Assembly: GCF_023509035.1 (NCBI RefSeq) | Contig: NZ_CP075583.1 | Coordinates: 2,108,001 to 2,172,000, forward strand | DNA length: 64,000 nt | Direction of reading: 5' to 3' | Origin: Janthinobacterium lividum | GTDB lineage: Bacteria; Pseudomonadota; Gammaproteobacteria; Burkholderiales; Burkholderiaceae_D | In this document: positions 1 to 64,000 of the stretch, piece after piece | Numbering within the stretch: position 1 is the first letter of the stretch | Layout of the letters: each line of letters opens with the position of its first letter | Position numbers and translations under genes: made by a program | Notes under the pieces: model-generated | The model's input: only the letters and a program-made list of their open reading frames with translations | What the model was told of the DNA's origin: nothing | Databases searched by the model: none

Positions 1-502
1 CGGGGCCGTAAGTGTCGAACAGCTTCAATGTGATGGCCTGAAAACCATGCGCTGATACATAATAAGCCAGCAAATCCTCAAATGCTTGTTTGGTCGCCGC
101 ATACAGGTTAACAGGGTTGTATGCAGCGTCCTCAAAGTGCTGCCAGGACGTGCCGGTATTAACCAGGCGACGCAGGCCCAACTGTTGCATGGCCTCAAGC
201 AACTGTGTCGGCATGCCGAGATTTGACTCGATCAGGCGGGTCACGTCTTCCGGTTTATGCTGTGCCAGGAACAAGGAGGCCACGTGACACACGACGTCTG
301 GCTGAGTTTGCGCCAGTGCAGCATATAAGGAGAGGTAGCTGCCATCATGGATATGCACGTTAATCTTTGGTAAAGCGTCATGCAATACGCTGAGATCAGA
401 GTGCTGACGTACCAGGATTGCAACCTCGTGATTATCGCCAAGCAGACGTTTGACCAGCTGACTGCCTATAAAACCGGTAGCGCCAGTAAGAAATACTTTC
501 AC
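1..502 (-). CDS. NAD-dependent epimerase/dehydratase family protein, 3' end cut by window edge
   Basis: Short-chain dehydrogenase fold acting on a nucleotide sugar. A GTG start at 502 opens a reading frame beginning VKVFLTGATGFIGSQLV, with the Rossmann glycine motif GATGFIG. A YAATK sequence near residue 137 gives the YxxxK catalytic pair. The frame stays open for 167 codons to the window edge, so the substrate-binding C-terminus is not visible. It is the last visible gene of the rfb operon, 13 bases after the RmlC-like gene. By position it is the best candidate for the final ketoreductase of a CDP-3,6-dideoxyhexose pathway (AscF/RfbJ-like), but the exact sugar cannot be told from this fragment. 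Confidence 0.85.
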   Translation of the reverse strand, partial: MKVFLTGATGFIGSQLVKRLLGDNHEVAILVRQHSDLSVLHDALPKINVHIHDGSYLSLYAALAQTQPDVVCHVASLFLAQHKPEDVTRLIESNLGMPTQLLEAMQQLGLRRLVNTGTSWQHFEDAAYNPVNLYAATKQAFEDLLAYYVSAHGFQAITLKLFDTYGP

Positions 503-515
503 GGAAGATATCCTA

Positions 516-1049
516 TTAAAACGGAGAAGTGAAATCGGCAAAGACGCCGTGCTGCTCATCGCGCGCCGACAGGAGCGGTCGCGTCACTTGCCAATCGAAT
601 CCGAAGCTGTTCCAGTGGATGCCGCAGTCGGCAGACGGGGTGTGCACCGTGCTGGTCTTGTACAGCATCAGCGCTTCCTCTGTCAGCGCAACAAAACCAT
701 GGGCTATTCCTTTGGGAATAAAGACCATCAGGCCGTTTTCTCCAGACAGGTCGACGGAAGCTACTTTGCCGTAACTTGGTCCTTTTCGTAGGTCTAGCAG
801 CACATCGCGGACGGCGCCGTGGGTACAGTAAACCAGCTTGTCATGATCGTGCGGTGGCAGCTGAAAGTGCATGCCGCGAATTACGTCCTTGCGTGAAATA
901 GAATAGAACTCCTCTTGGATATCTAGATTGGCACCTAAACTTTTGCAAATACCTTCATGATAGGTTTTAACAAAGGTGCCACGCGCATCTTCAAAGCGGC
1001 TAGGCTCAAGCAAAAAACAGGTGGGAAGGAGTTCTTTTAGTAGTTTCAT
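516..1049 (-). CDS. RmlC-like nucleotide-sugar epimerase (candidate CDP-3,6-dideoxy-4-hexulose 5-epimerase)
   Basis: A 177-residue cupin of the dTDP-4-dehydrorhamnose 3,5-epimerase family. Seen: RGMHFQ with the likely catalytic His61, Tyr130 in the MLYKTS segment, and the SARD motif (Asp164) typical of the family's C-terminus. The operon already has a separate rfbC beside rfbABD, so this second copy should have another substrate. It sits directly after rfbH and before a reductase, the arrangement of ascE/ascF in ascarylose pathways, where an RmlC homologue epimerises C5 of the CDP-4-keto-3,6-dideoxy sugar. That assignment is inferred from context. Membership of the cupin epimerase family is secure. 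Confidence 0.85.
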   Translation of the reverse strand: MKLLKELLPTCFLLEPSRFEDARGTFVKTYHEGICKSLGANLDIQEEFYSISRKDVIRGMHFQLPPHDHDKLVYCTHGAVRDVLLDLRKGPSYGKVASVDLSGENGLMVFIPKGIAHGFVALTEEALMLYKTSTVHTPSADCGIHWNSFGFDWQVTRPLLSARDEQHGVFADFTSPF

Positions 1050-1057
1050 AATGTAAT

Positions 1058-2383
1058 TTAGAAATTCACACCAAAGAATTCTTCAATCTTGCTGATCGAG
1101 AAGTCCATCATTTCCTTGGTCAAACCCGGGAAGACGCCAATCCACAGCGTGTCGTGCATGATGCGGTCGGTATTCGTCAGCTCGCCCGAGACGCGGTAGT
1201 TACGCCCGATCATGTACGGCTGGCGTGTCAGGTTGCCGGCGAACAGCAGGCGGGTACCAATCTTGTTTTGATCGAGGAACGTCAGCAGGTTGACCCGGTC
1301 CACATTGGCTTCCGGGCGCAACGTGATCGGGAAGCCGAACCACGATGGATCCGAGTTTGGCGTCGCCTCAGGCAGGATCAGGAACTCCGCACAGCTTTGC
1401 AAGCCGTTTTTCATGTAGTTGAAATTGTCTTTGCGCGCCTGCACAAAACCGGCCGCGCGGTCCATCTGCGCCAGGCCGCAAGCGGCCTGCATGTCGGTGA
1501 TTTTCAGGTTGTAGCCCAGGTGGCTGTAGGTGTACTTGTGGTCGTAGCCGTCCGGCAGCGTGCCCAGCTTGCAGCAGAAGCGTTGGCCGCAGGTGTTGTC
1601 CTTGCCCGGCGCGCAATAGCAGTCGCGGCCCCAGTCGCGGAACGATTCGGCAATCGCTTTCAGTTCCGGATTGTTGGTAAACACTGCGCCGCCTTCGCCC
1701 ATGGTGATGTGGTGCGCAGGGTAGAAACTCATGGTGCCGATATCGCCGAAAGTACCGCACATCTGGCCATTATATGTGGCGCCCAGGGCGTCACAGCAAT
1801 CTTCAACCAGCCACAAATTGTATTTCTTGCACAGCGCGACGATGACTTCCAGGTTGAACGGATTGCCCAAGGTATGCGCCAGCATGATGGCCTTGGTCTT
1901 GTCCGTGATGGCCGCCTCGATCTTGGAGGCATCAATATTGTAGGTGCCCAGTTCCACGTCGACGAACACGGGCACGGCGCCAAACTGCAAAATAGGATTG
2001 ACGGTGGTCGGGAAGCCCGCCGCCACACCGATGACTTCGTCACCAGGCTGGATGGCGCGCGCGCCCAGTTTTGGCGACGTCAGCGCCGAGAAGGCCACAA
2101 GGTTGGCCGACGAACCAGAGTTGACCGTGATCAGAAATTCGACGCCGATGAACTTGGCCAGGCGCTGTTCGAATTCGTCATTGAAACGGCCCGTGGTCAG
2201 CCAGGCGTCCAGCGAGGCTTCGACCATCAGGCCCATCTCAGGGGCGCCAACGACTTTACCGGCTGGTGGAATCACCGTTACGCCCGGTTCGAATGGTTTC
2301 GGTACGCTGGCCAGTGCGCCATATTGCGCCACCAGGGCAGCGATCTGTTCGCGGATTTGTTGTTGGGTCAGTTCTTCGTTCAT
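1058..2383 (-). CDS. rfbH: CDP-4-dehydro-6-deoxy-D-glucose 3-dehydrase (E1)
   Basis: A PMP-dependent, iron-sulfur dehydrase that removes the C3 hydroxyl of CDP-4-keto-6-deoxyglucose, the committed step to 3,6-dideoxyhexoses. The 441-residue protein has the DegT/DnrJ/EryC1 fold. In the motif [14 protein letters not shown] the usual PLP lysine is replaced by histidine (His224), the hallmark of this enzyme. The [2Fe-2S] ligands follow the known spacing exactly: Cys197-X57-Cys255-X1-Cys257-X7-Cys265. The partner reductase (E3) is not in the window. It is third in rfbF-rfbG-rfbH, 30 bases after rfbG. Length and motifs leave little doubt. Confidence 0.96.
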
Positions 2384-2413
2384 GATACAGCCTTCAATTT
2401 GTTGGGTAATTTA

Positions 2414-3481
2414 TTAGGTATTTTGATAGGTGGCGATTTGCGCCAGGGTGAACACACGCATGTCTGCACCCTGGTCGCACGCCTTATGCCACTCGACAAT
2501 TTTGGCGATGGTCTGGCCAATGTCCCAGCGCGGATGCCAGCCCAGCTGGCCACGTGCTTTGGAGCAATCGAGCTTCAGATAGGTCGCTTCGTGCGGATGT
2601 TCCTGGCCGTCGAGCGACCATGAGGCTCCAGCGCCCCATTCTTGCGTCATGCGCTCGATAATCCATTCAACGGGTTTGGCGTCGGTATCGTGCGGACCGA
2701 AGTTCCAGCCCTCGGCATGCACGGGGCCTTCCGTATACAGTTTTTCCGCCAGCGTCAGATAACCGCTCAGCGGCTCGAGCACATGCTGCCACGGGCGGAT
2801 GGCGTGAGGATTGCGGATCAGCACCGGCTCACCAGCGCCGATGGCGCGCAGCATATCCGGAATCAGACGATCCAGCGCCCAGTCGCCACCGCCGATGACA
2901 TTGCCAGCACGACCGCTGCCCAGGGCAACGCCATGTTCTGCGTACTTGTTGGCATTGAAAAAAGAACTACGATAGCCGGCCGTCACGAGTTCCGCACAGC
3001 CCTTGCTGTTGCTATACGGGTCATAACCGCCCATGGCTTCGTTTTCGCGGTAGCCCCAAGGCCACTCGCGGTTTTCGTAGCATTTGTCGCTGGTGACATT
3101 CACCACCGCGCGCACGCCTGGCGTGGCACGCACGGCTTCGAGCAGGTTGACCACGCCCATCACGTTGGTGGCATACGTTTCCACCGGGTTCACGTACGAG
3201 TAGCGCACCAGCGGCTGTGCCGCCATGTGAATCACGATGTCCGGGCGCGCGGCAGCCATGGCGCGTTTGATGGCGTCGCCATCGCGCACGTCGCCAATGA
3301 CCGACTGCATGCCGTGCGCCACATTGGCCACCTCAAACAGGCTGGGCTTAGTCGGCGCTTCCAACGCATAGCCGGTCACGTCGGCACCAAGCTGCTGCAG
3401 CCACAGGCTCAGCCAACCGCCCTTGAAGCCGGTATGCCCCGTGAGGAAAACACGCTTTCCTTGCCAGAATGCGGGATTCAT
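2414..3481 (-). CDS. rfbG: CDP-glucose 4,6-dehydratase
   Basis: Extended SDR enzyme converting CDP-glucose to CDP-4-keto-6-deoxyglucose, the substrate of RfbH. The 355-residue product starts [21 protein letters not shown], with the NAD-binding TGHTGFKG motif near residue 14 and a YSNSK catalytic YxxxK further on. An in-frame start 36 bases upstream exists, but ATG at 3481 is preferred because it overlaps the rfbF stop codon as ATGA, a normal translational-coupling junction, and places the Rossmann motif at the usual distance. It lies between rfbF and rfbH in one transcription unit. Confidence 0.95.
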
Positions 3482-4251
3482 AAAATCGCCTTCCAGGGCG
3501 CCTTGCCCGATTGCCACAGCTCTTCCAGATGAATCTTGTCGCGCAAGGTATCCATCGGTTGCCAGAATCCATGGTGGAAGAAGGCATTCATTTCACCTTG
3601 TTTGGCCAGGCTCTCCATCGGTTCCTTTTCCCAGACGGTAGCATCATTACTGATGAAGTCGATGACTTTTGGAGAAAGGACAAAATAGCCGCCATTGATC
3701 CAGGCACCGTCCCCTTGCGGCTTTTCCTGGAAACTGTTGATCTTGTGGCCGTCCAGGCTCAGGGCGCCAAAGCGGCCTGGTGGCTGGGTCGCGGTGACGG
3801 TGGCGAGCTTGCCATTCGTGCGGTGGAAGTCGACCAGCGCGCTGATGTCGACATCGCTGACACCGTCGCCATAGGTGAAGCAGAACATTTCTTCATCATT
3901 CAGATATTGGCGGACGCGCTTCAATCGGCCCCCCGTCATGGTTTCGTCACCGGTATCGACCAGGGTGACCTTCCAGGGCTCGGCATTGCGTGCGTGTACC
4001 TCCATCTGATTGTTTTGCATATCGAAAGTGACATCGGAGGTATGCAAAAAATAATTGGCGAAATATTCCTTGATCACATAGCCCTTGTAGCCGCAGCAAA
4101 TCACGAAATCATTAATGCCGTGCGCTGAATAGCTCTTCATGATGTGCCACAGGATCGGTTTGCCACCAATTTCAATCATCGGTTTTGGCTTGAGATGTGT
4201 TTCTTCGGAAATTCGGGTGCCAAGGCCGCCGGCAAGAATGACTGCTTTCAT
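3478..4251 (-). CDS. rfbF: Glucose-1-phosphate cytidylyltransferase
   Basis: Makes CDP-glucose from CTP and glucose-1-phosphate, the entry step of CDP-dideoxyhexose synthesis. The 257-residue protein opens with [18 protein letters not shown], the nucleotidyltransferase signature, followed by [11 protein letters not shown] with the substrate-contact lysines. [10 protein letters not shown] (residues about 121-130) carries the metal-binding aspartate. Length matches the family. Its stop overlaps the rfbG start by four bases. A gap of 74 bases separates it from rfbD upstream, long enough for an internal promoter although none is obvious. Confidence 0.96.
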
Positions 4252-4325
4252 TATTAATTATTCCTCTTGATCGAAGTGGATGTGGCCAGCGCCGTTATTT
4301 TTATTAAATTGACAACTTCTGTTAC

Positions 4326-5240
4326 TTACTGTTTGTTGTCTTTGGCCATGCCGTCGAGGCAAAGCGTGAGTGCATCATGCCAATCCGGTAACGCACAGAA
4401 GGTCTTGATAAACCGCTCGCTGGACAATACCGAGTAGGCTGGCCGTGTTGCCGGCAATGGGTAGTCTTGCGTGGCAATGGGCACGACGGGAGGGTTCCTG
4501 GACGTTGATGGATGGTCCAAGATGGCTTTGGAAAAGCCATACCAGGTGGTTTCCCCTTGTGCAGTCAGATGATACAGGCCCGAATGTTGTTTCCACGCAT
4601 CAGTCCAGGCGTCCCCTGCCGTTGCGAAACCGGAGGGCGAGCCCAGCGTGTCAATGGCGCAGGCCGTGGCATCGGCAATACTGGCACTACAGGTGGGGGC
4701 TCCATGTTGATCTGCAACGATGCGCAGCTCATCCCGCGCCTGTGCCAGGCGGAGCACCGTCTTTAGAAAATTGTTGCCATGCGCACCGTATATCCAGCTT
4801 GTGCGCAATATCAGGTGGTTGGCGCCACTTTCGCGCACCGCCTGCTCGCCCGCCAGCTTGCTGCGGCCATAGGCACTGAGAGGACCCGTTGCATCATCTT
4901 CCGTGTATGGACTGCCCTTGCTGCCGTCAAAGACATAGTCAGTCGAGTAGTGGATGATGGCTGCACCGAGCCGCTTGGCTTCTTGCGCCATGACTCCTGG
5001 GGCCTCGCCATTGATGCGCATCGCCAGCGCCTGCTCATTCTCGGCCTTGTCGACCGCCGTATAGGCAGCTGGATTGATAATCAGGTCCGGCTCGATTGCG
5101 CGGATCACGCTTCGAACCTGATCGAGGTCGGCCAAGTCCATTTGCGAGCGGTCCAGCGCTATCACTTCACCCATGTCCTGCAGGCGTTTCTGCAATGCAT
5201 ATCCAAGCTGGCCGGTCTTGCCAGTAATGAGGATTTTCAT
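4326..5240 (-). CDS. rfbD: dTDP-4-dehydrorhamnose reductase
   Basis: Last enzyme of dTDP-L-rhamnose synthesis, reducing dTDP-4-keto-L-rhamnose with NAD(P)H. The 304-residue protein begins MKILITGKTGQLGYALQ with the GxxGxxG motif. It contains YSTDYVFDG and YGRSKLAGE (the YxxxK pair), both diagnostic of RmlD. The start overlaps the end of rfbC by four bases, so translation is probably coupled. Order in the operon is rfbB-A-C-D, followed by the CDP-sugar genes. Confidence 0.96.
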   Translation of the reverse strand: MKILITGKTGQLGYALQKRLQDMGEVIALDRSQMDLADLDQVRSVIRAIEPDLIINPAAYTAVDKAENEQALAMRINGEAPGVMAQEAKRLGAAIIHYSTDYVFDGSKGSPYTEDDATGPLSAYGRSKLAGEQAVRESGANHLILRTSWIYGAHGNNFLKTVLRLAQARDELRIVADQHGAPTCSASIADATACAIDTLGSPSGFATAGDAWTDAWKQHSGLYHLTAQGETTWYGFSKAILDHPSTSRNPPVVPIATQDYPLPATRPAYSVLSSERFIKTFCALPDWHDALTLCLDGMAKDNKQ

Positions 5241-5784
5241 GCAAAGACCTCGGCAGCTGCCAGTTGCTTGCCCAGTTGATCTTTCGCCGACAGGATGGGG
5301 GACTCGCCATGCAGTGGCCAGTCAATGCCGATAGCCGCATCATTCCAGGCAATGCTGCGCTCAAACTCGGGTGCCCAATAGTCCGTGGTCTTGTAGAGAA
5401 ATTCGGCGCTCTCGCTGGCCACTATGAAGCCGTGGGCAAATCCTTCAGGTATCCAGAGCTGACGTTTGTTCTCGGCAGACAGTACGACGCCGACCCATTT
5501 GCCAAACGTCGGGGAGGAAGCGCGCAAGTCCACCGCGACGTCAAAGACTTCGCCTGCGGTAACGCGTACCAGCTTGCCTTGGGGTTGCTGGATCTGATAG
5601 TGCAGGCCGCGCAGGACATTCTTGCTGGACTTGGAGTGGTTATCCTGCACGAAATTGGCCGTAATACCCGTCAAGTCGGCAAAGCGCTGCTGGTTGAAAC
5701 TTTCGTAAAAAAGCCCCGGTCATCGCCAAATACTTTGGGTTCGAGGATCAATACGTCGGGAATGGCAGTGGTGTGAATTTGCAT
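5237..5784 (-). CDS. rfbC: dTDP-4-dehydrorhamnose 3,5-epimerase, apparent -1 frameshift
   Basis: Epimerises dTDP-4-keto-6-deoxyglucose at C3 and C5. From ATG 5784 the frame reads MQIHTTAIPDVLILEP and runs to GDDRGFF. It then fails at a run of six A on the plus strand (5707-5712), where seven would keep frame. The next frame continues YESFNQQRFADLTGITANF and runs to the stop at 5237, including RGLHYQ (catalytic His) and WIPEGFAHGF. The span of 548 bases is one short of 183 codons, so a single missing base explains everything. A sequencing error is likely, since the pathway is otherwise complete. Confidence 0.92.
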
Positions 5785-5787
5785 GGC

Positions 5788-6681
5788 TTAAAAAATCTTA
5801 TCATTCAACAGGCGTAACAAATATTGTCCGTAACCGTTTTTTTTCAGCGGTTGGGCCAGTTGTTCCAGCTGGGTGGCAGTAATGTAGCCTTTGCGGTAAG
5901 CAATTTCCTCAGGGCAGGCAACTTTCAAGCCCTGGCGGTGTTCGATGGTGGCAATAAATTGGCCGGCTTCGAGCAGTGACTCGTGCGTACCCGTATCGAG
6001 CCAGGCCATGCCGCGACCCATGCGTTCCACCTTGAGCGTGCCACGGTTCAGATAGACGCGGTTGACATCGGTGATTTCAAGTTCGCCCCGCTCGGACGGC
6101 TTGATCGATGCGGCGATATCGGCAATGTCCTTGTCGTAAAAATACAGGCCGGTGACGGCATAATTCGACTTTGGCTGCAAGGGCTTTTCTTCGATGCTGA
6201 TGGCTTGCTGATTGGCGTCGAATTCCACCACGCCATAGCGCTCCGGATCTTGTACATGATAGGCAAATACGGTAGCGCCGTCCGTGCGCTCGGACGCGGC
6301 AGACAGGCTCGATTCGAAATCATGGCCATAATAAATATTGTCGCCCAGAATTAATGCTGAGGGTGCATCGCCAAGAAACTCGCGGCCGATGAGGAACGCC
6401 TGTGCCAGGCCATCGGGTGATGGCTGTACCGCATAGCTCAGGTTAATCCCCCATTGGCTGCCGTCACCGAGCAACTCCCGGAAACGGGGTGTATCGGCGG
6501 GCGTGGAAATGATCAGGATGTCGCGTATTCCCGCCAGCATCAACGTTGTCAGCGGATAGTAAATCATCGGCTTGTCGTACACGGGCAGCAGTTGCTTCGA
6601 GACCGACATGGTCACGGGATACAGGCGTGTGCCTGACCCCCCAGCCAGGATAATGCCTTTGCGGGCCAGTTTGGTTTCCAT
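5788..6681 (-). CDS. rfbA: Glucose-1-phosphate thymidylyltransferase
   Basis: First step of dTDP-rhamnose synthesis, forming dTDP-glucose from dTTP and glucose-1-phosphate. The 297-residue protein starts [20 protein letters not shown], with the GGSGTRLYP nucleotide loop, [12 protein letters not shown], and LGDNIYYG carrying a metal-binding Asp. A longer in-frame start exists 108 bases upstream inside rfbB. ATG 6681 is preferred because it sits in a TGATG junction with the rfbB stop and gives the normal family length. The C-terminus ([12 protein letters not shown]) is the typical RmlA end. Confidence 0.96.
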
Positions 6682-7763
6682 CAGGACTCCGTATTCTGCT
6701 CGGCGCGGGCCGTATAGTTTTTTTCCAGCCACGTCAGGTAGGCGCCGGATTGCACGTCGCGCACCCATGCATCGTTGTCCAGATACCATTGCACCGTCTT
6801 GCGTATGCCCGTATCGAAGGTTTCAGCGGGCTTCCAGCCCAGTTCGCGCTCAATCTTACGCGCGTCGATGGCGTAGCGCCGGTCATGGCCAGGGCGGTCA
6901 GTTACATAAGTGATCTGTTCGCGGTAACTGCCGCCACCTGTCTTTGGCTGCAGTTCATCGAGGATGTCGCACAGGGTATGCACGACGTCGAGATTGGCTT
7001 TTTCGTTCCAGCCGCCGATATTGTAGGTTTCTCCCGTGCGTCCGCTTTCCAGTACCCGGCGAATGGCCGTGCAGTGATCGCTGACATACAGCCAGTCGCG
7101 CACCTGCTGGCCATCGCCATAGATAGGCAAGGGCTTGCCTGCGCGCGCGTTGGCAATAATCAGGGGAATCAGCTTTTCCGGGAAGTGGTAAGAGCCATAA
7201 TTATTCGAGCAATTGGTGGTCAGCGTCGGCAAGCCATACGTGTGATGATAGGAGCGCACCAAATGGTCCGATGCCGCCTTTGTTGCCGAGTAAGGGCTGT
7301 TGGGCGCATAGGGCGTGGTTTCCGTAAACGGCGCATCGTCCGGTCCCAGTGTCCCGTACACCTCATCGGTCGAGACATGCAGGAAGCGGAATGCCGCACG
7401 TTCTGCTTCAGGCAGTGCTTGCCAGTGGGCGCGCACGGCTTCCAGCAGGCTGAAAGTGCCATTGATATTGGTGCTGATAAACTCTGCTGGTCCATGAATC
7501 GAACGATCGACATGGCTCTCCGCTGCGAAATGCACGATGGCACGTGGCTTGTACTCTGCCAGCAGCTGTGCCAGCAAGGCACCGTCATTGATATCGCCTT
7601 TGACAAACAGGTGCCGCGGGTCGTTCTGCACCGCCAGCAAGTTATTCAGATTTCCTGCATACGTCAGCTTATCCAGATTAATTACCGGTTCATTACTTTG
7701 CAGGAGCCAATCCAGAACGAAATTCGATCCGATAAAGCCTGCGCCACCTGTCACTAAAATCAT
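6681..7763 (-). CDS. rfbB: dTDP-glucose 4,6-dehydratase
   Basis: NAD-dependent SDR that converts dTDP-glucose to dTDP-4-keto-6-deoxyglucose. The 360-residue product starts [19 protein letters not shown]. It shows STDEVYG and [11 protein letters not shown] (catalytic YxxxK), both characteristic of RmlB. Start at 7763 is chosen over an upstream in-frame start at 7790 because AGGA lies about eight bases before it and the Rossmann motif then begins at residue 3 as usual. It is the first gene of the nine-gene sugar operon, so the operon promoter should lie in the AT-rich gap just upstream. Confidence 0.95.
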
Positions 7764-8249
7764 CTGAGCTTCCTGTGCAAAAAAATACAAATAAGAGATG
7801 CTGCTTAATTCATTTCTTTAGTAATAGTAAGCAACGAGAATCTGTCTATCCAAGATGCATATATTCCATGATGTTAATAACTGAAAACATCAATCAATCC
7901 TTAACTCTTGATTATAATTCAGAACCCCTTAAATTGCCATGTTTGCAGCAGTTTGCGCGCGTACTTGTGACCGTTTTCCGCAGGGTGTGTTGTTCTTTTC
8001 CCATAGGCAAGTCGCATATGGGCAGGTCGGTACGAAGCAGCCGTCGATTGCATCTTTCGCATGACTCACTGAGCCAGGGAAAGCTAGTGTTTATGAGAAT
8101 GGCAAACAAATCCAATATTGTTACATTTGTTTGCTTTTTGAGCCGTCTGGGTACCGCCAAACTTGGCAGAGAAAATACTGATCAATTGCCATTGTGAAAT
8201 TGATTTTTTTGAAAGATGTCGCCTGGGAAATGGCGACATCGGAACCGTA
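7764..8249. other. AT-rich intergenic region upstream of the rfb operon
   Basis: About 490 bases without a convincing gene between rfbB and trhO, both on the minus strand. It is far richer in A and T than the flanking chromosome, especially 7780-7930. It should contain the promoter of the rfb operon and the trhO terminator. I could not pick a confident -35/-10 pair. Short open frames here have no start-site support or recognisable sequence and are not annotated. Confidence 0.6.
8215..8240 (-). terminator. Inverted repeat downstream of trhO, possible terminator
   Basis: GATGTCGCC (8215-8223) and GGCGACATC (8232-8240) form a perfect 9-bp stem with an 8-base loop, ten bases past the trhO stop. 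On the minus strand only three T follow the stem, so it is a weak intrinsic terminator or a processing hairpin. Confidence 0.5.
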
Positions 8250-9158
8250 TCAAGGCATCGTTTTATCGTAGCAGTTTGGACAAGACACCTCGTACACATA
8301 TTCCGGCGCCAGTTGCTGACGCGGCGTGACGACGGCGCGGCAGACGAAGCATTGCACGGTTTCCGTCGGTTCCAGTTTCGGGTTCAGGGCCGTGCGGTAG
8401 TCGAACACGAAACAGTCGCCCGTATAGTGCTCGCCACCCACTTCCTCGAAATATTTCAGGATGCCGCCGTCGAGCTGGTACACGCTGTCGTAGCCGATTT
8501 CCTTCATGTGGATGGCGGCCTTTTCGCAGCGGATGCCGCCCGTGCAGAAGGTGACGACAGTCTTGCCTTCCAGTTCATCCTTGTGGGCGGCAGCCACGGC
8601 CGGGAATTCCGTAAACTTGTCGATGCGATAATCAAGCGTGTTGTTAAACGTACCCACGTCCACTTCAAAGGCGTTGCGCGTTTCCATCATGACGACGGGT
8701 TTGCCCGCATCGTCGACCCCGGCGTCGAGCCAGCGCTTGAGCGTGTGCGCGTCGACGGACGGGGCGCGGCCCAGCTCCGGCTTGATCAGCGGCATGCGCA
8801 TGGTGATGATTTCTTTTTTCAGCTTGACCAGCATGCGCTTGTGCGATTGCTCGTTCGACAAGCTTTCCTTCCATTCCAGATCGGCCAGACGCTCGTCGCT
8901 GCGGACCCAGGCGAGGAAGGCGTCGATATGCTCGCGCGTGCCGGACAGGAACATGTTGATGCCTTCCGGCGTCAGCAGGATCGTGCCTTTCAGTTCCAGC
9001 GCCAGGCATTGCTCCTGATACAAGGGACGCATGGCTTCCGTATCGGCTAGCGTAATGAATTTATACGCGGCGATATTGACAAAGGTGGCGGCGAGGTTGG
9101 CGGCCAGCGGGCTGACGGCGGCGGAAACGGCGGGTGTTGCTGGGGTGATGGCTTGCAT
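8250..9158 (-). CDS. trhO: tRNA uridine(34) hydroxylase, rhodanese domain (YceA/TrhO)
   Basis: Oxygen-dependent hydroxylase of U34 in tRNA, the prephenate-independent route to 5-hydroxyuridine. The 302-residue protein has an N-terminal acylphosphatase-like domain (about 25-115) and a rhodanese domain with the active-site loop [11 protein letters not shown] (Cys205). It ends with two CxxC pairs (Cys270/273 and Cys293/296) that probably bind zinc. ATG 9158 is chosen, since in-frame codons upstream add unrelated sequence. The start is not strongly supported because the ribosome-binding site is weak. It is divergent from dnaE with about 125 bases between them. Confidence 0.9.
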
Positions 9159-9283
9159 GATGGCGATCGGCTTAGACTGAACAGCCGATATTATAAGCCC
9201 GACAGGCCAGGCAGGATACCCGGTCCGCACCCGCGACGCGGTAGAATAGACCCCATTGAATTTTGCACGAAACGGTACACAGG

Positions 9284-12200
9284 ATGGAAATGGTAATGCA
9301 AGAGGCCGGCGCTCCGGCAGGTTCACAGCAAGCGATGCAGCCCGGTCCTGCCTTCGTCCATTTGCGCGTGCACTCGGAGTACTCGATCGTCGATGGCCTG
9401 GTGCGCATCGACGACGTGGTCAAGGCGGCGGCGAAGGACAAGCAGGTGGCGCTGGCCGTCACCGACCTGTCGAACCTGTTTGGCATGGTCAAGTTCTACA
9501 AGGAAGCGCGTGGCAAGGGGATCAAGCCCATCGTCGGCGTCGACGTGTGGATCACGAATGACGACAACCGCGAAAAGCCGTCGCGCTTGCTGCTGCTGGC
9601 GAAGAACCGCATGGGCTATCTGCAACTGTGCGAACTGCTGTCGACGGCCTGGCTGACGAACCAGTACAAGGGCCGCGCCGAACTGCGTATCGAGTGGCTG
9701 CAGGCGCTGGCGACGAATACCTATGAGCTGTATCCGGGCGAAAGCGCGGCCGATGGCTTGATCGTGCTGTCCGGCGCGCACTTCGGCGATGTCGGTATTG
9801 CTATCGAGAATGGCAACCTGGCCCTGGCCGAACGCAACGCCCAACGCTGGGCCGAGATTTTTCCCGGCCATTTCTATGTTGAGATCCAGCGCGGCGGCCA
9901 GGCCAACCAGGAAGCGCAGGTGCGCCACGCGGTGGCCCTGGCGGCCAAGCTCGGTTTACCCGTGGTGGCCACGCATCCCGTGCAATTCATTTCCCCTGAG
10001 GAATTTATTGCCCACGAAGCCAGGACCTGTATCGCCGAAGGCGAAATGCTGGCCAACGCCAAGCGCGTAAAACGTTTTAACGACAGTCAGCGCTTCCTGT
10101 CGCAGGCCGACATGGCGGAATTGTTCGCCGACTTGCCGGCCGCGCTGGCCAATTCCGTGGAAATCGCCAAGCGCTGCAACCTGACCCTGACCCTGGGCAA
10201 GCCGCAATTGCCGAATTTCCCCACGCCGCCCGGCATGACGATCGACCAGTTCCTCGTCGCCGAATCGCAGGCTGGCCTGGAAAAGCGTTTGATCCAGCTG
10301 TATCCGGACCCGGAACGGCGCGAAAAGGAGCGCCCGCGCTACGAGTCGCGCTTGAAATTCGAGACGGACACGATTTGCAACATGAAATTCCCCGGCTACT
10401 TCCTGATCGTGGCCGAGTTTATCCAGTGGGCCAAGGAAAACGGCGTGCCCGTCGGCCCGGGCCGCGGTTCGGGTGCAGGTTCGCTGGTGGCGTATTCGCT
10501 GCTCATTACCGACCTGGACCCATTGCAGTACAACCTGCTGTTCGAGCGCTTCTTGAATCCCGAACGGGTCTCGATGCCCGACTTCGATATTGACTTTTGC
10601 CAGGAAGGGCGCGACAGAGTCATCCAGCACGTCAAGGATTTGTATGGCAAGGAGGCCGTTTCGCAGATCGCCACCTTCGGTACCATGGCGGCCAAGGGCG
10701 CGATCCGCGACGTCGGCCGCGTGATGGACTTCGGCTACAACTTCTGCGACGGCATCTCCAAGCTGATCCCGTTCAAGCCGGGCAAACCCGTGTCGATCGC
10801 CGACGCCATCGAGGAGGAACCGCTGCTCAAGGAGCGCCTGGAAAACGAGGAAGAGGTCAAGCAACTGCTGGACCTGGCGCAGCAAGTCGAAGGCATCACG
10901 CGCAATATCGGCATGCACGCGGGGGGCGTCCTGATTGCACCCGGCAAGCTGACGGATTTCTGCCCGCTGTACACGCAGGGCGGGGATTCCGGCGTCGTAT
11001 CGCAGTACGACAAGGATGACGTGGAAGCCGTCGGCCTCGTGAAGTTCGACTTCTTGGGTCTGACGACCCTGACGATTCTCGACCGCGCCGTGCGCTACAT
11101 CAAGCAGCTCGATCCCGCGCAAGCGAACTTTGACCTGGCGACCTTGCCGCTGAACGACAAGCCATCGTATGACTTGCTGACCAAGGCCAAGACCGTGGCC
11201 GTGTTCCAGCTCGAGTCGCGCGGCATGCAGGGCATGCTGAAAGACGCGCGTCCCGACCGTTTCGAAGACATTATCGCGCTCGTGGCCTTGTACCGTCCCG
11301 GTCCGATGGACCTGATTCCCGACTTCTGCAAACGCAAGCACGGCGAACGTTTCGATTATCCCGATCCGCGCACGGAATCGATTCTGTCCGAAACCTACGG
11401 CATCATGGTGTATCAGGAGCAGGTGATGCAGATGGCGCAGATCGTCGGCGGCTACTCGCTGGGCGGCGCCGACATGTTGCGCCGCGCCATGGGTAAAAAG
11501 AAGGCCGAGGAAATGGCCGAGCACCGCGAGATCTTCCGTGCCGGTGCGGCGAAAGACGGCTTGACGGCGGAAAAGGCCGACGAGATCTTCGACTTGATGG
11601 AAAAGTTCGCCGGCTACGGTTTCAACAAATCGCACGCCGCCGCCTACGCTCTGCTGTCGTACCACACGGCTTACCTGAAAGCGCACCACACGGCCGCCTT
11701 CATGGCTGCCAACTTGTCGCTGGCCATGGATGACACGGACAAGATCAAGATCCTGGTGGAAGACTCGCTGGAAATCTGCAAGCTGACCTTGTTGCCGCCG
11801 GATATCAACGAATCCGATTACCGCTTCATGCCGAGCGGTGCAGCGCCGTCCGTGAGCGGCAAGAAAGTCACGCAGATCCGCTATGGCCTGGGCGCCGTGA
11901 AGGGTTCGGGCCAGAATGCCATCGAAGCCATCATCGCCGCGCGCGAGGCGGGCGGGCCGTTCACGAGCTTGTTCGACTTCTGCAAGCGCGTGGACAAGAA
12001 GCAGATCAACCGCCGCACCATCGAGTCCCTGATCCGCAGCGGCGCTTTCGACTGCCTGAAGGTCGACCGCGCCATCCTGCTCGCGTCCGTGGCGTTCGCC
12101 ATGGAATGCGCCGACCAGGCCGCCAAGGCGGCCAACCAGGTAAGCCTGTTCGGCGGCGACGACAGCGACATGGTGGCGCCGCCCGAGTACGTCAAAGTAC

Positions 12201-12835
12201 CCGTGTGGACTGATAAACAGCGCCTGACGGAAGAAAAGATCGCGCTGGGCTTTTACCTGTCCGGCCATTTGTTCGACTCGTATGCGCCCGAGGCGCGCCG
12301 TTTTGCGCGCACGAAATTGTCGGAACTGTCGCCGTCGCGCGAGCCGCGCATGATGGCGGGCGTCATCACGGGCTTGCGCACGCAGATGACGCAGCGCGGC
12401 AAGATTCTCATCGTCACGCTCGATGACAAGAGCGGCACGGTGGAAGTGACGGTGTACGGCGAATTGTTCGACGCCAACCGGAAAATCTTCAAGGAAGATG
12501 AATTCCTGGCCGTCGTGGGCAAGGTGTCGGAAGACCGTTTTTCGGGCGGTTTGCGCATCACGGCCGAGAGCGCCTTCGACATCATCGCCGCGCGTGTGCA
12601 GTATGGCCGCCAGCTGGGCCTGACCTTGCCGGCCACCCTGGACGCCAAGCGCATCCGTGACGTGATCCTGCCGCACCGCGCCGACACGGGCTTGCCGATA
12701 GCCGCGCGGGTCAGCCCGCAAGGCGTCAGTTGCGTGCTGCAGTTTGGTGACGAGTGGAAAGTGGCGCCATCGGATGAATTGCAGATGGCGCTGGAGCAAA
12801 TGCTGGGTGCGCAAGAAGTGGCGGTCGAATACTGA
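9284..12835 (+). CDS. dnaE: DNA polymerase III alpha subunit
   Basis: Catalytic subunit of the replicative polymerase, about 1183 residues as usual. Domains in order: PHP domain from the start ([13 protein letters not shown]), polymerase palm with the catalytic aspartates in [14 protein letters not shown] near residue 432, fingers and HhH region ([15 protein letters not shown]), and a C-terminal OB fold ([18 protein letters not shown]). Three ATG codons lie close together (9284, 9290, 9296) behind an AGGA, so the exact start is uncertain by four codons. It is single, with a strong terminator immediately after. Confidence 0.97.
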
Positions 12836-12860
12836 CCGGCACCGCCCGGCGCATACAGCA

Positions 12861-12897
12861 AAGCCAAACCGCAGACATGCTGGTTTGGCTTTTTTTT
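12861..12897 (+). terminator. Rho-independent terminator of dnaE
   Basis: AAGCCAAACC (12861-12870) pairs with GGTTTGGCTT (12882-12891) around an 11-base loop, followed by a run of T to 12897. It lies 25 bases after the dnaE stop. Confidence 0.9.
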
Positions 12898-12900
12898 CGT

Positions 12901-13131
12901 TTACATGTCTTTCAGGCCCGTGATCGCATAGCCCTTGGCGGCGATCTGCTGGTGCGGCTGTTCAATATGGTAGTTGGGCAAGGCTTTGGCATCGTCGGCC
13001 ACTTCGCTGGCGCGTACTTCCAACTGCCAGTCGGTATTGGTAACTTCTTCTGGAATGAGCTTGCCTTCCGGCACGGCGAGGTAGGAAAAAATGCCGTCGT
13101 GCTCGGCCCGGCGGTAGATGTCTACACGCAT
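12901..13131 (-). CDS. Small conserved hypothetical protein, DUF6139-like
   Basis: A 76-residue soluble acidic protein beginning MRVDIYRRAEHDGIFSYLAV. It has no signal peptide or membrane segment. A perfect AGGAGG lies six bases before the ATG, so it is very likely expressed. The composition and the ending KGYAITGLKDM recall the DUF6139 family of Burkholderiales, a recollection I could not verify. Function unknown. It converges on dnaE, separated only by the dnaE terminator. Confidence 0.8.
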   Translation of the reverse strand: MRVDIYRRAEHDGIFSYLAVPEGKLIPEEVTNTDWQLEVRASEVADDAKALPNYHIEQPHQQIAAKGYAITGLKDM

Positions 13132-13307
13132 GAATGCCTCCTAGTAAGCGTTGGGGGAACCGGCGCACCGCAGTGCATACCGATAGTGCTAGCGTAACAG
13201 GATTGGGCGGCGCATGGGTTGAAGCGTGTGCTGCAAGAGGAGCGGTGGTGCGGCAATGATGGCGAATAACGACGCGGGGGCGGGGCGTCGTGCGGGGGGC
13301 GGGGGCC

Positions 13308-14306
13308 TCAGGCGACAGCGGAAGCGTAGTCGTCGTCTTCCAGATCGGCCGATTGCCGTACATTGTTTGCGGTTGCCGCAGTGCCTGCCGTGGCGACCTG
13401 CACCGGGCTGCGATGGGCGTCGAGGCCGCTACGCAAGCTGCTGATCATGGCCAGCGTCAGTTCGTGGCGTTTGCGTGCTTCCGAGCGCTTCTTCGAGGGA
13501 ATGTCTTCCAGGGCAGGCAGGGGCAAGTTTTCGCATGGCAGCTCAAAATCGCCATCCTTGCGTGCCTGGGCGCCGAGTTCTTGCCATAAGGCATTGTAGT
13601 CGGCGAACAAACGGCCCTTTTTTGCGGAATGATGGACGGCGCGGTTGGCGTTGCCTACCAGTACCATGTTGCGGCAGCCATGTTCATGTCCCAGCTGGCG
13701 CACCAGGCGCACCATCAGGGCCTTGGGGCGCATGCCATGCAAGTCACGCGTTGCCTCGCGTACACGGCGCAAGCCTTCCGCGCCACGCGGACCCTGGAGG
13801 CAACCGATGCCTACGCCCATGCTGGCGCGCGTGCGGGAACCGAAAAAGGTAAACGCGACTGAATAGATCACGTCATCGCCGCGCGCCAGTTGCAAGACCA
13901 TCTCGCCTTCGCGGTCCATCGGTTGTAGCGAACACAGCTGCAGGTGGTAGGGTGCGCCCGATTTTCCCGGCACGGAACCCAGCCGTACCGGCGCGCGCGC
14001 CGCCTGCGTCATCAACTTGCCCCAGCCTTCTTGCAGGATGAAATGATAGTGCTCGACCAGCAAGGTGACGCGCTGGCGGCACGACAGGTTCGTGCTCAGG
14101 TAATGACGGTACACCTTGTGCATCATGCGCGGATAGGCTTGCAGCAAGTCCTGGAACACGGGATGGGAATTAAGCAGCTGCAGCCAGATGCGCGTCTGCT
14201 GGCGCTGCAGCTGTGCCCGCAATTGCAGCTTGAGCAGCTCGCGCACGCGTGACATGCCTGGCGGCATATTGCTCAGGCCCGCGTGCAGGGTAATAGCTTG
14301 TGTCAT
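13308..14306 (-). CDS. VirK/YbjX family protein (DUF535)
   Basis: A 332-residue member of the DUF535 family, which includes Shigella VirK and Salmonella YbjX, linked to envelope integrity and antimicrobial-peptide resistance. Seen: the family-typical N-terminal stretch NSHPVFQDLLQAYPRMMHKVYRHYL, the central FTFFGSRTRASMGVGIGCLQG, and HHSAKKGRLFADYNALWQELG near residue 230. The last 50 residues are low-complexity. ATG at 14306 is used because the codon before it is TTG and no better start is seen. There is no clear operon partner. The next gene upstream on the same strand is the universal-stress-like protein. Confidence 0.85.
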   Translation of the reverse strand: MTQAITLHAGLSNMPPGMSRVRELLKLQLRAQLQRQQTRIWLQLLNSHPVFQDLLQAYPRMMHKVYRHYLSTNLSCRQRVTLLVEHYHFILQEGWGKLMTQAARAPVRLGSVPGKSGAPYHLQLCSLQPMDREGEMVLQLARGDDVIYSVAFTFFGSRTRASMGVGIGCLQGPRGAEGLRRVREATRDLHGMRPKALMVRLVRQLGHEHGCRNMVLVGNANRAVHHSAKKGRLFADYNALWQELGAQARKDGDFELPCENLPLPALEDIPSKKRSEARKRHELTLAMISSLRSGLDAHRSPVQVATAGTAATANNVRQSADLEDDDYASAVA

Positions 14307-14352
14307 CAAAGAATTTCCATGTGTATGTGGATGGCCGGGCGCCGGCGGCGCT

Positions 14353-14907
14353 TCACGCAGGTGGCGGCCCGCTCATGCCGTCGGTATCGGCCAGCAATAC
14401 CGTGGCGCTGCGCGTGGCGCGCGCCAGCTTGCGCGCCAGCGCACCGGCAAAGCGGCGCTGCCAGGGACTGTGACGCAGGGCCGGCAGGACGATTTCGTGG
14501 CAACCAAGCAGTTCAGCTGTATCGAGGATCGTAAACAGCAGCTCGCCGGCAAAAATATGGGTGCTGAAGGCGAGCTGCGAACGGCTCAGATACAGTCCCG
14601 CCTCGTACATCATCTGCTGCGTGGCCGGATCCAGCGCATGGCATTCACCGGCATCGTGCCGGGGCAAGCCATCGGTCCGGCGCGGTGGCGCCGGGGTCAC
14701 GTGCAGCAGGCTGACGCTGACCTGGATACCCCATTCCTGCAGGCGCCTGGCGTAGCGCGCGCCGTAGATGATGTCGCTGGCGCGCTTGACGGGCAAGAGC
14801 AGCAGCAAGGTATCCTGGCCCGGCTTGCCGCCCGCGTCCGCGGCGCTGTCCGGGGCGCGGTGACGTTGCGGGGCAAGGCGCGATGCATGCATGCTTGGGA
14901 TGGCCAT
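14353..14907 (-). CDS. Universal stress protein-like protein
   Basis: A 184-residue protein with one UspA-like domain: LLLLLPVKRASDIIYGARYARRLQEWG at the start, an alternating beta/alpha body, and a final strand ATVLLADTDG. The usual ATP-binding signature G-2X-G-9X-G(S/T) near the C-terminus is absent. The matching stretch reads PALRHSPWQRRFAGALARKL, so this is likely a non-nucleotide-binding variant. ATG 14907 is the longest start, and a second ATG five codons in is possible. Role unknown. Confidence 0.65.
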   Translation of the reverse strand: MAIPSMHASRLAPQRHRAPDSAADAGGKPGQDTLLLLLPVKRASDIIYGARYARRLQEWGIQVSVSLLHVTPAPPRRTDGLPRHDAGECHALDPATQQMMYEAGLYLSRSQLAFSTHIFAGELLFTILDTAELLGCHEIVLPALRHSPWQRRFAGALARKLARATRSATVLLADTDGMSGPPPA

Positions 14908-14995
14908 AGTCGGAAAACCAAGTCATCTTATCCATGCCCTCACCCCCTGTAAATTGGCGAAACAGCGTACGGGTTCCCCTTATGCCCCCTCTGTT

Positions 14996-15817
14996 TTAAT
15001 AGCGGTAGGTGACATACACGGCGCCGATCGGGGACGTCTTGCGCTGCACGATGGGGCTCTTGGCCGCGTCGCCCAGGCGGCGCTCGACGCCGACCAGGGT
15101 ATTGATACCCCAGCGCGCATCGAAGCGGTGCTCCCAGTTGACCGTGGCCTGGGCTTCATAGAAACCGCCTTTGGGCGTGTGTTGCTTGAACGAGGTATTT
15201 GCTGCCTGGGTGGCCGTCACGCCATACATGGTCTGCACGTACTTGCGCTCGCCCCAGCCCAGCTGGCCGCCGATGCTCACGCTGTCCTTCTGCATGCCCT
15301 TGGCATCGGACCTGCCGTAAATCTGGCCTGTCGCGCCGAAATGTACGTTTGCGCCATTTTCGCGATTCGACAGGGGAATATCGCTCGACACGCTCAGCGA
15401 CAGGCCCGGCAATGGCGAATAGCCCGCGCTGAGCAGGGCGCTGGCGTTGCCCTTGACTTCGCCCATGCCTTTCAGGTAGTCGTCGCCGCCGAAGCCGTTG
15501 ACCCCCGTGCGCTTGTGGTCTTCGCGGTTGCCGCGGTAGCCCAGGGCCGCGCTGTAACTGAAGGGCCCGGCCTGGCCGCCATAGCCGATGCCGCGCGAGG
15601 TGCTGATGAACAGGCCATTGGCCATGGCGTAATCGAGGATGATCAGGGGCGCGGCCGACAGCTTGTTGGAGCCGGAATAGCTGGATACGGCGGCGACACC
15701 GCCGCCGATGGTGAAAACATTTTCCGCAGGCGGTTCGGCCGCCGCAGCGGCCAGGGGGTTCAAGCTCAGGCCAAAGGCCAGTGCCAGCGAGGTCAACAAG
15801 GTTGTAGATGCGTGCAT
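14996..15817 (-). CDS. MipA/OmpV family outer-membrane protein
   Basis: A 273-residue outer-membrane beta-barrel of the MltA-interacting/OmpV family. It has a signal peptide (LLTSLALAFGLSLNPLAAAAA, cleavage near residue 27), Gly- and aromatic-rich beta-strand repeats, the family-typical early segment GGGVAAVSSYSGS, and a final strand ending VYVTYRY with a C-terminal aromatic residue. ATG 15817 is chosen for the signal peptide and an upstream GGAA. It is divergent from an OmpR-type two-component pair, an arrangement common for this family, suggesting that system controls it. A candidate binding repeat lies in the shared 157-base gap. Confidence 0.9.
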   Translation of the reverse strand: MHASTTLLTSLALAFGLSLNPLAAAAAEPPAENVFTIGGGVAAVSSYSGSNKLSAAPLIILDYAMANGLFISTSRGIGYGGQAGPFSYSAALGYRGNREDHKRTGVNGFGGDDYLKGMGEVKGNASALLSAGYSPLPGLSLSVSSDIPLSNRENGANVHFGATGQIYGRSDAKGMQKDSVSIGGQLGWGERKYVQTMYGVTATQAANTSFKQHTPKGGFYEAQATVNWEHRFDARWGINTLVGVERRLGDAAKSPIVQRKTSPIGAVYVTYRY

Positions 15818-15910
15818 GGAGTTTTCCGTCAGGTGGAGAACCGAGTCCGGAGTGGCTCGATTGACTGCTGGCAGTATCCATCCTTGCCATGAAGAAAAAA
15901 TGAGCCTTCT

Positions 15911-15927
15911 ATTAAGATTGAATGAAG
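15911..15927 (-). promoter_or_regulatory. PmrA/QseB-like direct repeat between mipA-like gene and the response regulator
   Basis: Read on the minus strand, CTTCAT, five bases (TCAAT), then CTTAAT: two half-sites one base from CTTAAT-N5-CTTAAT, the pattern bound by PmrA/QseB-type regulators. It points toward the MipA/OmpV gene. The site was found by eye and is unproven. Confidence 0.45.
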
Positions 15928-15974
15928 AGCGCTTCTTTACCCATTCTTCAGCTTGCGGTGGTTTAATACTCACC

Positions 15975-16661
15975 ATGAAGATACTGCTGATTGAAGATGA
16001 TATGGACTTGGGCAATGGCGTGCGGATTGCCTTGCGCGACCAGGGCATGCAAGTGGTGTGGGTGCGCAGCCTGGAGGATGCGGCGCGCAGCATCGAGCAC
16101 GACAGTTGCGAACTGGTGTTGCTGGACCTGGGCTTGCCCGATGGCGATGGCCTCGATTTGCTGGCCCGGCTGCGCGCGGCGCGCCTGCCGGTGCTGATCC
16201 TCAGCGCCCGCGATACGCTGGAGCAGCGTTTGCGTGGCCTGGACGGCGGCGCCGACGATTACCTGGTGAAGCCGTTTGTGCTGGCCGAGCTGCTGTCGCG
16301 CGTGCGGGCCCTGGCACGCCGCAGCTATGGCTTCGATGGCGACACCATCGAGTTGCGCGGCCTGCTGCTGCAAGTACCCACGCGCAGGGTCAGCGTGCAT
16401 GGACGGCCCGTGGAGCTCACCGCCAGTGAATATGCTCTGCTGAAGACCTTGCTGATGCGCGCCAACCGGGTCATCACGCGGCGTGTGCTGGAAGAACACA
16501 TCTTGCCCGGCGGACTGGCCAATGCCAGCAATACCCTGGATGTGCATATGGGTAACTTGCGCCGCAAGATAGGCGAAGGTTATATCCGTACCGTACGCGG
16601 CGTTGGCTACGTCATCGACCAGCAGGGCGAGACATCCACCCCGCCGGGTGCTGGCGCATGA
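15975..16661 (+). CDS. OmpR-family response regulator (PmrA/QseB-like)
   Basis: A 228-residue transcription factor. The receiver domain is at 1-115, with the acidic pocket (Glu7, Asp8, Asp9), the phosphoacceptor Asp in LLDLGLPDGDG near residue 52, and the conserved Lys in DDYLVKPF. A winged-helix DNA-binding domain follows (ELTASEYALLKTLL through RTVRGVGYVID). ATG 15975 is the natural start, giving MKILLIEDD. It overlaps the downstream kinase by four bases (ATGA). With that kinase it forms a complete two-component system, divergent from the MipA/OmpV gene. Confidence 0.94.
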   Translation: MKILLIEDDMDLGNGVRIALRDQGMQVVWVRSLEDAARSIEHDSCELVLLDLGLPDGDGLDLLARLRAARLPVLILSARDTLEQRLRGLDGGADDYLVKPFVLAELLSRVRALARRSYGFDGDTIELRGLLLQVPTRRVSVHGRPVELTASEYALLKTLLMRANRVITRRVLEEHILPGGLANASNTLDVHMGNLRRKIGEGYIRTVRGVGYVIDQQGETSTPPGAGA

Positions 16662-18046
16662 TGGGGCGTTTCTGGGCCATGCTGCGCCGGCCTACCCTGG
16701 TGCGCCGCCTGATGATGGCGCAAATGCTGATGCTGACCGTGCTGTGGAGCCTGGCCGTGGCGTATGTGCTGTTCGAGGGGACGAGCGAAGCGAACACGGT
16801 GAGCCGCGGCGTCTTGCACGCCATTATCAGCGTGGCCGATAACCTGGCCGAGCAGCCGCAGCGCCAGGAGCAAAGCTTGCGCGCGATCGACGAAGCCTTG
16901 CGCGAGGAATTTGAAATGGGCCAGGTGCCGGAACTGGCGCCGCGCATCCTGGTCTGGCGCGAAGGCCAGCTGGTCTACAAGTCCCCCGCAGCACCCAGCG
17001 GCATCCGCAGCGCCGGCCCTGAGCAGATGGAAGTGGTGTATATCAAGGGCCAGGCCTGGCGCAGCCGCAGCCTGGTCGAAGGGGCCACCCGCGTGACCGT
17101 GCTGGAAGTGGGCGGCGCCTGGCAATTTTTCGTCACGATCAATTCACGCGGCTATTACCTGCTGCCTTTACTGATCAGCCTGCCGTTCCTGCTGGTGCCG
17201 GCCTGGCTGTCGATCCGCCTTGCCATGCGCCCGTGGCGCAAGGTGGCGCAGGAGGTGGCGGCGCGCGGGCCGCAGGATTTACGTCCTCTGGCGTTCAAGC
17301 CGCCGCATGGCGAACTGGCGGCGCTGGTCGACAATATCAATGCCCTGTTGCAGCGGGTCGATGCCAGCGCCGCGCGCGAACGCAGCTTCATCGCCGATGC
17401 CACGCATGAGCTGCGCACGCCGCTGGCAGCCATGCGCGTGAATGTCGAGGCCTTGCAGGGGCAGGCGCATGATGCGCGCCAGCAAGAGCTGCTGGACGGT
17501 ATCTTGAACAGCGGCAACCGGGCCGCGCGCCTGGTGGGGCAGTTGCTGCAGCTGACGCGCAGCGAAGTGCAGGCGGGCGGGGGCGAGTTGCCGCGGCGCC
17601 AAGCGCTCGATACCTTGCTGCAAGACCGCCTGGCAGCCCTGTCCGGCCTGGCCCAGGCAGGCGATATCGAACTCGAATTGCAAGCCAGCGTCTCGCTCAG
17701 CGTACCCGGACAGCGCGAAAGCCTGGTCTCGCTGATCGACAACCTGGTGGAGAACGCCATCAAGTACAGCCCGCGCGGCAGCAGCGTGACGGTGTCGCTG
17801 CATGCGGAGCGGGGCCAGGCCGTGTTGCATGTGGCCGATCAGGGGCCGGGCATCGCGCCGTCCCTGTATGAACGCGTATTCGACCGCTTTTTCCGTGCGC
17901 CGCAGCAGGCCCAGCCGGGCAGCGGCCTGGGCTTGTCCATCGTCGCTTCCGTCGTGCGCCAGCACGGCGGCACGATTCAGTTGCACAGCGGTAATGGCGG
18001 GCTGGGCTTGCTGGTGGAGGTGCGCTTGCCGCTGGCCGAGGCCTGA
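16658..18046 (+). CDS. Sensor histidine kinase of the OmpR-type pair
   Basis: A 462-residue membrane kinase. There are two transmembrane helices (about 20-42 and 165-190) flanking a periplasmic domain of roughly 120 residues. The HisKA domain has ATHELRTPLAAMRVN (phosphoacceptor His near 249). The ATPase domain has the N box DNLVENAIKYSPRG, G1 DQGPGIA and G2 GSGLGLSI. The layout matches QseC/PmrB kinases. It is translationally coupled to the regulator before it. The ligand is unknown. Its neighbour MipA/OmpV suggests an envelope signal, which is inference. Confidence 0.94.
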   Translation: MMGRFWAMLRRPTLVRRLMMAQMLMLTVLWSLAVAYVLFEGTSEANTVSRGVLHAIISVADNLAEQPQRQEQSLRAIDEALREEFEMGQVPELAPRILVWREGQLVYKSPAAPSGIRSAGPEQMEVVYIKGQAWRSRSLVEGATRVTVLEVGGAWQFFVTINSRGYYLLPLLISLPFLLVPAWLSIRLAMRPWRKVAQEVAARGPQDLRPLAFKPPHGELAALVDNINALLQRVDASAARERSFIADATHELRTPLAAMRVNVEALQGQAHDARQQELLDGILNSGNRAARLVGQLLQLTRSEVQAGGGELPRRQALDTLLQDRLAALSGLAQAGDIELELQASVSLSVPGQRESLVSLIDNLVENAIKYSPRGSSVTVSLHAERGQAVLHVADQGPGIAPSLYERVFDRFFRAPQQAQPGSGLGLSIVASVVRQHGGTIQLHSGNGGLGLLVEVRLPLAEA

Positions 18047-18164
18047 TTGCGCTGGCGCGCCTTGCGACATTGCATGAAGATTATTTCATGTGCCTATAAC
18101 GCAAGATGAGATGGCGTGGCGCACGCTTGCGATGCATAATGCGGGACAGTTAAAAAACACCGTT

Positions 18165-19760
18165 ATGCGCCCATTCCTGTCCCGCTACCTGCCGTATCCC
18201 GCCTTTGTCGGCCTGTATCTGCTGTTTGACTGGGCGACCTATATCGATCCGATGTACGGGCTGAACATCACCCCCTGGAATCCCGATCCCGCGCTGGGTC
18301 TGGTATTTTGGCTGATCCACGGCCGCAAGGCGGCGCTGCCGTGGTTTATCGCCCTGGTGGCTGGCGAGGTGCTGGTGCGCTGCCTGCCGGCAGGCCTGCC
18401 CCTGACCTTGCTCTGTTCTGCGTGGCTGGTGCTCGGCTATGGCGGTATCGGTGCAGTCTTGCGCCGCAGTTTCAGCAGCAGCGACATCTTCGACAACCGG
18501 CGCCGCCTGAGCGCCTGGGTTGCCATCGTGCTGTTGGGCACCGTGCTCAATGCGCTCGGCTATATTTCCTTGCTGTCGCTGACGGGACGCATCCCGGCCG
18601 GCGAATGGGCAACGGCAGTCTGGCGTTTCGGCATCGGCGACACGGTCGGCATGCTGGTGTCGATGCCACTGATCTGGGTGCTGTTCAGCGAGCGTGGGCG
18701 CGAACGTCTGCATGCGGCCGTCTGGCGCTGGGAAACGCTGGCCTATCTGGCCCTGGCCAGCTTCGTGTTGTGGAGCCTGTTCGGTTCCATCGTGCGTTCC
18801 GAATACAAGCATTTCTATTTCCTGTTTCTCCCCGTGATCTGGGCCGCCTCGCGCCAGGGTTTGCATGGCGCCGTGCTGGCCGTGTTCGTATTGCAACTGT
18901 GCATCATCACTTTGGTGAAATGGACGCATGCAGTCGATATCCAGTTCTATGAATTGCAATTGCTCGACGCCGTGCTGGCGCTCGTGGGATTTTTTATCGG
19001 CATCGTCGTCGATGAAATGCGCCAGGTGGCAGACGAACTGAAACACACGATGCGCCTGGCGGCAGCTGGCGAGATGGCGGCGGCTCTCGCACATGAGCTG
19101 AACCAGCCGCTGACGGCCTTGTCGACCTATGGCAAGGCGTGCGAATACTTGCTGGAACGCGGTGAGACTGGCACCTTGCTGCAGGGCGCCGTGGGGCATA
19201 TGATCGTCGAATCGGGACGCGCCGCAGACGTGGTGCGCCGCCTGCGCGACTTTTTCCGCACGGGCGCGATGCAACTCGAAGCGGTGGAGGCGAGCGCCTT
19301 GATCGAGGGCATGGCGCGCCAGTTTACGCCGCTGTTCCATGAGCATGGCATCGAGCTGGTGCTGGCGCCGCCGTCACCGCTGGCCGTCAACGCCGACCGC
19401 CTGCAAATCGAGCTGGTGTTGCGTAATTTATTAGCCAATGCGCAGGATGCGGTGATGGGCCAGCCGCGCGGTCAGCGCCGCATCACGGTCTCGGCTGAAC
19501 GGCTCGAAGGCGGGCGGCTGCGTCTGTCCGTGGAAGATAGCGGCCCCGGCATTTCCAATAGCCTGGCGGCACGCCTGTTCGAACCGTTCGTCTCGACCAA
19601 GGCCAGCGGCCTGGGTCTGGGGCTGGTGCTCAGCCGCAGCATCGTCGAAGCGCATGGCGGCCAGCTATGGGCCGAAGTGGGCAAGCATGGTATTTTTCGT
19701 TTTGTCCTGCCCCTGGCGCGCGCCAGTGCGGCCGCCACAGGAGATTATGGTGACAAATAA
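18165..19760 (+). CDS. MASE1-type sensor histidine kinase
   Basis: A kinase of about 531 residues. Eight or so membrane helices fill the first 290 residues in the style of MASE1 sensor domains (LYLLFDWATYIDPMYGLNITPWNP near the start). Then come HisKA (ALAHELNQPLTALSTYG) and ATPase (N box LLANAQDAV, G1 EDSGPGIS, G2 GLGLGLVLSRSIVEAHGG). The start is uncertain: ATG 18165 puts the first helix at the N-terminus, but in-frame ATG at 18132 and 18111 and GTG at 18090 are possible. A weak promoter-like pair (TTGCAT 18070, TATAAC 18095, 19-base spacer) lies upstream. It overlaps the FixJ-type regulator by 14 bases. Confidence 0.9.
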   Translation: MRPFLSRYLPYPAFVGLYLLFDWATYIDPMYGLNITPWNPDPALGLVFWLIHGRKAALPWFIALVAGEVLVRCLPAGLPLTLLCSAWLVLGYGGIGAVLRRSFSSSDIFDNRRRLSAWVAIVLLGTVLNALGYISLLSLTGRIPAGEWATAVWRFGIGDTVGMLVSMPLIWVLFSERGRERLHAAVWRWETLAYLALASFVLWSLFGSIVRSEYKHFYFLFLPVIWAASRQGLHGAVLAVFVLQLCIITLVKWTHAVDIQFYELQLLDAVLALVGFFIGIVVDEMRQVADELKHTMRLAAAGEMAAALAHELNQPLTALSTYGKACEYLLERGETGTLLQGAVGHMIVESGRAADVVRRLRDFFRTGAMQLEAVEASALIEGMARQFTPLFHEHGIELVLAPPSPLAVNADRLQIELVLRNLLANAQDAVMGQPRGQRRITVSAERLEGGRLRLSVEDSGPGISNSLAARLFEPFVSTKASGLGLGLVLSRSIVEAHGGQLWAEVGKHGIFRFVLPLARASAAATGDYGDK

Positions 19761-20358
19761 TTTGACGGTGTTTATCGTGGATGACGATCCCGCCGTGCGT
19801 GATGCGCTAGGTTTGCTGTTGGGCATACGAGGCTACCGTACGGCCATGTTTTCCTGTGGCGAGGATTTCCTGCACAGCTGGCGGCCCGAGTGGGCTGGCT
19901 GCCTGCTGATCGATATCCGCATGTCGGGCATGGATGGCCTGAGCCTGCAGCGGCGTTTGCTGGAACTCAAATGTATGCTGCCCATCATCATTATCACGGG
20001 ACATGGCGACGTCGCCTTGGCACGCCAGGCTTTCAAGGCGCAGGCCAGCGATTTCCTGGAAAAACCGTTTGACCACGACAAGCTGCTGGCAGCCATCGAT
20101 GAAGCGTTTTCGCGCGAGGCGCATGCGCGCGGCCAGCTGCTGCGCCAGGTGGAGGGGCTAGCCTTGCTGCGCGCCTTGACGCCGCGCGAACGGGAAGTGA
20201 TGCATCTGGTGGTGACGGGCCAGCACAACCGCGATATCGCCCCGGCACTTGGCATTTCCGTGCGCACGGTGGAAGTGCACAAGGCGCGCCTGATGGACAA
20301 GCTGGGTGTCGATAATGTGGCCGACCTGGTGCGCATCAGCATGCTGGGCACCGGCTAG
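19747..20358 (+). CDS. FixJ-family response regulator
   Basis: A 203-residue regulator. Its receiver domain has VDDDPAVRDALG and phosphoacceptor Asp in LLIDIRMSGMDG, then TGHGDVALARQAF, which is characteristic of FixJ/TodT receivers, and FLEKPFD. A LuxR-type HTH follows (LTPREREVMHLVVTGQHNRDIA, then SVRTVEVHKARLMDKLG). ATG 19747 has AGGAG four bases upstream, inside the end of the kinase gene, so the two are co-translated and certainly a pair. The target genes are not evident from the neighbourhood. Confidence 0.94.
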   Translation: MVTNNLTVFIVDDDPAVRDALGLLLGIRGYRTAMFSCGEDFLHSWRPEWAGCLLIDIRMSGMDGLSLQRRLLELKCMLPIIIITGHGDVALARQAFKAQASDFLEKPFDHDKLLAAIDEAFSREAHARGQLLRQVEGLALLRALTPREREVMHLVVTGQHNRDIAPALGISVRTVEVHKARLMDKLGVDNVADLVRISMLGTG

Positions 20359-20373
20359 CCGTTGTAGCGTTGT

Positions 20374-21474
20374 CTAGGTGATGGTCTGCAATACCTGATC
20401 GACCGAGATCGCCTTGACCCAGTCGCTGCGCCGCGCCACCGTGATGACGGTGCTGTTGGCGCTGTCGAACGGTGCCCATTCCGGATTTTTCTTGCGCATC
20501 AACGCCACGACAGGCACATGCACGGCGTTCGCCAGATGCATGATCGACGTTTCCACCGAAATAATCAGGTCGCATTGCGCCAGCATGGCCGGCAGCTGGA
20601 AAAAGTTGTCGACGGCGCTGAAGGCTTGCGTGCGCGACAATCCATGCGCCTGCACGACGGCATTCACCTTGGCCAGCTCCTGCGGCATGGCATTGATCAG
20701 GAAACAGGCATGCTGCCATTTCGGCATCGCCTGCATGCGCGCGATCAGCCCGACGATGCGTTCCAGCGGCCAGCTGCGCTTGTGCGACTTGGCAAACGGG
20801 TTCAGGAGTACGAGCGGCCCCTGGCGCGGGGCAAAGCCCCAGGCGGCCAACTGCTGCTGCGCCTGCTGCAGCGCGTGCTCGGGAATGTGCACGAAGGGAT
20901 AGCGTTCGGCCACGGGAATGTCGAGTCCCGTCAATTGACGGAACCAATCCGCATAGACGCTGCTGATATGGTGCTCGCCCGCATCCTGTCCCGCATACGA
21001 GGCCAGCACGGCATCGATCTTGCGGTAGGCCAGGTAATGCCAGGGGCGCAGCGGGCTGAACGGTTTGCGCGTGCCGATCACCAGTCCATTCGGGCTGATC
21101 GCGCGGGCAAGATCCGCGTACTGCTGTGGCCGTACATGGGCCAATGACACGACGACAGGATAGTGTTCCGCTTTGGCCTCGCGCAGTGACTCTTCGTACA
21201 GCGCTGGGCTGTAGGTCTTGCGGTACACCTTGGCGAACAGGCCCGATTGCTCTACCCAGTCGTACAGTGAATAGGTACGCAAGCTTTCCCATTGCCTGGT
21301 GTCGGAGGTGCGGCGGACTTCGTCGACCCACAGGTGGATCTGGATATGGGGATAGGCCGCGGCAAAGGCGCGGAAACCGTTTTGCAGGTACGTAAAGTCT
21401 CCCAGCGCCAGATGGGCGATGAAAAGAATTTTGTCCGACTTTTGTAGAAGTTCGGCGGGAATCAAAGGCGTCAT
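20374..21474 (-). CDS. Glycosyltransferase family 9 protein (heptosyltransferase-like)
   Basis: A 366-residue GT-B glycosyltransferase of the WaaC/WaaF family, normally adding a heptose to the LPS core from an ADP-heptose donor. Seen: an N-terminal half with ILFIAHLALGDFTYLQNGF, and the C-terminal donor domain with PLVLLNPFAKSHKRSWPLER and VDNFFQLPAMLAQCDLIISVETSIMHLANA, typical of the family (ETS..H.A). It lies on the minus strand just after msbA and the O-antigen ligase, so a role in LPS core assembly is likely. It converges on the FixJ-type gene. The acceptor is unknown. Confidence 0.85.
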   Translation of the reverse strand: MTPLIPAELLQKSDKILFIAHLALGDFTYLQNGFRAFAAAYPHIQIHLWVDEVRRTSDTRQWESLRTYSLYDWVEQSGLFAKVYRKTYSPALYEESLREAKAEHYPVVVSLAHVRPQQYADLARAISPNGLVIGTRKPFSPLRPWHYLAYRKIDAVLASYAGQDAGEHHISSVYADWFRQLTGLDIPVAERYPFVHIPEHALQQAQQQLAAWGFAPRQGPLVLLNPFAKSHKRSWPLERIVGLIARMQAMPKWQHACFLINAMPQELAKVNAVVQAHGLSRTQAFSAVDNFFQLPAMLAQCDLIISVETSIMHLANAVHVPVVALMRKKNPEWAPFDSANSTVITVARRSDWVKAISVDQVLQTIT

Positions 21475-21509
21475 GTATCAGTACGATTTCAGGTATTCAT
21501 TCGATGGTG

Positions 21510-23244
21510 TCAAACCACTTGCTGGGAAAATTGCATGCGATGCAGATTGGCATAGGCGCCGTTGGCATCCAATAATTGCTGGTGATTGCCGGTTTCCATT
21601 ATTTTCCCATGTGACAATACCACGATACGGTCCGCACGTTCAATTGTTGATAGCCGATGAGCAATAACGAGGGTGGTTTTACCTTGCATCAGGTGTTCCA
21701 GTGCCGCTTGCACGGCCCGTTCCGCTTCCGTATCCAGTGCCGAGGTGGCTTCGTCGAGGATCAGGATGGGCGCATCCTTGTAAATCGCGCGGGCGATGGC
21801 CACGCGCTGGCGCTGGCCGCCGGACAGGCGCGAGCCATTGTCGCCCAAACGCGTTTCCAGGCCGTCGGGCAAGCCGTCGATGACGTCCGACAGGAAGGCG
21901 GCCGCTGCGGACGCTTCGATGCGTTGCCGGTCCGGCGCCGCATCGCCATACGCGATATTGGCGGCCAGGGTATCGTCGAACAGCACCACCTGCTGGCTGA
22001 CCATGGCGATCTGGCTGCGCAGGCTGGTCAGGGAGATGGCATCGATATTCTGTCCATCGAGCAAGATATCACCACTGCTGGCCGAGTAAAAGCCGGGCAG
22101 CAGACTGACCAGGGTCGATTTGCCGCCGCCGGACATGCCGACAAAGGCGACCGTTTGTCCAGGCTCTATGCTCAGGTTGATGTGTCGCAGGGCTGGTTCC
22201 TGATGTCCGGGGTAGACAAAGCTCACGTCCTTGAACTCGATGTGGCCGCTGCAGCGTCCAGCGAGCGGCTTGCCGCCCGTGCGCTCCGGTGTCTTGTCGA
22301 TCAGATGGAAGACTTCCTCGGCGGCGGCCATGCCGCGCTGCAGGGGACCATTGACTTCGGCCAGTTGCTTCAAGGGCGTCAGCAGCATCAGCATGGCCGT
22401 GATGAAGGAGACAAAGCCGCCGACCGTGATCTGCCCCTGTTCCGATTGGAACAGGGCCATCACGATGACCAGGGCTACGGCGGCGGCCGTGATCACTTGC
22501 GTGATGGGCACGGTGGCGGAAAAGGTGGTGGTCATGCGCATGCTGTAGCGGCGCAATTGTTCGGCACGCTCTTCGAAGCGCGACTTTTCGTAGTCCTGGC
22601 CGCCAAAGATCTTGATCACTTGTTGGGCGCGCGTGGTTTCCTCGATGACCTGGGTCAGCTCGGCATTGACGGCCAGCGAGTCGCGGTTGAGTTTTTTCAG
22701 ACGCTTGCCCGTGGTGCGCACGACGATGGTCAGCAGGGGCAGCAGCACCAGGGTTACCAGGGTCAGCACCCAGTTCAGGTACAGCAGCCAGGCGAGCAGG
22801 CCCAGCACGGTCAGCGAGGAGCGTACGATCGAGGTAAAACACCTTGGTCACCATCTCGATGATCTGCTGCACTTCGAACATGATGGAGTTGATGACTTTG
22901 CCCACCGTGTGCGTGTTGTAGAAGTCGATGGGCAGGTTCAGCATGCTGGCAAACATCCTGCGCCGCAACTCGTTGAGGATGCGTGTGGAGACATAGCTCA
23001 TCAGGTAGCTGCTGGCAAATGTCGAGGTGCCGCGCATGGCAAAGATGCCGATGACGATCAGCGGCACCAGCCAGATGGAAAAATTCACCTTGCCGCCAAA
23101 ACCATTGTCGAGCAGCAGCTTGAGTGCATAGGGCAGCAGCGGTTCCGTGGCCGCCGTAACGACCATCGCCAGCAGGGCCAGGGCCAGATGTTTCTTATAG
23201 GGCGCGTGCAGTGCGGTGAGGCGCTTCAGGTCGGGCGTGAGCAT
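21510..23244 (-). CDS. msbA: Lipid A export ABC transporter MsbA, apparent +1 frameshift
   Basis: Half-transporter that flips lipid A-core across the inner membrane. The N-terminal frame starts MLTPDLKRLTALHAPYKKHL at 23244 and runs through the first helices to IEMVTKVF. It breaks at four A on the plus strand (22836-22839), where three would keep frame. The other frame resumes TSIVRSSLTVLGLLAWLLY and carries the ATPase domain: Walker A GMSGGGKST, signature LSGGQRQRVAIARA, Walker B ILILDEATSALD. The 1735-base span is one more than 578 codons. MsbA is normally essential, so the extra base is most likely an assembly error. Confidence 0.93.
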
Positions 23245-23294
23245 CGGTATGGTTCCTTGCAGGGACAGCAAAAACGGTCAGGCGAAAAACGAGC

Positions 23295-24507
23295 TCAGGC
23301 AATGCGTTCTTGCTGGCGCAGCATGGCCCACAGCATCACCATCGGGAAGACCAGCATGATGATGCCAATGTTCAAGGTTAGCGAGCTTGTCGTCAGGCCA
23401 AAAATCATATAGCAGGTGCACAGTACCACGCCTGCCAGCGCATATGGCTGGGCTGCAGGGGGTGCTGCGCAGCAGGGCCCGTGCAAACAGGGTCAACGGC
23501 AGCAGAAATAGCAGTAGTAGGGCCAGCAAACCGAAGATGCCGCGCTTGACCAAGGAGTCGATGTAGTCGTTATGCGCATTGGTGTAATGCAATACGATTT
23601 CGCTCATTTTTCCTTCTGCCGATAGCTCTTTCTTTGCATCTAAATAGCCATTGCGCCCCATGCCGAGCCATATATGGTCATCTGATAGAGTTAATGCTGT
23701 ACGCCACATTTCCAGCCTTTGGCCGACGGACGTGCTGACATTGTCGCTGTCTTCAAATTTTTTCAAATCTTCTACGGCATCTGTAGCGCGCTCAAGTACA
23801 GGTGAATTAGGTAGTGCGTAGGAGAGTACCGCCACGGCTAATAGCACCGTCAGCAGGCCAGTCATGTTGTGCTTGCCGCGTGATCTCGCATAATGGACGA
23901 AAAATATGCATCCGCAGACGGGCAGCGCCAGCCAGCCACCGCGGCTGCCGCTGATAATTGAGCCGAAAATGCCGATGAAGCCACCTGCCAGCAGCAATAC
24001 GCTCCAGGCGATTCGGTGGCGCTGTTTGATGGCCCATTCGAACCCACATAGCGTTAACATGCCAAACAGCATGCTGACATTGCCATAGTGAATAGCGTTG
24101 CTGGTGGCGGCCTGTGGCCGGAAGGGACTACTTGGAATAAATTGCGTGGCCGCTAGGGCAGCCCCCGTGATGGCACCGATTGCCAAACCGCTCCACCAGG
24201 CCCCCGGCCGCGGTGGATAAGCGAGTAGTAACAGCAGCACGGGCATGGCCAGCAGTGCCCGCAGGGGCATGTCGAGTTCGCGTGCCGGATCGCCGTGGTA
24301 CAACATATTGGCTGTAAAGATGAGGAAGTACAGCAGTAGCGTACCGAGCATCAGATAATCCCGGCGTTGCAGGTTCAGGCGGGGACGTTTCCATAGCAGA
24401 CAGGTGCTGGCGAGCAGAAGGGCCAGAGCTCCGAATGAATATCCGCTGGTGACAGCCAGCGCCAATGCTGAAAAAAGAAAAACACAAACAGAAGTCAGGC
24501 CGAGCAT
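23295..24507 (-). CDS. O-antigen ligase family protein, apparent +1 frameshift near the C-terminus
   Basis: Polytopic inner-membrane protein of the Wzy_C family, which joins O-antigen to lipid A-core (WaaL) or polymerises it. About ten hydrophobic helices are visible. The diagnostic periplasmic motif HNDYIDSLVKRGIFG lies near residue 315. After ARALLRSTP the frame fails at five G on the plus strand (23458-23462), where four would keep frame. The neighbouring frame continues AAQPYALAGVVLCTCYMIFG through two final helices to RQQERIA and a stop. The 1213 bases equal 404 codons plus one. It is directly upstream of msbA on the same strand, which favours the ligase role. Confidence 0.88.
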
Positions 24508-24650
24508 GAATATCCTTGGTAACGCAAGTCGTCGCCGTTATGGCAACTGTAGCAACATAAAGTAGGCGTCATTGTAATCGAAGGTGGCAGCAAAAACGTT
24601 CCCGGGAATTTACTCTTCGACAACTACATTGGCGGTCTCAAGGGGGAATG

Positions 24651-24683
24651 AAAAAAACCATGGTTTTTAGTCATGGTTTTTTT
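24651..24683 (-). terminator. Bidirectional-looking terminator after the malic enzyme gene
   Basis: AAAAAAACCATG (24651-24662) and CATGGTTTTTTT (24672-24683) form a symmetrical hairpin with A and T runs on both sides. It lies about 57 bases past the malic enzyme stop on the minus strand. Confidence 0.8.
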
Positions 24684-24739
24684 GTAAGCAATGGTAACTT
24701 GCTGTTATTTTGCCAAGGCCGCAAGGCCTGTCATGCGTG

Positions 24740-25996
24740 TCAGGCGATGGCTGGCACGCGGGTGGCCACGCCGGTGGCGATGGCCGCTTGCGACACGGCA
24801 GGCGCGACCCAGCTGCGCAGACGTTCATCGAACGGCGATGGAATCAGTTGCAGCGGCGTCAGGGCGCTGGTGGTGTGGCCCGGCAATGGTTCCTTGGCCA
24901 GGGCGGCGATGGCGCGCACGCAGGCCAGCTTCATCTCTTCGTTGATGGTGGTGGCGCCCACGTCGAGCGCGCCGCGGAAGATGTACGGGAAGCACAGCAC
25001 GTTGTTGATCTGGTTCGGGTAGTCCGAGCGGCCCGTGGCGACGATGGCGTCGTCGCGTACGGCATGCACCTTCTCCGGGGCAATTTCCGGATGCGGATTG
25101 GCCAGGGCGAAGATCAGCGGCTTGGCGGCCATCGATTCGACCATCTGCGCGCTGACCACGCCGCCCTTCGAGACGCCGATGAAGATGTCGGCGCCGACCA
25201 TGGCGTCGGCCAGGTCGCGGTCGCTCGTGTCATTCGCGTAGCGCGCCTTGTTCTCTTCCATGCTGGCATCGCGGCCCGGGTAGATCACGCCCTGGCTGTC
25301 GCATACTTTCAGCAGCGACTTGTTCAGGCCCAGCGAGACGAGCAGGTCCAGGCAGGCGATCGACGCCGCGCCGGCGCCCGAGACGGCCACTTTCACATTG
25401 CCGATATCCTTGCCCACCAGTTCCAGGCCGTTCAGAATGCCGGCCGCGACGATGATGGCCGTGCCATGCTGGTCGTCGTGGAAGACGGGAATGTTCATGC
25501 GCTTGCGCAACTGCTGTTCGATATAGAAGCAGTCCGGCGCCTTGATGTCTTCCAGGTTGATGCCGCCGAAGGTCGGCTCCATGCGCACCACGGTGTCGAT
25601 GAACAGGTCGGGATCGTTCTCGGCCAGTTCGATGTCGAACACATCAACGTCGGCAAATTGCTTGAACAGGCAGGCCTTGCCTTCCATCACCGGTTTGCTG
25701 GCCAGCGGACCGATATCGCCCAGGCCCAGCACGGCCGTGCCATTGGTGATCACTGCCACCAGGTTGCTGCGCGACGTGTAGATGCCGGCCGTGCGCGGAT
25801 CTTCCACGATCGCTTCGCAGGCAAAGGCCACGCCCGGCGAGTACGCCAGGGTCAGCGCGCGGGCGTCGCCCAGCGGTTTGGTTGGCGTCACGGAAATCTT
25901 GCCTGCGCGAGGTTCCGCGTGATAGGCGAGGGCGGCTTCTTTCAAGTTGAAGGTTTCGCCGTTCTGTTCGGCGTGCTTGCTGTGGGAAGTAGACAT
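24740..25996 (-). CDS. Malic enzyme (malate dehydrogenase, oxaloacetate-decarboxylating), short form
   Basis: Oxidative decarboxylation of malate to pyruvate, giving NAD(P)H. At 418 residues it holds only the malic and NAD-binding domains and lacks the phosphotransacetylase-like tail of the long MaeB enzymes. Seen: [14 protein letters not shown] and [22 protein letters not shown] (substrate and tyrosine/lysine region), [17 protein letters not shown] (metal-binding), and [17 protein letters not shown] (Rossmann motif). It is divergent from a LacI-family regulator. Its promoter contains that regulator's likely operator in the spacer, so repression is predicted. NAD versus NADP preference cannot be read. 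Confidence 0.92.
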
Positions 25997-26043
25997 AAGA
26001 ATTCTGGGAAGGGCATACAGGGCCCGAGTGGTAAGTCCGAACC

Positions 26044-26072
26044 ATGTTATGCAAGCGTTTGCACGATGTCAA
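26044..26072 (-). promoter_or_regulatory. Sigma-70 promoter of the malic enzyme gene
   Basis: On the minus strand, a consensus TTGACA (26072-26067) and TAACAT (26049-26044) are separated by exactly 17 bases. Predicted transcription start is about 40 bases before the ATG at 25996. The 17-base spacer is almost entirely occupied by the operator at 26050-26063. Confidence 0.8.
26050..26063. promoter_or_regulatory. LacI-family operator 1, inside the malic enzyme promoter
   Basis: TGCAAGCGTTTGCA is a 14-bp near-palindrome with the central CG typical of LacI/GalR-family operators. Its first 13 bases recur 78 bases away. It lies between the -35 and -10 hexamers, so a bound repressor would exclude RNA polymerase. 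Confidence 0.78.
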
Positions 26073-26127
26073 GGCTGGATTGTACTTAAGCGTATCAAAA
26101 CCGCTTTGGGTAACGGTATTATTTCAA

Positions 26128-26141
26128 TGCAAGCGTTTGCT
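26128..26141. promoter_or_regulatory. LacI-family operator 2, upstream of the regulator gene
   Basis: TGCAAGCGTTTGCT repeats operator 1 with only the last base changed. It ends six bases before the -35 of the regulator's own promoter, a position suited to autoregulation and to looping with operator 1, whose centre is 78 bp away. Confidence 0.75.
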
Positions 26142-26147
26142 CGGTTT

Positions 26148-26176
26148 TTGACGGCAGGGGCATTTTTTGCGATAAA
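26148..26176 (+). promoter_or_regulatory. Promoter of the LacI-family regulator gene
   Basis: TTGACG (26148-26153) and GATAAA (26171-26176) are separated by 17 bases. Transcription would start near 26183, about 20 bases before the ATG at 26204. Confidence 0.6.
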
Positions 26177-26203
26177 ATCACCGTATTGCGATCCGGGAAG
26201 CCC

Positions 26204-27229
26204 ATGACAAACAAGAACCCCACCTTAAGCGACGTTGCGCGGGCCAGCGGCGTGCACTTTTCCACCGTGTCGCGCGTGATGAACCCGGCAACGCGGCAAA
26301 TGGTCAGCGCCGAGGTGGCCGCGCGCGTGCTGGCCGAAGCGGGCCGCCTCGGCTACCGGCCGAACCGCGCCGCCTCCACCCTCGTCACGCGCAAGTCGCG
26401 CATCATCGGCGTGGTCTTGCCCGACATTACCAACGCGGTTTTCCCGCCTATCCTGCTGGGCATCGAGGAAGGCTTGCGCAAGCACGGCTACCTGGCCATC
26501 GTCGCCAATGTGGGGGCCGACGAGGAGGAGCAATTGTTCGTCATTAACCGTCTGCTGGGGCAGCAGGTCGATGGCCTGATCCTGGCCACGGCGCGCCGCG
26601 ACGATCCCGTCATCAAGATGTGCATCGATCAGAATGTGCCTGTCGTTACCGTCAACCGCAGCGACGAGACGGGCGTCGCGTCCTGCGTCGTCAGCGACGA
26701 CGTGGTCGGCATGCGCCTGGCCGTGGAACACTTGCTGGCGCTGGGCCACCGCCATATCGCGCACATTGCCGGCCCGGAAAACCTGTCCACGGGCCACGTG
26801 CGCCGCCTCGGTTTCCTGGCAGCCATCCAGGCCAGCGAACTCGATCCCTCGCAAGCATTTGTGTTTGAAAGCAGCGGCTATTCGCGCGAATGCGGCAAGG
26901 CGGCCCTGCTGGAACTGCTGCGCCAGTCGCCGCAGACGACGGCCGTGGTGACGGGCAGCGACCTGGTGGCCCTCGGCTGCTACGACGCTATCCGCGAACT
27001 GGGCTTGAGCTGCCCCGAAGATATTTCCGTGGTGGGCCACAACGACATGCCGTACATGGACATGATCCGTCCGCCCCTGACCACCATCCGCATCCGCCAC
27101 CATGGCATCGGCACGGAAGCGGCCCGGCTGATCCTGCAAACCATAGCCTCGCCCGATTCCCCCGTGCTCGACGTGCGCCTGAAACCCGAACTGGTGGTGC
27201 GCGAATCGACGGCGCCGCCGCGCGCCTGA
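26204..27229 (+). CDS. LacI-family transcriptional regulator
   Basis: A 341-residue repressor. The N-terminal HTH with hinge helix reads LSDVARASGVHFSTVSRVMN, with the later YRPNRAASTL hinge. A periplasmic-binding-protein-like effector domain follows (SRIIGVVLPDITNAVFPPIL through VVGHNDMPYMDMIRPPLTTI). ATG 26204 is preferred over an upstream in-frame start because it has GGGAAG just before it and places the HTH at residue 8. It is divergent from the malic enzyme gene, with two matching operators in the gap, so malic enzyme is the clearest target. The effector is unknown and may be a carboxylic acid or sugar. Confidence 0.93.
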   Translation: MTNKNPTLSDVARASGVHFSTVSRVMNPATRQMVSAEVAARVLAEAGRLGYRPNRAASTLVTRKSRIIGVVLPDITNAVFPPILLGIEEGLRKHGYLAIVANVGADEEEQLFVINRLLGQQVDGLILATARRDDPVIKMCIDQNVPVVTVNRSDETGVASCVVSDDVVGMRLAVEHLLALGHRHIAHIAGPENLSTGHVRRLGFLAAIQASELDPSQAFVFESSGYSRECGKAALLELLRQSPQTTAVVTGSDLVALGCYDAIRELGLSCPEDISVVGHNDMPYMDMIRPPLTTIRIRHHGIGTEAARLILQTIASPDSPVLDVRLKPELVVRESTAPPRA

Positions 27230-27275
27230 GTCTGCCGCTTGTTACCCTTCTTTTGCTGGAGTATGTTTAAATCTT

Positions 27276-27299
27276 GATATTGATATTGATAATGATCAA
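27276..27299. promoter_or_regulatory. Fur-box-like hexamer array
   Basis: Four tandem hexamers close to the Fur unit GATAAT: GATATT, GATATT, GATAAT, GATCAA. It lies 62 bases before the gene at 27362. It resembles a Fur site but may be a chance AT-rich repeat. Confidence 0.35.
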
Positions 27300-27361
27300 G
27301 ACAACGCCATGCAGACGACATATAGGCAACAACGGCGGCATGCACAGCACGGAGGCCGCTG

Positions 27362-27841
27362 ATGCCGAAGAATTTCGGCATGCCCGGCAACGCCTGGCGC
27401 TATGCGCTGCGCAGCGACTATGGCTATTGCTCGCCCTTGCTTGACGGCATAGAGTTTGAAAACGAGTGGGTGACGATACGCGAATCGGCGATCCGCATCC
27501 GCGCCGGCTATGCCTGGGATGGCTGTTCGCCCTGTATCAGCGTGCTCGGCCTGTTTTACCTTGGCACGCCCGATGGCGCGCAGCACCTGGACCTACCAGC
27601 GACCTATCATGCCAGTCTCGTGCATGACGTGCTGTGCCAGTGGCGCGCCGACATTCCTGTCACTCGCGCGCAGTCGATCGCCATTTTCCGTCAGTTGCTC
27701 AAGGAGGTGCGCTTCCCCTTGGCGGGACTGTATGCGGGTGCCGTCTTCCTGTTCGGGCCACGGCGTGACTTCATGCTGCCTGGTGCGCGCGCCGCAGTGG
27801 CCGCCCCGCACTCGCCAGGCGTAACATTAAAGCGGCGCTAA
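27362..27841 (+). CDS. DUF1353-like protein
   Basis: A 159-residue soluble protein. The stretch IRIRAGYAWDGCSPCISVLG followed by ATYHASLVHDVLCQWRADIP matches the DUF1353 pattern (a gy.wDG.S motif, then an HD pair and a repeated hydrophobic C-terminus), a family also found in phage genomes. The C-terminal AVFLFGPRRDF is hydrophobic. ATG 27362 follows an AGG about ten bases upstream. It has no partner on the same strand within 60 bases apart from the unrelated next gene. Function unknown. A Fur-like repeat lies upstream. Confidence 0.65.
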   Translation: MPKNFGMPGNAWRYALRSDYGYCSPLLDGIEFENEWVTIRESAIRIRAGYAWDGCSPCISVLGLFYLGTPDGAQHLDLPATYHASLVHDVLCQWRADIPVTRAQSIAIFRQLLKEVRFPLAGLYAGAVFLFGPRRDFMLPGARAAVAAPHSPGVTLKRR

Positions 27842-27905
27842 CGCCGCCGCCGACGCGCCATGATGTTAAACTGGCGGCCCTCAACGTATTTTGCCCTCCA
27901 TCGCC

Positions 27906-28445
27906 ATGACCAAAACCAACACGCCTTCCCCGAAACGCCGCGAAGAGGGCGTCGCCAAGCTGACCGTCAACCCCTTCCTCGACGCCGAGTTTTATGCGCG
28001 CATGCGCGACTATACGGAGCGCGATGCGGCCATCATCAAGGAATTGAAAGCGATCGCAGAGATCCGCGCTGGCAACAAGCAGCCCGATCCCCGTCTGGCG
28101 CCGTCGCTGGAAGCCCTGCGCAGCACCGTCAAGAAAGGCCTGAGCTTCGGCGACATGCTGGACCGCATGGCGGCCGGCAAGGAAAAAGGTTTGTGGGAGC
28201 CGTGGATGACGACCTTCGGCATCGAGATCCGCGCCGTCAACTACGGCGCCGGCCCGCGCAACGCCTGCCTGGTGCTGGACCTGGCCGCGAATGCCCCAGC
28301 GCACGCCATGTTCGCCAAGGCGGGCATCCAGAACTGGCGCAGCCTGGCCGCTGACGACTGCTCCGTCGTGCGTTCGGAAAAGGCGACGGAAACCACGCCG
28401 CTGAAAGTGTATGCCGTGTTTTACCTGGACCCGCTGCCAGCCTGA
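27906..28445 (+). CDS. Hypothetical protein
   Basis: A 179-residue basic, soluble protein beginning MTKTNTPSPKRREEGVAKLT. It has no signal peptide, membrane helix or recognised catalytic motif. Charged helices fill the first 110 residues (AIIKELKAIAEIRAGNKQ, LRSTVKKGLSFGDMLDRM), followed by a more beta-like part ending KVYAVFYLDPLPA. Codon use matches its neighbours, so the frame is probably real. I do not recognise the family. Confidence 0.65.
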   Translation: MTKTNTPSPKRREEGVAKLTVNPFLDAEFYARMRDYTERDAAIIKELKAIAEIRAGNKQPDPRLAPSLEALRSTVKKGLSFGDMLDRMAAGKEKGLWEPWMTTFGIEIRAVNYGAGPRNACLVLDLAANAPAHAMFAKAGIQNWRSLAADDCSVVRSEKATETTPLKVYAVFYLDPLPA

Positions 28446-28518
28446 ACTTCCAGTCCCCGTGCTGCCAATCCGGCCATGTTCCTGGTCTGATTTGCCGCGC
28501 AGGGGCGCAGCACCTTCG

Positions 28519-29112
28519 TCAGCCCATGCGCGCGGCGTCCGCGGTGCTGGCGCCCGCCAGGAACAGCTGGTCTACCATGGCGGGGATGCCGACCGTGGCA
28601 ATCTCGCCTTTTTGCGCCGACTCGGCCGCCGCATACAGCAGGAAGTCATACGCTTTCGCCAACCATTTGGCCGACATGTCGACGCGAAACACCCCCGCTT
28701 TCTGGCCATTCAGGAAGTACGCTTCCAGCGCCGCACTGTAGAACGACGGCGTGTAGCCCGTCACTTCATCGTTTTTCGCATCGTGCAAATCGCTCCATAG
28801 CGATGCGCTCCAGAAGAGATACAACTCCTTGCCTTGCATGACGCCTTCGGTCAGCCGTTGCAGCGCCGCCGCGAAGGGGACTTCGTCCAGCCTGGCATTT
28901 TCCAGCGCGCTGCGCATATGGTCGCTGGCACGCGTCGCCAGCAATGTGACGACCGCTTCGCGCGTGGGAGCGATGCGGTACAAGGTGGCCTTGCTGATGC
29001 CCGCCAGCGCGGCGAGTTGTTGCAGATTGGCTCGGGGATGCCGTGCCACCGCCAGCGCCAGGGCGTTGGCCAGTTTGTCGTCGATCACGCCCTGCATGGG
29101 CAGGCTTTCCAT
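28519..29112 (-). CDS. TetR-family transcriptional regulator
   Basis: A 197-residue repressor. The N-terminal HTH reads NLQQLAALAGISKATLYRIAPTREAV, the AcrR/TetR pattern, followed by a helical ligand-binding domain. ATG 29112 is used because the only longer start is a TTG two codons upstream. It is divergent from a decayed SDR gene and an SMR efflux gene. A 26-bp palindrome in the 198-base gap is the likely operator, which makes efflux-pump control plausible. The inducer is unknown. Confidence 0.9.
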   Translation of the reverse strand: MESLPMQGVIDDKLANALALAVARHPRANLQQLAALAGISKATLYRIAPTREAVVTLLATRASDHMRSALENARLDEVPFAAALQRLTEGVMQGKELYLFWSASLWSDLHDAKNDEVTGYTPSFYSAALEAYFLNGQKAGVFRVDMSAKWLAKAYDFLLYAAAESAQKGEIATVGIPAMVDQLFLAGASTADAARMG

Positions 29113-29207
29113 GGACAAGCTTGATTCATCCTACCGCCCTCCGCTCAAATAGCCATTGTCACCCAAGACAGACGAAGTCGCAATGTGCCAAAGAATCCAA
29201 TGCAATT

Positions 29208-29233
29208 AAAATGAATCGATATTGACTCATTTT
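29208..29233. promoter_or_regulatory. Palindromic operator between the TetR gene and the SDR/SMR genes
   Basis: A 26-bp inverted repeat with outer arms AAAATGA and TCATTTT. 22 of 26 positions match the reverse complement. Its right half contains TTGACT (29223-29228), a possible -35 for the rightward genes. Position and symmetry fit a TetR-family operator. Confidence 0.7.
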
Positions 29234-29310
29234 GATTTTTATAGGATCATTCATTTCCTGTGCACGCGCAAAGACGCGCGATGCGGGCTTGAATCTTTTG
29301 GGAGAAAACA

Positions 29311-29670
29311 ATGATCTGTGTGACGGGAGCGACAGGGCAACTGGGCCGGCTGGTAATAGGGGAATTGCTCAAAAGTGTGCCTGCAGGCCAGATCGTGGCC
29401 GCCGTGCGGCGTCCCGCGGCGGCCCGCGATCTGGAGGAACTGGGCATCGTCGTGCGCCAAGCCGATTATGCCCAGCCGGGCCATTGGCCGCTGGCGCGCC
29501 ATGGATTTCCGCTGGCAGTCGCGGCCACGCTGGCCAGTGCCGATATGGGCGTGGCGCACGGCGATGTCCTTGGCGACAGCCGCGATTTGAGCGAATTGAT
29601 CGGCAGGCCTTCCACCTCGCTGCAGTCCCTGGTGGCGGCAGCGTTGGCGGGCGCAAAGGGGGATGCATGA
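29311..29670 (+). pseudogene. NAD(P)H:quinone oxidoreductase-like SDR (YtfG/NmrA type) with internal deletion
   Basis: A 119-residue open frame that joins the first 56 or so residues of an NmrA-like oxidoreductase (MICVTGATGQLGRLVIGELL with its NADP-binding GATGQLG, to RQADYAQP) directly to the family's C-terminus (GFPLAVAATLASADMGVAHG, then GDSRDLSELIGRPSTSL). Normal members have about 285 residues, so roughly 165 central residues, including substrate binding, are missing with frame kept. An enzyme without its middle is very unlikely to work. GGGAG precedes the ATG, so it is still translated. Its stop overlaps the SMR gene by four bases. Confidence 0.75.
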
Positions 29671-29999
29671 ACAGCTATGTGTATCTGATCCTGGCCATCC
29701 TGGGCGAGGTGGGCGCCACCAGCGCCCTGAAAGCATCGCATGGCTTCAGCAAACCGTGGCCATCGCTGGCCTGTGTGCTCGGTTATGTCATCTCATTCTA
29801 TTTTCTATCACTGACCTTGAAAACCCTGCCGATAGGCATCGCCTATGCCGTCTGGGCCGGCGTGGGCATCGTACTGACTGCCGCCATCGGTTATTTTGTT
29901 TTCGGCCAGAAACTCGATGTGGCGGCCATGCTGGGTATCGCGCTGATCGTCGCGGGCGTTTTGACGATTCAGCTGTTTTCCGGCGCCGGATCGCACTAG
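29667..29999 (+). CDS. SMR-family multidrug efflux protein (EmrE-like)
   Basis: A 110-residue four-helix inner-membrane protein beginning MNSYVYLILAILGEVGATSALK. Glu14 in the first helix is the conserved coupling carboxylate of small multidrug resistance proteins. GIAYAVWAGVGIVLTAAIGY is the signature third-helix stretch. ATG 29667 overlaps the stop of the truncated SDR frame (ATGA), so its translation probably depends on that remnant being read. This may be why the remnant frame stays open. It lies opposite a TetR regulator with an operator between, consistent with inducible efflux of cationic compounds. Confidence 0.93.
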   Translation: MNSYVYLILAILGEVGATSALKASHGFSKPWPSLACVLGYVISFYFLSLTLKTLPIGIAYAVWAGVGIVLTAAIGYFVFGQKLDVAAMLGIALIVAGVLTIQLFSGAGSH

Positions 30000-30020
30000 C
30001 GGTCTGCGGGGGCGCGGCGC

Positions 30021-30644
30021 TCAGGCTGCGCTTCTGCCCAGATCGACGAGCAGCGCTGCCGCCAGCAGTAGCAGCATGCACCCGGACAGCCGTTCCAGCG
30101 TCGGCAGCGTGCGCGCAAAGCGCTGCCGCAGGGCGGTGCTGCCGATGGCCAGCGCCACCGCCATATCCCACGCCAGCACGGCAAAGACCATCCACGCGCC
30201 ATACGCCACCATCGCGGCGGGACTCGTCTGCCTGGCGGCCAGCACGGTGGCCAGGCTGACATAGAACAGCGCATTCTTCGGGTTCAGGATGGCGGAGGCA
30301 AACCCCATTGCGACACCGCCGCGCCAGCGCGCCTTGCCGGAGGCGGGCTTTGCATCCAGGCTGCTCTTGCCCGCATGGCGCAGGAACAGCCAGCCCAGAT
30401 ACAGCAGATAGGCGCATCCTGCCAGCCGCACCACCATGAATGCCGTACTGCCCGCCCGCAGCACCGATAGTCCTGCAAACGCCGCCAAGATAAACACCGC
30501 ATTGGCTACGGTAATGCCCATGCACGTGCCGGCGGCGCCGCGCCAGCCGTGGGCCAGCGAGGTGCGCGCGATCAGGAAAAAATCGGGACCGGGCGATAGC
30601 AGGGAAAGAAAGTGGGCAGCGGCGATGAAGAGGAAATCCTGCAT
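30021..30644 (-). CDS. LysE/RhtB-family amino-acid exporter
   Basis: A 207-residue inner-membrane protein with five to six helices. The N-terminus MQDFLFIAAAHFLSLLSPGPDFFLIAR carries the family motif SPGPDF. NPKNALFYVSLATV in the middle is also typical. ATG 30644 is used, since in-frame sequence upstream is not protein-like. It is convergent with the SMR gene and lies 80 bases after an AraC-type regulator on the same strand, which often controls such exporters. Substrate unknown. Confidence 0.9.
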   Translation of the reverse strand: MQDFLFIAAAHFLSLLSPGPDFFLIARTSLAHGWRGAAGTCMGITVANAVFILAAFAGLSVLRAGSTAFMVVRLAGCAYLLYLGWLFLRHAGKSSLDAKPASGKARWRGGVAMGFASAILNPKNALFYVSLATVLAARQTSPAAMVAYGAWMVFAVLAWDMAVALAIGSTALRQRFARTLPTLERLSGCMLLLLAAALLVDLGRSAA

Positions 30645-30723
30645 GTAAGTCGGCTCCGGCAATGGTGATGCGCGAGTATGCTGGGGCCGGCGACAAGCTG
30701 TATTGAAGAAAATTGCAGGCGCC

Positions 30724-31512
30724 TTAGCCGCCTTGGCCGCGATAGCGCCCCGGCGTGATGCCCGCATGCGCCTTGAAGACGCGCTGCAGATGGCTCTGGT
30801 CGGCAAAGCCCAGCTCATGCGCCAGCTGCGCCAACGCCGTCCCCGCCTGCAAGCGGCTGCGCGCGCGATTGATGTGCGCGTTCAACTGGTACGCATGCGG
30901 CGTCATGCCGGTGGCGGCGCGGAAGGCGCGGATCAATTGATAAGGGCTCAGGCCTGCCGCTTGTGCCAGTTGCCGCAGGCTGGCCGAAGGCCGCTCCTGC
31001 AGCGTTGCGAGCACGGGCGCCAGTTGCCGCGGCACCGGCTTGCGTTCCGAGGGCAGCGGGTCTGCACAGGCGCTGGCGCAGGCGCCCAGAAACGCCAGCA
31101 GCGCCGCATCCTTCTCTGGCGCGCCGGCCGTTGAAAACAGCAGCGCATTCATGGCGCAAAACTGCGTATATAGTAGCGGGCAATGCAATACCGCCGCCGT
31201 GTCGCCATCGAGCACCGGCGCGTGTGCCTGCAGCCATTGCGCATCGAGATGCAGCATCTGGTAGCTCCAGACGGTGTCGGGCAGGGGATTGCAGGCGTGC
31301 ACGCAGCCGGCCGGCACCAGCACCAGGCTGCCATTGCCGAGTACGACCGTGCCGTCTTTGCTGCCCGTAAAGATGCTGCCGCCAGAGTCGACGGCGCCGA
31401 TGGAAAACGTTGGATGGCTGTGCGGCTTGTAGCACGCCCGGCTGCGGCAGGCGCGCCGGCTTTCCACATGGGGTAGAAACGGGTCGCGCCAGAAGGCGGT
31501 GGTGCCGGGCAT
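30724..31512 (-). CDS. AraC-family transcriptional regulator
   Basis: A 262-residue regulator. The N-terminal cupin-like sensing domain contains CYKPHSHPTFSIGAVDSGGS. The C-terminal double HTH reads LRQLAQAAGLSPYQLIRAFRAATG, then LAQLAHELGFADQSHLQRVF and HAGITPGRYR, the AraC signature. It lies just downstream of rng (two bases between) and upstream of the LysE exporter, both on the minus strand. Exporter control is plausible but inferred from order alone. Confidence 0.92.
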   Translation of the reverse strand: MPGTTAFWRDPFLPHVESRRACRSRACYKPHSHPTFSIGAVDSGGSIFTGSKDGTVVLGNGSLVLVPAGCVHACNPLPDTVWSYQMLHLDAQWLQAHAPVLDGDTAAVLHCPLLYTQFCAMNALLFSTAGAPEKDAALLAFLGACASACADPLPSERKPVPRQLAPVLATLQERPSASLRQLAQAAGLSPYQLIRAFRAATGMTPHAYQLNAHINRARSRLQAGTALAQLAHELGFADQSHLQRVFKAHAGITPGRYRGQGG

Positions 31513-31514
31513 GG

Positions 31515-32978
31515 CTACATCAAAATCACGTCGTACTGCTCCTGGTGGTAGGCATTCTCCACCTGCAGCGAGATTTTCTTGCCGATGAAATCACCGAGCA
31601 TGGCCAGGTGCTGCGATTCTTCTTCCAAAAACAGGTCGACCACTTCCTGCGAGGCGAGGATGCGGAATTCGCGCGGGTTGAACTGTTTGGCCTCGCGCAG
31701 CAGTTCGCGCAGGATTTCATAGCAGATCGTGCGCGACGTCTTGACTTGTCCCTTGCCGGCGCAGGCGGGACACGGTTCGCACAGGATGTGGGCCAGCGAC
31801 TCGCGCGTGCGCTTGCGCGTCATTTCCACCAGGCCCAGCGGCGAGAAATTGCTGACCGAGACCTTGGTACGGTCGCGCGACAGGGTGCGTTTCAGTTCGG
31901 CCAGCACGGCGTTGCGGTGCTCGGCATTATCCATGTCGATGAAGTCGAGGATGATGATGCCACCCAGGTTGCGCAGGCGCAGTTGGCGCGCGATGGCATG
32001 TGCCGCTTCCAGGTTGGTCTTGAAAATCGTGTCGGCGAAATTGCGCCCGCCCACGAAGCCGCCCGTGTTGACGTCGATGGTGGTCATCGCTTCCGTCTGG
32101 TCGACGATCAGGTAGCCGCCCGATTTCAGGTCGACTCTGCGGCCCAGTGCGCGCAGGATTTCTTCTTCCACACCGTACAGGTCGAACAACGGGCGCTCGC
32201 CCGTGTAGTGCTGCAAGCGCGTCAGTTCGCTGGGCGTGTAGATTTCCGCGAATTCGCGCAATTTCACATAGTTTTCGCGCGAGTCGACCTGGATAGTGGC
32301 TGTTTCATCGCCGACGAAGTCGCGCAGCACGCGCTGCGCCAGGCTCAAGTCCTGGTGCAGCAGGCTGGTGGCGGGACGCGTGCGCGCACCATGCGTGATG
32401 GTGCTCCAGGTCTTGCGCAGGTAATCGACGTCCGCCTTCAGGTCCGCGTCGGACGCGTCCTCGGCCATGGTGCGTACGATGTAGCCACCTTTTTCATCGG
32501 GAGGCAGCAGGCTTTGCAGGCGCACGCGCAGCTGTTCGCGCTCCGCTTCCTTTTCGATTTTCTGCGAGATGCCGATATGCTTGTCTTGCGGCAGGTACAC
32601 CAGCATGCGTCCGGCGATGGAAATCTGCGTTGACAGGCGCGCACCCTTGGTGCCGATCGGGTCCTTGATCACCTGTACCGTCAGCACCTGGCCGTCAAAG
32701 AGGATTTTTTCGATCGGCGCCGGCGTCGCGTTCTGGCCGTCGTGGCCGCGCGCTTCCCAGATGTCGGCCACGTGCAGGAACGCGGCGCGCTCCAGGCCGA
32801 TGTCGATGAAGGCCGATTGCATGCCCGGCAACACCCGCACCACTTTGCCGGAATACACATTGCCGGCCAGGCCGCGCGTGAGCGTGCGCTCGATGTGCAA
32901 TTCCTGCACGGCGCCCTGCAGGATGAGGGCGACGCGCGTTTCTTGCGGCGTGATATTGATCAGGATGTCTTCGTTCAT
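31515..32978 (-). CDS. rng: Ribonuclease G
   Basis: Endoribonuclease of the RNase E/G family that matures 16S rRNA 5' ends and cleaves mRNA. It has 487 residues, starting MNEDILINITPQETRVALIL. An S1 RNA-binding domain lies at about 35-125 (GNVYSGKVVRVLPGMQSAFI). The catalytic DNase I-like domain has MTTIDVNTGGFVGGRNFADT and IIILDFIDMDNAEHR, holding the magnesium-binding aspartates. CEPCPACAGKG is a zinc-link-like Cys motif. It is the last gene of the conserved hemF-nadD-rsfS-rlmH-maf-rng run, 43 bases after maf. Confidence 0.96.
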   Translation of the reverse strand: MNEDILINITPQETRVALILQGAVQELHIERTLTRGLAGNVYSGKVVRVLPGMQSAFIDIGLERAAFLHVADIWEARGHDGQNATPAPIEKILFDGQVLTVQVIKDPIGTKGARLSTQISIAGRMLVYLPQDKHIGISQKIEKEAEREQLRVRLQSLLPPDEKGGYIVRTMAEDASDADLKADVDYLRKTWSTITHGARTRPATSLLHQDLSLAQRVLRDFVGDETATIQVDSRENYVKLREFAEIYTPSELTRLQHYTGERPLFDLYGVEEEILRALGRRVDLKSGGYLIVDQTEAMTTIDVNTGGFVGGRNFADTIFKTNLEAAHAIARQLRLRNLGGIIILDFIDMDNAEHRNAVLAELKRTLSRDRTKVSVSNFSPLGLVEMTRKRTRESLAHILCEPCPACAGKGQVKTSRTICYEILRELLREAKQFNPREFRILASQEVVDLFLEEESQHLAMLGDFIGKKISLQVENAYHQEQYDVILM

Positions 32979-33021
32979 GGAGGCGCGGGAGTGGAGGCAA
33001 CGAATGACATCATACCCGGGA

Positions 33022-33642
33022 TCAGGGCAGGGGCAAACCTGCTTCACGCAGCAATTGCGCCGTCTCGTACAGGGGCAGGCCCATGATGCCGGAATGGCTG
33101 CCTTCGATATGCTCGACGAACAGCGCGGCGCTGCCCTGGATGCCGTAGCCGCCGGCCTTGTCGTAAGGCTCGGGCGTGGCGCAGTAGGCGGCGATGGAGG
33201 CGGGCGAGAGCACGCCGAAGCGTACTTGCGACACCTGCGTGCGCTGTTCCGCGAAATCCTTGTAATGCACGGCGATCGAGGTGAGTACTTCGTGCGTGCG
33301 GCCAGATAGTTGCTGCAGCATCGCCACGGCTTCAGCCCGGTCGGCCGGTTTGCCGAGGATGACGCCATCGATGGTGACGGTGGTGTCAGCTGCCAGCACG
33401 GGGCGTGGGGTCAGGTGGCGGCGGCGCACCAGGTCCCAGGCGAAGGCGGCTTTTTCATTCGACACGCGGGCGACATAGTCGAGCGCCGACTCGCCGGGGA
33501 GGACTTCCTCGGTGACGTCGGCGCCGCGCGGGCCGTCGCTGCGCAGCAGCAGCAATTCGAAATCGATGCCGATCTGGCGCAGCAGTTCGCGCCGGCGCGG
33601 ACTTTTGGAAGCAAGGTAGATCTTGTGATCAGCCGTTTTCAT
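33022..33642 (-). CDS. maf: Maf-like nucleotide pyrophosphatase
   Basis: A 206-residue house-cleaning nucleoside triphosphate pyrophosphatase, which hydrolyses dTTP/UTP or modified pyrimidine nucleotides. Seen: IYLASKSPRRRELL (phosphate loop), VLAADTTVTIDGVILGKP with the catalytic Asp, and KAGGYGIQGSAALFVEHIEGSHSG. ATG 33642 gives the family-standard N-terminus. It lies between rlmH (8-base gap) and rng in the operon. Confidence 0.94.
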   Translation of the reverse strand: MKTADHKIYLASKSPRRRELLRQIGIDFELLLLRSDGPRGADVTEEVLPGESALDYVARVSNEKAAFAWDLVRRRHLTPRPVLAADTTVTIDGVILGKPADRAEAVAMLQQLSGRTHEVLTSIAVHYKDFAEQRTQVSQVRFGVLSPASIAAYCATPEPYDKAGGYGIQGSAALFVEHIEGSHSGIMGLPLYETAQLLREAGLPLP

Positions 33643-33650
33643 GGGGGAGT

Positions 33651-34121
33651 TCAGACGCGGTGATAGGGGTGGTTTTGCGTGATCGACCAGGCACGATACA
33701 GCTGCTCGGCGAGGATCACGCGCACCACGCCGTGCGGCAGGGTCATGCTGGAAATGCGCAGCATGCCTTCGGCACGTGCCTTGAGTTGCGGATCGAGGCC
33801 GTCGGCGCCGCCGATCAGAAAGGCGGTGTCGCGGCCATCCTGCTGCCACGCCATCAACTGCTGCGACAGGCCGACACTGGTCAGATCCTTGCCGCGTTCG
33901 TCGAGGGCGATGATGCGCACGCCCTTGGGCAGGACGGCTTCGATGCGTTCGCGTTCCAGCGCCATCGCCGTGGCAGCGGTCTTGCTGCCGGAACGCTCCA
34001 CCGGCTTGATTTCTTTCAGCACGATGCGCAATTCCGGCGGCATGCGCTTCGCGTATTCCGCGAAGCCCGTCTCTATCCAGGCCGGCATTTTATGGCCGAC
34101 CGCAGCGATGATGAGCTGCAT
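33651..34121 (-). CDS. rlmH: 23S rRNA (pseudouridine(1915)-N(3))-methyltransferase
   Basis: A 156-residue SPOUT-class methyltransferase that acts on assembled 70S ribosomes at helix 69. It starts [20 protein letters not shown]. The C-terminal knot region has [20 protein letters not shown] and [25 protein letters not shown], with HPYHR at the end, all diagnostic. It lies six bases after rsfS in the operon, where the two are commonly paired. Confidence 0.97.
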
Positions 34122-34127
34122 CGAGGC

Positions 34128-34817
34128 TTACGCTTCGACTTTTTTGATACGCTTGATCACGGTTTTTGCCGGTGCAGCATCGGCTGCCGGCTTGGCCGCG
34201 CGTGGGGCGCGCACTTTTTTCTCTGGCAGTGCTTTCAAGGCTTTCACGGCAGCCGCTTCGGTCTTGGTTGGCGCGACTTTCACGGTCTTGCCGACGGCTT
34301 TGGAGGCGGTGGTTTTCTTCGCCGGGGCTTTCTTGGCGGCGGTGGTTGCCGTGGCTTTCTTGGCCGGTGTCTTTTTCTCGATTACAGGAGTAGCTTCCAC
34401 ATTGGCCTTGCTCGCTGCCAGATGGCCGCTGACCTTTTTCGGCTCGTCGCCGGCCGCTTTTTTCGGTGCGCGCTTGGCGGCACCCAGCTTGACCGGGGTG
34501 TCGCCCCAGATTTCTTCCAGGCGGTAGTAGGCGCGGATAGGCGCTTGCATGATGTGGACGATCATGTCGCCCAGATCGACCAGCACCCATTCACCCGTTT
34601 CCTCGCCTTCCATGCCGATGATGTCGCCGCCGGCGTCCTTGACCTTGTTGCGCACCGAGGCGGCCAGCGCCTTGGTTTGACGGTTCGAGGTACCGGAAAC
34701 GATCGCGATGCGGTCGAACAGGCTGGTCAGGTGACTCGTTTCGAAGACAGCGATGTCTTGGCCTTTGACGTCTTCAAGGGCGTCAACGACGAGGGTTTGC
34801 AGTTTTTTGATGTCCAT
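34128..34817 (-). CDS. rsfS: Ribosome silencing factor RsfS with long Ala/Lys/Pro-rich C-terminal tail
   Basis: Binds uL14 on the 50S subunit and blocks subunit joining in slow growth. Residues 1-112 are the standard domain: MDIKKLQTLVVDALEDVKGQ, IAIVSGTSNRQTKALAASV, EWVLVDLGDMIVHIM. Residues 113-229 are a low-complexity basic tail made of AAKKAPAKKTTASKA-type repeats, resembling bacterial histone H1-like tails. The tail roughly doubles the usual length of 105-130 residues. Its stop abuts rlmH and its ATG abuts the nadD stop. Confidence 0.95.
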   Translation of the reverse strand: MDIKKLQTLVVDALEDVKGQDIAVFETSHLTSLFDRIAIVSGTSNRQTKALAASVRNKVKDAGGDIIGMEGEETGEWVLVDLGDMIVHIMQAPIRAYYRLEEIWGDTPVKLGAAKRAPKKAAGDEPKKVSGHLAASKANVEATPVIEKKTPAKKATATTAAKKAPAKKTTASKAVGKTVKVAPTKTEAAAVKALKALPEKKVRAPRAAKPAADAAPAKTVIKRIKKVEA

Positions 34818-35489
34818 TTAGCTTTTGTATAAATTATGTTGTTCAATATAGTCTAGCACTAGCGGGGAAACAAGCGAGTTTGCCCGATTCCCCCGTTGTA
34901 ATGCCGCACGTATTTCGGTGGCGGAGATATCCACCGCGAAGTCCTGTGCCAGATAAGTCAGACCGTGCGGCGTGTTGCGGATGCTTTCCAGTGACCCCAG
35001 GCGGCGCGAAAATTCTTCGGCGACCACTTGCGGCACTGCGGTGTCATTCAGCGCGAAGCCGGGGCGGGCCGCGACGCAGATATGCGCGTATTCAAATAAT
35101 TGCTGCCATTCGCGCCAGGTCGCGAGCCGCTGCAGCTGGTCGGCGCCCATCAGGAAAACGATGGAGGCGCGCACTCCCAGCTCGGTGCGTACCTGGCGCA
35201 AGGTATCGATGGTGTAGCTGGACTGGCCCTGTTCACTGCGCTCGATTTCCTGGCGGTCGATCACGACCGGCAGGGGCAGGCCGGCAAACGCCAGGCTGGC
35301 CATCTCGGCGCGCTGCTGGCCGGTGGCGCCCAGGTTTCCCTTTTGCCAGGGCGCGCCGGCCGGAATCACGCGCAGTTCATCCGCGTGCAGCAGGCTGGAA
35401 AAATGCGTACCCAGCGCGACATGCCCTATGTGAACCGGATCGTAGCTGCCGCCCAGCAGCGTGACGCATGCCGTAGTACCTTCGGTCAC
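34818..35489 (-). CDS. nadD: Nicotinate-nucleotide adenylyltransferase
   Basis: Adenylates nicotinate mononucleotide in NAD synthesis. The 223-residue protein opens with [20 protein letters not shown], holding the nucleotidyltransferase [11 protein letters not shown] motif, and ends with the [10 protein letters not shown] motif (SxTxxR). The start is a GTG at 35489 that overlaps the hemF stop by four bases (GTGA), which supports it. It precedes rsfS directly, as in many Gram-negatives. Confidence 0.96.
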
Positions 35490-36400
35490 GCCTGCAGCCA
35501 GTCGCGATGCACGAGGAAGTCAGTATACAACGCCGCTTCGGGACTGCCCGCTTCCGGGTGCCAGTCGTAGCGCCACTTGACCACGGGCGGCATCGACATC
35601 AGGATCGCCTCGGTGCGGCCGCCCGACTGCAGGCCGAACAGGGTGCCGCGGTCGAACACCAGGTTGAACTCGACGTAACGTCCGCGCCGGTAGCACTGGA
35701 AATCGCGTTCGCGTTCGCCGTAGGGCGTGTCCTTGCGGCGCGCCAGGATCGGCACATAGGCTTCGACGAAGGCGTCGCCGGCGCTGCGCATCATCGCAAA
35801 GCTGTCGTCAAAGCCCAGGGCATTGAAATCGTCGAAGAAGATGCCACCGGCGCCGCGCGCTTCGCGCCGGTGCTTCAGGTAGAAATAATCGTCGCACCAC
35901 TGCTTGAACTTCGGATGCAGTTCGTCGCCAAACGGCGCCAGCGCATCATGGCACACCTGGTGAAAGTGCTTCACGTCGCCCGCGTCGCCATAATACGGCG
36001 TCAGGTCCATGCCGCCGCCGAACCACCATACGGGTTCACCACTGGCATTGACGGTGCTGAAAAAACGCACGTTCATGTGCACCGTGGGCGCATACGGATT
36101 ACGCGGATGCAGCACCAGCGACACGCCCATCGCTTCCCACGCCTTGCCGCCCAGCTCAGGGCGCGCGGCCGCTGCCGATGGCGGCAATGCGGCGCCGGTG
36201 ACGTGCGAAAAATTCACGCCTCCCCGCTCGAACACATTGCCTTCTTCGATCAGCCGCGAAATGCCACCACCACCCTCAGGGCGCTGCCAGGTATCGGTCA
36301 GGAAAGGCTTGCCGTCCTGCGCTTCGAGCGCCTGCACGATACGGCTTTGCAAATCGAGCAAATAGGCCTTGACGGCCGAAGGAGAGGGAGTTGACGACAT
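35486..36400 (-). CDS. hemF: Oxygen-dependent coproporphyrinogen III oxidase
   Basis: Converts coproporphyrinogen III to protoporphyrinogen IX in aerobic haem synthesis. It has 304 residues. Seen: [20 protein letters not shown], the signature [49 protein letters not shown], and [30 protein letters not shown]. Length and motifs are typical. It heads the hemF-nadD-rsfS-rlmH-maf-rng run. Confidence 0.97.
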
Positions 36401-36529
36401 CGCGTGGGCCGACGAGGCCGAAATAAAAAGTAAGGACGGATTGTACCCTGTTACGCGTTTTTGTGATAGGGCGGCGCTGGCGCTGTGGTTTGGCGGCTGG
36501 CCGCGAGCACCGTCTGTGACCGGCGCGCG

Positions 36530-38085
36530 CTACAGTATGCGCAATTGCTGCAGCACGGGCAGTTTGTCACGCAGGAATTCCTCAATGGCGGCGTTGAGCA
36601 GTTGCTGGTGTGCTGCCTCGTCAACGCATGCCACGCCCTCCTTGAGCAGGCGGCGCCCGCAGCGCGCCATGCCGCTGGCCGCCTGCGCCTGTAAGGTGGC
36701 CAGGTCCGGCTGCTGTTTTCGCTTTTGGGCCAGCAACGAAAACAGCAGCCGGTCAATGAATTCCGTGTCGATACCGCTGCCTGTCAATGGAGAGCACAGG
36801 ATGCGGTAGCTGTCGCCGTAGCGCAGCTGTGCGCCGATGGCCTGGTTCAGGCGGTGCGCGGCTGCGTCGCCGCTGTCGCCCTGCGCCTCACCCGGGAAAT
36901 ACATCACGACCTGGCTGCCGGTGACCAGCATGGCCGCCACCTCCGCCAGGCTTTGCACGCTCTGTCCGGGCAAGGAGGGCAGGGCGGCCAATTCGGCCAG
37001 GCTATGCGGGCCGGTCGCCAGCGCGTCGCAGACGGCGCCGTAGACCTGCTCGTTTCCTGTTACTACGCCTGCCTTGGTCTGGAAGGTAAAGGTCATTTTT
37101 TTGCGCGCGGTACCAGCATGGCCAGGTGCATGCTGGCGAGACATTCGGCCTGGCGCACGGCCCCCATGCGGCGTGCGCCCCGCACCAGGACATCCTTGCG
37201 GAAGCTGGTATTGAGAAAATAATCCTTCATCATTTCGCGGATGGCCGCGTCGGGCAGCAAGTCGATGGTGGCTTGCTGGTCGGCGTTCAGATACAGCTCG
37301 GGAAAAGCAAAAGGCAGGTCGGCGGAGCCTGCAAAATCGAGCTTGGCGTGCGCCACATCGCGCATCACGTCGGCGTGGTACAGCGGCTCCCAGTGCTGGT
37401 TCAGGTATTCATGCACGCTGTAATGGGGATCGCTGTTGATGAGCGCATTGAGGCGCGGCGCGAGTGCGGGATTGTCCGTGATGTAGCCAGCCTGCAGGTT
37501 CTGCAACTGCTGCACATAGGCGATGCCAGCCTGCATCTGCAAGTCGCTGCGACCGGGGAAGTTGGCGGCAAACTCCAGCAGCAGGCGTTGCAGGGGCAGG
37601 GCGGAACTCCATCCAGGCATGGCGTTATAGCTGAGTGATACGATGCCGCCCGGTTTCAGATAGCGCGCAATGAAGTCGACGATATGCTGGCGGTTCTCCC
37701 GGTTGACCCAGGTGTAGATGCCGTGCAGGGTAATGAAGTCGAACTGCGGCAGATCGGGCACGCGGCCCTGGGCCAATTCTTCAAAGCTGTTTTCCAGCAG
37801 GGTCAGATTGTCCAGCTGAGCCTTTGCCGCCAGGGCGCGTGCGCCAGCGACATGGGCCGGATTGAAATCGTTGCCGTAGAACTGGCCGTTGGCATTGGCG
37901 GCTGCCAGTACGGTGAGCGTCTGGCCGCAGCCGAAGCCCAGCTCAAAGTAGGTGTAGGGCTGATCCAGGGGCACTGGTTCGATGCCGTTGAGGATGCAGC
38001 TGAAATTGAGGTGATGCGGACTCAGGTCGCTGTAAAAACCGTTGGTGTACTCGATATCCGACACGTATCCTTCATTCCAGGCCAT
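36530..38085 (-). CDS. Class I SAM-dependent methyltransferase with C-terminal regulatory domain, apparent -1 frameshift
   Basis: A methyltransferase of about 518 residues when read across the break. It starts MAWNEGYVSDIEYTNGFYSD. The SAM-binding motif is YFELGFGCGQTLTVLAAA, with GNDFNPAHVAG following. The second part (MTFTFQTKAGVVTGNEQVYG onward) looks like the methyltransferase regulatory domain that usually follows in one chain. Between them the frame reaches TGA after AKK, at seven T on the plus strand (37096-37102), where eight would keep frame. The 1556 bases are one short of 519 codons. Substrate unknown. It sits between the purD side and hemF. Confidence 0.8.
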
Positions 38086-38156
38086 GGTTTCCCCGCATTG
38101 GTGGCAAAACGGCAGTATGCCATGATGACCGCCGGCGTGGTCGCTTGCGCTGTGGT

Positions 38157-38950
38157 TTAGGGCGCCGCTGGCGTGGCGTCGTCCTGCACCACCGTGATGG
38201 ACAGGTCCGCGCCGGCGCCGGGCACGCGCGCACTTTCCACGGCGTGCGCGGCGCGCTGCTGCAGGTCAGGCCGTTCGACGCCCTGCCCGGCGACGGGGGC
38301 GCGGCGGGAGGGGGCGCCTGCCTGGAGACGATGGCGCGGCCGGCAAAGGCCAGTACCAGCAGTAGCAGCGCGGCCACCACCCACGTTCCAGGGCGCGCAT
38401 AGGCGGGGCGCTCCCGGCGGGCCTGGCGCGCGGCGCCATCGACGATGATGCGGCCAAGCTCCGAGCCGTGCTGGCGCGTGCGCAGTAGCTCGAATTGTTG
38501 CGCCGTCAGGGTGCCTTGCCGGAGCATCTCGCGCAGGGCGGCAATCGGCGAGGCGAGCAGGCGGTTCTCTGGCAAGCTGGCGTGGGCGGCGTCGCGCTGC
38601 CACTGGTTGATCAGGTCTTCGTCGTACAGGGTGTCGATGGCCTGGCGGTTGACCAGCTTTAGCGCGTCGGCGGCCAGTTGCTGGCGCTCGAGCAGGGCCG
38701 CGCCGTCATGCTGGCGCGGCAGATCCTGTACGCGCCGCAGGAAGTCGTCCTGCGGCAGCAGATCCGTGAGCAGCAGCCATGCCAGCGCATCGGCGGCACT
38801 CGCGTCGGCCGCCAGTCGTGGCATGTCGACGTCGTCTTCCTCGTCCAGGGCGAGGATCTCCAGTTCGCCGGTGGCGTCGTCGAGTTCATTTTCCGTGATC
38901 AGGCGGAGTTGGCGTACCTGGGCGAGGGCGGGATGGAGGTGACTGGTCAT
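38157..38950 (-). CDS. Unknown single-pass membrane protein, apparent -1 frameshift
   Basis: About 264 residues when read through the break. It has an acidic helical N-terminal half (ENELDDATGELEILALDEED), a basic stretch (ARQARRERPAYARPG), then one hydrophobic helix WVVAALLLLVLAFAGRAIV near residue 200 and a short Pro/Ala-rich end. After APPPAAPP the frame is lost at five G on the plus strand (38295-38299). With six, the chain continues VAGQGVERPDLQQRAAHAVE to the stop at 38157. The span is one base short of 265 codons. I do not recognise the family. It precedes the methyltransferase gene by 71 bases. Confidence 0.6.
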
Positions 38951-39013
38951 GGGCGGTAACTTTGCCTGAAAGGCAAAATCTTAGCGCAAGACCTGTTTTT
39001 CCGGCGCGCCTAT

Positions 39014-39061
39014 GCAAACGGGGCCGGGGCGGATGCATTCCGCGCCGGCCCCGCCGTTTGC
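39014..39061 (-). terminator. Strong GC-rich hairpin downstream of purD
   Basis: Arms GCAAACGGGGCCGG and CCGGCCCCGCCGTTTGC with small bulges form a very stable stem 15 bases after the purD stop. There is no T run on the minus side, so it may slow or terminate transcription or protect the mRNA end rather than act as a classic terminator. Confidence 0.5.
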
Positions 39062-39075
39062 CGCCAGGGGCGTGC

Positions 39076-40345
39076 TTAGTGCTTCAGGCCGCGCCAGCCG
39101 ATGTCGCGGCGGTACTGCGCGCCGTCGAAATGGATTTTTTCCACGGTTTCATACGCCTGTTTCTGCGCCATCTTGATGCTGTCGCCCAGACCCACCACGC
39201 ACAGCACGCGGCCGCCGTTGGTGACCAGGCGCTCGCCCTCGATGCGGGTGCCCGCATGGAAGGTGACGGAGTCTGGCGTTTCGGCCGGGATGTCGCCGAT
39301 CGGCGTGCCCTTGACGGGATCGTCCGGGTAGCCGGCGGCGGCCATGACGACGCCAACGGCCGTGCGGCGGTCCCATTCCAGCTCCACGGCGTCGAGCGTG
39401 CCGTTGACGGCGTGCTCCATGACGGTCACCAGGTCGGTTTTCAGGCGCGCCATGATGGGCTGCGTTTCCGGGTCGCCCATGCGGCAGTTGAATTCCAGGG
39501 TCTTCGGCGTGCCCTTGTCGTCGATCATCAGGCCGGCGTACAGGAAGCCCGTAAAACGTGATGCCGTCCTTGGCCATGCCCTGGATGGTCGGCACGATGA
39601 TTTCGCGCATGACGCGCGCATGCATGGCCGGCGTGACGATGGGGGCCGGCGAGTACGCGCCCATGCCGCCCGTGTTCGGGCCCTGGTCGTGGTCCTTCAG
39701 GCGTTTGTGATCCTGGCTGGTGGCCAGTGGCAGGATGTTCTTGCCGTCGCACATGACGATGAAGCTCGCTTCTTCGCCGGCGAGAAATTCCTCGATGACG
39801 ATGCGTGCGCCGGCGTCGCCGAACTGATTGTCAGACAGCATCATGTCGACAGCCTGGTGCGCTTCTTCCAGGGTCATGGCTACGACGACGCCCTTGCCGG
39901 CGGCCAGGCCATCAGCCTTGATGACGATAGGCGCGCCCATGGCGTCGACGTAGGCGTGCGCGGGAGCGACGTCGGAAAACGTCTGGTAGGCGGCCGTCGG
40001 GATGCCGTGGCGCTGCATGAAGGCCTTGGCGAAGTCTTTCGACGATTCCAGCTGCGCCGCTTCTTTCGTCGGGCCGAAGATTTTCAGGCCGCGCGAGCGG
40101 AACAGGTTGACGATGCCCGCTGCCAGCGGCACTTCCGGACCGACAACCGTCAGGCCGATGTGTTCCTGCTGAACGAAATCGGCCAGCAATTGCGGGTCGC
40201 TGATGTCGAGATTGACCAGGCGCGCATCGCGCGCGGTGCCGCCGTTGCCCGGCGCGACATACACCATCTGTATGCGTTCGGACTGGGCCAGTTTCCAGGC
40301 CAGGGCGTGTTCGCGGCCGCCAGAGCCGACTACCAGAATTTTCAT
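39076..40345 (-). CDS. purD: Phosphoribosylamine-glycine ligase, apparent +1 frameshift
   Basis: Second step of purine synthesis (GAR synthetase), an ATP-grasp enzyme of about 422 residues. It starts MKILVVGSGGREHALAWKLA. The ATP-grasp core has IVIKADGLAAGKGVVVA. The frame breaks after DGITF at four A on the plus strand (39553-39556), where three keep frame. It then continues TGFLYAGLMIDDKGTPKTLE and NCRMGDPETQ to the end WRGLKH. The 1270 bases equal 423 codons plus one. A working purD is needed for growth without purines, so an assembly error is likely. It follows yebC by 58 bases. Confidence 0.94.
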
Positions 40346-40403
40346 AGGGACCGTTCGTTCAATGTGGGTTGCAGGGCGGCGGTGCCGCCCTTGATGTTGT
40401 TGC

Positions 40404-41129
40404 TTAGTTCTCGATCAGGGCGTTCGTAAACACTTCCTGGACATCGTCCAGCAGTTCCAGCGCATCGATCAGCTTTTGCATCTTGATGGCGTCGTCGCCC
40501 GCGTAGACGGTTTCCGTCGCCGGTTTCATGATGACTTCGGCCACTTCGGCCTTGAAGCCGGCCGCTTCCAGCGCTTCCTTGACGGTGGCGAAATCGTGCA
40601 CGGGGGTCAGCACTTCGAAGCCGCCTTCTTCATCGGCGATGACGTCGTCGGCGCCCGCTTCCAAGGCCGCTTCCATCAGTTTGTCTTCGTCGGTGCCCGG
40701 CGCGAACAGCAACTGGCCGCAATGCTGGAACATGAAGGCGACCGAGCCTTCATTGCCCATGTTGCCGCCGTTCTTGTTGAAGGCGTTGCGCACTTCGGCC
40801 ACCGTGCGCACCTTGTTGTCGGTCATGCATTCGACGATGACGGCTGCGCCGCCCACGCCGTAGCCTTCGTAGCGCACTTCTTCGTAGTTGGCGCCATCGA
40901 CGCCGCCGCTGCCGCGGTTGATCGCGCGCTGGACGTTGTCTTTTGGCATGTTCGCATCGGCGGCCTTGTCGACGGCCAGGCGCAGGCGCGGATTGGCCGC
41001 GATATCGGCGCCGCCCATGCGGGCCGCGACCGTGATTTCCTTGATCAGGCGCGTCCAGATTTTGCCACGCTTGGCATCGGTGGCAGCCTTTTTATGCTTG
41101 ATATTGGCCCATTTGCTATGTCCTGCCAT
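40404..41129 (-). CDS. yebC: YebC/PmpR-family protein
   Basis: A 241-residue member of the YebC family, described both as transcriptional regulators and as ribosome-associated factors relieving polyproline stalling. It starts [20 protein letters not shown], the universal family N-terminus. [20 protein letters not shown] and GAVAFMF-like [15 protein letters not shown] are also diagnostic. It heads the yebC-purD pair, a common arrangement in Burkholderiales. Divergent from the PhoD-like gene. Confidence 0.95.
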
Positions 41130-41272
41130 GTCGAATCTTCCTTAGACGGGTGTTCAATTGTGGCCGACATTTTAGCATATCGGCCCCCCGCGAAGCGGCA
41201 TGGCCCCGTCATCAGGATGACACAATCTGTTGCTAAAGTGACGCGCTTTCACCATATCGAGGGCGCGACATC

Positions 41273-43756
41273 ATGGCAAGTCAAATGGATAGGCGGCAAT
41301 TTCTGAAATTGGGCGGCTTTATCACCGTGTCAGTGGCCACTGCCGGCCTTGCCGCCTGCGGCAGCACCGATTACAGCGATCCTGGCGTGCCGCTCGCTTC
41401 TGGCAGCGACTGGAAATTCCCGCAAAGCGTGGCCTCTGGCGATCCGCGCGCCGACAGCGCCATGCTGTGGACGCGCGTCGTGCCCGCCAGTTTCGATGCC
41501 GTGGCGCCCGCCGTTGCCGGCAAGGCCGACGTGGCCGTGCGCCTGATCGTCAGCGCCAGCGACAATACGGCCGCCCTGGGCGGCAACACGGCCCTGCTGG
41601 GTACGCCCATCGTCGACGCCAAGTTGCCCCTGAAGGCCGATTTCGACAATACCCTGCGCCACAAGGTAACGGGCTTGCAGCCGGGCCAGGTGTATTTTTA
41701 CCAGTTCATCGCCGGCGATGTGCGCTCGAACGTGGGCCGCTTCAAGACGGCGCCCGCCGCCACGGCCGACGTATCGCAGCTGCAGTTCGCCTACCTGACG
41801 TGCCAGGACTGGAGCATCAACCATTGGGGCGCGCTGTCGCATATCGCCGCCAACGAATCGCTCGATTTCATCGTGCACCTGGGCGATTACATCTATGAAA
41901 CGGTGGGCGAGGCCTTCCAGAGCGGCGCCGTGGAAAGCCGCCACGACCAGCTGAAACTGCCCGACGGCACGTATAAAAGCGGCACGTCCGGTGCCAAGTA
42001 CGCCACCACGGTGGCCGATTACCGCTACCTGTACAAGAAATACCGTACCGATGCGCGCCTGCAAGCCGTGCACGAACGCTTTGCCTTCATCGCCATCTGG
42101 GATGACCACGAATTTACGGATGACGCCTGGCAGGACGCGTCCACCTACGAGGGCCTCGTGGCCGCCGACGGCAGCGATTTGCATCAGCCGGCCCGCCGCC
42201 GCAGCGCCAACCAGGCGTGGTTCGAGTACATGCCGGCCGACGTCACCTTCGATGCCGCCGCAACAACGTTCCAGAACATCCAGATCTACCGCGATTTCCA
42301 GTTCGGCAAACTGATGCAGCTGGTGATGACGGACGAGCGCCTGTACCGCGCCGACCATGCGATCGCCGAGTCGACCATCAACCCGGCCACGGGCAAGCCG
42401 CTGGGCAGCATCGGCAGCCGCTACCTGGTGCCGCAAGCGCTGTTCGACAGCGTGGAAGGGCAGAAAATGGCGGCCGCCACCAAGGCAGGCGCCGACCCGC
42501 TGGCTGCCGTTGGCATGCTGGGCAGCACGCAGCGCGACTGGTGGAAAAGCAAGATGAAGGCCGCCACGTCCACCTGGAAGCTGTGGGGCAATGAAGTGTC
42601 ATTGCTGCGCATGGGCTTGAATGGCACGGATGCGATTGCCACCTTGCTGGCGCTGAGCGCCATGTCGAACGTGGGCAAGGCCATCGCCGGCACGCTGCCT
42701 TTAGTGGGCGGCAGCGTGCCGCTGGCCTCGGCCATCGTGGCTGCCTCGACGGCGGACGCATCGACGACCCTGGCGCAAACGGCGGCCATGGCGATTGCCG
42801 GCGCGCCAGCCAACGCCAGCGCGCAGGGCGCCGCTGCCGTGGGCGCCGGCTTGAGCGCGGCCCAGGCCGGCATCACGGTGGCTGCCTACAATAGCGGCTC
42901 GCCGGCCGCCGCCGCGCAAGTGATCGCCTTTGGCTGGATCAAGCCCGACGTGCAGGCCAAGGGTGCCGCATCGAGTTTTGTGGCCGCTTCCGGCCAGCAG
43001 GCGGCGCTGGCGCCATTTTTCACGCGTTTCCTGCTCAATTGCGACCAGTGGGATGGCTATAACAGCGAGCGCAAGAATTTGATGGCGCACCTGAAGACGA
43101 ATGCCATCGGCAACGTGGTGGCGATTACCGGCGATATCCACTCCTTCTTTGCGGGCACCGTCAGCGATGATTTTGATGCGGCTGGCGGCGGCACGCCCGT
43201 CATGGTGGACCTGGTGTCGGCCGGCGTGAGCTCCGATTCCTTCTTCAGCTACCTGAAGTCGGCCGCCGGCAGCATGGGCGATATCGGCACCCTCGTCAGC
43301 TACCCGCTGGCCATTCCCGTCACGGGCCTGGGCACGGTCAACCTGGACGTCAACCTGCTCGATTACACTATGGGCAAGGCTGCCCCGACGGTGGACAGCC
43401 TGCTGGAGCAGTTGCGCGTGCAACTGCGCGGCGCCCTGGCCGCCAAGGGCGTGCCGGAAGCGCAGCTCGATGCGACGGTGGCTGCCGTGCAGGCTGGCTT
43501 GAAAGCGAGCGCTGACTTCAGCACAACTCTGCTGGGCCTGGCGCAGCAATTGTCCGGCCTGGGCAACAACCCGTGGCTCAAGCATCTGAATACGGATGCG
43601 CAGGGCTACACGGTGGTCACCTTGACGCCGGGCAAGCTGGTGGCGCAGTTCAAGCAGGTAAATAAACTGATCGGCACCGCGGCACCAAGCAACGTGATTG
43701 CGCGCGTGACGACCGCGACAGTGACGGCGGGCGCGGCGGCGGTGGTGGTCTCTTAA
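41273..43756 (+). CDS. PhoD-like alkaline phosphatase with large Ala-rich insertion
   Basis: Exported metallo-phosphatase/phosphodiesterase of 827 residues, where the family usually has 450-600. The N-terminus MDRRQFLKLGGFITVSVAT followed by LAACG looks like a Tat signal with a lipobox-like cysteine. PhoD motifs: CQDWSINHWGALSHIA, DFIVHLGDYIYE, AIWDDHEFTDDAWQD, and VVAITGDIHSFFAGTVSDDF. Residues about 445-580, between WKLWGNEV and FLLNCDQWDGY, are an alanine-rich insertion of low complexity. The C-terminus also has extra Ala-rich helices. No phosphate-regulation site was seen upstream. Divergent from yebC. Confidence 0.9.
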   Translation: MASQMDRRQFLKLGGFITVSVATAGLAACGSTDYSDPGVPLASGSDWKFPQSVASGDPRADSAMLWTRVVPASFDAVAPAVAGKADVAVRLIVSASDNTAALGGNTALLGTPIVDAKLPLKADFDNTLRHKVTGLQPGQVYFYQFIAGDVRSNVGRFKTAPAATADVSQLQFAYLTCQDWSINHWGALSHIAANESLDFIVHLGDYIYETVGEAFQSGAVESRHDQLKLPDGTYKSGTSGAKYATTVADYRYLYKKYRTDARLQAVHERFAFIAIWDDHEFTDDAWQDASTYEGLVAADGSDLHQPARRRSANQAWFEYMPADVTFDAAATTFQNIQIYRDFQFGKLMQLVMTDERLYRADHAIAESTINPATGKPLGSIGSRYLVPQALFDSVEGQKMAAATKAGADPLAAVGMLGSTQRDWWKSKMKAATSTWKLWGNEVSLLRMGLNGTDAIATLLALSAMSNVGKAIAGTLPLVGGSVPLASAIVAASTADASTTLAQTAAMAIAGAPANASAQGAAAVGAGLSAAQAGITVAAYNSGSPAAAAQVIAFGWIKPDVQAKGAASSFVAASGQQAALAPFFTRFLLNCDQWDGYNSERKNLMAHLKTNAIGNVVAITGDIHSFFAGTVSDDFDAAGGGTPVMVDLVSAGVSSDSFFSYLKSAAGSMGDIGTLVSYPLAIPVTGLGTVNLDVNLLDYTMGKAAPTVDSLLEQLRVQLRGALAAKGVPEAQLDATVAAVQAGLKASADFSTTLLGLAQQLSGLGNNPWLKHLNTDAQGYTVVTLTPGKLVAQFKQVNKLIGTAAPSNVIARVTTATVTAGAAAVVVS

Positions 43757-43775
43757 TCCGCCGTCAGTTTTATTT

Positions 43776-43816
43776 GGGGTCAGACGGGGACGCCGAGTCC
43801 CGCCAGGTCTGACCCC
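43776..43816. repeat. Inverted repeat GGGGTCAGAC...GTCTGACCCC
   Basis: A perfect 10-bp inverted repeat (43776-43785 and 43807-43816) with a 21-base spacer, which itself holds GAC/GTC. It sits between the PhoD-like and DMT genes. There is no T run. It resembles dispersed intergenic REP-like palindromes, although only one copy is in this window. Confidence 0.55.
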
Positions 43817-43839
43817 GGCTTTTGCCTTACAATCTGGGC

Positions 43840-44760
43840 ATGAGCTCCAGTTCCCCGCAAGCATCTCCTCCCTCGCTTCCCCGTTCCGTCTACCTTGGTG
43901 GCCTGGCCATCGCCGTGGGCGGGGCGGTGCTGTTTTCCACCAAGGCCATCGTCGCCAAGCTGCTGTACCGCTACCAGATCGATGCCGTCACCCTGATCGC
44001 CTTCAGGATGATTTTCTCGCTGCCCGTGTTCGCCGTCATCGCCTGGTGGAAGATGCGCACGGAGCCGCCGCTGTCGACCAGCGACCGCTGGCGCCTCGTC
44101 GGGCTGGGTCTCGTCGGCTACTACCTGTCCAGCTATCTGGACTTCCTGGGCTTGCAATACATTTCCGTGGGGCTGGAGCGCTTGATCCTGTTTCTCACGC
44201 CCACCTTCGTGCTCCTGATTACCACCGTGTACTTCAAGCAGAGCATCAGCCGCTTGCAGTGGCTGGCCTTGCTGACCTCGTATTGCGGCATCGTGCTGGT
44301 GTTCGTGCATGATTTACAGGGCGGCGCGAGCAATGTGGCGCTGGGGTCGACTCTCGTGCTGGGTTCGGCCTGTTCGTATGCCGTGTATCTGTTGGGCTCG
44401 GGTGAACTGGTCAAGCGCATCGGCTCGATGCGGCTCGTTTCCTACGCGATGTGCGTGGCCAGCTTTGCCTGCATCGCCCAGTTTTTTATTTTGCGCCCCG
44501 TCGAACTGCTGATCCAGCCCATGCCCGTGTATGGCCTGTCCTTGCTCAATGGCATCTTTTGCACGGTGATGCCCGTCTTCATGACGATGATCGCCGTCGA
44601 ACGCATCGGCGCGCCCGTCGCCTCGCAGGCGGGCATGATCGGCCCCGTGTCGACCCTGTTCCTGGGCGCCATGATCCTTGATGAACCGATCACCAACTGG
44701 CAACTGGCTGGCACCAGCCTCGTATTGGCCGGTATTTACTTGCTGTCGAAAAAGAAATAA
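43840..44760 (+). CDS. DMT-superfamily (EamA) transporter
   Basis: A 306-residue inner-membrane protein with ten helices and two EamA repeats: first repeat from VYLGGLAIAVGGAVLFSTKA, second from NVALGSTLVLGSACSYAVYL. ERLILFLTPTFVLLITTVYF and PVSTLFLGAMILDEPITNWQ are the typical helix-4/9 signatures of drug/metabolite exporters. ATG 43840 is used because the sequence upstream is the inverted-repeat region. Substrate unknown. It is followed by mgsA after 29 bases. Confidence 0.9.
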   Translation: MSSSSPQASPPSLPRSVYLGGLAIAVGGAVLFSTKAIVAKLLYRYQIDAVTLIAFRMIFSLPVFAVIAWWKMRTEPPLSTSDRWRLVGLGLVGYYLSSYLDFLGLQYISVGLERLILFLTPTFVLLITTVYFKQSISRLQWLALLTSYCGIVLVFVHDLQGGASNVALGSTLVLGSACSYAVYLLGSGELVKRIGSMRLVSYAMCVASFACIAQFFILRPVELLIQPMPVYGLSLLNGIFCTVMPVFMTMIAVERIGAPVASQAGMIGPVSTLFLGAMILDEPITNWQLAGTSLVLAGIYLLSKKK

Positions 44761-44789
44761 TTCCTCCACCCACTGAAATGGTCCTCACC

Positions 44790-45180
44790 ATGAAAACACG
44801 CATCGCCCTGATTGCCCACGACAAGAAAAAAAGATGACATGATTACCCTGGCGGGCGAATACCTGGACTTTTTGAAGGGTTGCGAACTGTCGGCCACGGG
44901 CACCACGGGCGGCCGCCTGATCAACGAGCTGGGCCTGGAGGTCGAACGCAAGCATTCGGGGCCGTTCGGCGGCGACTTGCAGATCGGCTCGCTGCTGGTG
45001 GAAGGCTTGATCGATTGCGTGATCTTCCTGCGTGACCCGATGACGCCGCAGCCGCACGAGCCGGACATCAACGCCCTGGTGCGCGCCTGCGACGTGCACA
45101 ACGTGGCGTGCGCAACGAATCTGTCATCGGCGCACCTGGTGCTGTCGCAGCTGCAGGCGCAGGCCAACGCGGCCGCCTGA
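44790..45180 (+). CDS. mgsA: Methylglyoxal synthase, apparent +1 frameshift in an A tract
   Basis: Converts dihydroxyacetone phosphate to methylglyoxal, a bypass that frees phosphate. From ATG 44790 the chain reads [14 protein letters not shown] and meets a stop after seven A (44826-44832). With six it continues [20 protein letters not shown], then TGTTGGRL (phosphate-binding), [10 protein letters not shown] (catalytic Asp) and [13 protein letters not shown], giving about 129 residues. The 391 bases are one more than 130 codons. An A7 run can also allow slippage by polymerase or ribosome, so some product could be made even if the sequence is right. Confidence 0.92.
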
Positions 45181-45213
45181 AGTTTTCCCCCATTCTTCTT
45201 CAAGGAGCATATT

Positions 45214-46203
45214 GTGAGCGCAACGATTACCACCAAAGCCATCCGCGTACAGCGCGTGGGCGGCCCGGAAGTGATGGAGTATGTGGACGTGGAACTGCCA
45301 CCGCCGGGTCCCGGCGAAGCGCGCGTGAAGCATGATGCCATCGGCCTCAATTTCATCGATGTGTATTTCCGCACGGGCCTGTATCCGCAGCCGCTGCCCA
45401 ATGGCCTCGGTGTCGAGGGGGCGGGCATCGTCGAGGCGGTGGGCGAGGGCGTCACGGAAGTCAAGGTTGGCGACCGGGTGGCGTATGCGGCGCGCATCAA
45501 TGGCGCGTATGCGCAGCAGCGTAACCTGCCGGCGGCCCTGCTGCTGGTGCTGCCCGAGCGCATCGCTTTCGACACGGCCGCCGCCATGATGCTGCAAGGC
45601 TTGACGGTGCAATACCTGTTCCATCGCACGGTAGCCCTGAAGGCGGGCGATACCATCCTGTTTCACGCGGCTGCGGGCGGCGTGGGCCTGATTGCCTGCC
45701 AATGGGCGAAGGTGCTGGGCGTGAACCTGATCGGCACGGCTGGTTCCGATGAAAAGGCGGCGCTGGCCAAGGCGCACGGCGCGGCCCATGTCATCAACTA
45801 CAACACGGAAAACTTCGTCGAGCGCGTGCGCGAGATCACGGGCGGCAAGGGCGTCTCGGTGGTCTACGATTCCATTGGCAAGGACACGTTTACAGGCTCG
45901 CTCGACTGCCTGGCGCCGCTGGGCATGATGGTCAGCTTCGGCAACGCATCCGGTCCCGTGCCGGCCTTCACCCTCAGTGAACTGGCCTCGCGCGGCTCGC
46001 TCTTCCTCACGCGCCCGGCCCTGTTCAGCTATGCCTCCAACCGCGCGAACCTGGAAGAGATGGCGACTTCGCTGTTCGGCGTCGTCAGCAGTGGCGAAGT
46101 GCAGATCGAGATCAACCAGCGCTACAGCCTGGCCCATATTGCCCAGGCGCACATTGACCTGGAAGGGCGCAAGACGACCGGTTCGACCATCATCGTGCCA
46201 TGA
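45214..46203 (+). CDS. NADPH:quinone oxidoreductase, zinc-independent MDR family
   Basis: A 329-residue medium-chain reductase of the QOR type. Seen: KHDAIGLNFIDVYFRTGLYP, the NADPH-binding DTILFHAAAGGVGLIACQWA, and a C-terminal region ending GRKTTGSTIIVP, all matching bacterial Qor1. It lacks the zinc cysteines of alcohol dehydrogenases. The start is GTG 45214 with AAGGAG seven bases before it. It lies 33 bases after mgsA, and its stop overlaps a small membrane-protein frame (ATGA). Confidence 0.93.
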   Translation: MSATITTKAIRVQRVGGPEVMEYVDVELPPPGPGEARVKHDAIGLNFIDVYFRTGLYPQPLPNGLGVEGAGIVEAVGEGVTEVKVGDRVAYAARINGAYAQQRNLPAALLLVLPERIAFDTAAAMMLQGLTVQYLFHRTVALKAGDTILFHAAAGGVGLIACQWAKVLGVNLIGTAGSDEKAALAKAHGAAHVINYNTENFVERVREITGGKGVSVVYDSIGKDTFTGSLDCLAPLGMMVSFGNASGPVPAFTLSELASRGSLFLTRPALFSYASNRANLEEMATSLFGVVSSGEVQIEINQRYSLAHIAQAHIDLEGRKTTGSTIIVP

Positions 46204-46320
46204 GCGGCGGCAGCGAAAAAGACGGCACGCCGAAGTTCCGGCCGCCTGCTGATCGTGTTGTTACTGGCCGTGGCCCTGATCGGCGTGCTCACCTTTGCCG
46301 CCGAGGCGTATTATTCGTAG
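46200..46320 (+). CDS. Candidate 39-residue single-pass membrane protein, apparent +1 frameshift
   Basis: ATG 46200 overlaps the stop of the quinone oxidoreductase gene (ATGA) and gives the polar start MSGGSEKDGTPKFR. If one of the two C at 46242-46243 is removed, the chain continues RLLIVLLLAVALIGVLTFAA and ends EAYYS at a TAG just before a terminator. That makes a classic small inner-membrane protein: a polar N-terminus, one 20-residue helix and a short tail. The length of 121 bases (40 codons plus one) fits the single-base indels seen elsewhere. No homologue is recalled. Confidence 0.5.
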
Positions 46321-46324
46321 GCAT

Positions 46325-46366
46325 AAAAAAACCGGCTTGCGCATTGCTGCACAAGCCGGTTTTTTT
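46325..46366. terminator. Bidirectional rho-independent terminator
   Basis: ACCGGCTTG (46331-46339) pairs with CAAGCCGGT (46352-46360). A run of A lies before the stem and a run of T after it. It serves the rightward quinone oxidoreductase unit and the leftward DUF4136 lipoprotein gene, which ends at 46381. Confidence 0.9.
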
Positions 46367-46380
46367 GTCTTGCCACATCA

Positions 46381-47010
46381 TTATTCTATTTTGACTTCGA
46401 CTTTACGGGGCACGCCACTCTGGCCGGGGAAGTCGGCAAAGGCGCTGGCCACCATGGCAGGCATCACCTGCGGCGTGGCGCGCGTGTTGCTGGTCGATTG
46501 CACGGTCACGTCGTACAGTTTCTTGCCGTTGCGGTCATTGATCGTCACGCGCAATTCGCGTTCGTATTTATGGCGCACGCTTTCTTCCACGTCCATCGGA
46601 CCATACCAGTAGGGGTTGTAGGCAAAGCGGCCATAGCCTGGCCACGCGCCGTAGCGGTAGCCGTAGCGGCCAGGCCAGTAGCCAGGGCCATACCAGAATG
46701 GATCTGACGCCTGCAGCACGCGCTCAGGATAGTCGACGGTGGAAAACTGCATCGCCACGCGCAAATTGGCTGCAGCCGGGCCGGAAGCTTCGCCGAAGCC
46801 GTGCTTGGCCAGTTCCGCGCGCACCAGGTTCTGGTAGCTGCGGTATTCCAGCGTGTCGTTTTCCGCCGCTGGCGCTTCAAACGCATACGATTTGTCCTGC
46901 AATTGCGCAGGCCACTCATGGAAGACGGTCACATCGCTGCGTATGGTGGTGGCGCATCCGGTCAGCAACACGGTCAATGCGGCCATCATGATGGTGAGAT
47001 ATCGTTTCAT
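46381..47010 (-). CDS. DUF4136-type lipoprotein
   Basis: A 209-residue envelope lipoprotein. The signal peptide MKRYLTIMMAALTVLLTGC ends in the lipobox LTGC, so Cys19 should be lipidated. The body matches the DUF4136 style: early TTIRSDVTVFHEWP, a central Tyr/Trp/Gly-rich segment (GPGYWPGRYGYRYGAWPGYG), and a beta-strand end LRVTINDRNGKKLYDVTVQS. A perfect AGGAGG lies before ATG 47010. Function unknown. It is divergent from pepN and shares a terminator with the preceding rightward genes. Confidence 0.88.
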   Translation of the reverse strand: MKRYLTIMMAALTVLLTGCATTIRSDVTVFHEWPAQLQDKSYAFEAPAAENDTLEYRSYQNLVRAELAKHGFGEASGPAAANLRVAMQFSTVDYPERVLQASDPFWYGPGYWPGRYGYRYGAWPGYGRFAYNPYWYGPMDVEESVRHKYERELRVTINDRNGKKLYDVTVQSTSNTRATPQVMPAMVASAFADFPGQSGVPRKVEVKIE

Positions 47011-47208
47011 TGCATGACCTCCTGATAGTAGACGCAATTCATCGCTTAGTATTATAAGAATAGTTCTATTTGTTTCTATTCATTATTACAGAATGTTACC
47101 GAGCATGTCTGCGTGTAAGGGAATCCAACATTCCTGAGCTGAATCGCGACTATCGGGGGGCTGGTGTTGGTAAAATAGGCTTTTGCCTCCGCTCCCACCC
47201 AAATCCCT

Positions 47209-49863
47209 ATGCGCACAGACAGCCCTCAGACGATTTACCGCAAAGATTACACGCCGCCCAGCTTCCTGGTCGACAGCGTCGAACTTGGTTTCGATCTTGA
47301 TCCCGCCCGCACAGTGGTGGCGAGCCGGATCCGCATGCGCCACAACCCGGTCAGCACCAGCCGCAGCATCGAATTGCACGGCGAACATATTGAACTGGTG
47401 CAAGTCCGCCTGAATGGCAAGCTGCTCAAACCGTCGCAGTACAAGCTGACGGCCAGCATGCTGACGATTCCAAAGGCACCGGACGATGTTACGCTCGATA
47501 TCGAAACCGTGCTGGCGCCGCAAGACAATACCTCGCTGTCCGGCCTGTACGTGTCGAACCACAATTTCTTCACGCAGTGCGAGGCCGAAGGCTTCCGCCG
47601 CATCACCTTCTTCCCGGACCGCCCGGACGTGATGGCCAAGTACACGGTCATGCTGCGCGCCGACAAGGACAAATATCCGGTGCTGCTATCGAACGGCAAC
47701 CTGATCGAAGAGGGCGACCTCGGTGATGGCCGCCACTACGCCAAGTGGGAAGACCCGTTCAAGAAACCATCCTACCTGTTCGCCCTGGTGGCGGCGCGCC
47801 TGGTGTGCCAGGAAGAGCGCTACACCCTGAAGTCCGGCCGCGAAGTGTTGCTGCAGGTGTGGGTGGAAGACGGTAACCTGGATAAAACCGACTACGCCAT
47901 GCAGTCGCTGAAAAACTCGATTCGCTGGGACGAGGAGCGCTTCGGCCTGGAACTGGACCTGGACCGCTTCATGATCGTCGCCGTGGGCGACTTTAATATG
48001 GGCGCCATGGAAAACAAGGGTTTGAACATCTTCAATACCAAGTATGTGCTGGCCAATTCGCGCGTGGCGACCGACGTCGATTACGCAGGTATCGAAGCGG
48101 TGGTGGGCCACGAATACTTCCATAACTGGACCGGCAACCGCGTGACGTGCCGCGACTGGTTCCAGCTGTCGCTGAAAGAAGGCTTGACGGTGTTCCGCGA
48201 CCAGGAATTTTCGGCCGACATGATCGGCACGGACACGGGCCGCGCCGTCACGCGCATCGACCAGGTGCGCACCCTGCGCCAGGCGCAGTTCCCTGAAGAC
48301 GCCGGTCCGATGGCGCATCCCGTGCGTCCGGATTCTTTCGTCGAAATCAATAACTTTTACACGGTCACGATCTACGAAAAAGGCGCCGAAGTGGTGCGCA
48401 TGGTCCAGACCCTGGTGGGCCGCGACGGTTTCCGCAAGGGCATGGACCTGTACTTCGAGCGCCATGATGGCCAGGCAGTGCAGTGCGACGACTTCCGTGC
48501 CGCCATGGCGGACGCGAATGGCCGCGACTTTACCCAGTTCGAGCGCTGGTACAGCCAGGCCGGCACACCGGTGGTGACGGCTTCCACGCGCTACGACGCT
48601 GCCAGCCAGACGTTCGAGCTGACCTTGTCGCAAAGCTGCCCCGCCACGCCGGGCCAGCCGAAAAAACTGCCGTTCCACATTCCCGTCACCGTCGGCTTGC
48701 TGGCAGCGGACGGCTGCGACCTGCCGCTGTATGTGGATGGCGTGGCATCGAACGGCGCTACCAGCGTCGTGCTGGAATTGACGCAAGCTTCGCAAACCTT
48801 CCGCTTCACGCAGGTGGCGGAATCGCCCGTACCGTCGCTGCTGCGCGACTTTTCCGCGCCGGTGGTGCTGGAATATGATTACACTGACGCCGAACTGCTG
48901 CACCTGTTCCGTCACGACAGCGACCCGGTCAACCGCTGGGAAGCGGGTCAGCGCCTGGCCATGGAACGCCTGCTGAAACTGAGCGGCGCCGTCGCCGCCG
49001 GAGAGACCTTGGCGCTGGACGACACCTTCATCGAAGCGCAGCGCGCCCTGCTGGCCGACGAAACGCTCGATCCTGCCTTCCGCGAACTGGCCCTGATCCT
49101 GCCGTCGGAAACCATCATCGCCGAGCGCCTGGCGCAAGTCGACCCGCAGGCGATCCATGCGGCGCGCCAGTTTATGCGCCGCACCATCGCGGCCGCGCTC
49201 AAACCTGAATTGCTGGCGCAATACCACGCCAACCAGACGCCGGGCGAATACAGTCCGGACGCCCTGTCGGCCGGCAAGCGCGCGTTGAAAAACCTGGCCC
49301 TGTCCTATTTGCTGATCGCACCGGGCGCGCAAGAGCTGGCCCTGGCGCAGCAGCAGTTCGACGGTGCCGGCAACATGACGGACCGCGCGGCCGCCTTGGG
49401 CGCTCTGATGCATTCGGGTTCCGCATCGCACGCGCAGGCGGCCCTGGCCAGTTTCTATGCCGACTTCGAGAACGAAGCGCTGGTGGTCGACAAGTGGTTC
49501 GCCATGCAGGCGGCGGCGCCATCGACCGATGTGCAAGCCGTACGCCAGTTGATGACGCATCCGGCCTTCACCCTGAAAAATCCGAACCGCGCGCGCAGCC
49601 TGATCTTCAATTTCACCAACGGCAATCCGTCGCAATTCCATGCGGCTGATGGCAGCGGCTACGCCTTCTGGGCCGAGCAAGTCATCGCGCTCGACGCCCT
49701 GAACCCGCAAGTGGCCGCCCGCCTGGCGCGCTCCATGGACCGCTGGCGCCGTTACGTGCCCGCGCTGCAAAGCCACATGCGCGATGCGCTGGAAAAAGTC
49801 GCCGGCCAGGCCAGTTTGTCGAATGACGTGATGGAAGTCGTCAGCAAGGCATTGGCCAATTAA
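47209..49863 (+). CDS. pepN: Aminopeptidase N (M1 family)
   Basis: Cytosolic zinc aminopeptidase of 884 residues, the normal length. The substrate-anchoring motif GAMENKG lies near residue 264. The zinc site HEYFHNW near residue 300 is followed by the third ligand Glu in LKEGLTVFRDQEF. C-terminal alpha-helical domains run to MEVVSKALAN. ATG 47209 gives MRTDSPQTIYRKDY, the expected N-terminus. Followed after 33 bases by fbp, probably in one transcript. Confidence 0.97.
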   Translation: MRTDSPQTIYRKDYTPPSFLVDSVELGFDLDPARTVVASRIRMRHNPVSTSRSIELHGEHIELVQVRLNGKLLKPSQYKLTASMLTIPKAPDDVTLDIETVLAPQDNTSLSGLYVSNHNFFTQCEAEGFRRITFFPDRPDVMAKYTVMLRADKDKYPVLLSNGNLIEEGDLGDGRHYAKWEDPFKKPSYLFALVAARLVCQEERYTLKSGREVLLQVWVEDGNLDKTDYAMQSLKNSIRWDEERFGLELDLDRFMIVAVGDFNMGAMENKGLNIFNTKYVLANSRVATDVDYAGIEAVVGHEYFHNWTGNRVTCRDWFQLSLKEGLTVFRDQEFSADMIGTDTGRAVTRIDQVRTLRQAQFPEDAGPMAHPVRPDSFVEINNFYTVTIYEKGAEVVRMVQTLVGRDGFRKGMDLYFERHDGQAVQCDDFRAAMADANGRDFTQFERWYSQAGTPVVTASTRYDAASQTFELTLSQSCPATPGQPKKLPFHIPVTVGLLAADGCDLPLYVDGVASNGATSVVLELTQASQTFRFTQVAESPVPSLLRDFSAPVVLEYDYTDAELLHLFRHDSDPVNRWEAGQRLAMERLLKLSGAVAAGETLALDDTFIEAQRALLADETLDPAFRELALILPSETIIAERLAQVDPQAIHAARQFMRRTIAAALKPELLAQYHANQTPGEYSPDALSAGKRALKNLALSYLLIAPGAQELALAQQQFDGAGNMTDRAAALGALMHSGSASHAQAALASFYADFENEALVVDKWFAMQAAAPSTDVQAVRQLMTHPAFTLKNPNRARSLIFNFTNGNPSQFHAADGSGYAFWAEQVIALDALNPQVAARLARSMDRWRRYVPALQSHMRDALEKVAGQASLSNDVMEVVSKALAN

Positions 49864-49896
49864 CACCGCAATAACACATCAAAACAGAGGGATTTC

Positions 49897-50898
49897 ATGA
49901 AACGCATCAGTCTTACGCAATACCTGGTTGAAGAGCAGCGCTCGAACAACAGCATTCCGGCCGAACTGCGCCTGCTGATCGAAGTCGTCGCGCGCGCGTG
50001 CAAAACCATCAGCCACGCTGTCGGCAAGGGCGCCCTCGGTGAGGTGCTGGGCACGGCCGACACGGAAAACGTGCAGGGCGAAGTGCAGAAAAAACTCGAC
50101 ATCATCTCCAACGAGATCCTGCTCGAAGCGAACGAATGGGGCGGACACCTGGCGGCCATGGCGTCGGAAGAGATGGAATCGATCCACCCGATCCCGAACC
50201 GCTATCCGAAGGGCGAATACATGCTGCTGTTCGACCCACTGGATGGCTCGTCGAACATCGATGTCAATGTGTCCATCGGCACCATCTTCTCGGTGCTCAA
50301 AGCCCCGGAAGGCATGGGACAGCCGACCGAGCAGGACTTCATGCAGGCGGGTGCCAAGCAAGTGGCTGCCGGCTACGCCGTGTATGGCCCGCAAACCATG
50401 CTGGTGCTGACCTTCGGCAATGGCGTGAACTGCTTCACCCTGGACCGCGAAATGGGTTCGTGGGTCCTCACGCAAAGCAATATGCAGATTCCGCCGACGA
50501 CGAAGGAATTCGCCATCAATATGTCGAACGCGCGCCACTGGCATCCGCCTGTGAAACGCTATGTCGATGAACTGCTGGCCGGCGACACGGGCCCGCGCGG
50601 CACCAACTTCAACATGCGCTGGATCGCCTCGATGGTGGCCGACGTGCACCGCATCCTGAACCGTGGCGGCATCTTCATGTACCCGGCCGACCTGCGCGAC
50701 ACCTCGATGCCCGGCAAGCTGCGCCTGATGTACGAAGCGAACCCGATGGCCTTCATCGTCGAGCAAGCCGGCGGCGCGGCCACCGACGGCCAGCAGCGCA
50801 TCATGGACATCGCCCCGCACAAGCTGCACCAGCGCGTGCCCGTCTTCCTCGGCTCGAAAGACGAAGTGGCCCGCGTCACGGCCTACCACGCTGAGTAA
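49897..50898 (+). CDS. fbp: Class I fructose-1,6-bisphosphatase
   Basis: Gluconeogenic phosphatase of 333 residues. Seen: metal-binding [26 protein letters not shown] (DPLDGSS near residue 110), [16 protein letters not shown], and the C-terminal [21 protein letters not shown], all diagnostic of class I. AGAGGG lies eight bases before the ATG. Downstream of pepN and upstream of tRNA-Thr. Confidence 0.97.
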
Positions 50899-51014
50899 AA
50901 AGTCGCACTTTTCCACGATTTTCAGCGGCCCGCAGCCGGGTCGCTAAAAAAATGCAAAAAAGTTCGCGTTGACACTAGCAAATTTTGTGCATTGTTTGTA
51001 GAATGTGGGTCTTC

Positions 51015-51090
51015 GCCGTTGTAGCTCAGTTGGTAGAGCAGCACATTCGTAATGTGAAGGTCGCCAGTTCGATTCCGGCCAACGGCACCA
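51015..51090 (+). tRNA. tRNA-Thr (anticodon CGT), CCA encoded
   Basis: A 76-base cloverleaf. The acceptor arms GCCGTTG and CAACGGC pair fully, the D arm is GCTC...GAGC, and the anticodon loop TTCGTAA carries CGT. TTCGATT is the T loop. The G27-A43 mismatch is also present in the E. coli tRNA-Thr(CGT) as I recall it, and the T stem has one A-C mismatch. CCA is encoded. A TTGACA at 50969 lies upstream, but the nearest TAGAAT is 24 bases further on, so the promoter is unclear. Confidence 0.95.
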
Positions 51091-51101
51091 AGTTTCATCA
51101 G

Positions 51102-51137
51102 AAAACCCGCTTACTTGCAAAAGTCAGCGGGTTTTTT
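51102..51137 (+). terminator. Terminator of tRNA-Thr
   Basis: AAAACCCGCT (51102-51111) pairs with AGCGGGTTTT (51126-51135), followed by more T. It lies twelve bases after the tRNA. Confidence 0.88.
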
Positions 51138-51286
51138 GTTGTCCTTGATTTCAGCGCCATGGCTGACGGGAGCAATTTTTACTGAAGCCAGGCCGCGCGC
51201 TCGAACCCAGGCGCGGTGCTCCGCCGGGATACACGGTCTGCAGACTACAATATTGCATTGTCTTTCACATCAACGGAACTTTACCC

Positions 51287-51726
51287 ATGCCCGACAAAAT
51301 CTACCAGTATCTGACCTCGCCCGGTGTGGACGATGGCGATACGCCCCCGTGGTCGATCTCGATCTCTACTTCGCAGGCAATACCGATGAAGAGTCGATCG
51401 CGCCGAACCAGTGGGGCTATGGCCGCCCGCCGATTGCGCAGCTGTATGACATGTTCCGCGAGATCGCCGCCAGGCCGGACGTGGAAAAGGTGCTGGTCGG
51501 CTTGCACCAGGACTGGTGCGATTATGGCCAGGCGGACGTGGACGCGAAACGTTTTCCGGCTGCGGAAAACGTGCATATCTTCACGTCCGCACGCCAGGAC
51601 GAGGTTGAGTGCTGGATCGCCGGCATGGAAGCCGACGGCGTCATCCCTGGCTGGCCTTATGGCAAGCCCGACAACGCTCCTGAGCCGTCAGAGGGCTATA
51701 CCGTGCTGTCGGTCTGCTGGGACTGA
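51287..51726 (+). CDS. Hypothetical protein, apparent -1 frameshift
   Basis: About 146 residues when read across the break. It starts MPDKIYQYLTSPGVDDGDTP. The frame fails at five C (51344-51348). With six it continues VVDLDLYFAGNTDEESIAPN and runs to the stop, ending GYTVLSVCWD. The 440 bases are one short of 147 codons. The protein is acidic and soluble, rich in Asp and Tyr, with no signal peptide. The order of short strands and helices (EKVLVGLHQDWCDYGQ, ENVHIFTSARQDEVECWIAG) suggests a small alpha/beta domain. Family not recognised. Confidence 0.65.
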
Positions 51727-51733
51727 GCGCCGC

Positions 51734-52826
51734 TCAGAAATTGTGCCTTATCCCCAGCGCCACGCCCGACATGGTGGCGCCCTTTGTTTCTGTTTCCCGT
51801 CCCAGGCTGTTGATGGCAAAGTCGGCGATGCCGTGGCGGCCGTTGGCCAGGCGCGTGTAGTAGGCATACAGGCTGCTGCGTTTCGATAGCTGGTAGTCAT
51901 AGCCGGCGGTGGCGTGGGTGGCGCCCGTATCCGCTCCCGCACGCACCGTGCCGATGGTTTCCAGCGCGCTGCCGCTGGCGCTTTGGGCATGCGCCAGGCC
52001 GAAACGCAGGCCGTGGCGGCCGAACTGGCGCTGTGGCGGAAAAGTAGGCCGTGCGCCGGCGCAGCTCACCCGTGGGCGTGGCGTAGCGCAGGCTTTCCAG
52101 CACCACCGCCAGCTGCGTGGCGCTGTCGATCCTCCAGGCCAGGGCCAGCTTGCTGCCATGGTCAGTCAGGCCCCGTCCCTGGTAGTCGTGATGGTCTTCC
52201 TGCGCCAGGGTGGCATATAGGACGCCGCCGTCGTAGATCAGGGCGGCCGAGGTCAGTGCCGGATGCGCGCCGCTGGCGGGGCGTTCTTCCCCCATGCCAC
52301 GCGCCACGCGCAGCGACCAGCCCTGCCACTGCGGCGTCCAGTAATGCACGCTGTTCTGCTGGCGCCGGTCGAAGGAATACGTGTTGCTGGTATTGCTTTC
52401 GGTGGCGCCCGCGCCGTTGCCCATCAGGCTCATGTAGCCGGCCGTGGTGGGATAAAACGGGTCGAGCGCGGAGGTGGCGCTGTTGTAGGGCAGGGTCCAG
52501 TTGCCAGCAAAGAGCGTGCCCCACGGGCCGGCAATGCCGACACGCGTGTCGCGCGCGGCGATTGACCCCGTGCCCGTGTCGGGCGACAGCGTGCCCTCGA
52601 CCTGGAACAGCGCCTGCCAGCCGCCGCCCAGGTCTTCGCTGCCGCGAAAGCCGAGTACCGAGCGATTGTTGGAGACACGCTGCACGTTGTTACCGCTGCC
52701 GGAACCATGCAGCGCTTCGACCGCCACGTTCAGGCGGCCGTACAGCTGCACATTTTCTTGTGCCGCGGCGGGCAGCGCTGCCGCCAGTGCCAGGGCACCG
52801 GCAGCGCATGAAAACACGCACCTCAC
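51734..52826 (-). CDS. Gram-negative porin (16-strand general porin), apparent +1 frameshift
   Basis: Outer-membrane porin of about 363 residues, of the betaproteobacterial OmpC-like type. A GTG start at 52826 with GAGG upstream gives a signal peptide ending LPAAAQ, then ENVQLYGRLNVAVEAL and NRSVLGFRGSEDLGGGWQAL, typical of the family. The frame breaks after YFSATA at GG on the plus strand (52027-52028), where a single G keeps frame. It continues QFGRHGLRFGLAHAQSA to SGVALGIRHNF with the C-terminal Phe. The 1093 bases equal 364 codons plus one. It starts eight bases after the amidohydrolase stop. Confidence 0.88.
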
Positions 52827-52833
52827 CCGCGCC

Positions 52834-54705
52834 TCAAAACGCAAAGCAGCTGCACCCCAGCGCGCCCCAGAAGCCGGAGTGGCTGGAGACGGGCACGGAA
52901 CTCTTGCGCGCCACGTCGTGGGCGTGGGCGTGCACGCCGCAGGCACCCTGGCACTGGTGCTGCATGACGCTGCTCTTTTGCGGCGGCGCGGCGCGGTAGT
53001 GGCCGGCCACGTTTTTCACGGGCGACCAGTCGGGCAGCACGGGAATCGGGGGCGGCGCCAGCTTGGTAAATTCCGCCTGGCCGTAGACGATCTTGCCGCC
53101 GACGATGGTGAGCACCGATTCGATCGACTTGATCGCCTCTTCATCGATGCTGAAAAAATCCGCGCTCAGCACGGCCAGGTCGGCCAGCATGCCTTCCTGG
53201 ATGCGGCCCTTCTTGCCTTGCTCGCTGGAGAACCAAGCGCTGCCCGCCGTCCACAGTTCCAGCGCCGTGTCGCGCGACAAATGGCTGCCCGCGTCGTACA
53301 GGCGCAAGCCGCCCACGGTGCGGCCCGATACCAGCCAGTACAGCGCCGTCCACGGGTTGTAGCTGGCGACCCTGGTGGCGTCGGTGCCGCCGCCCACCGG
53401 CACGCCCGTTTGCAGCATGCGCGCGATCGGCGGCGTGGCCTTGGCCGCTTCGGCACCGTAGCGGTCGACAAAGTACTCGCCCTGGAAGGCCATGCGGTGC
53501 TGGATGGCGATGCCGCCGCCCAGCGCCTTGACCCGGTCGATGTTTTTCGGCGTGATGGTTTCGCAGTGGTCGAACATCCAGTGCAGGCCGTCGAACGGGA
53601 TATCGCGGTTGACCTTTTCAAAGACCGTCAGCATGCGGTCGATCGATTCGTCATAGGTGGCGTGCAGGCGGAAGGGCCAGCGTTTGGAGACCAGGTGGCG
53701 CACCACCTTTTCCAGTTCGTCGTCCATGCCGGGCGCCAGGTCCGGGCGCGGCTCGAGGAAATCCTCGAAGTCGGCGGCGGAAAACACCAGCATTTCGCCG
53801 GCGCCGTTATGGCGGTAGTAATCGTCGCCCTGGCCCGGCGTGACCATCTCCGTCCATTTTTCAAAATCTTCCAGTTCGCGGCCCTTGTTTTGCGTGAACA
53901 GGTTGTAGGCGATGCGTATCGTCAGCTGCCCTTCGCTTGCCAGCTGATCGACCACCGCGTAGTCTTCCGGATAATTCTGGAAGCCACCGCCCGCGTCGAT
54001 GGCGCTGGTCAGGCCGAGGCGATTGAGTTCGCGCATGAACTGGCGCGTGGAGTTGACCTGCAATTCGCGCGGCAGGGTCGGACCCTTGGCCAGGGTTGCA
54101 TATAAAATCATGGCGTTCGGGCGTGCTATCAGCATGCCGGTCGGGTTGCCGGAAGCGTCGCGCACGATTTCGCCGCCGGGCGGATTCGGCGTATTTTTAT
54201 CGTAGCCGACCACGCGCAAGGCGGCGCGGTTGAGCAGGGCGCGGTCGTACAGGTGCAAGATGAAGACGGGCGTATCTGGCGCCGCGGCGTTGATTTCATC
54301 GAGGGTCGGCATGCGCTTTTCCGCGAACTGGAATTCATTCCAGCCACCGACCACGCGCACCCATTGCGGGTTCGGCGTGCGCAGGGCCTGTTCCTTGAGC
54401 ATGCGCAGGGCGTCGGCCAGCGAAGGCACGCCTTCCCAGCGCAATTCCAGGTTGTAGTTCAAGCCGCCACGGATCAGGTGCAGGTGCGAGTCGTTCAGGC
54501 CGGGAATCACGGTGCGGCCACCCAGGTCGATCACGCGGCTGTCGGGCGCGCGGTGGCGCATGACGTCGTCGGCATCGCCGACGGCGAGGAATTTGCCGTC
54601 GGCGATGGCCACCGCGCTCGCTTGCGGGCAGCTTTTATCGACGGTATGAAAGCAGCCATTGAGCAAGATCAAGGGGGCGGTGGCGGGGAGGGTATGTTCT
54701 GGCAT
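52834..54705 (-). CDS. Amidohydrolase family protein (YtcJ-like, amidohydrolase 3)
   Basis: A 623-residue metal-dependent hydrolase. The N-terminal beta-sandwich leads into RTVIPGLNDSHLHLIRGGLN with the HxH metal motif. Later come FRLHATYDESIDRM and WMFDHCETITPKNIDRVKAL (metal ligands), and GGTDATRVASYNPWTALYWL. It matches the long-chain YtcJ-like group usually annotated as amidohydrolase of unknown substrate. The last 40 residues are His/Cys-rich (MQHQCQGACGVHAHAHD), unusual for the group and perhaps metal-binding. It is the upstream partner of the porin gene. Confidence 0.88.
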   Translation of the reverse strand: MPEHTLPATAPLILLNGCFHTVDKSCPQASAVAIADGKFLAVGDADDVMRHRAPDSRVIDLGGRTVIPGLNDSHLHLIRGGLNYNLELRWEGVPSLADALRMLKEQALRTPNPQWVRVVGGWNEFQFAEKRMPTLDEINAAAPDTPVFILHLYDRALLNRAALRVVGYDKNTPNPPGGEIVRDASGNPTGMLIARPNAMILYATLAKGPTLPRELQVNSTRQFMRELNRLGLTSAIDAGGGFQNYPEDYAVVDQLASEGQLTIRIAYNLFTQNKGRELEDFEKWTEMVTPGQGDDYYRHNGAGEMLVFSAADFEDFLEPRPDLAPGMDDELEKVVRHLVSKRWPFRLHATYDESIDRMLTVFEKVNRDIPFDGLHWMFDHCETITPKNIDRVKALGGGIAIQHRMAFQGEYFVDRYGAEAAKATPPIARMLQTGVPVGGGTDATRVASYNPWTALYWLVSGRTVGGLRLYDAGSHLSRDTALELWTAGSAWFSSEQGKKGRIQEGMLADLAVLSADFFSIDEEAIKSIESVLTIVGGKIVYGQAEFTKLAPPPIPVLPDWSPVKNVAGHYRAAPPQKSSVMQHQCQGACGVHAHAHDVARKSSVPVSSHSGFWGALGCSCFAF

Positions 54706-54954
54706 GGTGCAGCTCCATGGTTGCGGTGCAGGGGGAGGGGGCCGGCGTGCGCGGCGCGAAAGTCACGTCGTCCAGTGTAGCGGAGGTCCCACGGTTGAAC
54801 ACGGGCCAAAAGATCAGGTGGGCCGTGGCGTACTGGCCGAATGACGGGGGCGGCGGCCTGCCGCATGGCTTACCATGCAGGCAGTGGCGCCGGGGCGCTT
54901 CCCTGGCGCGTTTTTCGTTTTTTTAGTGCATTGCACAGTATCAGGAGTCATTCG

Positions 54955-55653
54955 ATGGATCAGCCACCACACAGCCGCTTGTTCGGCACCAGCCTGGGAT
55001 TTTTAGCGGGCTATGTCGATACCCTGGGTTTTATTGCCCTGTTTGGCCTGTTTACGGCCCATGTCACGGGTAACTTCGTGCTGATCGGCGCCGCCCTGGC
55101 GGACGCATCGCGCGCGTCCATCCTGCTGAAGTTTCTCGCTTTCCCCGCCTTTATCGCCGGCGTCGCCATTACGCGCCTGATGGTGCTGGCCGTGGAGCGC
55201 CGCGCCGGCCCGTCACTGACCCTGGCGATGCTGCTGCAGTGGGCCTTGCTGGCCGGCTTCATGGTGTTTGGCTGCCTGGCCGAGCCGATCGGCAAGGATG
55301 TCAGTTCCATGGCCATGGTGGCCGGCTTGCTGGGCACGGCCGCCATGGGCGTGCACAGCGCCACCAGCCGGCTGCTGCTGGCGCACCTGGCGCCCACTTC
55401 CATGATGACGGGCAACGTGACGCAGATCGTCATCGACACCGTCGACGTGCTGCGCGGCGCGGCCGATGGCGCCACCCATGCGCGCTGCGGGAAGTTCTTC
55501 TGGCCGCTGCTGGCCTTTGCCCTGGGCGCCATCGCCGCCGCCTTTGCCTACCTGGCCGTCGGCTTTGTGGCGCTGGCCGTGCCCTTGCTGCTGCTCGCTG
55601 GCCTGATCATCGTGCAGCACCGCAGCGGCCGCGTAGCCGTGCCGGCAGCCTGA
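54955..55653 (+). CDS. YoaK family membrane protein (DUF1275)
   Basis: A 232-residue inner-membrane protein with six helices. The start LFGTSLGFLAGYVDTLGFIA followed by TAHVTGNFVLIGA is the DUF1275 signature, and the second half repeats it as PTSMMTGNVTQIVIDTVD. ATG 54955 has AGGAG about nine bases upstream. Function unknown. It is followed six bases later by the sensor kinase gene, so the two probably share a transcript. Confidence 0.9.
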   Translation: MDQPPHSRLFGTSLGFLAGYVDTLGFIALFGLFTAHVTGNFVLIGAALADASRASILLKFLAFPAFIAGVAITRLMVLAVERRAGPSLTLAMLLQWALLAGFMVFGCLAEPIGKDVSSMAMVAGLLGTAAMGVHSATSRLLLAHLAPTSMMTGNVTQIVIDTVDVLRGAADGATHARCGKFFWPLLAFALGAIAAAFAYLAVGFVALAVPLLLLAGLIIVQHRSGRVAVPAA

Positions 55654-55659
55654 CCCACC

Positions 55660-58600
55660 ATGCGTCTGCCCGTCCTGGCCGCGCTGTGCTGCCTGCCCTT
55701 GCTGCTGTTGTTCAGCCCTCCCGGGCTGGCCATCGGCGCGGCGCGCGGCATTCACCAGCTGCAGCACACCAGCTGGACGTCCAGGGATGGCGCGCCGGAC
55801 GATATCAGCGTCATCGCCCAGGGCGGCGACGGCTTCCTGTGGCTGGGCACCCATTCTGGCCTGGTGCGTTTTGACGGCCTGCGTTTCGCGCCCTTGCGCG
55901 CGCGCAAGGGCGCGTTTCCCGATACGGTGACCTTGGCCCTCAAGCGCGCAGCCGACGGCGGCATGTGGGTGGGCTGGCAAGTGGGCGGCATCAGCCATGT
56001 CAAGGATGGCGTGGTGCGCAATTACGGCGAGGCGCAGGGTGTGCGGCCCGGTTCCGTCTGGGGTTTCGCCATCGACGCCACGGGCGCCGTGTGGGCCGCC
56101 GGTGTGGCCGGGGTCTCGCGCTTCGATGGTCGGCGCTGGCAGGCGATGGGGCCGGCGCAGGGCTACACGGCGCAAAAGGCCTCGGCCGTATTTGCTGACC
56201 GCGACGGCAGGCTGGGCGTGTTCAGCGAACAGGGCGTGTTCCTCTGGCAGCCGGGCCAGGCGCGCTTCGCGCCGCCCGTGGGCGGCCTGGACTTGCGCGC
56301 GCCACCGCAGCAGGGACCGGACGGCCGCCTGTATCTGCTGGAGCAGCGCGGCATCCGCATCATCGATACGCTCGAGCGCTACGACCAGCTCGACCATCGC
56401 TGGATCTACCGCGATACGAGCGGCACCAGCGGCAGCATGCTGGTCGACCGCCAGGGCACCCTGTGGTTCGACAGCCAGTTCGGCCTGCACCGCACGCGCA
56501 GTGCCGGCGCGCTGGGGCCGCAACAGCTGGGCATCAGCGGCGACACGGAATCGTTCCTGCCCCGCGACGGCTTGAGCAATGTGCTGATCGGGTCCCTGTG
56601 CGATGACAACGAAGGCAATGTCTGGGTCTCCACGTATGCAGGCCTGGACCGCTTTCGCCAGGCCGCGCCCGTGATCCTCAGCGCGCGGGGGCCCGGAGGT
56701 GCCCGAGGTCTTCCGCGCCCAGCAGCTGTCGCCCGGCACCGGGGGCCGCATGTGGCTGTCGCGGGAAGGCGATGCGCCGCTGATGCTGGTTGCGCCCGAC
56801 GGCAAGGTGCTGCGCGCACCCGCGCTGGGACCCATCACGGCCATCATGGCCGCGCCGCGCGGCATCCGCGTCGGCACCCGCGCCGGCTTGCTGCAGCTCG
56901 ATGGCGAGGTTGGCCGCCTGCTCGAGACGATTGCCTATCCGCCGGAAGCGGCCGCCCTGAAACGGGTGCGCATGGCAGTGAGCGCGCCCGACGGCAGCCT
57001 GTGGGCGATTTTCAGCGGCGCCGGCGTGTTCCAGTACACGGGCGGCGCATGGCGGCGCGAAACGGCCTTGCCCGAGGGCGGGCGCAAAGTGCCGCTGGTG
57101 CTGCTGGCCGATGCGGCCGGCCGCCTGTGGCTGTCCTATCCGGACGGCAGCGTGGCGGTGCTCGAGGGCGGGCGCCTGGCCAGTTATGGTCCCGCGCAGG
57201 GCCTGAACCTGGGTAAGGCGCCAGCGCTGTTTGAGACCGGCGGCCAGCTGCTGGCGGGTGGCCAGCGGGGCCTGGCGCTGTGGCGCGGCGGGCGCTTCGT
57301 GCCGCTGCGCGCCGCAGCGGCCGGCGTCTTCGACGGCGTGGTCGGCATGCTGCGCGCGCGCGACGGCAGCCTGTGGCTCAATGCGGGTAATGGCGCCGTG
57401 CGCGTGGCCGCCGCCGAGGTGGTGCAGGCCCTGCGCGATCCATCCCACCCCATGCAGGCGCAGTTGTACGATGGCGCCGATGGCTTGAGCGGCAAAATGA
57501 GTTTGTTGCATAACGGCTCGATAGCCGAAGCGGATGATGGCAGGATCTGGTTTTCGCGTCAGAGCGCGACCTCCTGGATCGACCCGCGTCAACTGCTGCT
57601 GCCGCTGCCGGCGCCGCAGGCCGAGATTGGCGCTTTGATGGTCGATGGCCGGAGCGTCGCCGTCGCCGACTACGAGCGCCTGCCTGCCGGCACGCGCGAC
57701 GTGCAGTTCGATTACAACGCCAGCAGCCTGGGCACGCCGGCGCGCCTGCGTTTCCGCTATCGGCTGGAAGGGTATGACAAGGACTGGCAGAACGCGGATG
57801 ATCGGCGCCAGGCGCAATACACGGGCCTGGGACCGGGCGCCTACCGTTTCCAGGTGATGGCCTTGAATGGCGACGGCGTGGCCAGCACGGTGGCGCAATT
57901 GCCATTCCGCGTGCTGCCCGCCTTTTACCAGACCTGGTGGTTCCGCAGCCTGTGCGCAGCGGCGCTGCTGGCCGCCGCGTATGGGGCTTACCGATGGCGG
58001 CTGCGCCAGCACGCCGCGCGCCTGCAGACACGGATGGAGGCGCAGCAGGCCGAGCGCGAACGCATCGCGCGCGAGCTGCACGATACCCTGCTGCAGGGCA
58101 CGCAGGCGATGATCCTGCACTTTCACAATGCCAGCATGGCCATTGCCGAGGATGATCCCGCGCGCGCCGCCATGCTGCGCGCGCTCGACGACGCCGACCG
58201 CATGCTGGGCGAGGGGCGCGACCACGTGCACGACTTGCGCGCCGGCGACGCCGCCGGTGCGCGCTGGAGCGCCATCCTGCGGCGCGAAGGCGAGCGGCTG
58301 GCGGCGCAGCACGGTATCGTGTTCCGCTACGCGGAAGAAGGCGAGGCGCGTCTGCTGCATGCGCGCGCCGCGCATGAAATCTACCGCATCGCCAGCGAAG
58401 CGCTGCGCAACGCCTTTCAGCATGCGCGCGCGCAGGTGGTTGAAGTGGTGGTGCGCTATGCGTGCGGCGGCATCGAGCTGCTCGTGCGCGACGATGGCCA
58501 GGGCTTGCCGCCGGTGGTCGCGGCGAACGGGCAGATTCCCGGACACTGGGGCATGCCCGGCATGCGCGAGCGCGCCGCCAGGCTCGGAGCGCGCCTGTCT

Positions 58601-58738
58601 GTGGGCGGGCGTGACGGGGGTGGCACGCAGTGGCGCCTGCGAGTGCCTGCGCGCCGCGCCTGGCCGGCAGAGCACGGCCCGCTGCGCCGCTGGTGGCAGC
58701 GCTGGCGCCGCTCAGGCGTCGAGGATGCCGCGCCGTAG
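55660..58738 (+). CDS. Beta-propeller (two-component-regulator propeller) sensor histidine kinase, apparent +1 frameshift
   Basis: A kinase of about 1025 residues. A signal peptide (ALCCLPLLLLFSPPGLA) leads into a periplasmic beta-propeller with repeats such as GDGFLWLGTHSGLVRFDG and DGGMWVGWQVGGISH, then a Y_Y_Y domain (FRYRLEGYDKDWQNADDRRQ). One helix near residue 770 precedes HisKA_3 (IARELHDTLLQGTQAMIL) and ATPase (ASEALRNAFQHARA) domains. The frame breaks at five G (56687-56691), where four keep frame: AR, then GPEVPEVFRAQQLSPGTGG. The 3079 bases equal 1026 codons plus one. It converges on a NarL-type regulator with a 27-base overlap. Confidence 0.9.
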
Positions 58739-59344
58739 GGCGATGGTGACGGCGTGGGTGCGGTCCCTTGCGCCCAGCTTGGCCAGGATGGCACTCATGT
58801 GCGCCTTGACGGTTTCTTCCTTGATCTGCAGCAGGGCGCCTGTTTCGCGGTTGGAATTGCCTTGCGCAACCTGCTTGAGCACGTCCAGTTCGCGGTTCGA
58901 CAGCACGTCGCTGCAGGCATACAGCGCCAGCTCCGCCTCGATCTCGGGCGTGATGTGGCGCCGCCCCGCGTGCACGTTTTGTATCGCCGCCAGCAATTCG
59001 TGGCGCAGGGCGCTTTTCAGCACATAGCCGCACGCGCCCGCGCGGATGGCGCGCAGCACCTGCGTATCGCCCTTGTAGGTGGTCAGCACGATGATGCGCG
59101 CCTGCGGATGGCGCGCGCGGATGGCGCCGATGGCGTCAAGGCCGCTCATGAGCGGCATCTGCAAATCCATCAGCGTGACATCGGGCTGCAGCGCGTCAAA
59201 TTGCTGCACCGCCTGCCGGCCATCGGTGGCCTGGCCTGCCAGCACAACGCCGGGAAAGGCGCGCAGCAGGGCCGCGATGCCGTCGAGCAGCAACTGGTGG
59301 TCGTCGGCGATGAGGACGCGTATCGGTGCCGTATCGCTGCACAT
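58712..59344 (-). CDS. NarL/LuxR-family response regulator
   Basis: A 210-residue regulator. Its receiver domain has VLIADDHQLLLDGIAALL, phosphoacceptor Asp in VTLMDLQMPLMSGLDA, and GYVLKSALRHELL. A LuxR HTH follows (LSNRELDVLKQVAQGNSNRE, then EETVKAHMSAILAKLGARDR). ATG 59344 places the receiver at the N-terminus. It faces the HisKA_3-type propeller kinase tail-to-tail with a 27-base overlap. Kinases of that class pair with NarL-type regulators, so these two are very likely partners. Confidence 0.93.
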   Translation of the reverse strand: MCSDTAPIRVLIADDHQLLLDGIAALLRAFPGVVLAGQATDGRQAVQQFDALQPDVTLMDLQMPLMSGLDAIGAIRARHPQARIIVLTTYKGDTQVLRAIRAGACGYVLKSALRHELLAAIQNVHAGRRHITPEIEAELALYACSDVLSNRELDVLKQVAQGNSNRETGALLQIKEETVKAHMSAILAKLGARDRTHAVTIALRRGILDA

Positions 59345-59554
59345 GATGTTGTCTGGCAAAGAGGAGTTATCGATCAAGAGTCGTCGGAGCAGGGTAAGCA
59401 AAAGGCATTTTACCGCAGTGCTCGCCGGTCTGCAGGAGGGGATTGCCCGGGGACAAGCTACATGCCAGCCTATATTTAGATAGTGGTGCGGACACGCCGC
59501 CAGGCATACGATGCACGGCAGTACCCACTCAACCCTTTCTTCATGGATGACATC

Positions 59555-60241
59555 ATGACCAATCCGAAACTGGAAGTCCTTACCCCCGACAATTGCCAGA
59601 TCATCTTCATCGACCAGCAGCCGCAAATGGCGTTCGGCGTGCAGTCGATGGACCGCCAGGCGCTGAAAAACAATACCGTGGGCCTGGCCAAGGCCGCAAA
59701 AGTGTTCAACATCCCCACCATCATCACCACCGTCGAAACGGAAAGCTTCTCCGGCCACACCTATCCGGAACTGCTCGACGTTTTCCCCGGCAAGGATATC
59801 CTCGAGCGCAGCTCGATGAATTCGTGGGATGACCAGAAGGTGCGCGATGCGCTGGCCGCCAACGGCAAGAAGAAGGTCGTCGTGTCGGGCCTGTGGACGG
59901 AAGTGTGCAACAACAGCTTCGCCCTGTGCGCGATGCTCGAAGGCGATTACGAGATCTATATGGTGGCCGATGCCTCGGGCGGCACTTCGAAGGAAGCGCA
60001 CGACTACGCCATGCAGCGCATGATCCAGGCTGGCGTGGTGCCCGTGACGTGGCAGCAGGTGCTGCTGGAATGGCAGCGCGACTGGGCGCACAAGGAAACC
60101 TATGACGCCGTCATGGCCATCGTGCGCGAACATTCGGGCGCCTACGGCATGGGTGTCGACTACGCTTACACGATGGTGCACAAGGCGCCGCAACGTACCC
60201 ATGGCGACCACGTGACCCTGGCGCCAGTGCCGGCCAAGTAA
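59555..60241 (+). CDS. Isochorismatase-family hydrolase (YcaC-like)
   Basis: A 228-residue cysteine hydrolase. Seen: CQIIFIDQQPQMAFGVQSMD with the catalytic Asp, VETESFSGHTYPELLDVFPG, and VVVSGLWTEVCNNSFALCAM with the nucleophile Cys. These match YcaC-type proteins, octameric hydrolases of unknown substrate. ATG 59555 (MTNPKLEV) is preferred, and an ATG four codons earlier is possible. It is followed by a strong terminator and transcribed away from the NarL-type regulator. Confidence 0.9.
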   Translation: MTNPKLEVLTPDNCQIIFIDQQPQMAFGVQSMDRQALKNNTVGLAKAAKVFNIPTIITTVETESFSGHTYPELLDVFPGKDILERSSMNSWDDQKVRDALAANGKKKVVVSGLWTEVCNNSFALCAMLEGDYEIYMVADASGGTSKEAHDYAMQRMIQAGVVPVTWQQVLLEWQRDWAHKETYDAVMAIVREHSGAYGMGVDYAYTMVHKAPQRTHGDHVTLAPVPAK

Positions 60242-60262
60242 GCGCCGCGCGGCAGTGCCATG

Positions 60263-60297
60263 CGCCGCGCGCCTGACCGCGCGCGGCGTTTTTTTTT
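60263..60297 (+). terminator. Rho-independent terminator after the isochorismatase-like gene
   Basis: A perfect 10-bp stem, CGCCGCGCGC (60263-60272) with GCGCGCGGCG (60279-60288), a 6-base loop and nine T. It lies 21 bases after the stop. Confidence 0.93.
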
Positions 60298-60315
60298 CAT
60301 CGAAAGGAATGCGCC

Positions 60316-60597
60316 ATGAAGTTATATGTGATTTCGCTGGCCGTGGGTTTGCTGGTTGGCATCATCTACGCCGTCTTGCAGGTGCGCTCGCCGGCGCCGC
60401 CCGCGATAGCCCTGATCGGCCTGCTGGGCATGCTGATCGGCGAACAGATCGTCCCCAGCGTCAAGCGCCTGATGGCGGGCGAGGCCATCACGGTGTCGTG
60501 GCTGCGCAGCGAATGCGTGCCGAAGATCAGTGGCGTAGAAGCGAAGCCAACACTGGCCAAGGCCGCGCCGCAGCAGAAGGACGACAGCGCCGCCTGA
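60316..60597 (+). CDS. XapX domain-containing small membrane protein
   Basis: A 93-residue protein starting MKLYVISLAVGLLVGIIYAV. Two hydrophobic helices (about 3-22 and 30-48) enclose QVRSPAPPAIALIGLLGMLIG, the XapX domain pattern. The rest is a soluble tail. AAAGGAA lies before the ATG. Function unknown. XapX proteins are often beside hydrolases of the isochorismatase type, as here, although the terminator between them suggests separate transcription. Confidence 0.88.
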   Translation: MKLYVISLAVGLLVGIIYAVLQVRSPAPPAIALIGLLGMLIGEQIVPSVKRLMAGEAITVSWLRSECVPKISGVEAKPTLAKAAPQQKDDSAA

Positions 60598-60620
60598 ATT
60601 CCGTCTGCCGAGTCGCTACG

Positions 60621-61302
60621 CTAGAACGCGCCCAGCAAGCCGCGCCGGGCGGCCACCGTGGCCGCCTCGGTGCGGCTTGATACGTTGAGCTTGGTCAAAA
60701 TATTATTCACATGAAATTTGACAGTGCCCACCTCGATGCCGGCGCTGCGCGCGATCATCTTGTTGCTCTTGCCCGCTGACAGGTGCAGCAGGATGTCGTG
60801 TTCGCGTTTCGACAGGCGGTTCGCCTCGATGCGGCCGGCCTGCTGCACCGCCAGTTCTGGCGGCAGGTAGTGCCTGCCGGCGGCCACCTGGCGGATGCAC
60901 TGCGTCAGTTGCAGGAAGCCGGAATCCTTCAGCAGGTAGCCCGCGCGCGCCGGCGCGCAGGGCCCGGTGCACATTGTCCTCGCCCTGGTAGGTGGTAAGG
61001 ATGATGATCTTTGCTTGCGCGTCGTCTGCGCAGATGCGCTCGATCGCCTCGACGCCATGCATTTCCGGCATGTTCAAATCCATCAGCACCACGTCGGGCC
61101 GCAATTGCCGGTACAGCTCCACGGCGGCGCGGCCCGTGTCGGCCTGGCCCAGCAGGCGTAAGCCAGGCAGTGACGCGATCAGCGAGGCCAGGCCGGCCAG
61201 GATCAGCGGGTGGTCGTCGGCGATCAGCAGCGAGATAGGGGGAGCGTCGTCGTCGTCGCGGAGCATGGTCGTGTGCAAGGTCGTGTGCATGGCTGTGCTC
61301 AT
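60621..61302 (-). CDS. NarL/LuxR-family response regulator, apparent +1 frameshift
   Basis: About 226 residues when read across the break. The receiver has LLIADDHPLILAGLASLIAS and DVVLMDLNMPEMHGVEAIER. After RALRAGAR the frame is lost at CCC on the plus strand (60940-60942), where CC keeps frame. It resumes GYLLKDSGFLQLTQCIRQVA and the LuxR HTH (LSKREHDILLHLSAGKSNKM, EVGTVKFHVNNILTKLNVSS). The 682 bases equal 227 codons plus one. ATG 61302 overlaps the stop of the preceding kinase (ATGA), so they form a pair. Confidence 0.88.
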
Positions 61303-62034
61303 GGCGCTGGCAGGGTGAAGTGGAAGACGCTGCCGTGGGGCGCGCCGGGCGCATGCCACAGGCGGCCGCCATGCGCGTCGAGGATGCGACGGCAGATGGC
61401 CAGGCCCATGCCCATGCCGTCCGGCTTGCTGGTATACAGGGGAGTGGTATAGACGGCCGGCCGCCTGCGGCGCGATGCCGGCGCCATTGTCGGCGATGCT
61501 GAAATGCTGCACGACTCCATCCAGGTGCGAGGACAGTAGCACCGTGCGCGGCCGGCCGCTGGTGTCGCGCAGCGCCTCGATAGCGTTCATCAGCAGGTTC
61601 AGGACGACTTGCCGGAATTGCACCGGGTCGGCGTGCAGCAGCGGGCGGCCCGGCGCCAGCTGCGTTTCCAGGTGGATCGCGTGCTGCTGCAGTGGTGCGC
61701 GCAGCAGCGGCAGCAGGTCTTGCACGGCGTCGTCGGCCACAAAATGAGCGTGGCTGCCCGGCGCGTTGCAGGCCAGGCCATGCACGCTGCGCAGCACGGC
61801 ACTGGCGTGGCTGCCGGCGCTGGCGACCAGGGCCAGCGCCGCGCGCGCCTCGTCGAGGCGGGGCGGATCGTGATCGAGCCAGCGCAAGGCGGCATCGGCA
61901 TTGAGCGCGATGGCGGCCAGCGGCTGGCGCACTTCGTGCGCGACCGATGCGGCAAATTCGTCCATGCCGCCCATGCGCCGCGATTGCGCGATGCCGGGGT
62001 CTTGTTTCTGAGGGAAATAATGCATGCTGGCCAT
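61299..62034 (-). CDS. Short cytoplasmic sensor histidine kinase, apparent +1 frameshift
   Basis: About 244 residues when read across the break. It has no membrane helix or PAS domain, only a HisKA box (SVAHEVRQPLAAIALNADAA) near residue 32 and an ATPase domain (VVLNLLMNAIEALRD, FSIADNGAGIAPQA). After GRLY the frame fails at GG on the plus strand (61446-61447), where one G keeps frame. It resumes TPLYTSKPDGMGMGLAICRR to HFTLPAP. The 736 bases equal 245 codons plus one. AGGAG precedes ATG 62034. With so little N-terminus, sensing must be cytoplasmic or through a partner. Confidence 0.85.
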
Positions 62035-62208
62035 CGCGGGACTCCTGTCGTTCGCCGCGGCTCATGCCGCGCTGCAACAAGTATGCACGGCCCGGCAGGC
62101 AAGGCAGTTATACGAATGGGGGAGGCGGGCGGTTATTTTGCGCGGCGGGGACGCCGGCGGGGGCGAGAAGCACCGCCAGGCGCTGGCGGTGCTGGGAGCG
62201 AGTGACGA

Positions 62209-63183
62209 TCAGGACTTGATAAAGGCCAGCAAGTCTTCGTTCAGGCGGTCTTTGTGGGTGGCCGGCAAGCCGTGCGGCGCGCCTTCATATATGACGAGCT
62301 TGGCGTTCTTGATGAGTTTGGCCGCGGCCTTGCCGGAAGCGTCGATGGGCACGATCTGGTCGTCGCCGCCGTGCACCACCAGGGTCGGCACGGAGATTTT
62401 CTTCAGGTCGGCCGTGAAGTCCGTTTCGGAAAACTGCTTGATGCAATCGTAGGCGTTCTTGATGCCGCACTGCATGCCCTGCAGCCAGAAGGTGTCGCGC
62501 ATGCCTTGCGACACTTTGTTGCCGGGACGGTTGGCGCCGAAGAATGGCACCGTCAGGTCCTTGAAAAATTGCGAGCGGTCGGCCAGCACGCCGGCGCGGA
62601 TGCCATCGAAGACGGACATCGGCAAGCCGCCCGGATTGGTATCCGACTTGACCATCTGCGGCGGCACGGCGCCAACCAGCACGGCTTTGGCCACGCGTTT
62701 CTCGCCATGGCGGCCGATGTAGCGCGCCACTTCGCCGCCGCCCGTCGAATGGCCGACCAGGGTCGCACCCTTGATGTCGAGCGCGTCGAGTAGGGTGGCC
62801 AGGTCATCGGCGTAGGTATCCATGTCATTGCCCTGCCATGGCTGGCTGGACAGGCCGTGGCCGCGGCGGTCGTGCGCGATCACGCGGTAGCCGTGGCTGG
62901 CCAGGAACATCATCTGGTCTTCCCAGGCATCGCCCTGCAAAGGCCAGCCGTGGCTGAAGACGACGGGCGTACCCGTGCCCCAGTCCTTGAAATGGATGAC
63001 GGTGCCGTCCTTGACGGTGATGCTATTGACGCTGAGCTTGCCCGGCGCAGCGGCAGCGGCAGGCTTGGCGGCGGCGCTGGCGCCACCGGCGGCCAGCAGG
63101 CCCGCGCCTGCGGCGACACCGGCGACGCTGACGAGCAGCTTGCGGCGGGAGTTGACTTCTTCGGCTTCGATTTTCTTCGACAT
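62209..63183 (-). CDS. Alpha/beta hydrolase (non-haem chloroperoxidase-like) with Tat-type signal
   Basis: A 324-residue serine hydrolase. The N-terminus has [18 protein letters not shown], a twin-arginine signal followed by an Ala-rich linker, so export is expected. Catalytic elements: oxyanion [16 protein letters not shown], nucleophile in [16 protein letters not shown], acid in [13 protein letters not shown], and His in [17 protein letters not shown]. This set matches bacterial haloperoxidase/esterase enzymes such as CpoF, whose natural role is usually esterase or perhydrolase. The annotation as chloroperoxidase is by family resemblance only. Divergent from a DoxX gene. Confidence 0.88.
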
Positions 63184-63369
63184 GATACGTTTCCTTCGGG
63201 GATGGGGGAGGGGCCAGTTGGGGCCTGGACCAGTGATGGCATCAGCCAGTCTAGGCCTTTGCGCGCGCGGGCGCCTCTGCCAAAAGACCAGTCGCGCCCG
63301 GGCGCCCGCCTGCCTATGATGGCTGGGCGGCGGCGCGCCGCGCCGCCTGGCTTTCCCACTGGAGTAAAC

Positions 63370-63783
63370 ATGAAGAAAAACTGGATGGCGGCGTTGGCCG
63401 GCCCCTTTTTACCCGATGCCGGCTTGCTGTTTGCGCGCGTGGCGGGCGCGCTGCTGGTGCTGCACGTGCACGGCTTGCCCAAGCTGATGCATTTTTCCGA
63501 GGAACTGGCGCACATCGACGACCCGCTGCACCTGGGCCGCGCCGTCACCCTGTACTGCGCCCTGTTCGCGGAAATCCTTTGCCCGCTGCTGGTTGCCGCT
63601 GGCTTGCTGACGCGCCTGGCCTGTCTGCCCCTGCTGTTCCTGCTGGGCGTGTCGATGCTGCTCGTGCACCCTGACTGGAGCATCGCCGACGGTCAGTTCG
63701 GCTGGCTGCTGATCATCGTCTTCGGCACCATCGCCATCAGCGGCGCGGGACGCTATTCGGTCGATGCGAGGCTGCGCGGCTAA
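63370..63783 (+). CDS. DoxX-family membrane protein
   Basis: A 137-residue inner-membrane protein with four helices. [23 protein letters not shown] and [20 protein letters not shown] match the DoxX/SURF4-like family of small oxidoreductase-associated membrane proteins. GGAG lies before ATG 63370. It is divergent from the alpha/beta hydrolase and tail-to-tail with the next gene, sharing three bases with its stop codon. Function unknown. Confidence 0.88.
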
Positions 63784-64000
63784 ATCACGAATTCCCGGTG
63801 CACGGCCGGTTTGTGCGCCAGCAGCAGGGATAATTTCTTTAATGCGTTGGCCAGGCGCGCGCGGTCGCGGATGCTGCCCAGCGAGATGCGGATGGCGTTC
63901 GGCGGGCGGCTGTCGTAGAAGGCGTCGGAAGCCGTGACGGCCACGCCTTGGGCGCGGGCGCTGGCGGCCAGTTCGCGCGAGGTCCAGTAACTGGGCAGCG
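63780..64000 (-). CDS. C-terminus of a PLP-dependent aminotransferase-like / MocR-type regulator (partial)
   Basis: Only the last 73 codons are inside the window. The frame reads SYWTSRELAASARAQGVAVT, then SDAFYDSRPPNAIRISLGSI, and ends AVHREFVI at TAG 63780. Such endings (a GVxVxxGxxF-like segment, then R.S.G...) occur in class I aminotransferases and in MocR/GntR regulators with an aminotransferase domain. The visible part cannot separate the two. Its stop overlaps the DoxX stop by three bases. Confidence 0.7.
   Translation of the reverse strand, partial: LPSYWTSRELAASARAQGVAVTASDAFYDSRPPNAIRISLGSIRDRARLANALKKLSLLLAHKPAVHREFVI

Follow-up and report, generated by a model that had tools for sequence, protein, structure and literature searches.

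Reading-frame breaks in a Janthinobacterium lividum assembly are most likely residual consensus errors, with a hotspot at GTAAAC

Thirteen genes within a 64,000-nucleotide stretch of the Janthinobacterium lividum genome (the window) lose their reading frame at one point and resume in another, and these breaks very probably (about 95%) represent residual consensus errors, most likely those of a long-read assembly, probably nanopore, that was not corrected with short reads. The genome is a single contig of 6.26 Mb with a marker-gene completeness of 100%. Four lines of evidence together support consensus error: relatives are unbroken at the same sites, breaks occur at comparable density in distant parts of the chromosome, conserved genes are not spared, and sequence downstream of the breaks shows no decay. 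An earlier note on this DNA had described the thirteen breaks and judged consensus error likelier than decay, a judgement that these observations bear out; it missed two things, namely the presence of the defect in other parts of the chromosome and its hotspot at GTAAAC. The affected genes are as follows, with the number of relatives against which the halves align in two frames where this was seen.

5243..5784, minus strand: rfbC (dTDP-4-dehydrorhamnose 3,5-epimerase); break at ~5707-5716; PF00908 match downstream of the break; two frames against one relative (G014)
21513..23271, minus strand: msbA; break at ~22837-22844; TIGR02203 match above cut-off downstream of the break; two frames against 9 relatives
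23298..24465, minus strand: O-antigen ligase gene (waaL); break at ~23434-23473; PF04932; two frames against 9 relatives
36533..38085, minus strand: methyltransferase gene; break at ~37099-37105, net two bases; PF10119, PF13649; two frames against 4 relatives
38160..38959, minus strand: gene of unknown function, of low complexity; break at ~38282-38324; no Pfam match to the upstream part; two frames against 8 relatives
39079..40345, minus strand: purD; break at ~39548-39627; TIGR00877 match above cut-off upstream of the break; two frames against 10 relatives
44779..45180 (start approximate), plus strand: mgsA (methylglyoxal synthase); break at ~44826-44832, near the start; NF003559 above cut-off
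46200..46320, plus strand: small ORF (37-39 aa in relatives); break at ~46238-46243; indel private against 10/10 relatives
51286..51726 (start approximate), plus strand: gene of unknown function; break at ~51344-51348, near the start; no Pfam match; one relative (G010)
51737..52844, minus strand: porin gene; break at ~52030-52042; PF13609; two frames against 5 relatives
55660..58735, plus strand: large sensor histidine kinase gene; break at ~56678-56700, net two bases; PF07494, PF07495, PF07730, PF02518; two frames against 5 relatives
60624..61302, minus strand: response regulator gene; break at ~60940; PF00072; two frames against 5 relatives; private indel 5/5
61302..62052, minus strand: small histidine kinase gene; break at ~61440; PF00512, PF02518; two frames against 5 relatives; private indel 4/5

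At every one of these sites the frame is broken here and uninterrupted in at least one relative, with support from a single relative for rfbC and for the gene broken at 51346. When predicted proteins of ten relatives were compared by tblastn, the halves of 10 of the 13 genes lay in different frames of one strand, while for mgsA and the gene at 51346 the alignment covers the downstream part alone and lacks the first 11-15 and the first 20 residues respectively. The mgsA indel is private, differing from 10/10 relatives, and the small ORF at 46242 is open in all five relatives inspected. The purD query spans 1197 nt in this genome and 1196 nt in each of the 36 full-length matches found among 39 other genomes. 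Certain sites must be read with care: three of the nine relatives supporting the waaL break themselves have short predicted proteins (103-232 aa against 389-393), and for waaL and the gene at 38297 the exact column is uncertain, the sequence being diverged or of low complexity. A miscount by the earlier reader is thus ruled out by alignments, tblastn and inspection of the open frames in relatives, although some particulars require amendment. A net change of one base, claimed for all sites, does not hold at 37096 (4/4 relatives) or 56687 (5/5), where it is two, and the porin break, placed at 52027-52028, is real but lies about five bases away; the count of nine insertions and four deletions agrees with the alignments, if changes at the two-base and diverged sites are taken modulo three.

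The asymmetry between this genome and its relatives is evident when each is treated identically. One and the same pipeline finds 7 window breaks against G006, 7 against G014, 7 against G022 and 2 against LM6, and in the reverse direction over the window it finds none in any of these four. One of the seven breaks from the G022 comparison, at 61984, falls outside the set of thirteen. A first count of private indels was by itself not decisive, given that J. psychrotolerans has a higher rate (2.98 per 10 kb) than the window (2.12 per 10 kb). Beyond the window, the genome was sampled in two distant 400 kb blocks compared with G006, to which its DNA is about 93% identical there. Across 582 kb of aligned coding sequence, this genome accounts for 53 breaks and G006 for 2; the 53 are uncurated and take in one event of 8 bases as well as adjoining, ambiguous gaps. 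The resulting density in aligned coding sequence, ~0.9 per 10 kb, would correspond to very roughly 500 breaks genome-wide. A cause particular to the window, such as a mobile region or a phase-variable locus, is ruled out by the comparable densities against G006 in the blocks (53 in 582 kb) and in the window (7 in 51 kb).

Two processes may underlie such errors, the first being that homopolymer runs would be miscounted and the second that modified bases would be miscalled, most clearly at GTAAAC. In the raw counts from the two blocks, 29 of 53 breaks fall in runs of at least four bases when judged by the longer allele and 20 when judged by the relative's allele; the remaining 24 lie outside such runs even by the more generous measure, which weakens a simple homopolymer account. 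Residual nanopore errors are mostly losses, yet gains outnumber losses both in the blocks (30 against 23) and in the window (9 against 4). Long-read-only bacterial assemblies may retain hundreds of errors, mainly frameshifting homopolymer indels (PMC8812927). The present case resembles those described in that report and in a second (PMC12007338) in its single contig, its many frameshifted genes, the apparent prominence of homopolymers and the intactness of relatives, and differs from them in the share of breaks outside runs, the excess of gains and the prominence of one motif.

That motif is GTAAAC, which is enriched for errors in the two blocks: 8 of 93 occurrences carry an inserted base against 0 of 84 in the control, and another count gives 8 of 89, with 1 of 78 for the reciprocal control. 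The effect needs both flanks of the A run. With the 5' flank altered, insertions number 0/68 (ATAAAC), 0/19 (CTAAAC), 0/38 (TTAAAC), 0/414 (GGAAAC) and 3/478 (GAAAAC), and with the 3' flank altered 1/144 (GTAAAG). In purD the window has GTAAAAC where relatives have GTGAAC, a site not counted as a clear case. A possible second hotspot, GCCGAAC (2/411 against 0/397 in the control), is too weak to claim. Genome-wide counts accord with this enrichment within the near group; of 15 distant genomes, 2 have a GTAAAAC share as high or higher, which weakens the motif evidence at the scale of the whole genome.

GTAAAC belongs to the GTWWAC motif, which in Ralstonia and Burkholderia carries m6A set by M.RsoORF1982P and BCAM0992 (PMC5390034, PMC7364216), and this correspondence suggests that the effect may come from nanopore miscalls at methylated sites. 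Some nanopore assembly errors have been ascribed to methylation (PMC12392509), and in that account, as here, some but not all occurrences of a motif are affected, with the distinction that the present motif was derived solely from the consensus sequence. The genome encodes a PF01555 methyltransferase, a candidate counterpart of the GTWWAC orphan enzymes; its NCBIfam matches fall below cut-off. GTWWAC is also mentioned in the Cupriavidus literature; among the papers listed by a literature search for the motif alone, no title names Janthinobacterium. There is perhaps an even chance that the error pattern is the imprint of a methylome, that is, of GTWWAC-type m6A in Janthinobacterium, readable from the deposited assembly against its relatives without raw signal. 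If so, about 140 of the roughly 970 GTAAAC sites would carry a wrong call. It is possible, though rather unlikely, that the breaks are consensus errors whose hotspot reflects a weakness of the basecaller or polisher independent of DNA modification. Such a weakness would accord with the fact that within GTWWAC only GTAAAC is clearly affected (GTTAAC 0/12, GTATAC 1/10, numbers too small to show the whole motif), but it sits poorly with the need for both flanks, with the rate in GTWWAC forms (9/111, 8 of the 9 being GTAAAC) against other GTNNAC 6-mers (4/1810), and with the match to a motif methylated in two other genera.

Explanations in which the breaks are real fare far worse than consensus error. 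Pseudogenes occur in many bacteria, and the sequence text does contain frame breaks, so that the strain might be thought to have lost these genes; genuine decay is nevertheless very improbable. It should have spared indispensable genes and relaxed selection after the break, and neither was found. Breaks affect 48 of the 534 aligned genes, spread over quartiles of conservation as 14/134, 9/133, 11/133 and 14/134, the most conserved quartile thus being no more depleted than the least. Genes for EF-G, MetK, YihA/YsxC and sigma-54 are among those broken, and the sole copy of metK found in the genome consists of adjacent matches in two different frames. Divergence at codon positions 1, 2 and 3 is 3.3, 1.9 and 14.0% upstream of breaks, 3.4, 1.8 and 14.3% downstream, and 3.7, 2.1 and 14.6% in unbroken genes; the original codon pattern, hence codon-wise selection, persists downstream. 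Nor does decay sit well with the excess of breaks over so similar a relative as G006. The consensus-error reading, by comparison, agrees with what is seen in the window and both blocks, where breaks extend beyond one locus regardless of gene importance.

A mutator strain, in which loss of mismatch repair produced genuine indels at runs, is similarly hard to credit: many sites do lie at short runs, but indispensable genes should remain spared and are broken, and loss was not found in the two repair genes covered, MutS and MutL. Both families have matches without stops, that of MutS being a MutS_V match in a 1024 aa open frame and that of MutL covering model positions 1-554 of 555. Least probable of all is recoding, whereby programmed frameshifting or transcriptional slippage would bridge the breaks, for while some of the breaks do fall at stretches of six or seven A or T, relatives have uninterrupted frames, no single signal is common to the sites, shifts occur in both directions, and many breaks lie either at runs of G or C or outside any run.

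In light of these probable consensus errors, false gene losses would be reported by any pangenome, pseudogene or metabolic study drawing on this genome, and its perfect completeness score gives no warning of the 48 broken genes among 534 or of the split metK. More broadly, should methylation prove to be behind the motif effect, information on modification motifs would be recoverable from unpolished assemblies.

The thirteen frame breaks in the window, which covers bases 2108001-2172000 of the chromosome, are almost certainly assembly artefacts, and the consensus error proposed in the earlier note fits breaks that are absent from relatives, present in distant blocks of the chromosome and unsparing of conserved genes. 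Ten relatives were compared with the window (LM6, GW458P, UMAB-56, ROICE36, J. psychrotolerans and five further genomes), and alignment to them confirmed a break in each of the thirteen genes: their proteins span two frames at 10 of the 13 sites. At two sites, only the first residues of the relatives' proteins are missing from the protein-level alignment, and for the ORF at 46242 direct comparison was made in five relatives. The balance of nine gains to four losses likewise held. The description of one single-base indel per gene needs amending at 37096 (methyltransferase) and 56687 (large kinase), where the net difference from relatives is two bases, and the porin break (52027) is real, its place having been given about five bases off. 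Support for the breaks in rfbC (5707) and at 51346 comes from one relative each, the exact break column is uncertain in the alignments for waaL (23458) and 38297, and the relatives' own predicted WaaL proteins are short in three of nine. The purD ORF, 1197 nt long here, measures 1196 nt in 36 of 36 full-length matches from 39 further genomes in the genus, the other three genomes giving partial matches only. The PurD ORF shares 97-99% identity with its counterparts in six Janthinobacterium genomes and no more than 90% with those in other genera (among 80 loci kept), on which basis the source is taken to be an environmental bacterium of the genus Janthinobacterium.

A search for private indels (1-2 bases, setting the sequence apart from 80% or more of the relatives that align at the place, with a minimum of three) found 12 in the window, six at the thirteen sites and six elsewhere, and 1 to 11 in each relative; this count is not decisive by itself because J. 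psychrotolerans, the most diverged relative, has a higher density of them than the window (2.98 versus 2.12 per 10 kb). Private short indels beyond those first listed lie at window positions 12889, 36424, 47154, 62052, 62181 and 63324, and a possible extra frame break at 14454 appears against one relative only (G014). Separately, window positions 51140-63777 do not align to LM6, GW458P, UMAB-56 or J. psychrotolerans, the ROICE36 contig stops inside them, and nearly all of the region is present in G006, G014, G022 and several other related genomes; it is an accessory block carrying a porin and two-component systems.

Beyond the first reading, the defect extends to other parts of the chromosome. 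Against the related genome G006, coding frames are broken 33 times in the block at 0.4-0.8 Mb and 20 times in that at 5.0-5.4 Mb, versus one per block in G006 in the reciprocal comparison; the same pipeline finds seven breaks in the window and none in G006. These 53 coding breaks (30 gains, 23 losses) come from 285 frame-changing gaps, the uncounted ones being 178 intergenic in both genomes, 9 inside genes of both and others near gene ends. Taken without hand curation, the 53 include doubtful cases, among them an event of 8 bases and gaps lying close together in one gene. Runs of four or more account for 29 of the 53 by the longer allele and 20 by the relative's.

Real gene decay should spare indispensable genes and leave the part after a break relaxed, a picture that the breaks do not fit. 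Of the 534 genes with an alignment covering 90% or more of the gene, 48 are broken, and from the lowest to the highest quartile of second-codon-position identity the counts are 14/134, 9/133, 11/133 and 14/134, so that the most and least conserved are hit alike. At each of the three codon positions, sequence past the breaks has diverged about as much as sequence before them and in unbroken genes. The positions of breaks along genes, tested with the outermost 60 bases left out by design, show no significant departure from a uniform distribution (KS p = 0.15), though the last fifth holds only 3 of 53. A mutator strain arising through loss of MutS or MutL is similarly disfavoured: neither match contains a stop, the MutS_V match sitting in an open frame of 1024 aa and the MutL match spanning model positions 1-554 of 555.

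Ten broken genes outside the window, a hand-picked and non-random set named via the relative's intact protein, eight of which pass the curated cut-off
Elongation factor G: reached
Methionine adenosyltransferase: reached
YihA/YsxC: reached
Formamidopyrimidine glycosylase: reached
Sigma-54: reached
PstB: reached
PstC: reached
5-Formyltetrahydrofolate cyclo-ligase: reached
Lipid A acyltransferase-like protein: under cut-off
FadB-like protein: under cut-off

Also new is that the only metK found is split, though the genome (6,262,330 bases, single contig) has a listed completeness of 100% and contamination of 0.15%: the sole metK matches from a whole-genome search are two adjacent ones, covering model positions 1-258 and 258-376.

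Part of the consensus error has a recognizable context. Among 2080 6-mers, GTAAAC has the top excess of one-base insertions relative to G006, at 8 of 93 sites versus 0 of 84 in the reciprocal control; under another flank filter the figures are 8/89 and 1/78, with 3/89 also one base shorter. By our reading of the listed breaks, four of the eight belong to the 53. Insertions are absent at ATAAAC (0/68), CTAAAC (0/19), TTAAAC (0/38) and GGAAAC (0/414), and occur at GAAAAC (3/478), GCAAAC (2/483), GTAAAT (1/96) and GTGAAC (1/181); the cases at the last three 6-mers all read GTAAAAC in this chromosome, as expected if its own base had made GTAAAC. Within the window, msbA (22836) is of this type, with GTAAAC in five of the seven relatives aligned there, while the assignment of purD (39553) is indirect, GTAAAAC here standing against GTGAAC in relatives. 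Whole-genome counts in 40 members of the genus agree with this. The share GTAAAAC/(GTAAAAC + GTAAAC) is 0.468 in this genome and averages 0.377 (sd 0.020, maximum 0.403) in the 24 near relatives, those whose purD identity is 95% or more. The difference has a z of about 4.5 and corresponds to roughly 140 in excess at some 970 sites; the comparison is valid only inside this near group, because two of 15 more distant genomes are higher (0.488, 0.469). A CGAAC context is common to several insertions in the two blocks and to window 46242 (GCCGAAC 2/411, control 0/397), possibly a second error motif, the cases being too few to claim.

Errors in nanopore assemblies have been linked to methylation (PMC12392509), and GTWWAC, of which GTAAAC is one form, is described as bearing m6A in Ralstonia (PMC11460718). 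For the present genome we infer both the sequencing platform and the methylation of the motif. Three PF01555 matches occur in it, two above the cut-off. The top one is a 310 aa methyltransferase ORF at G000:C1:1167206-1167865 (L272:1411-2343), whose NCBIfam matches fall under the cut-off and whose neighbours, by our own reading of the sequence, would be hisD and hisC. This methyltransferase is a candidate for the enzyme responsible for the insertions at GTAAAC. Some of the breaks track, as the first reading had not recognized, a motif methylated in related bacteria.
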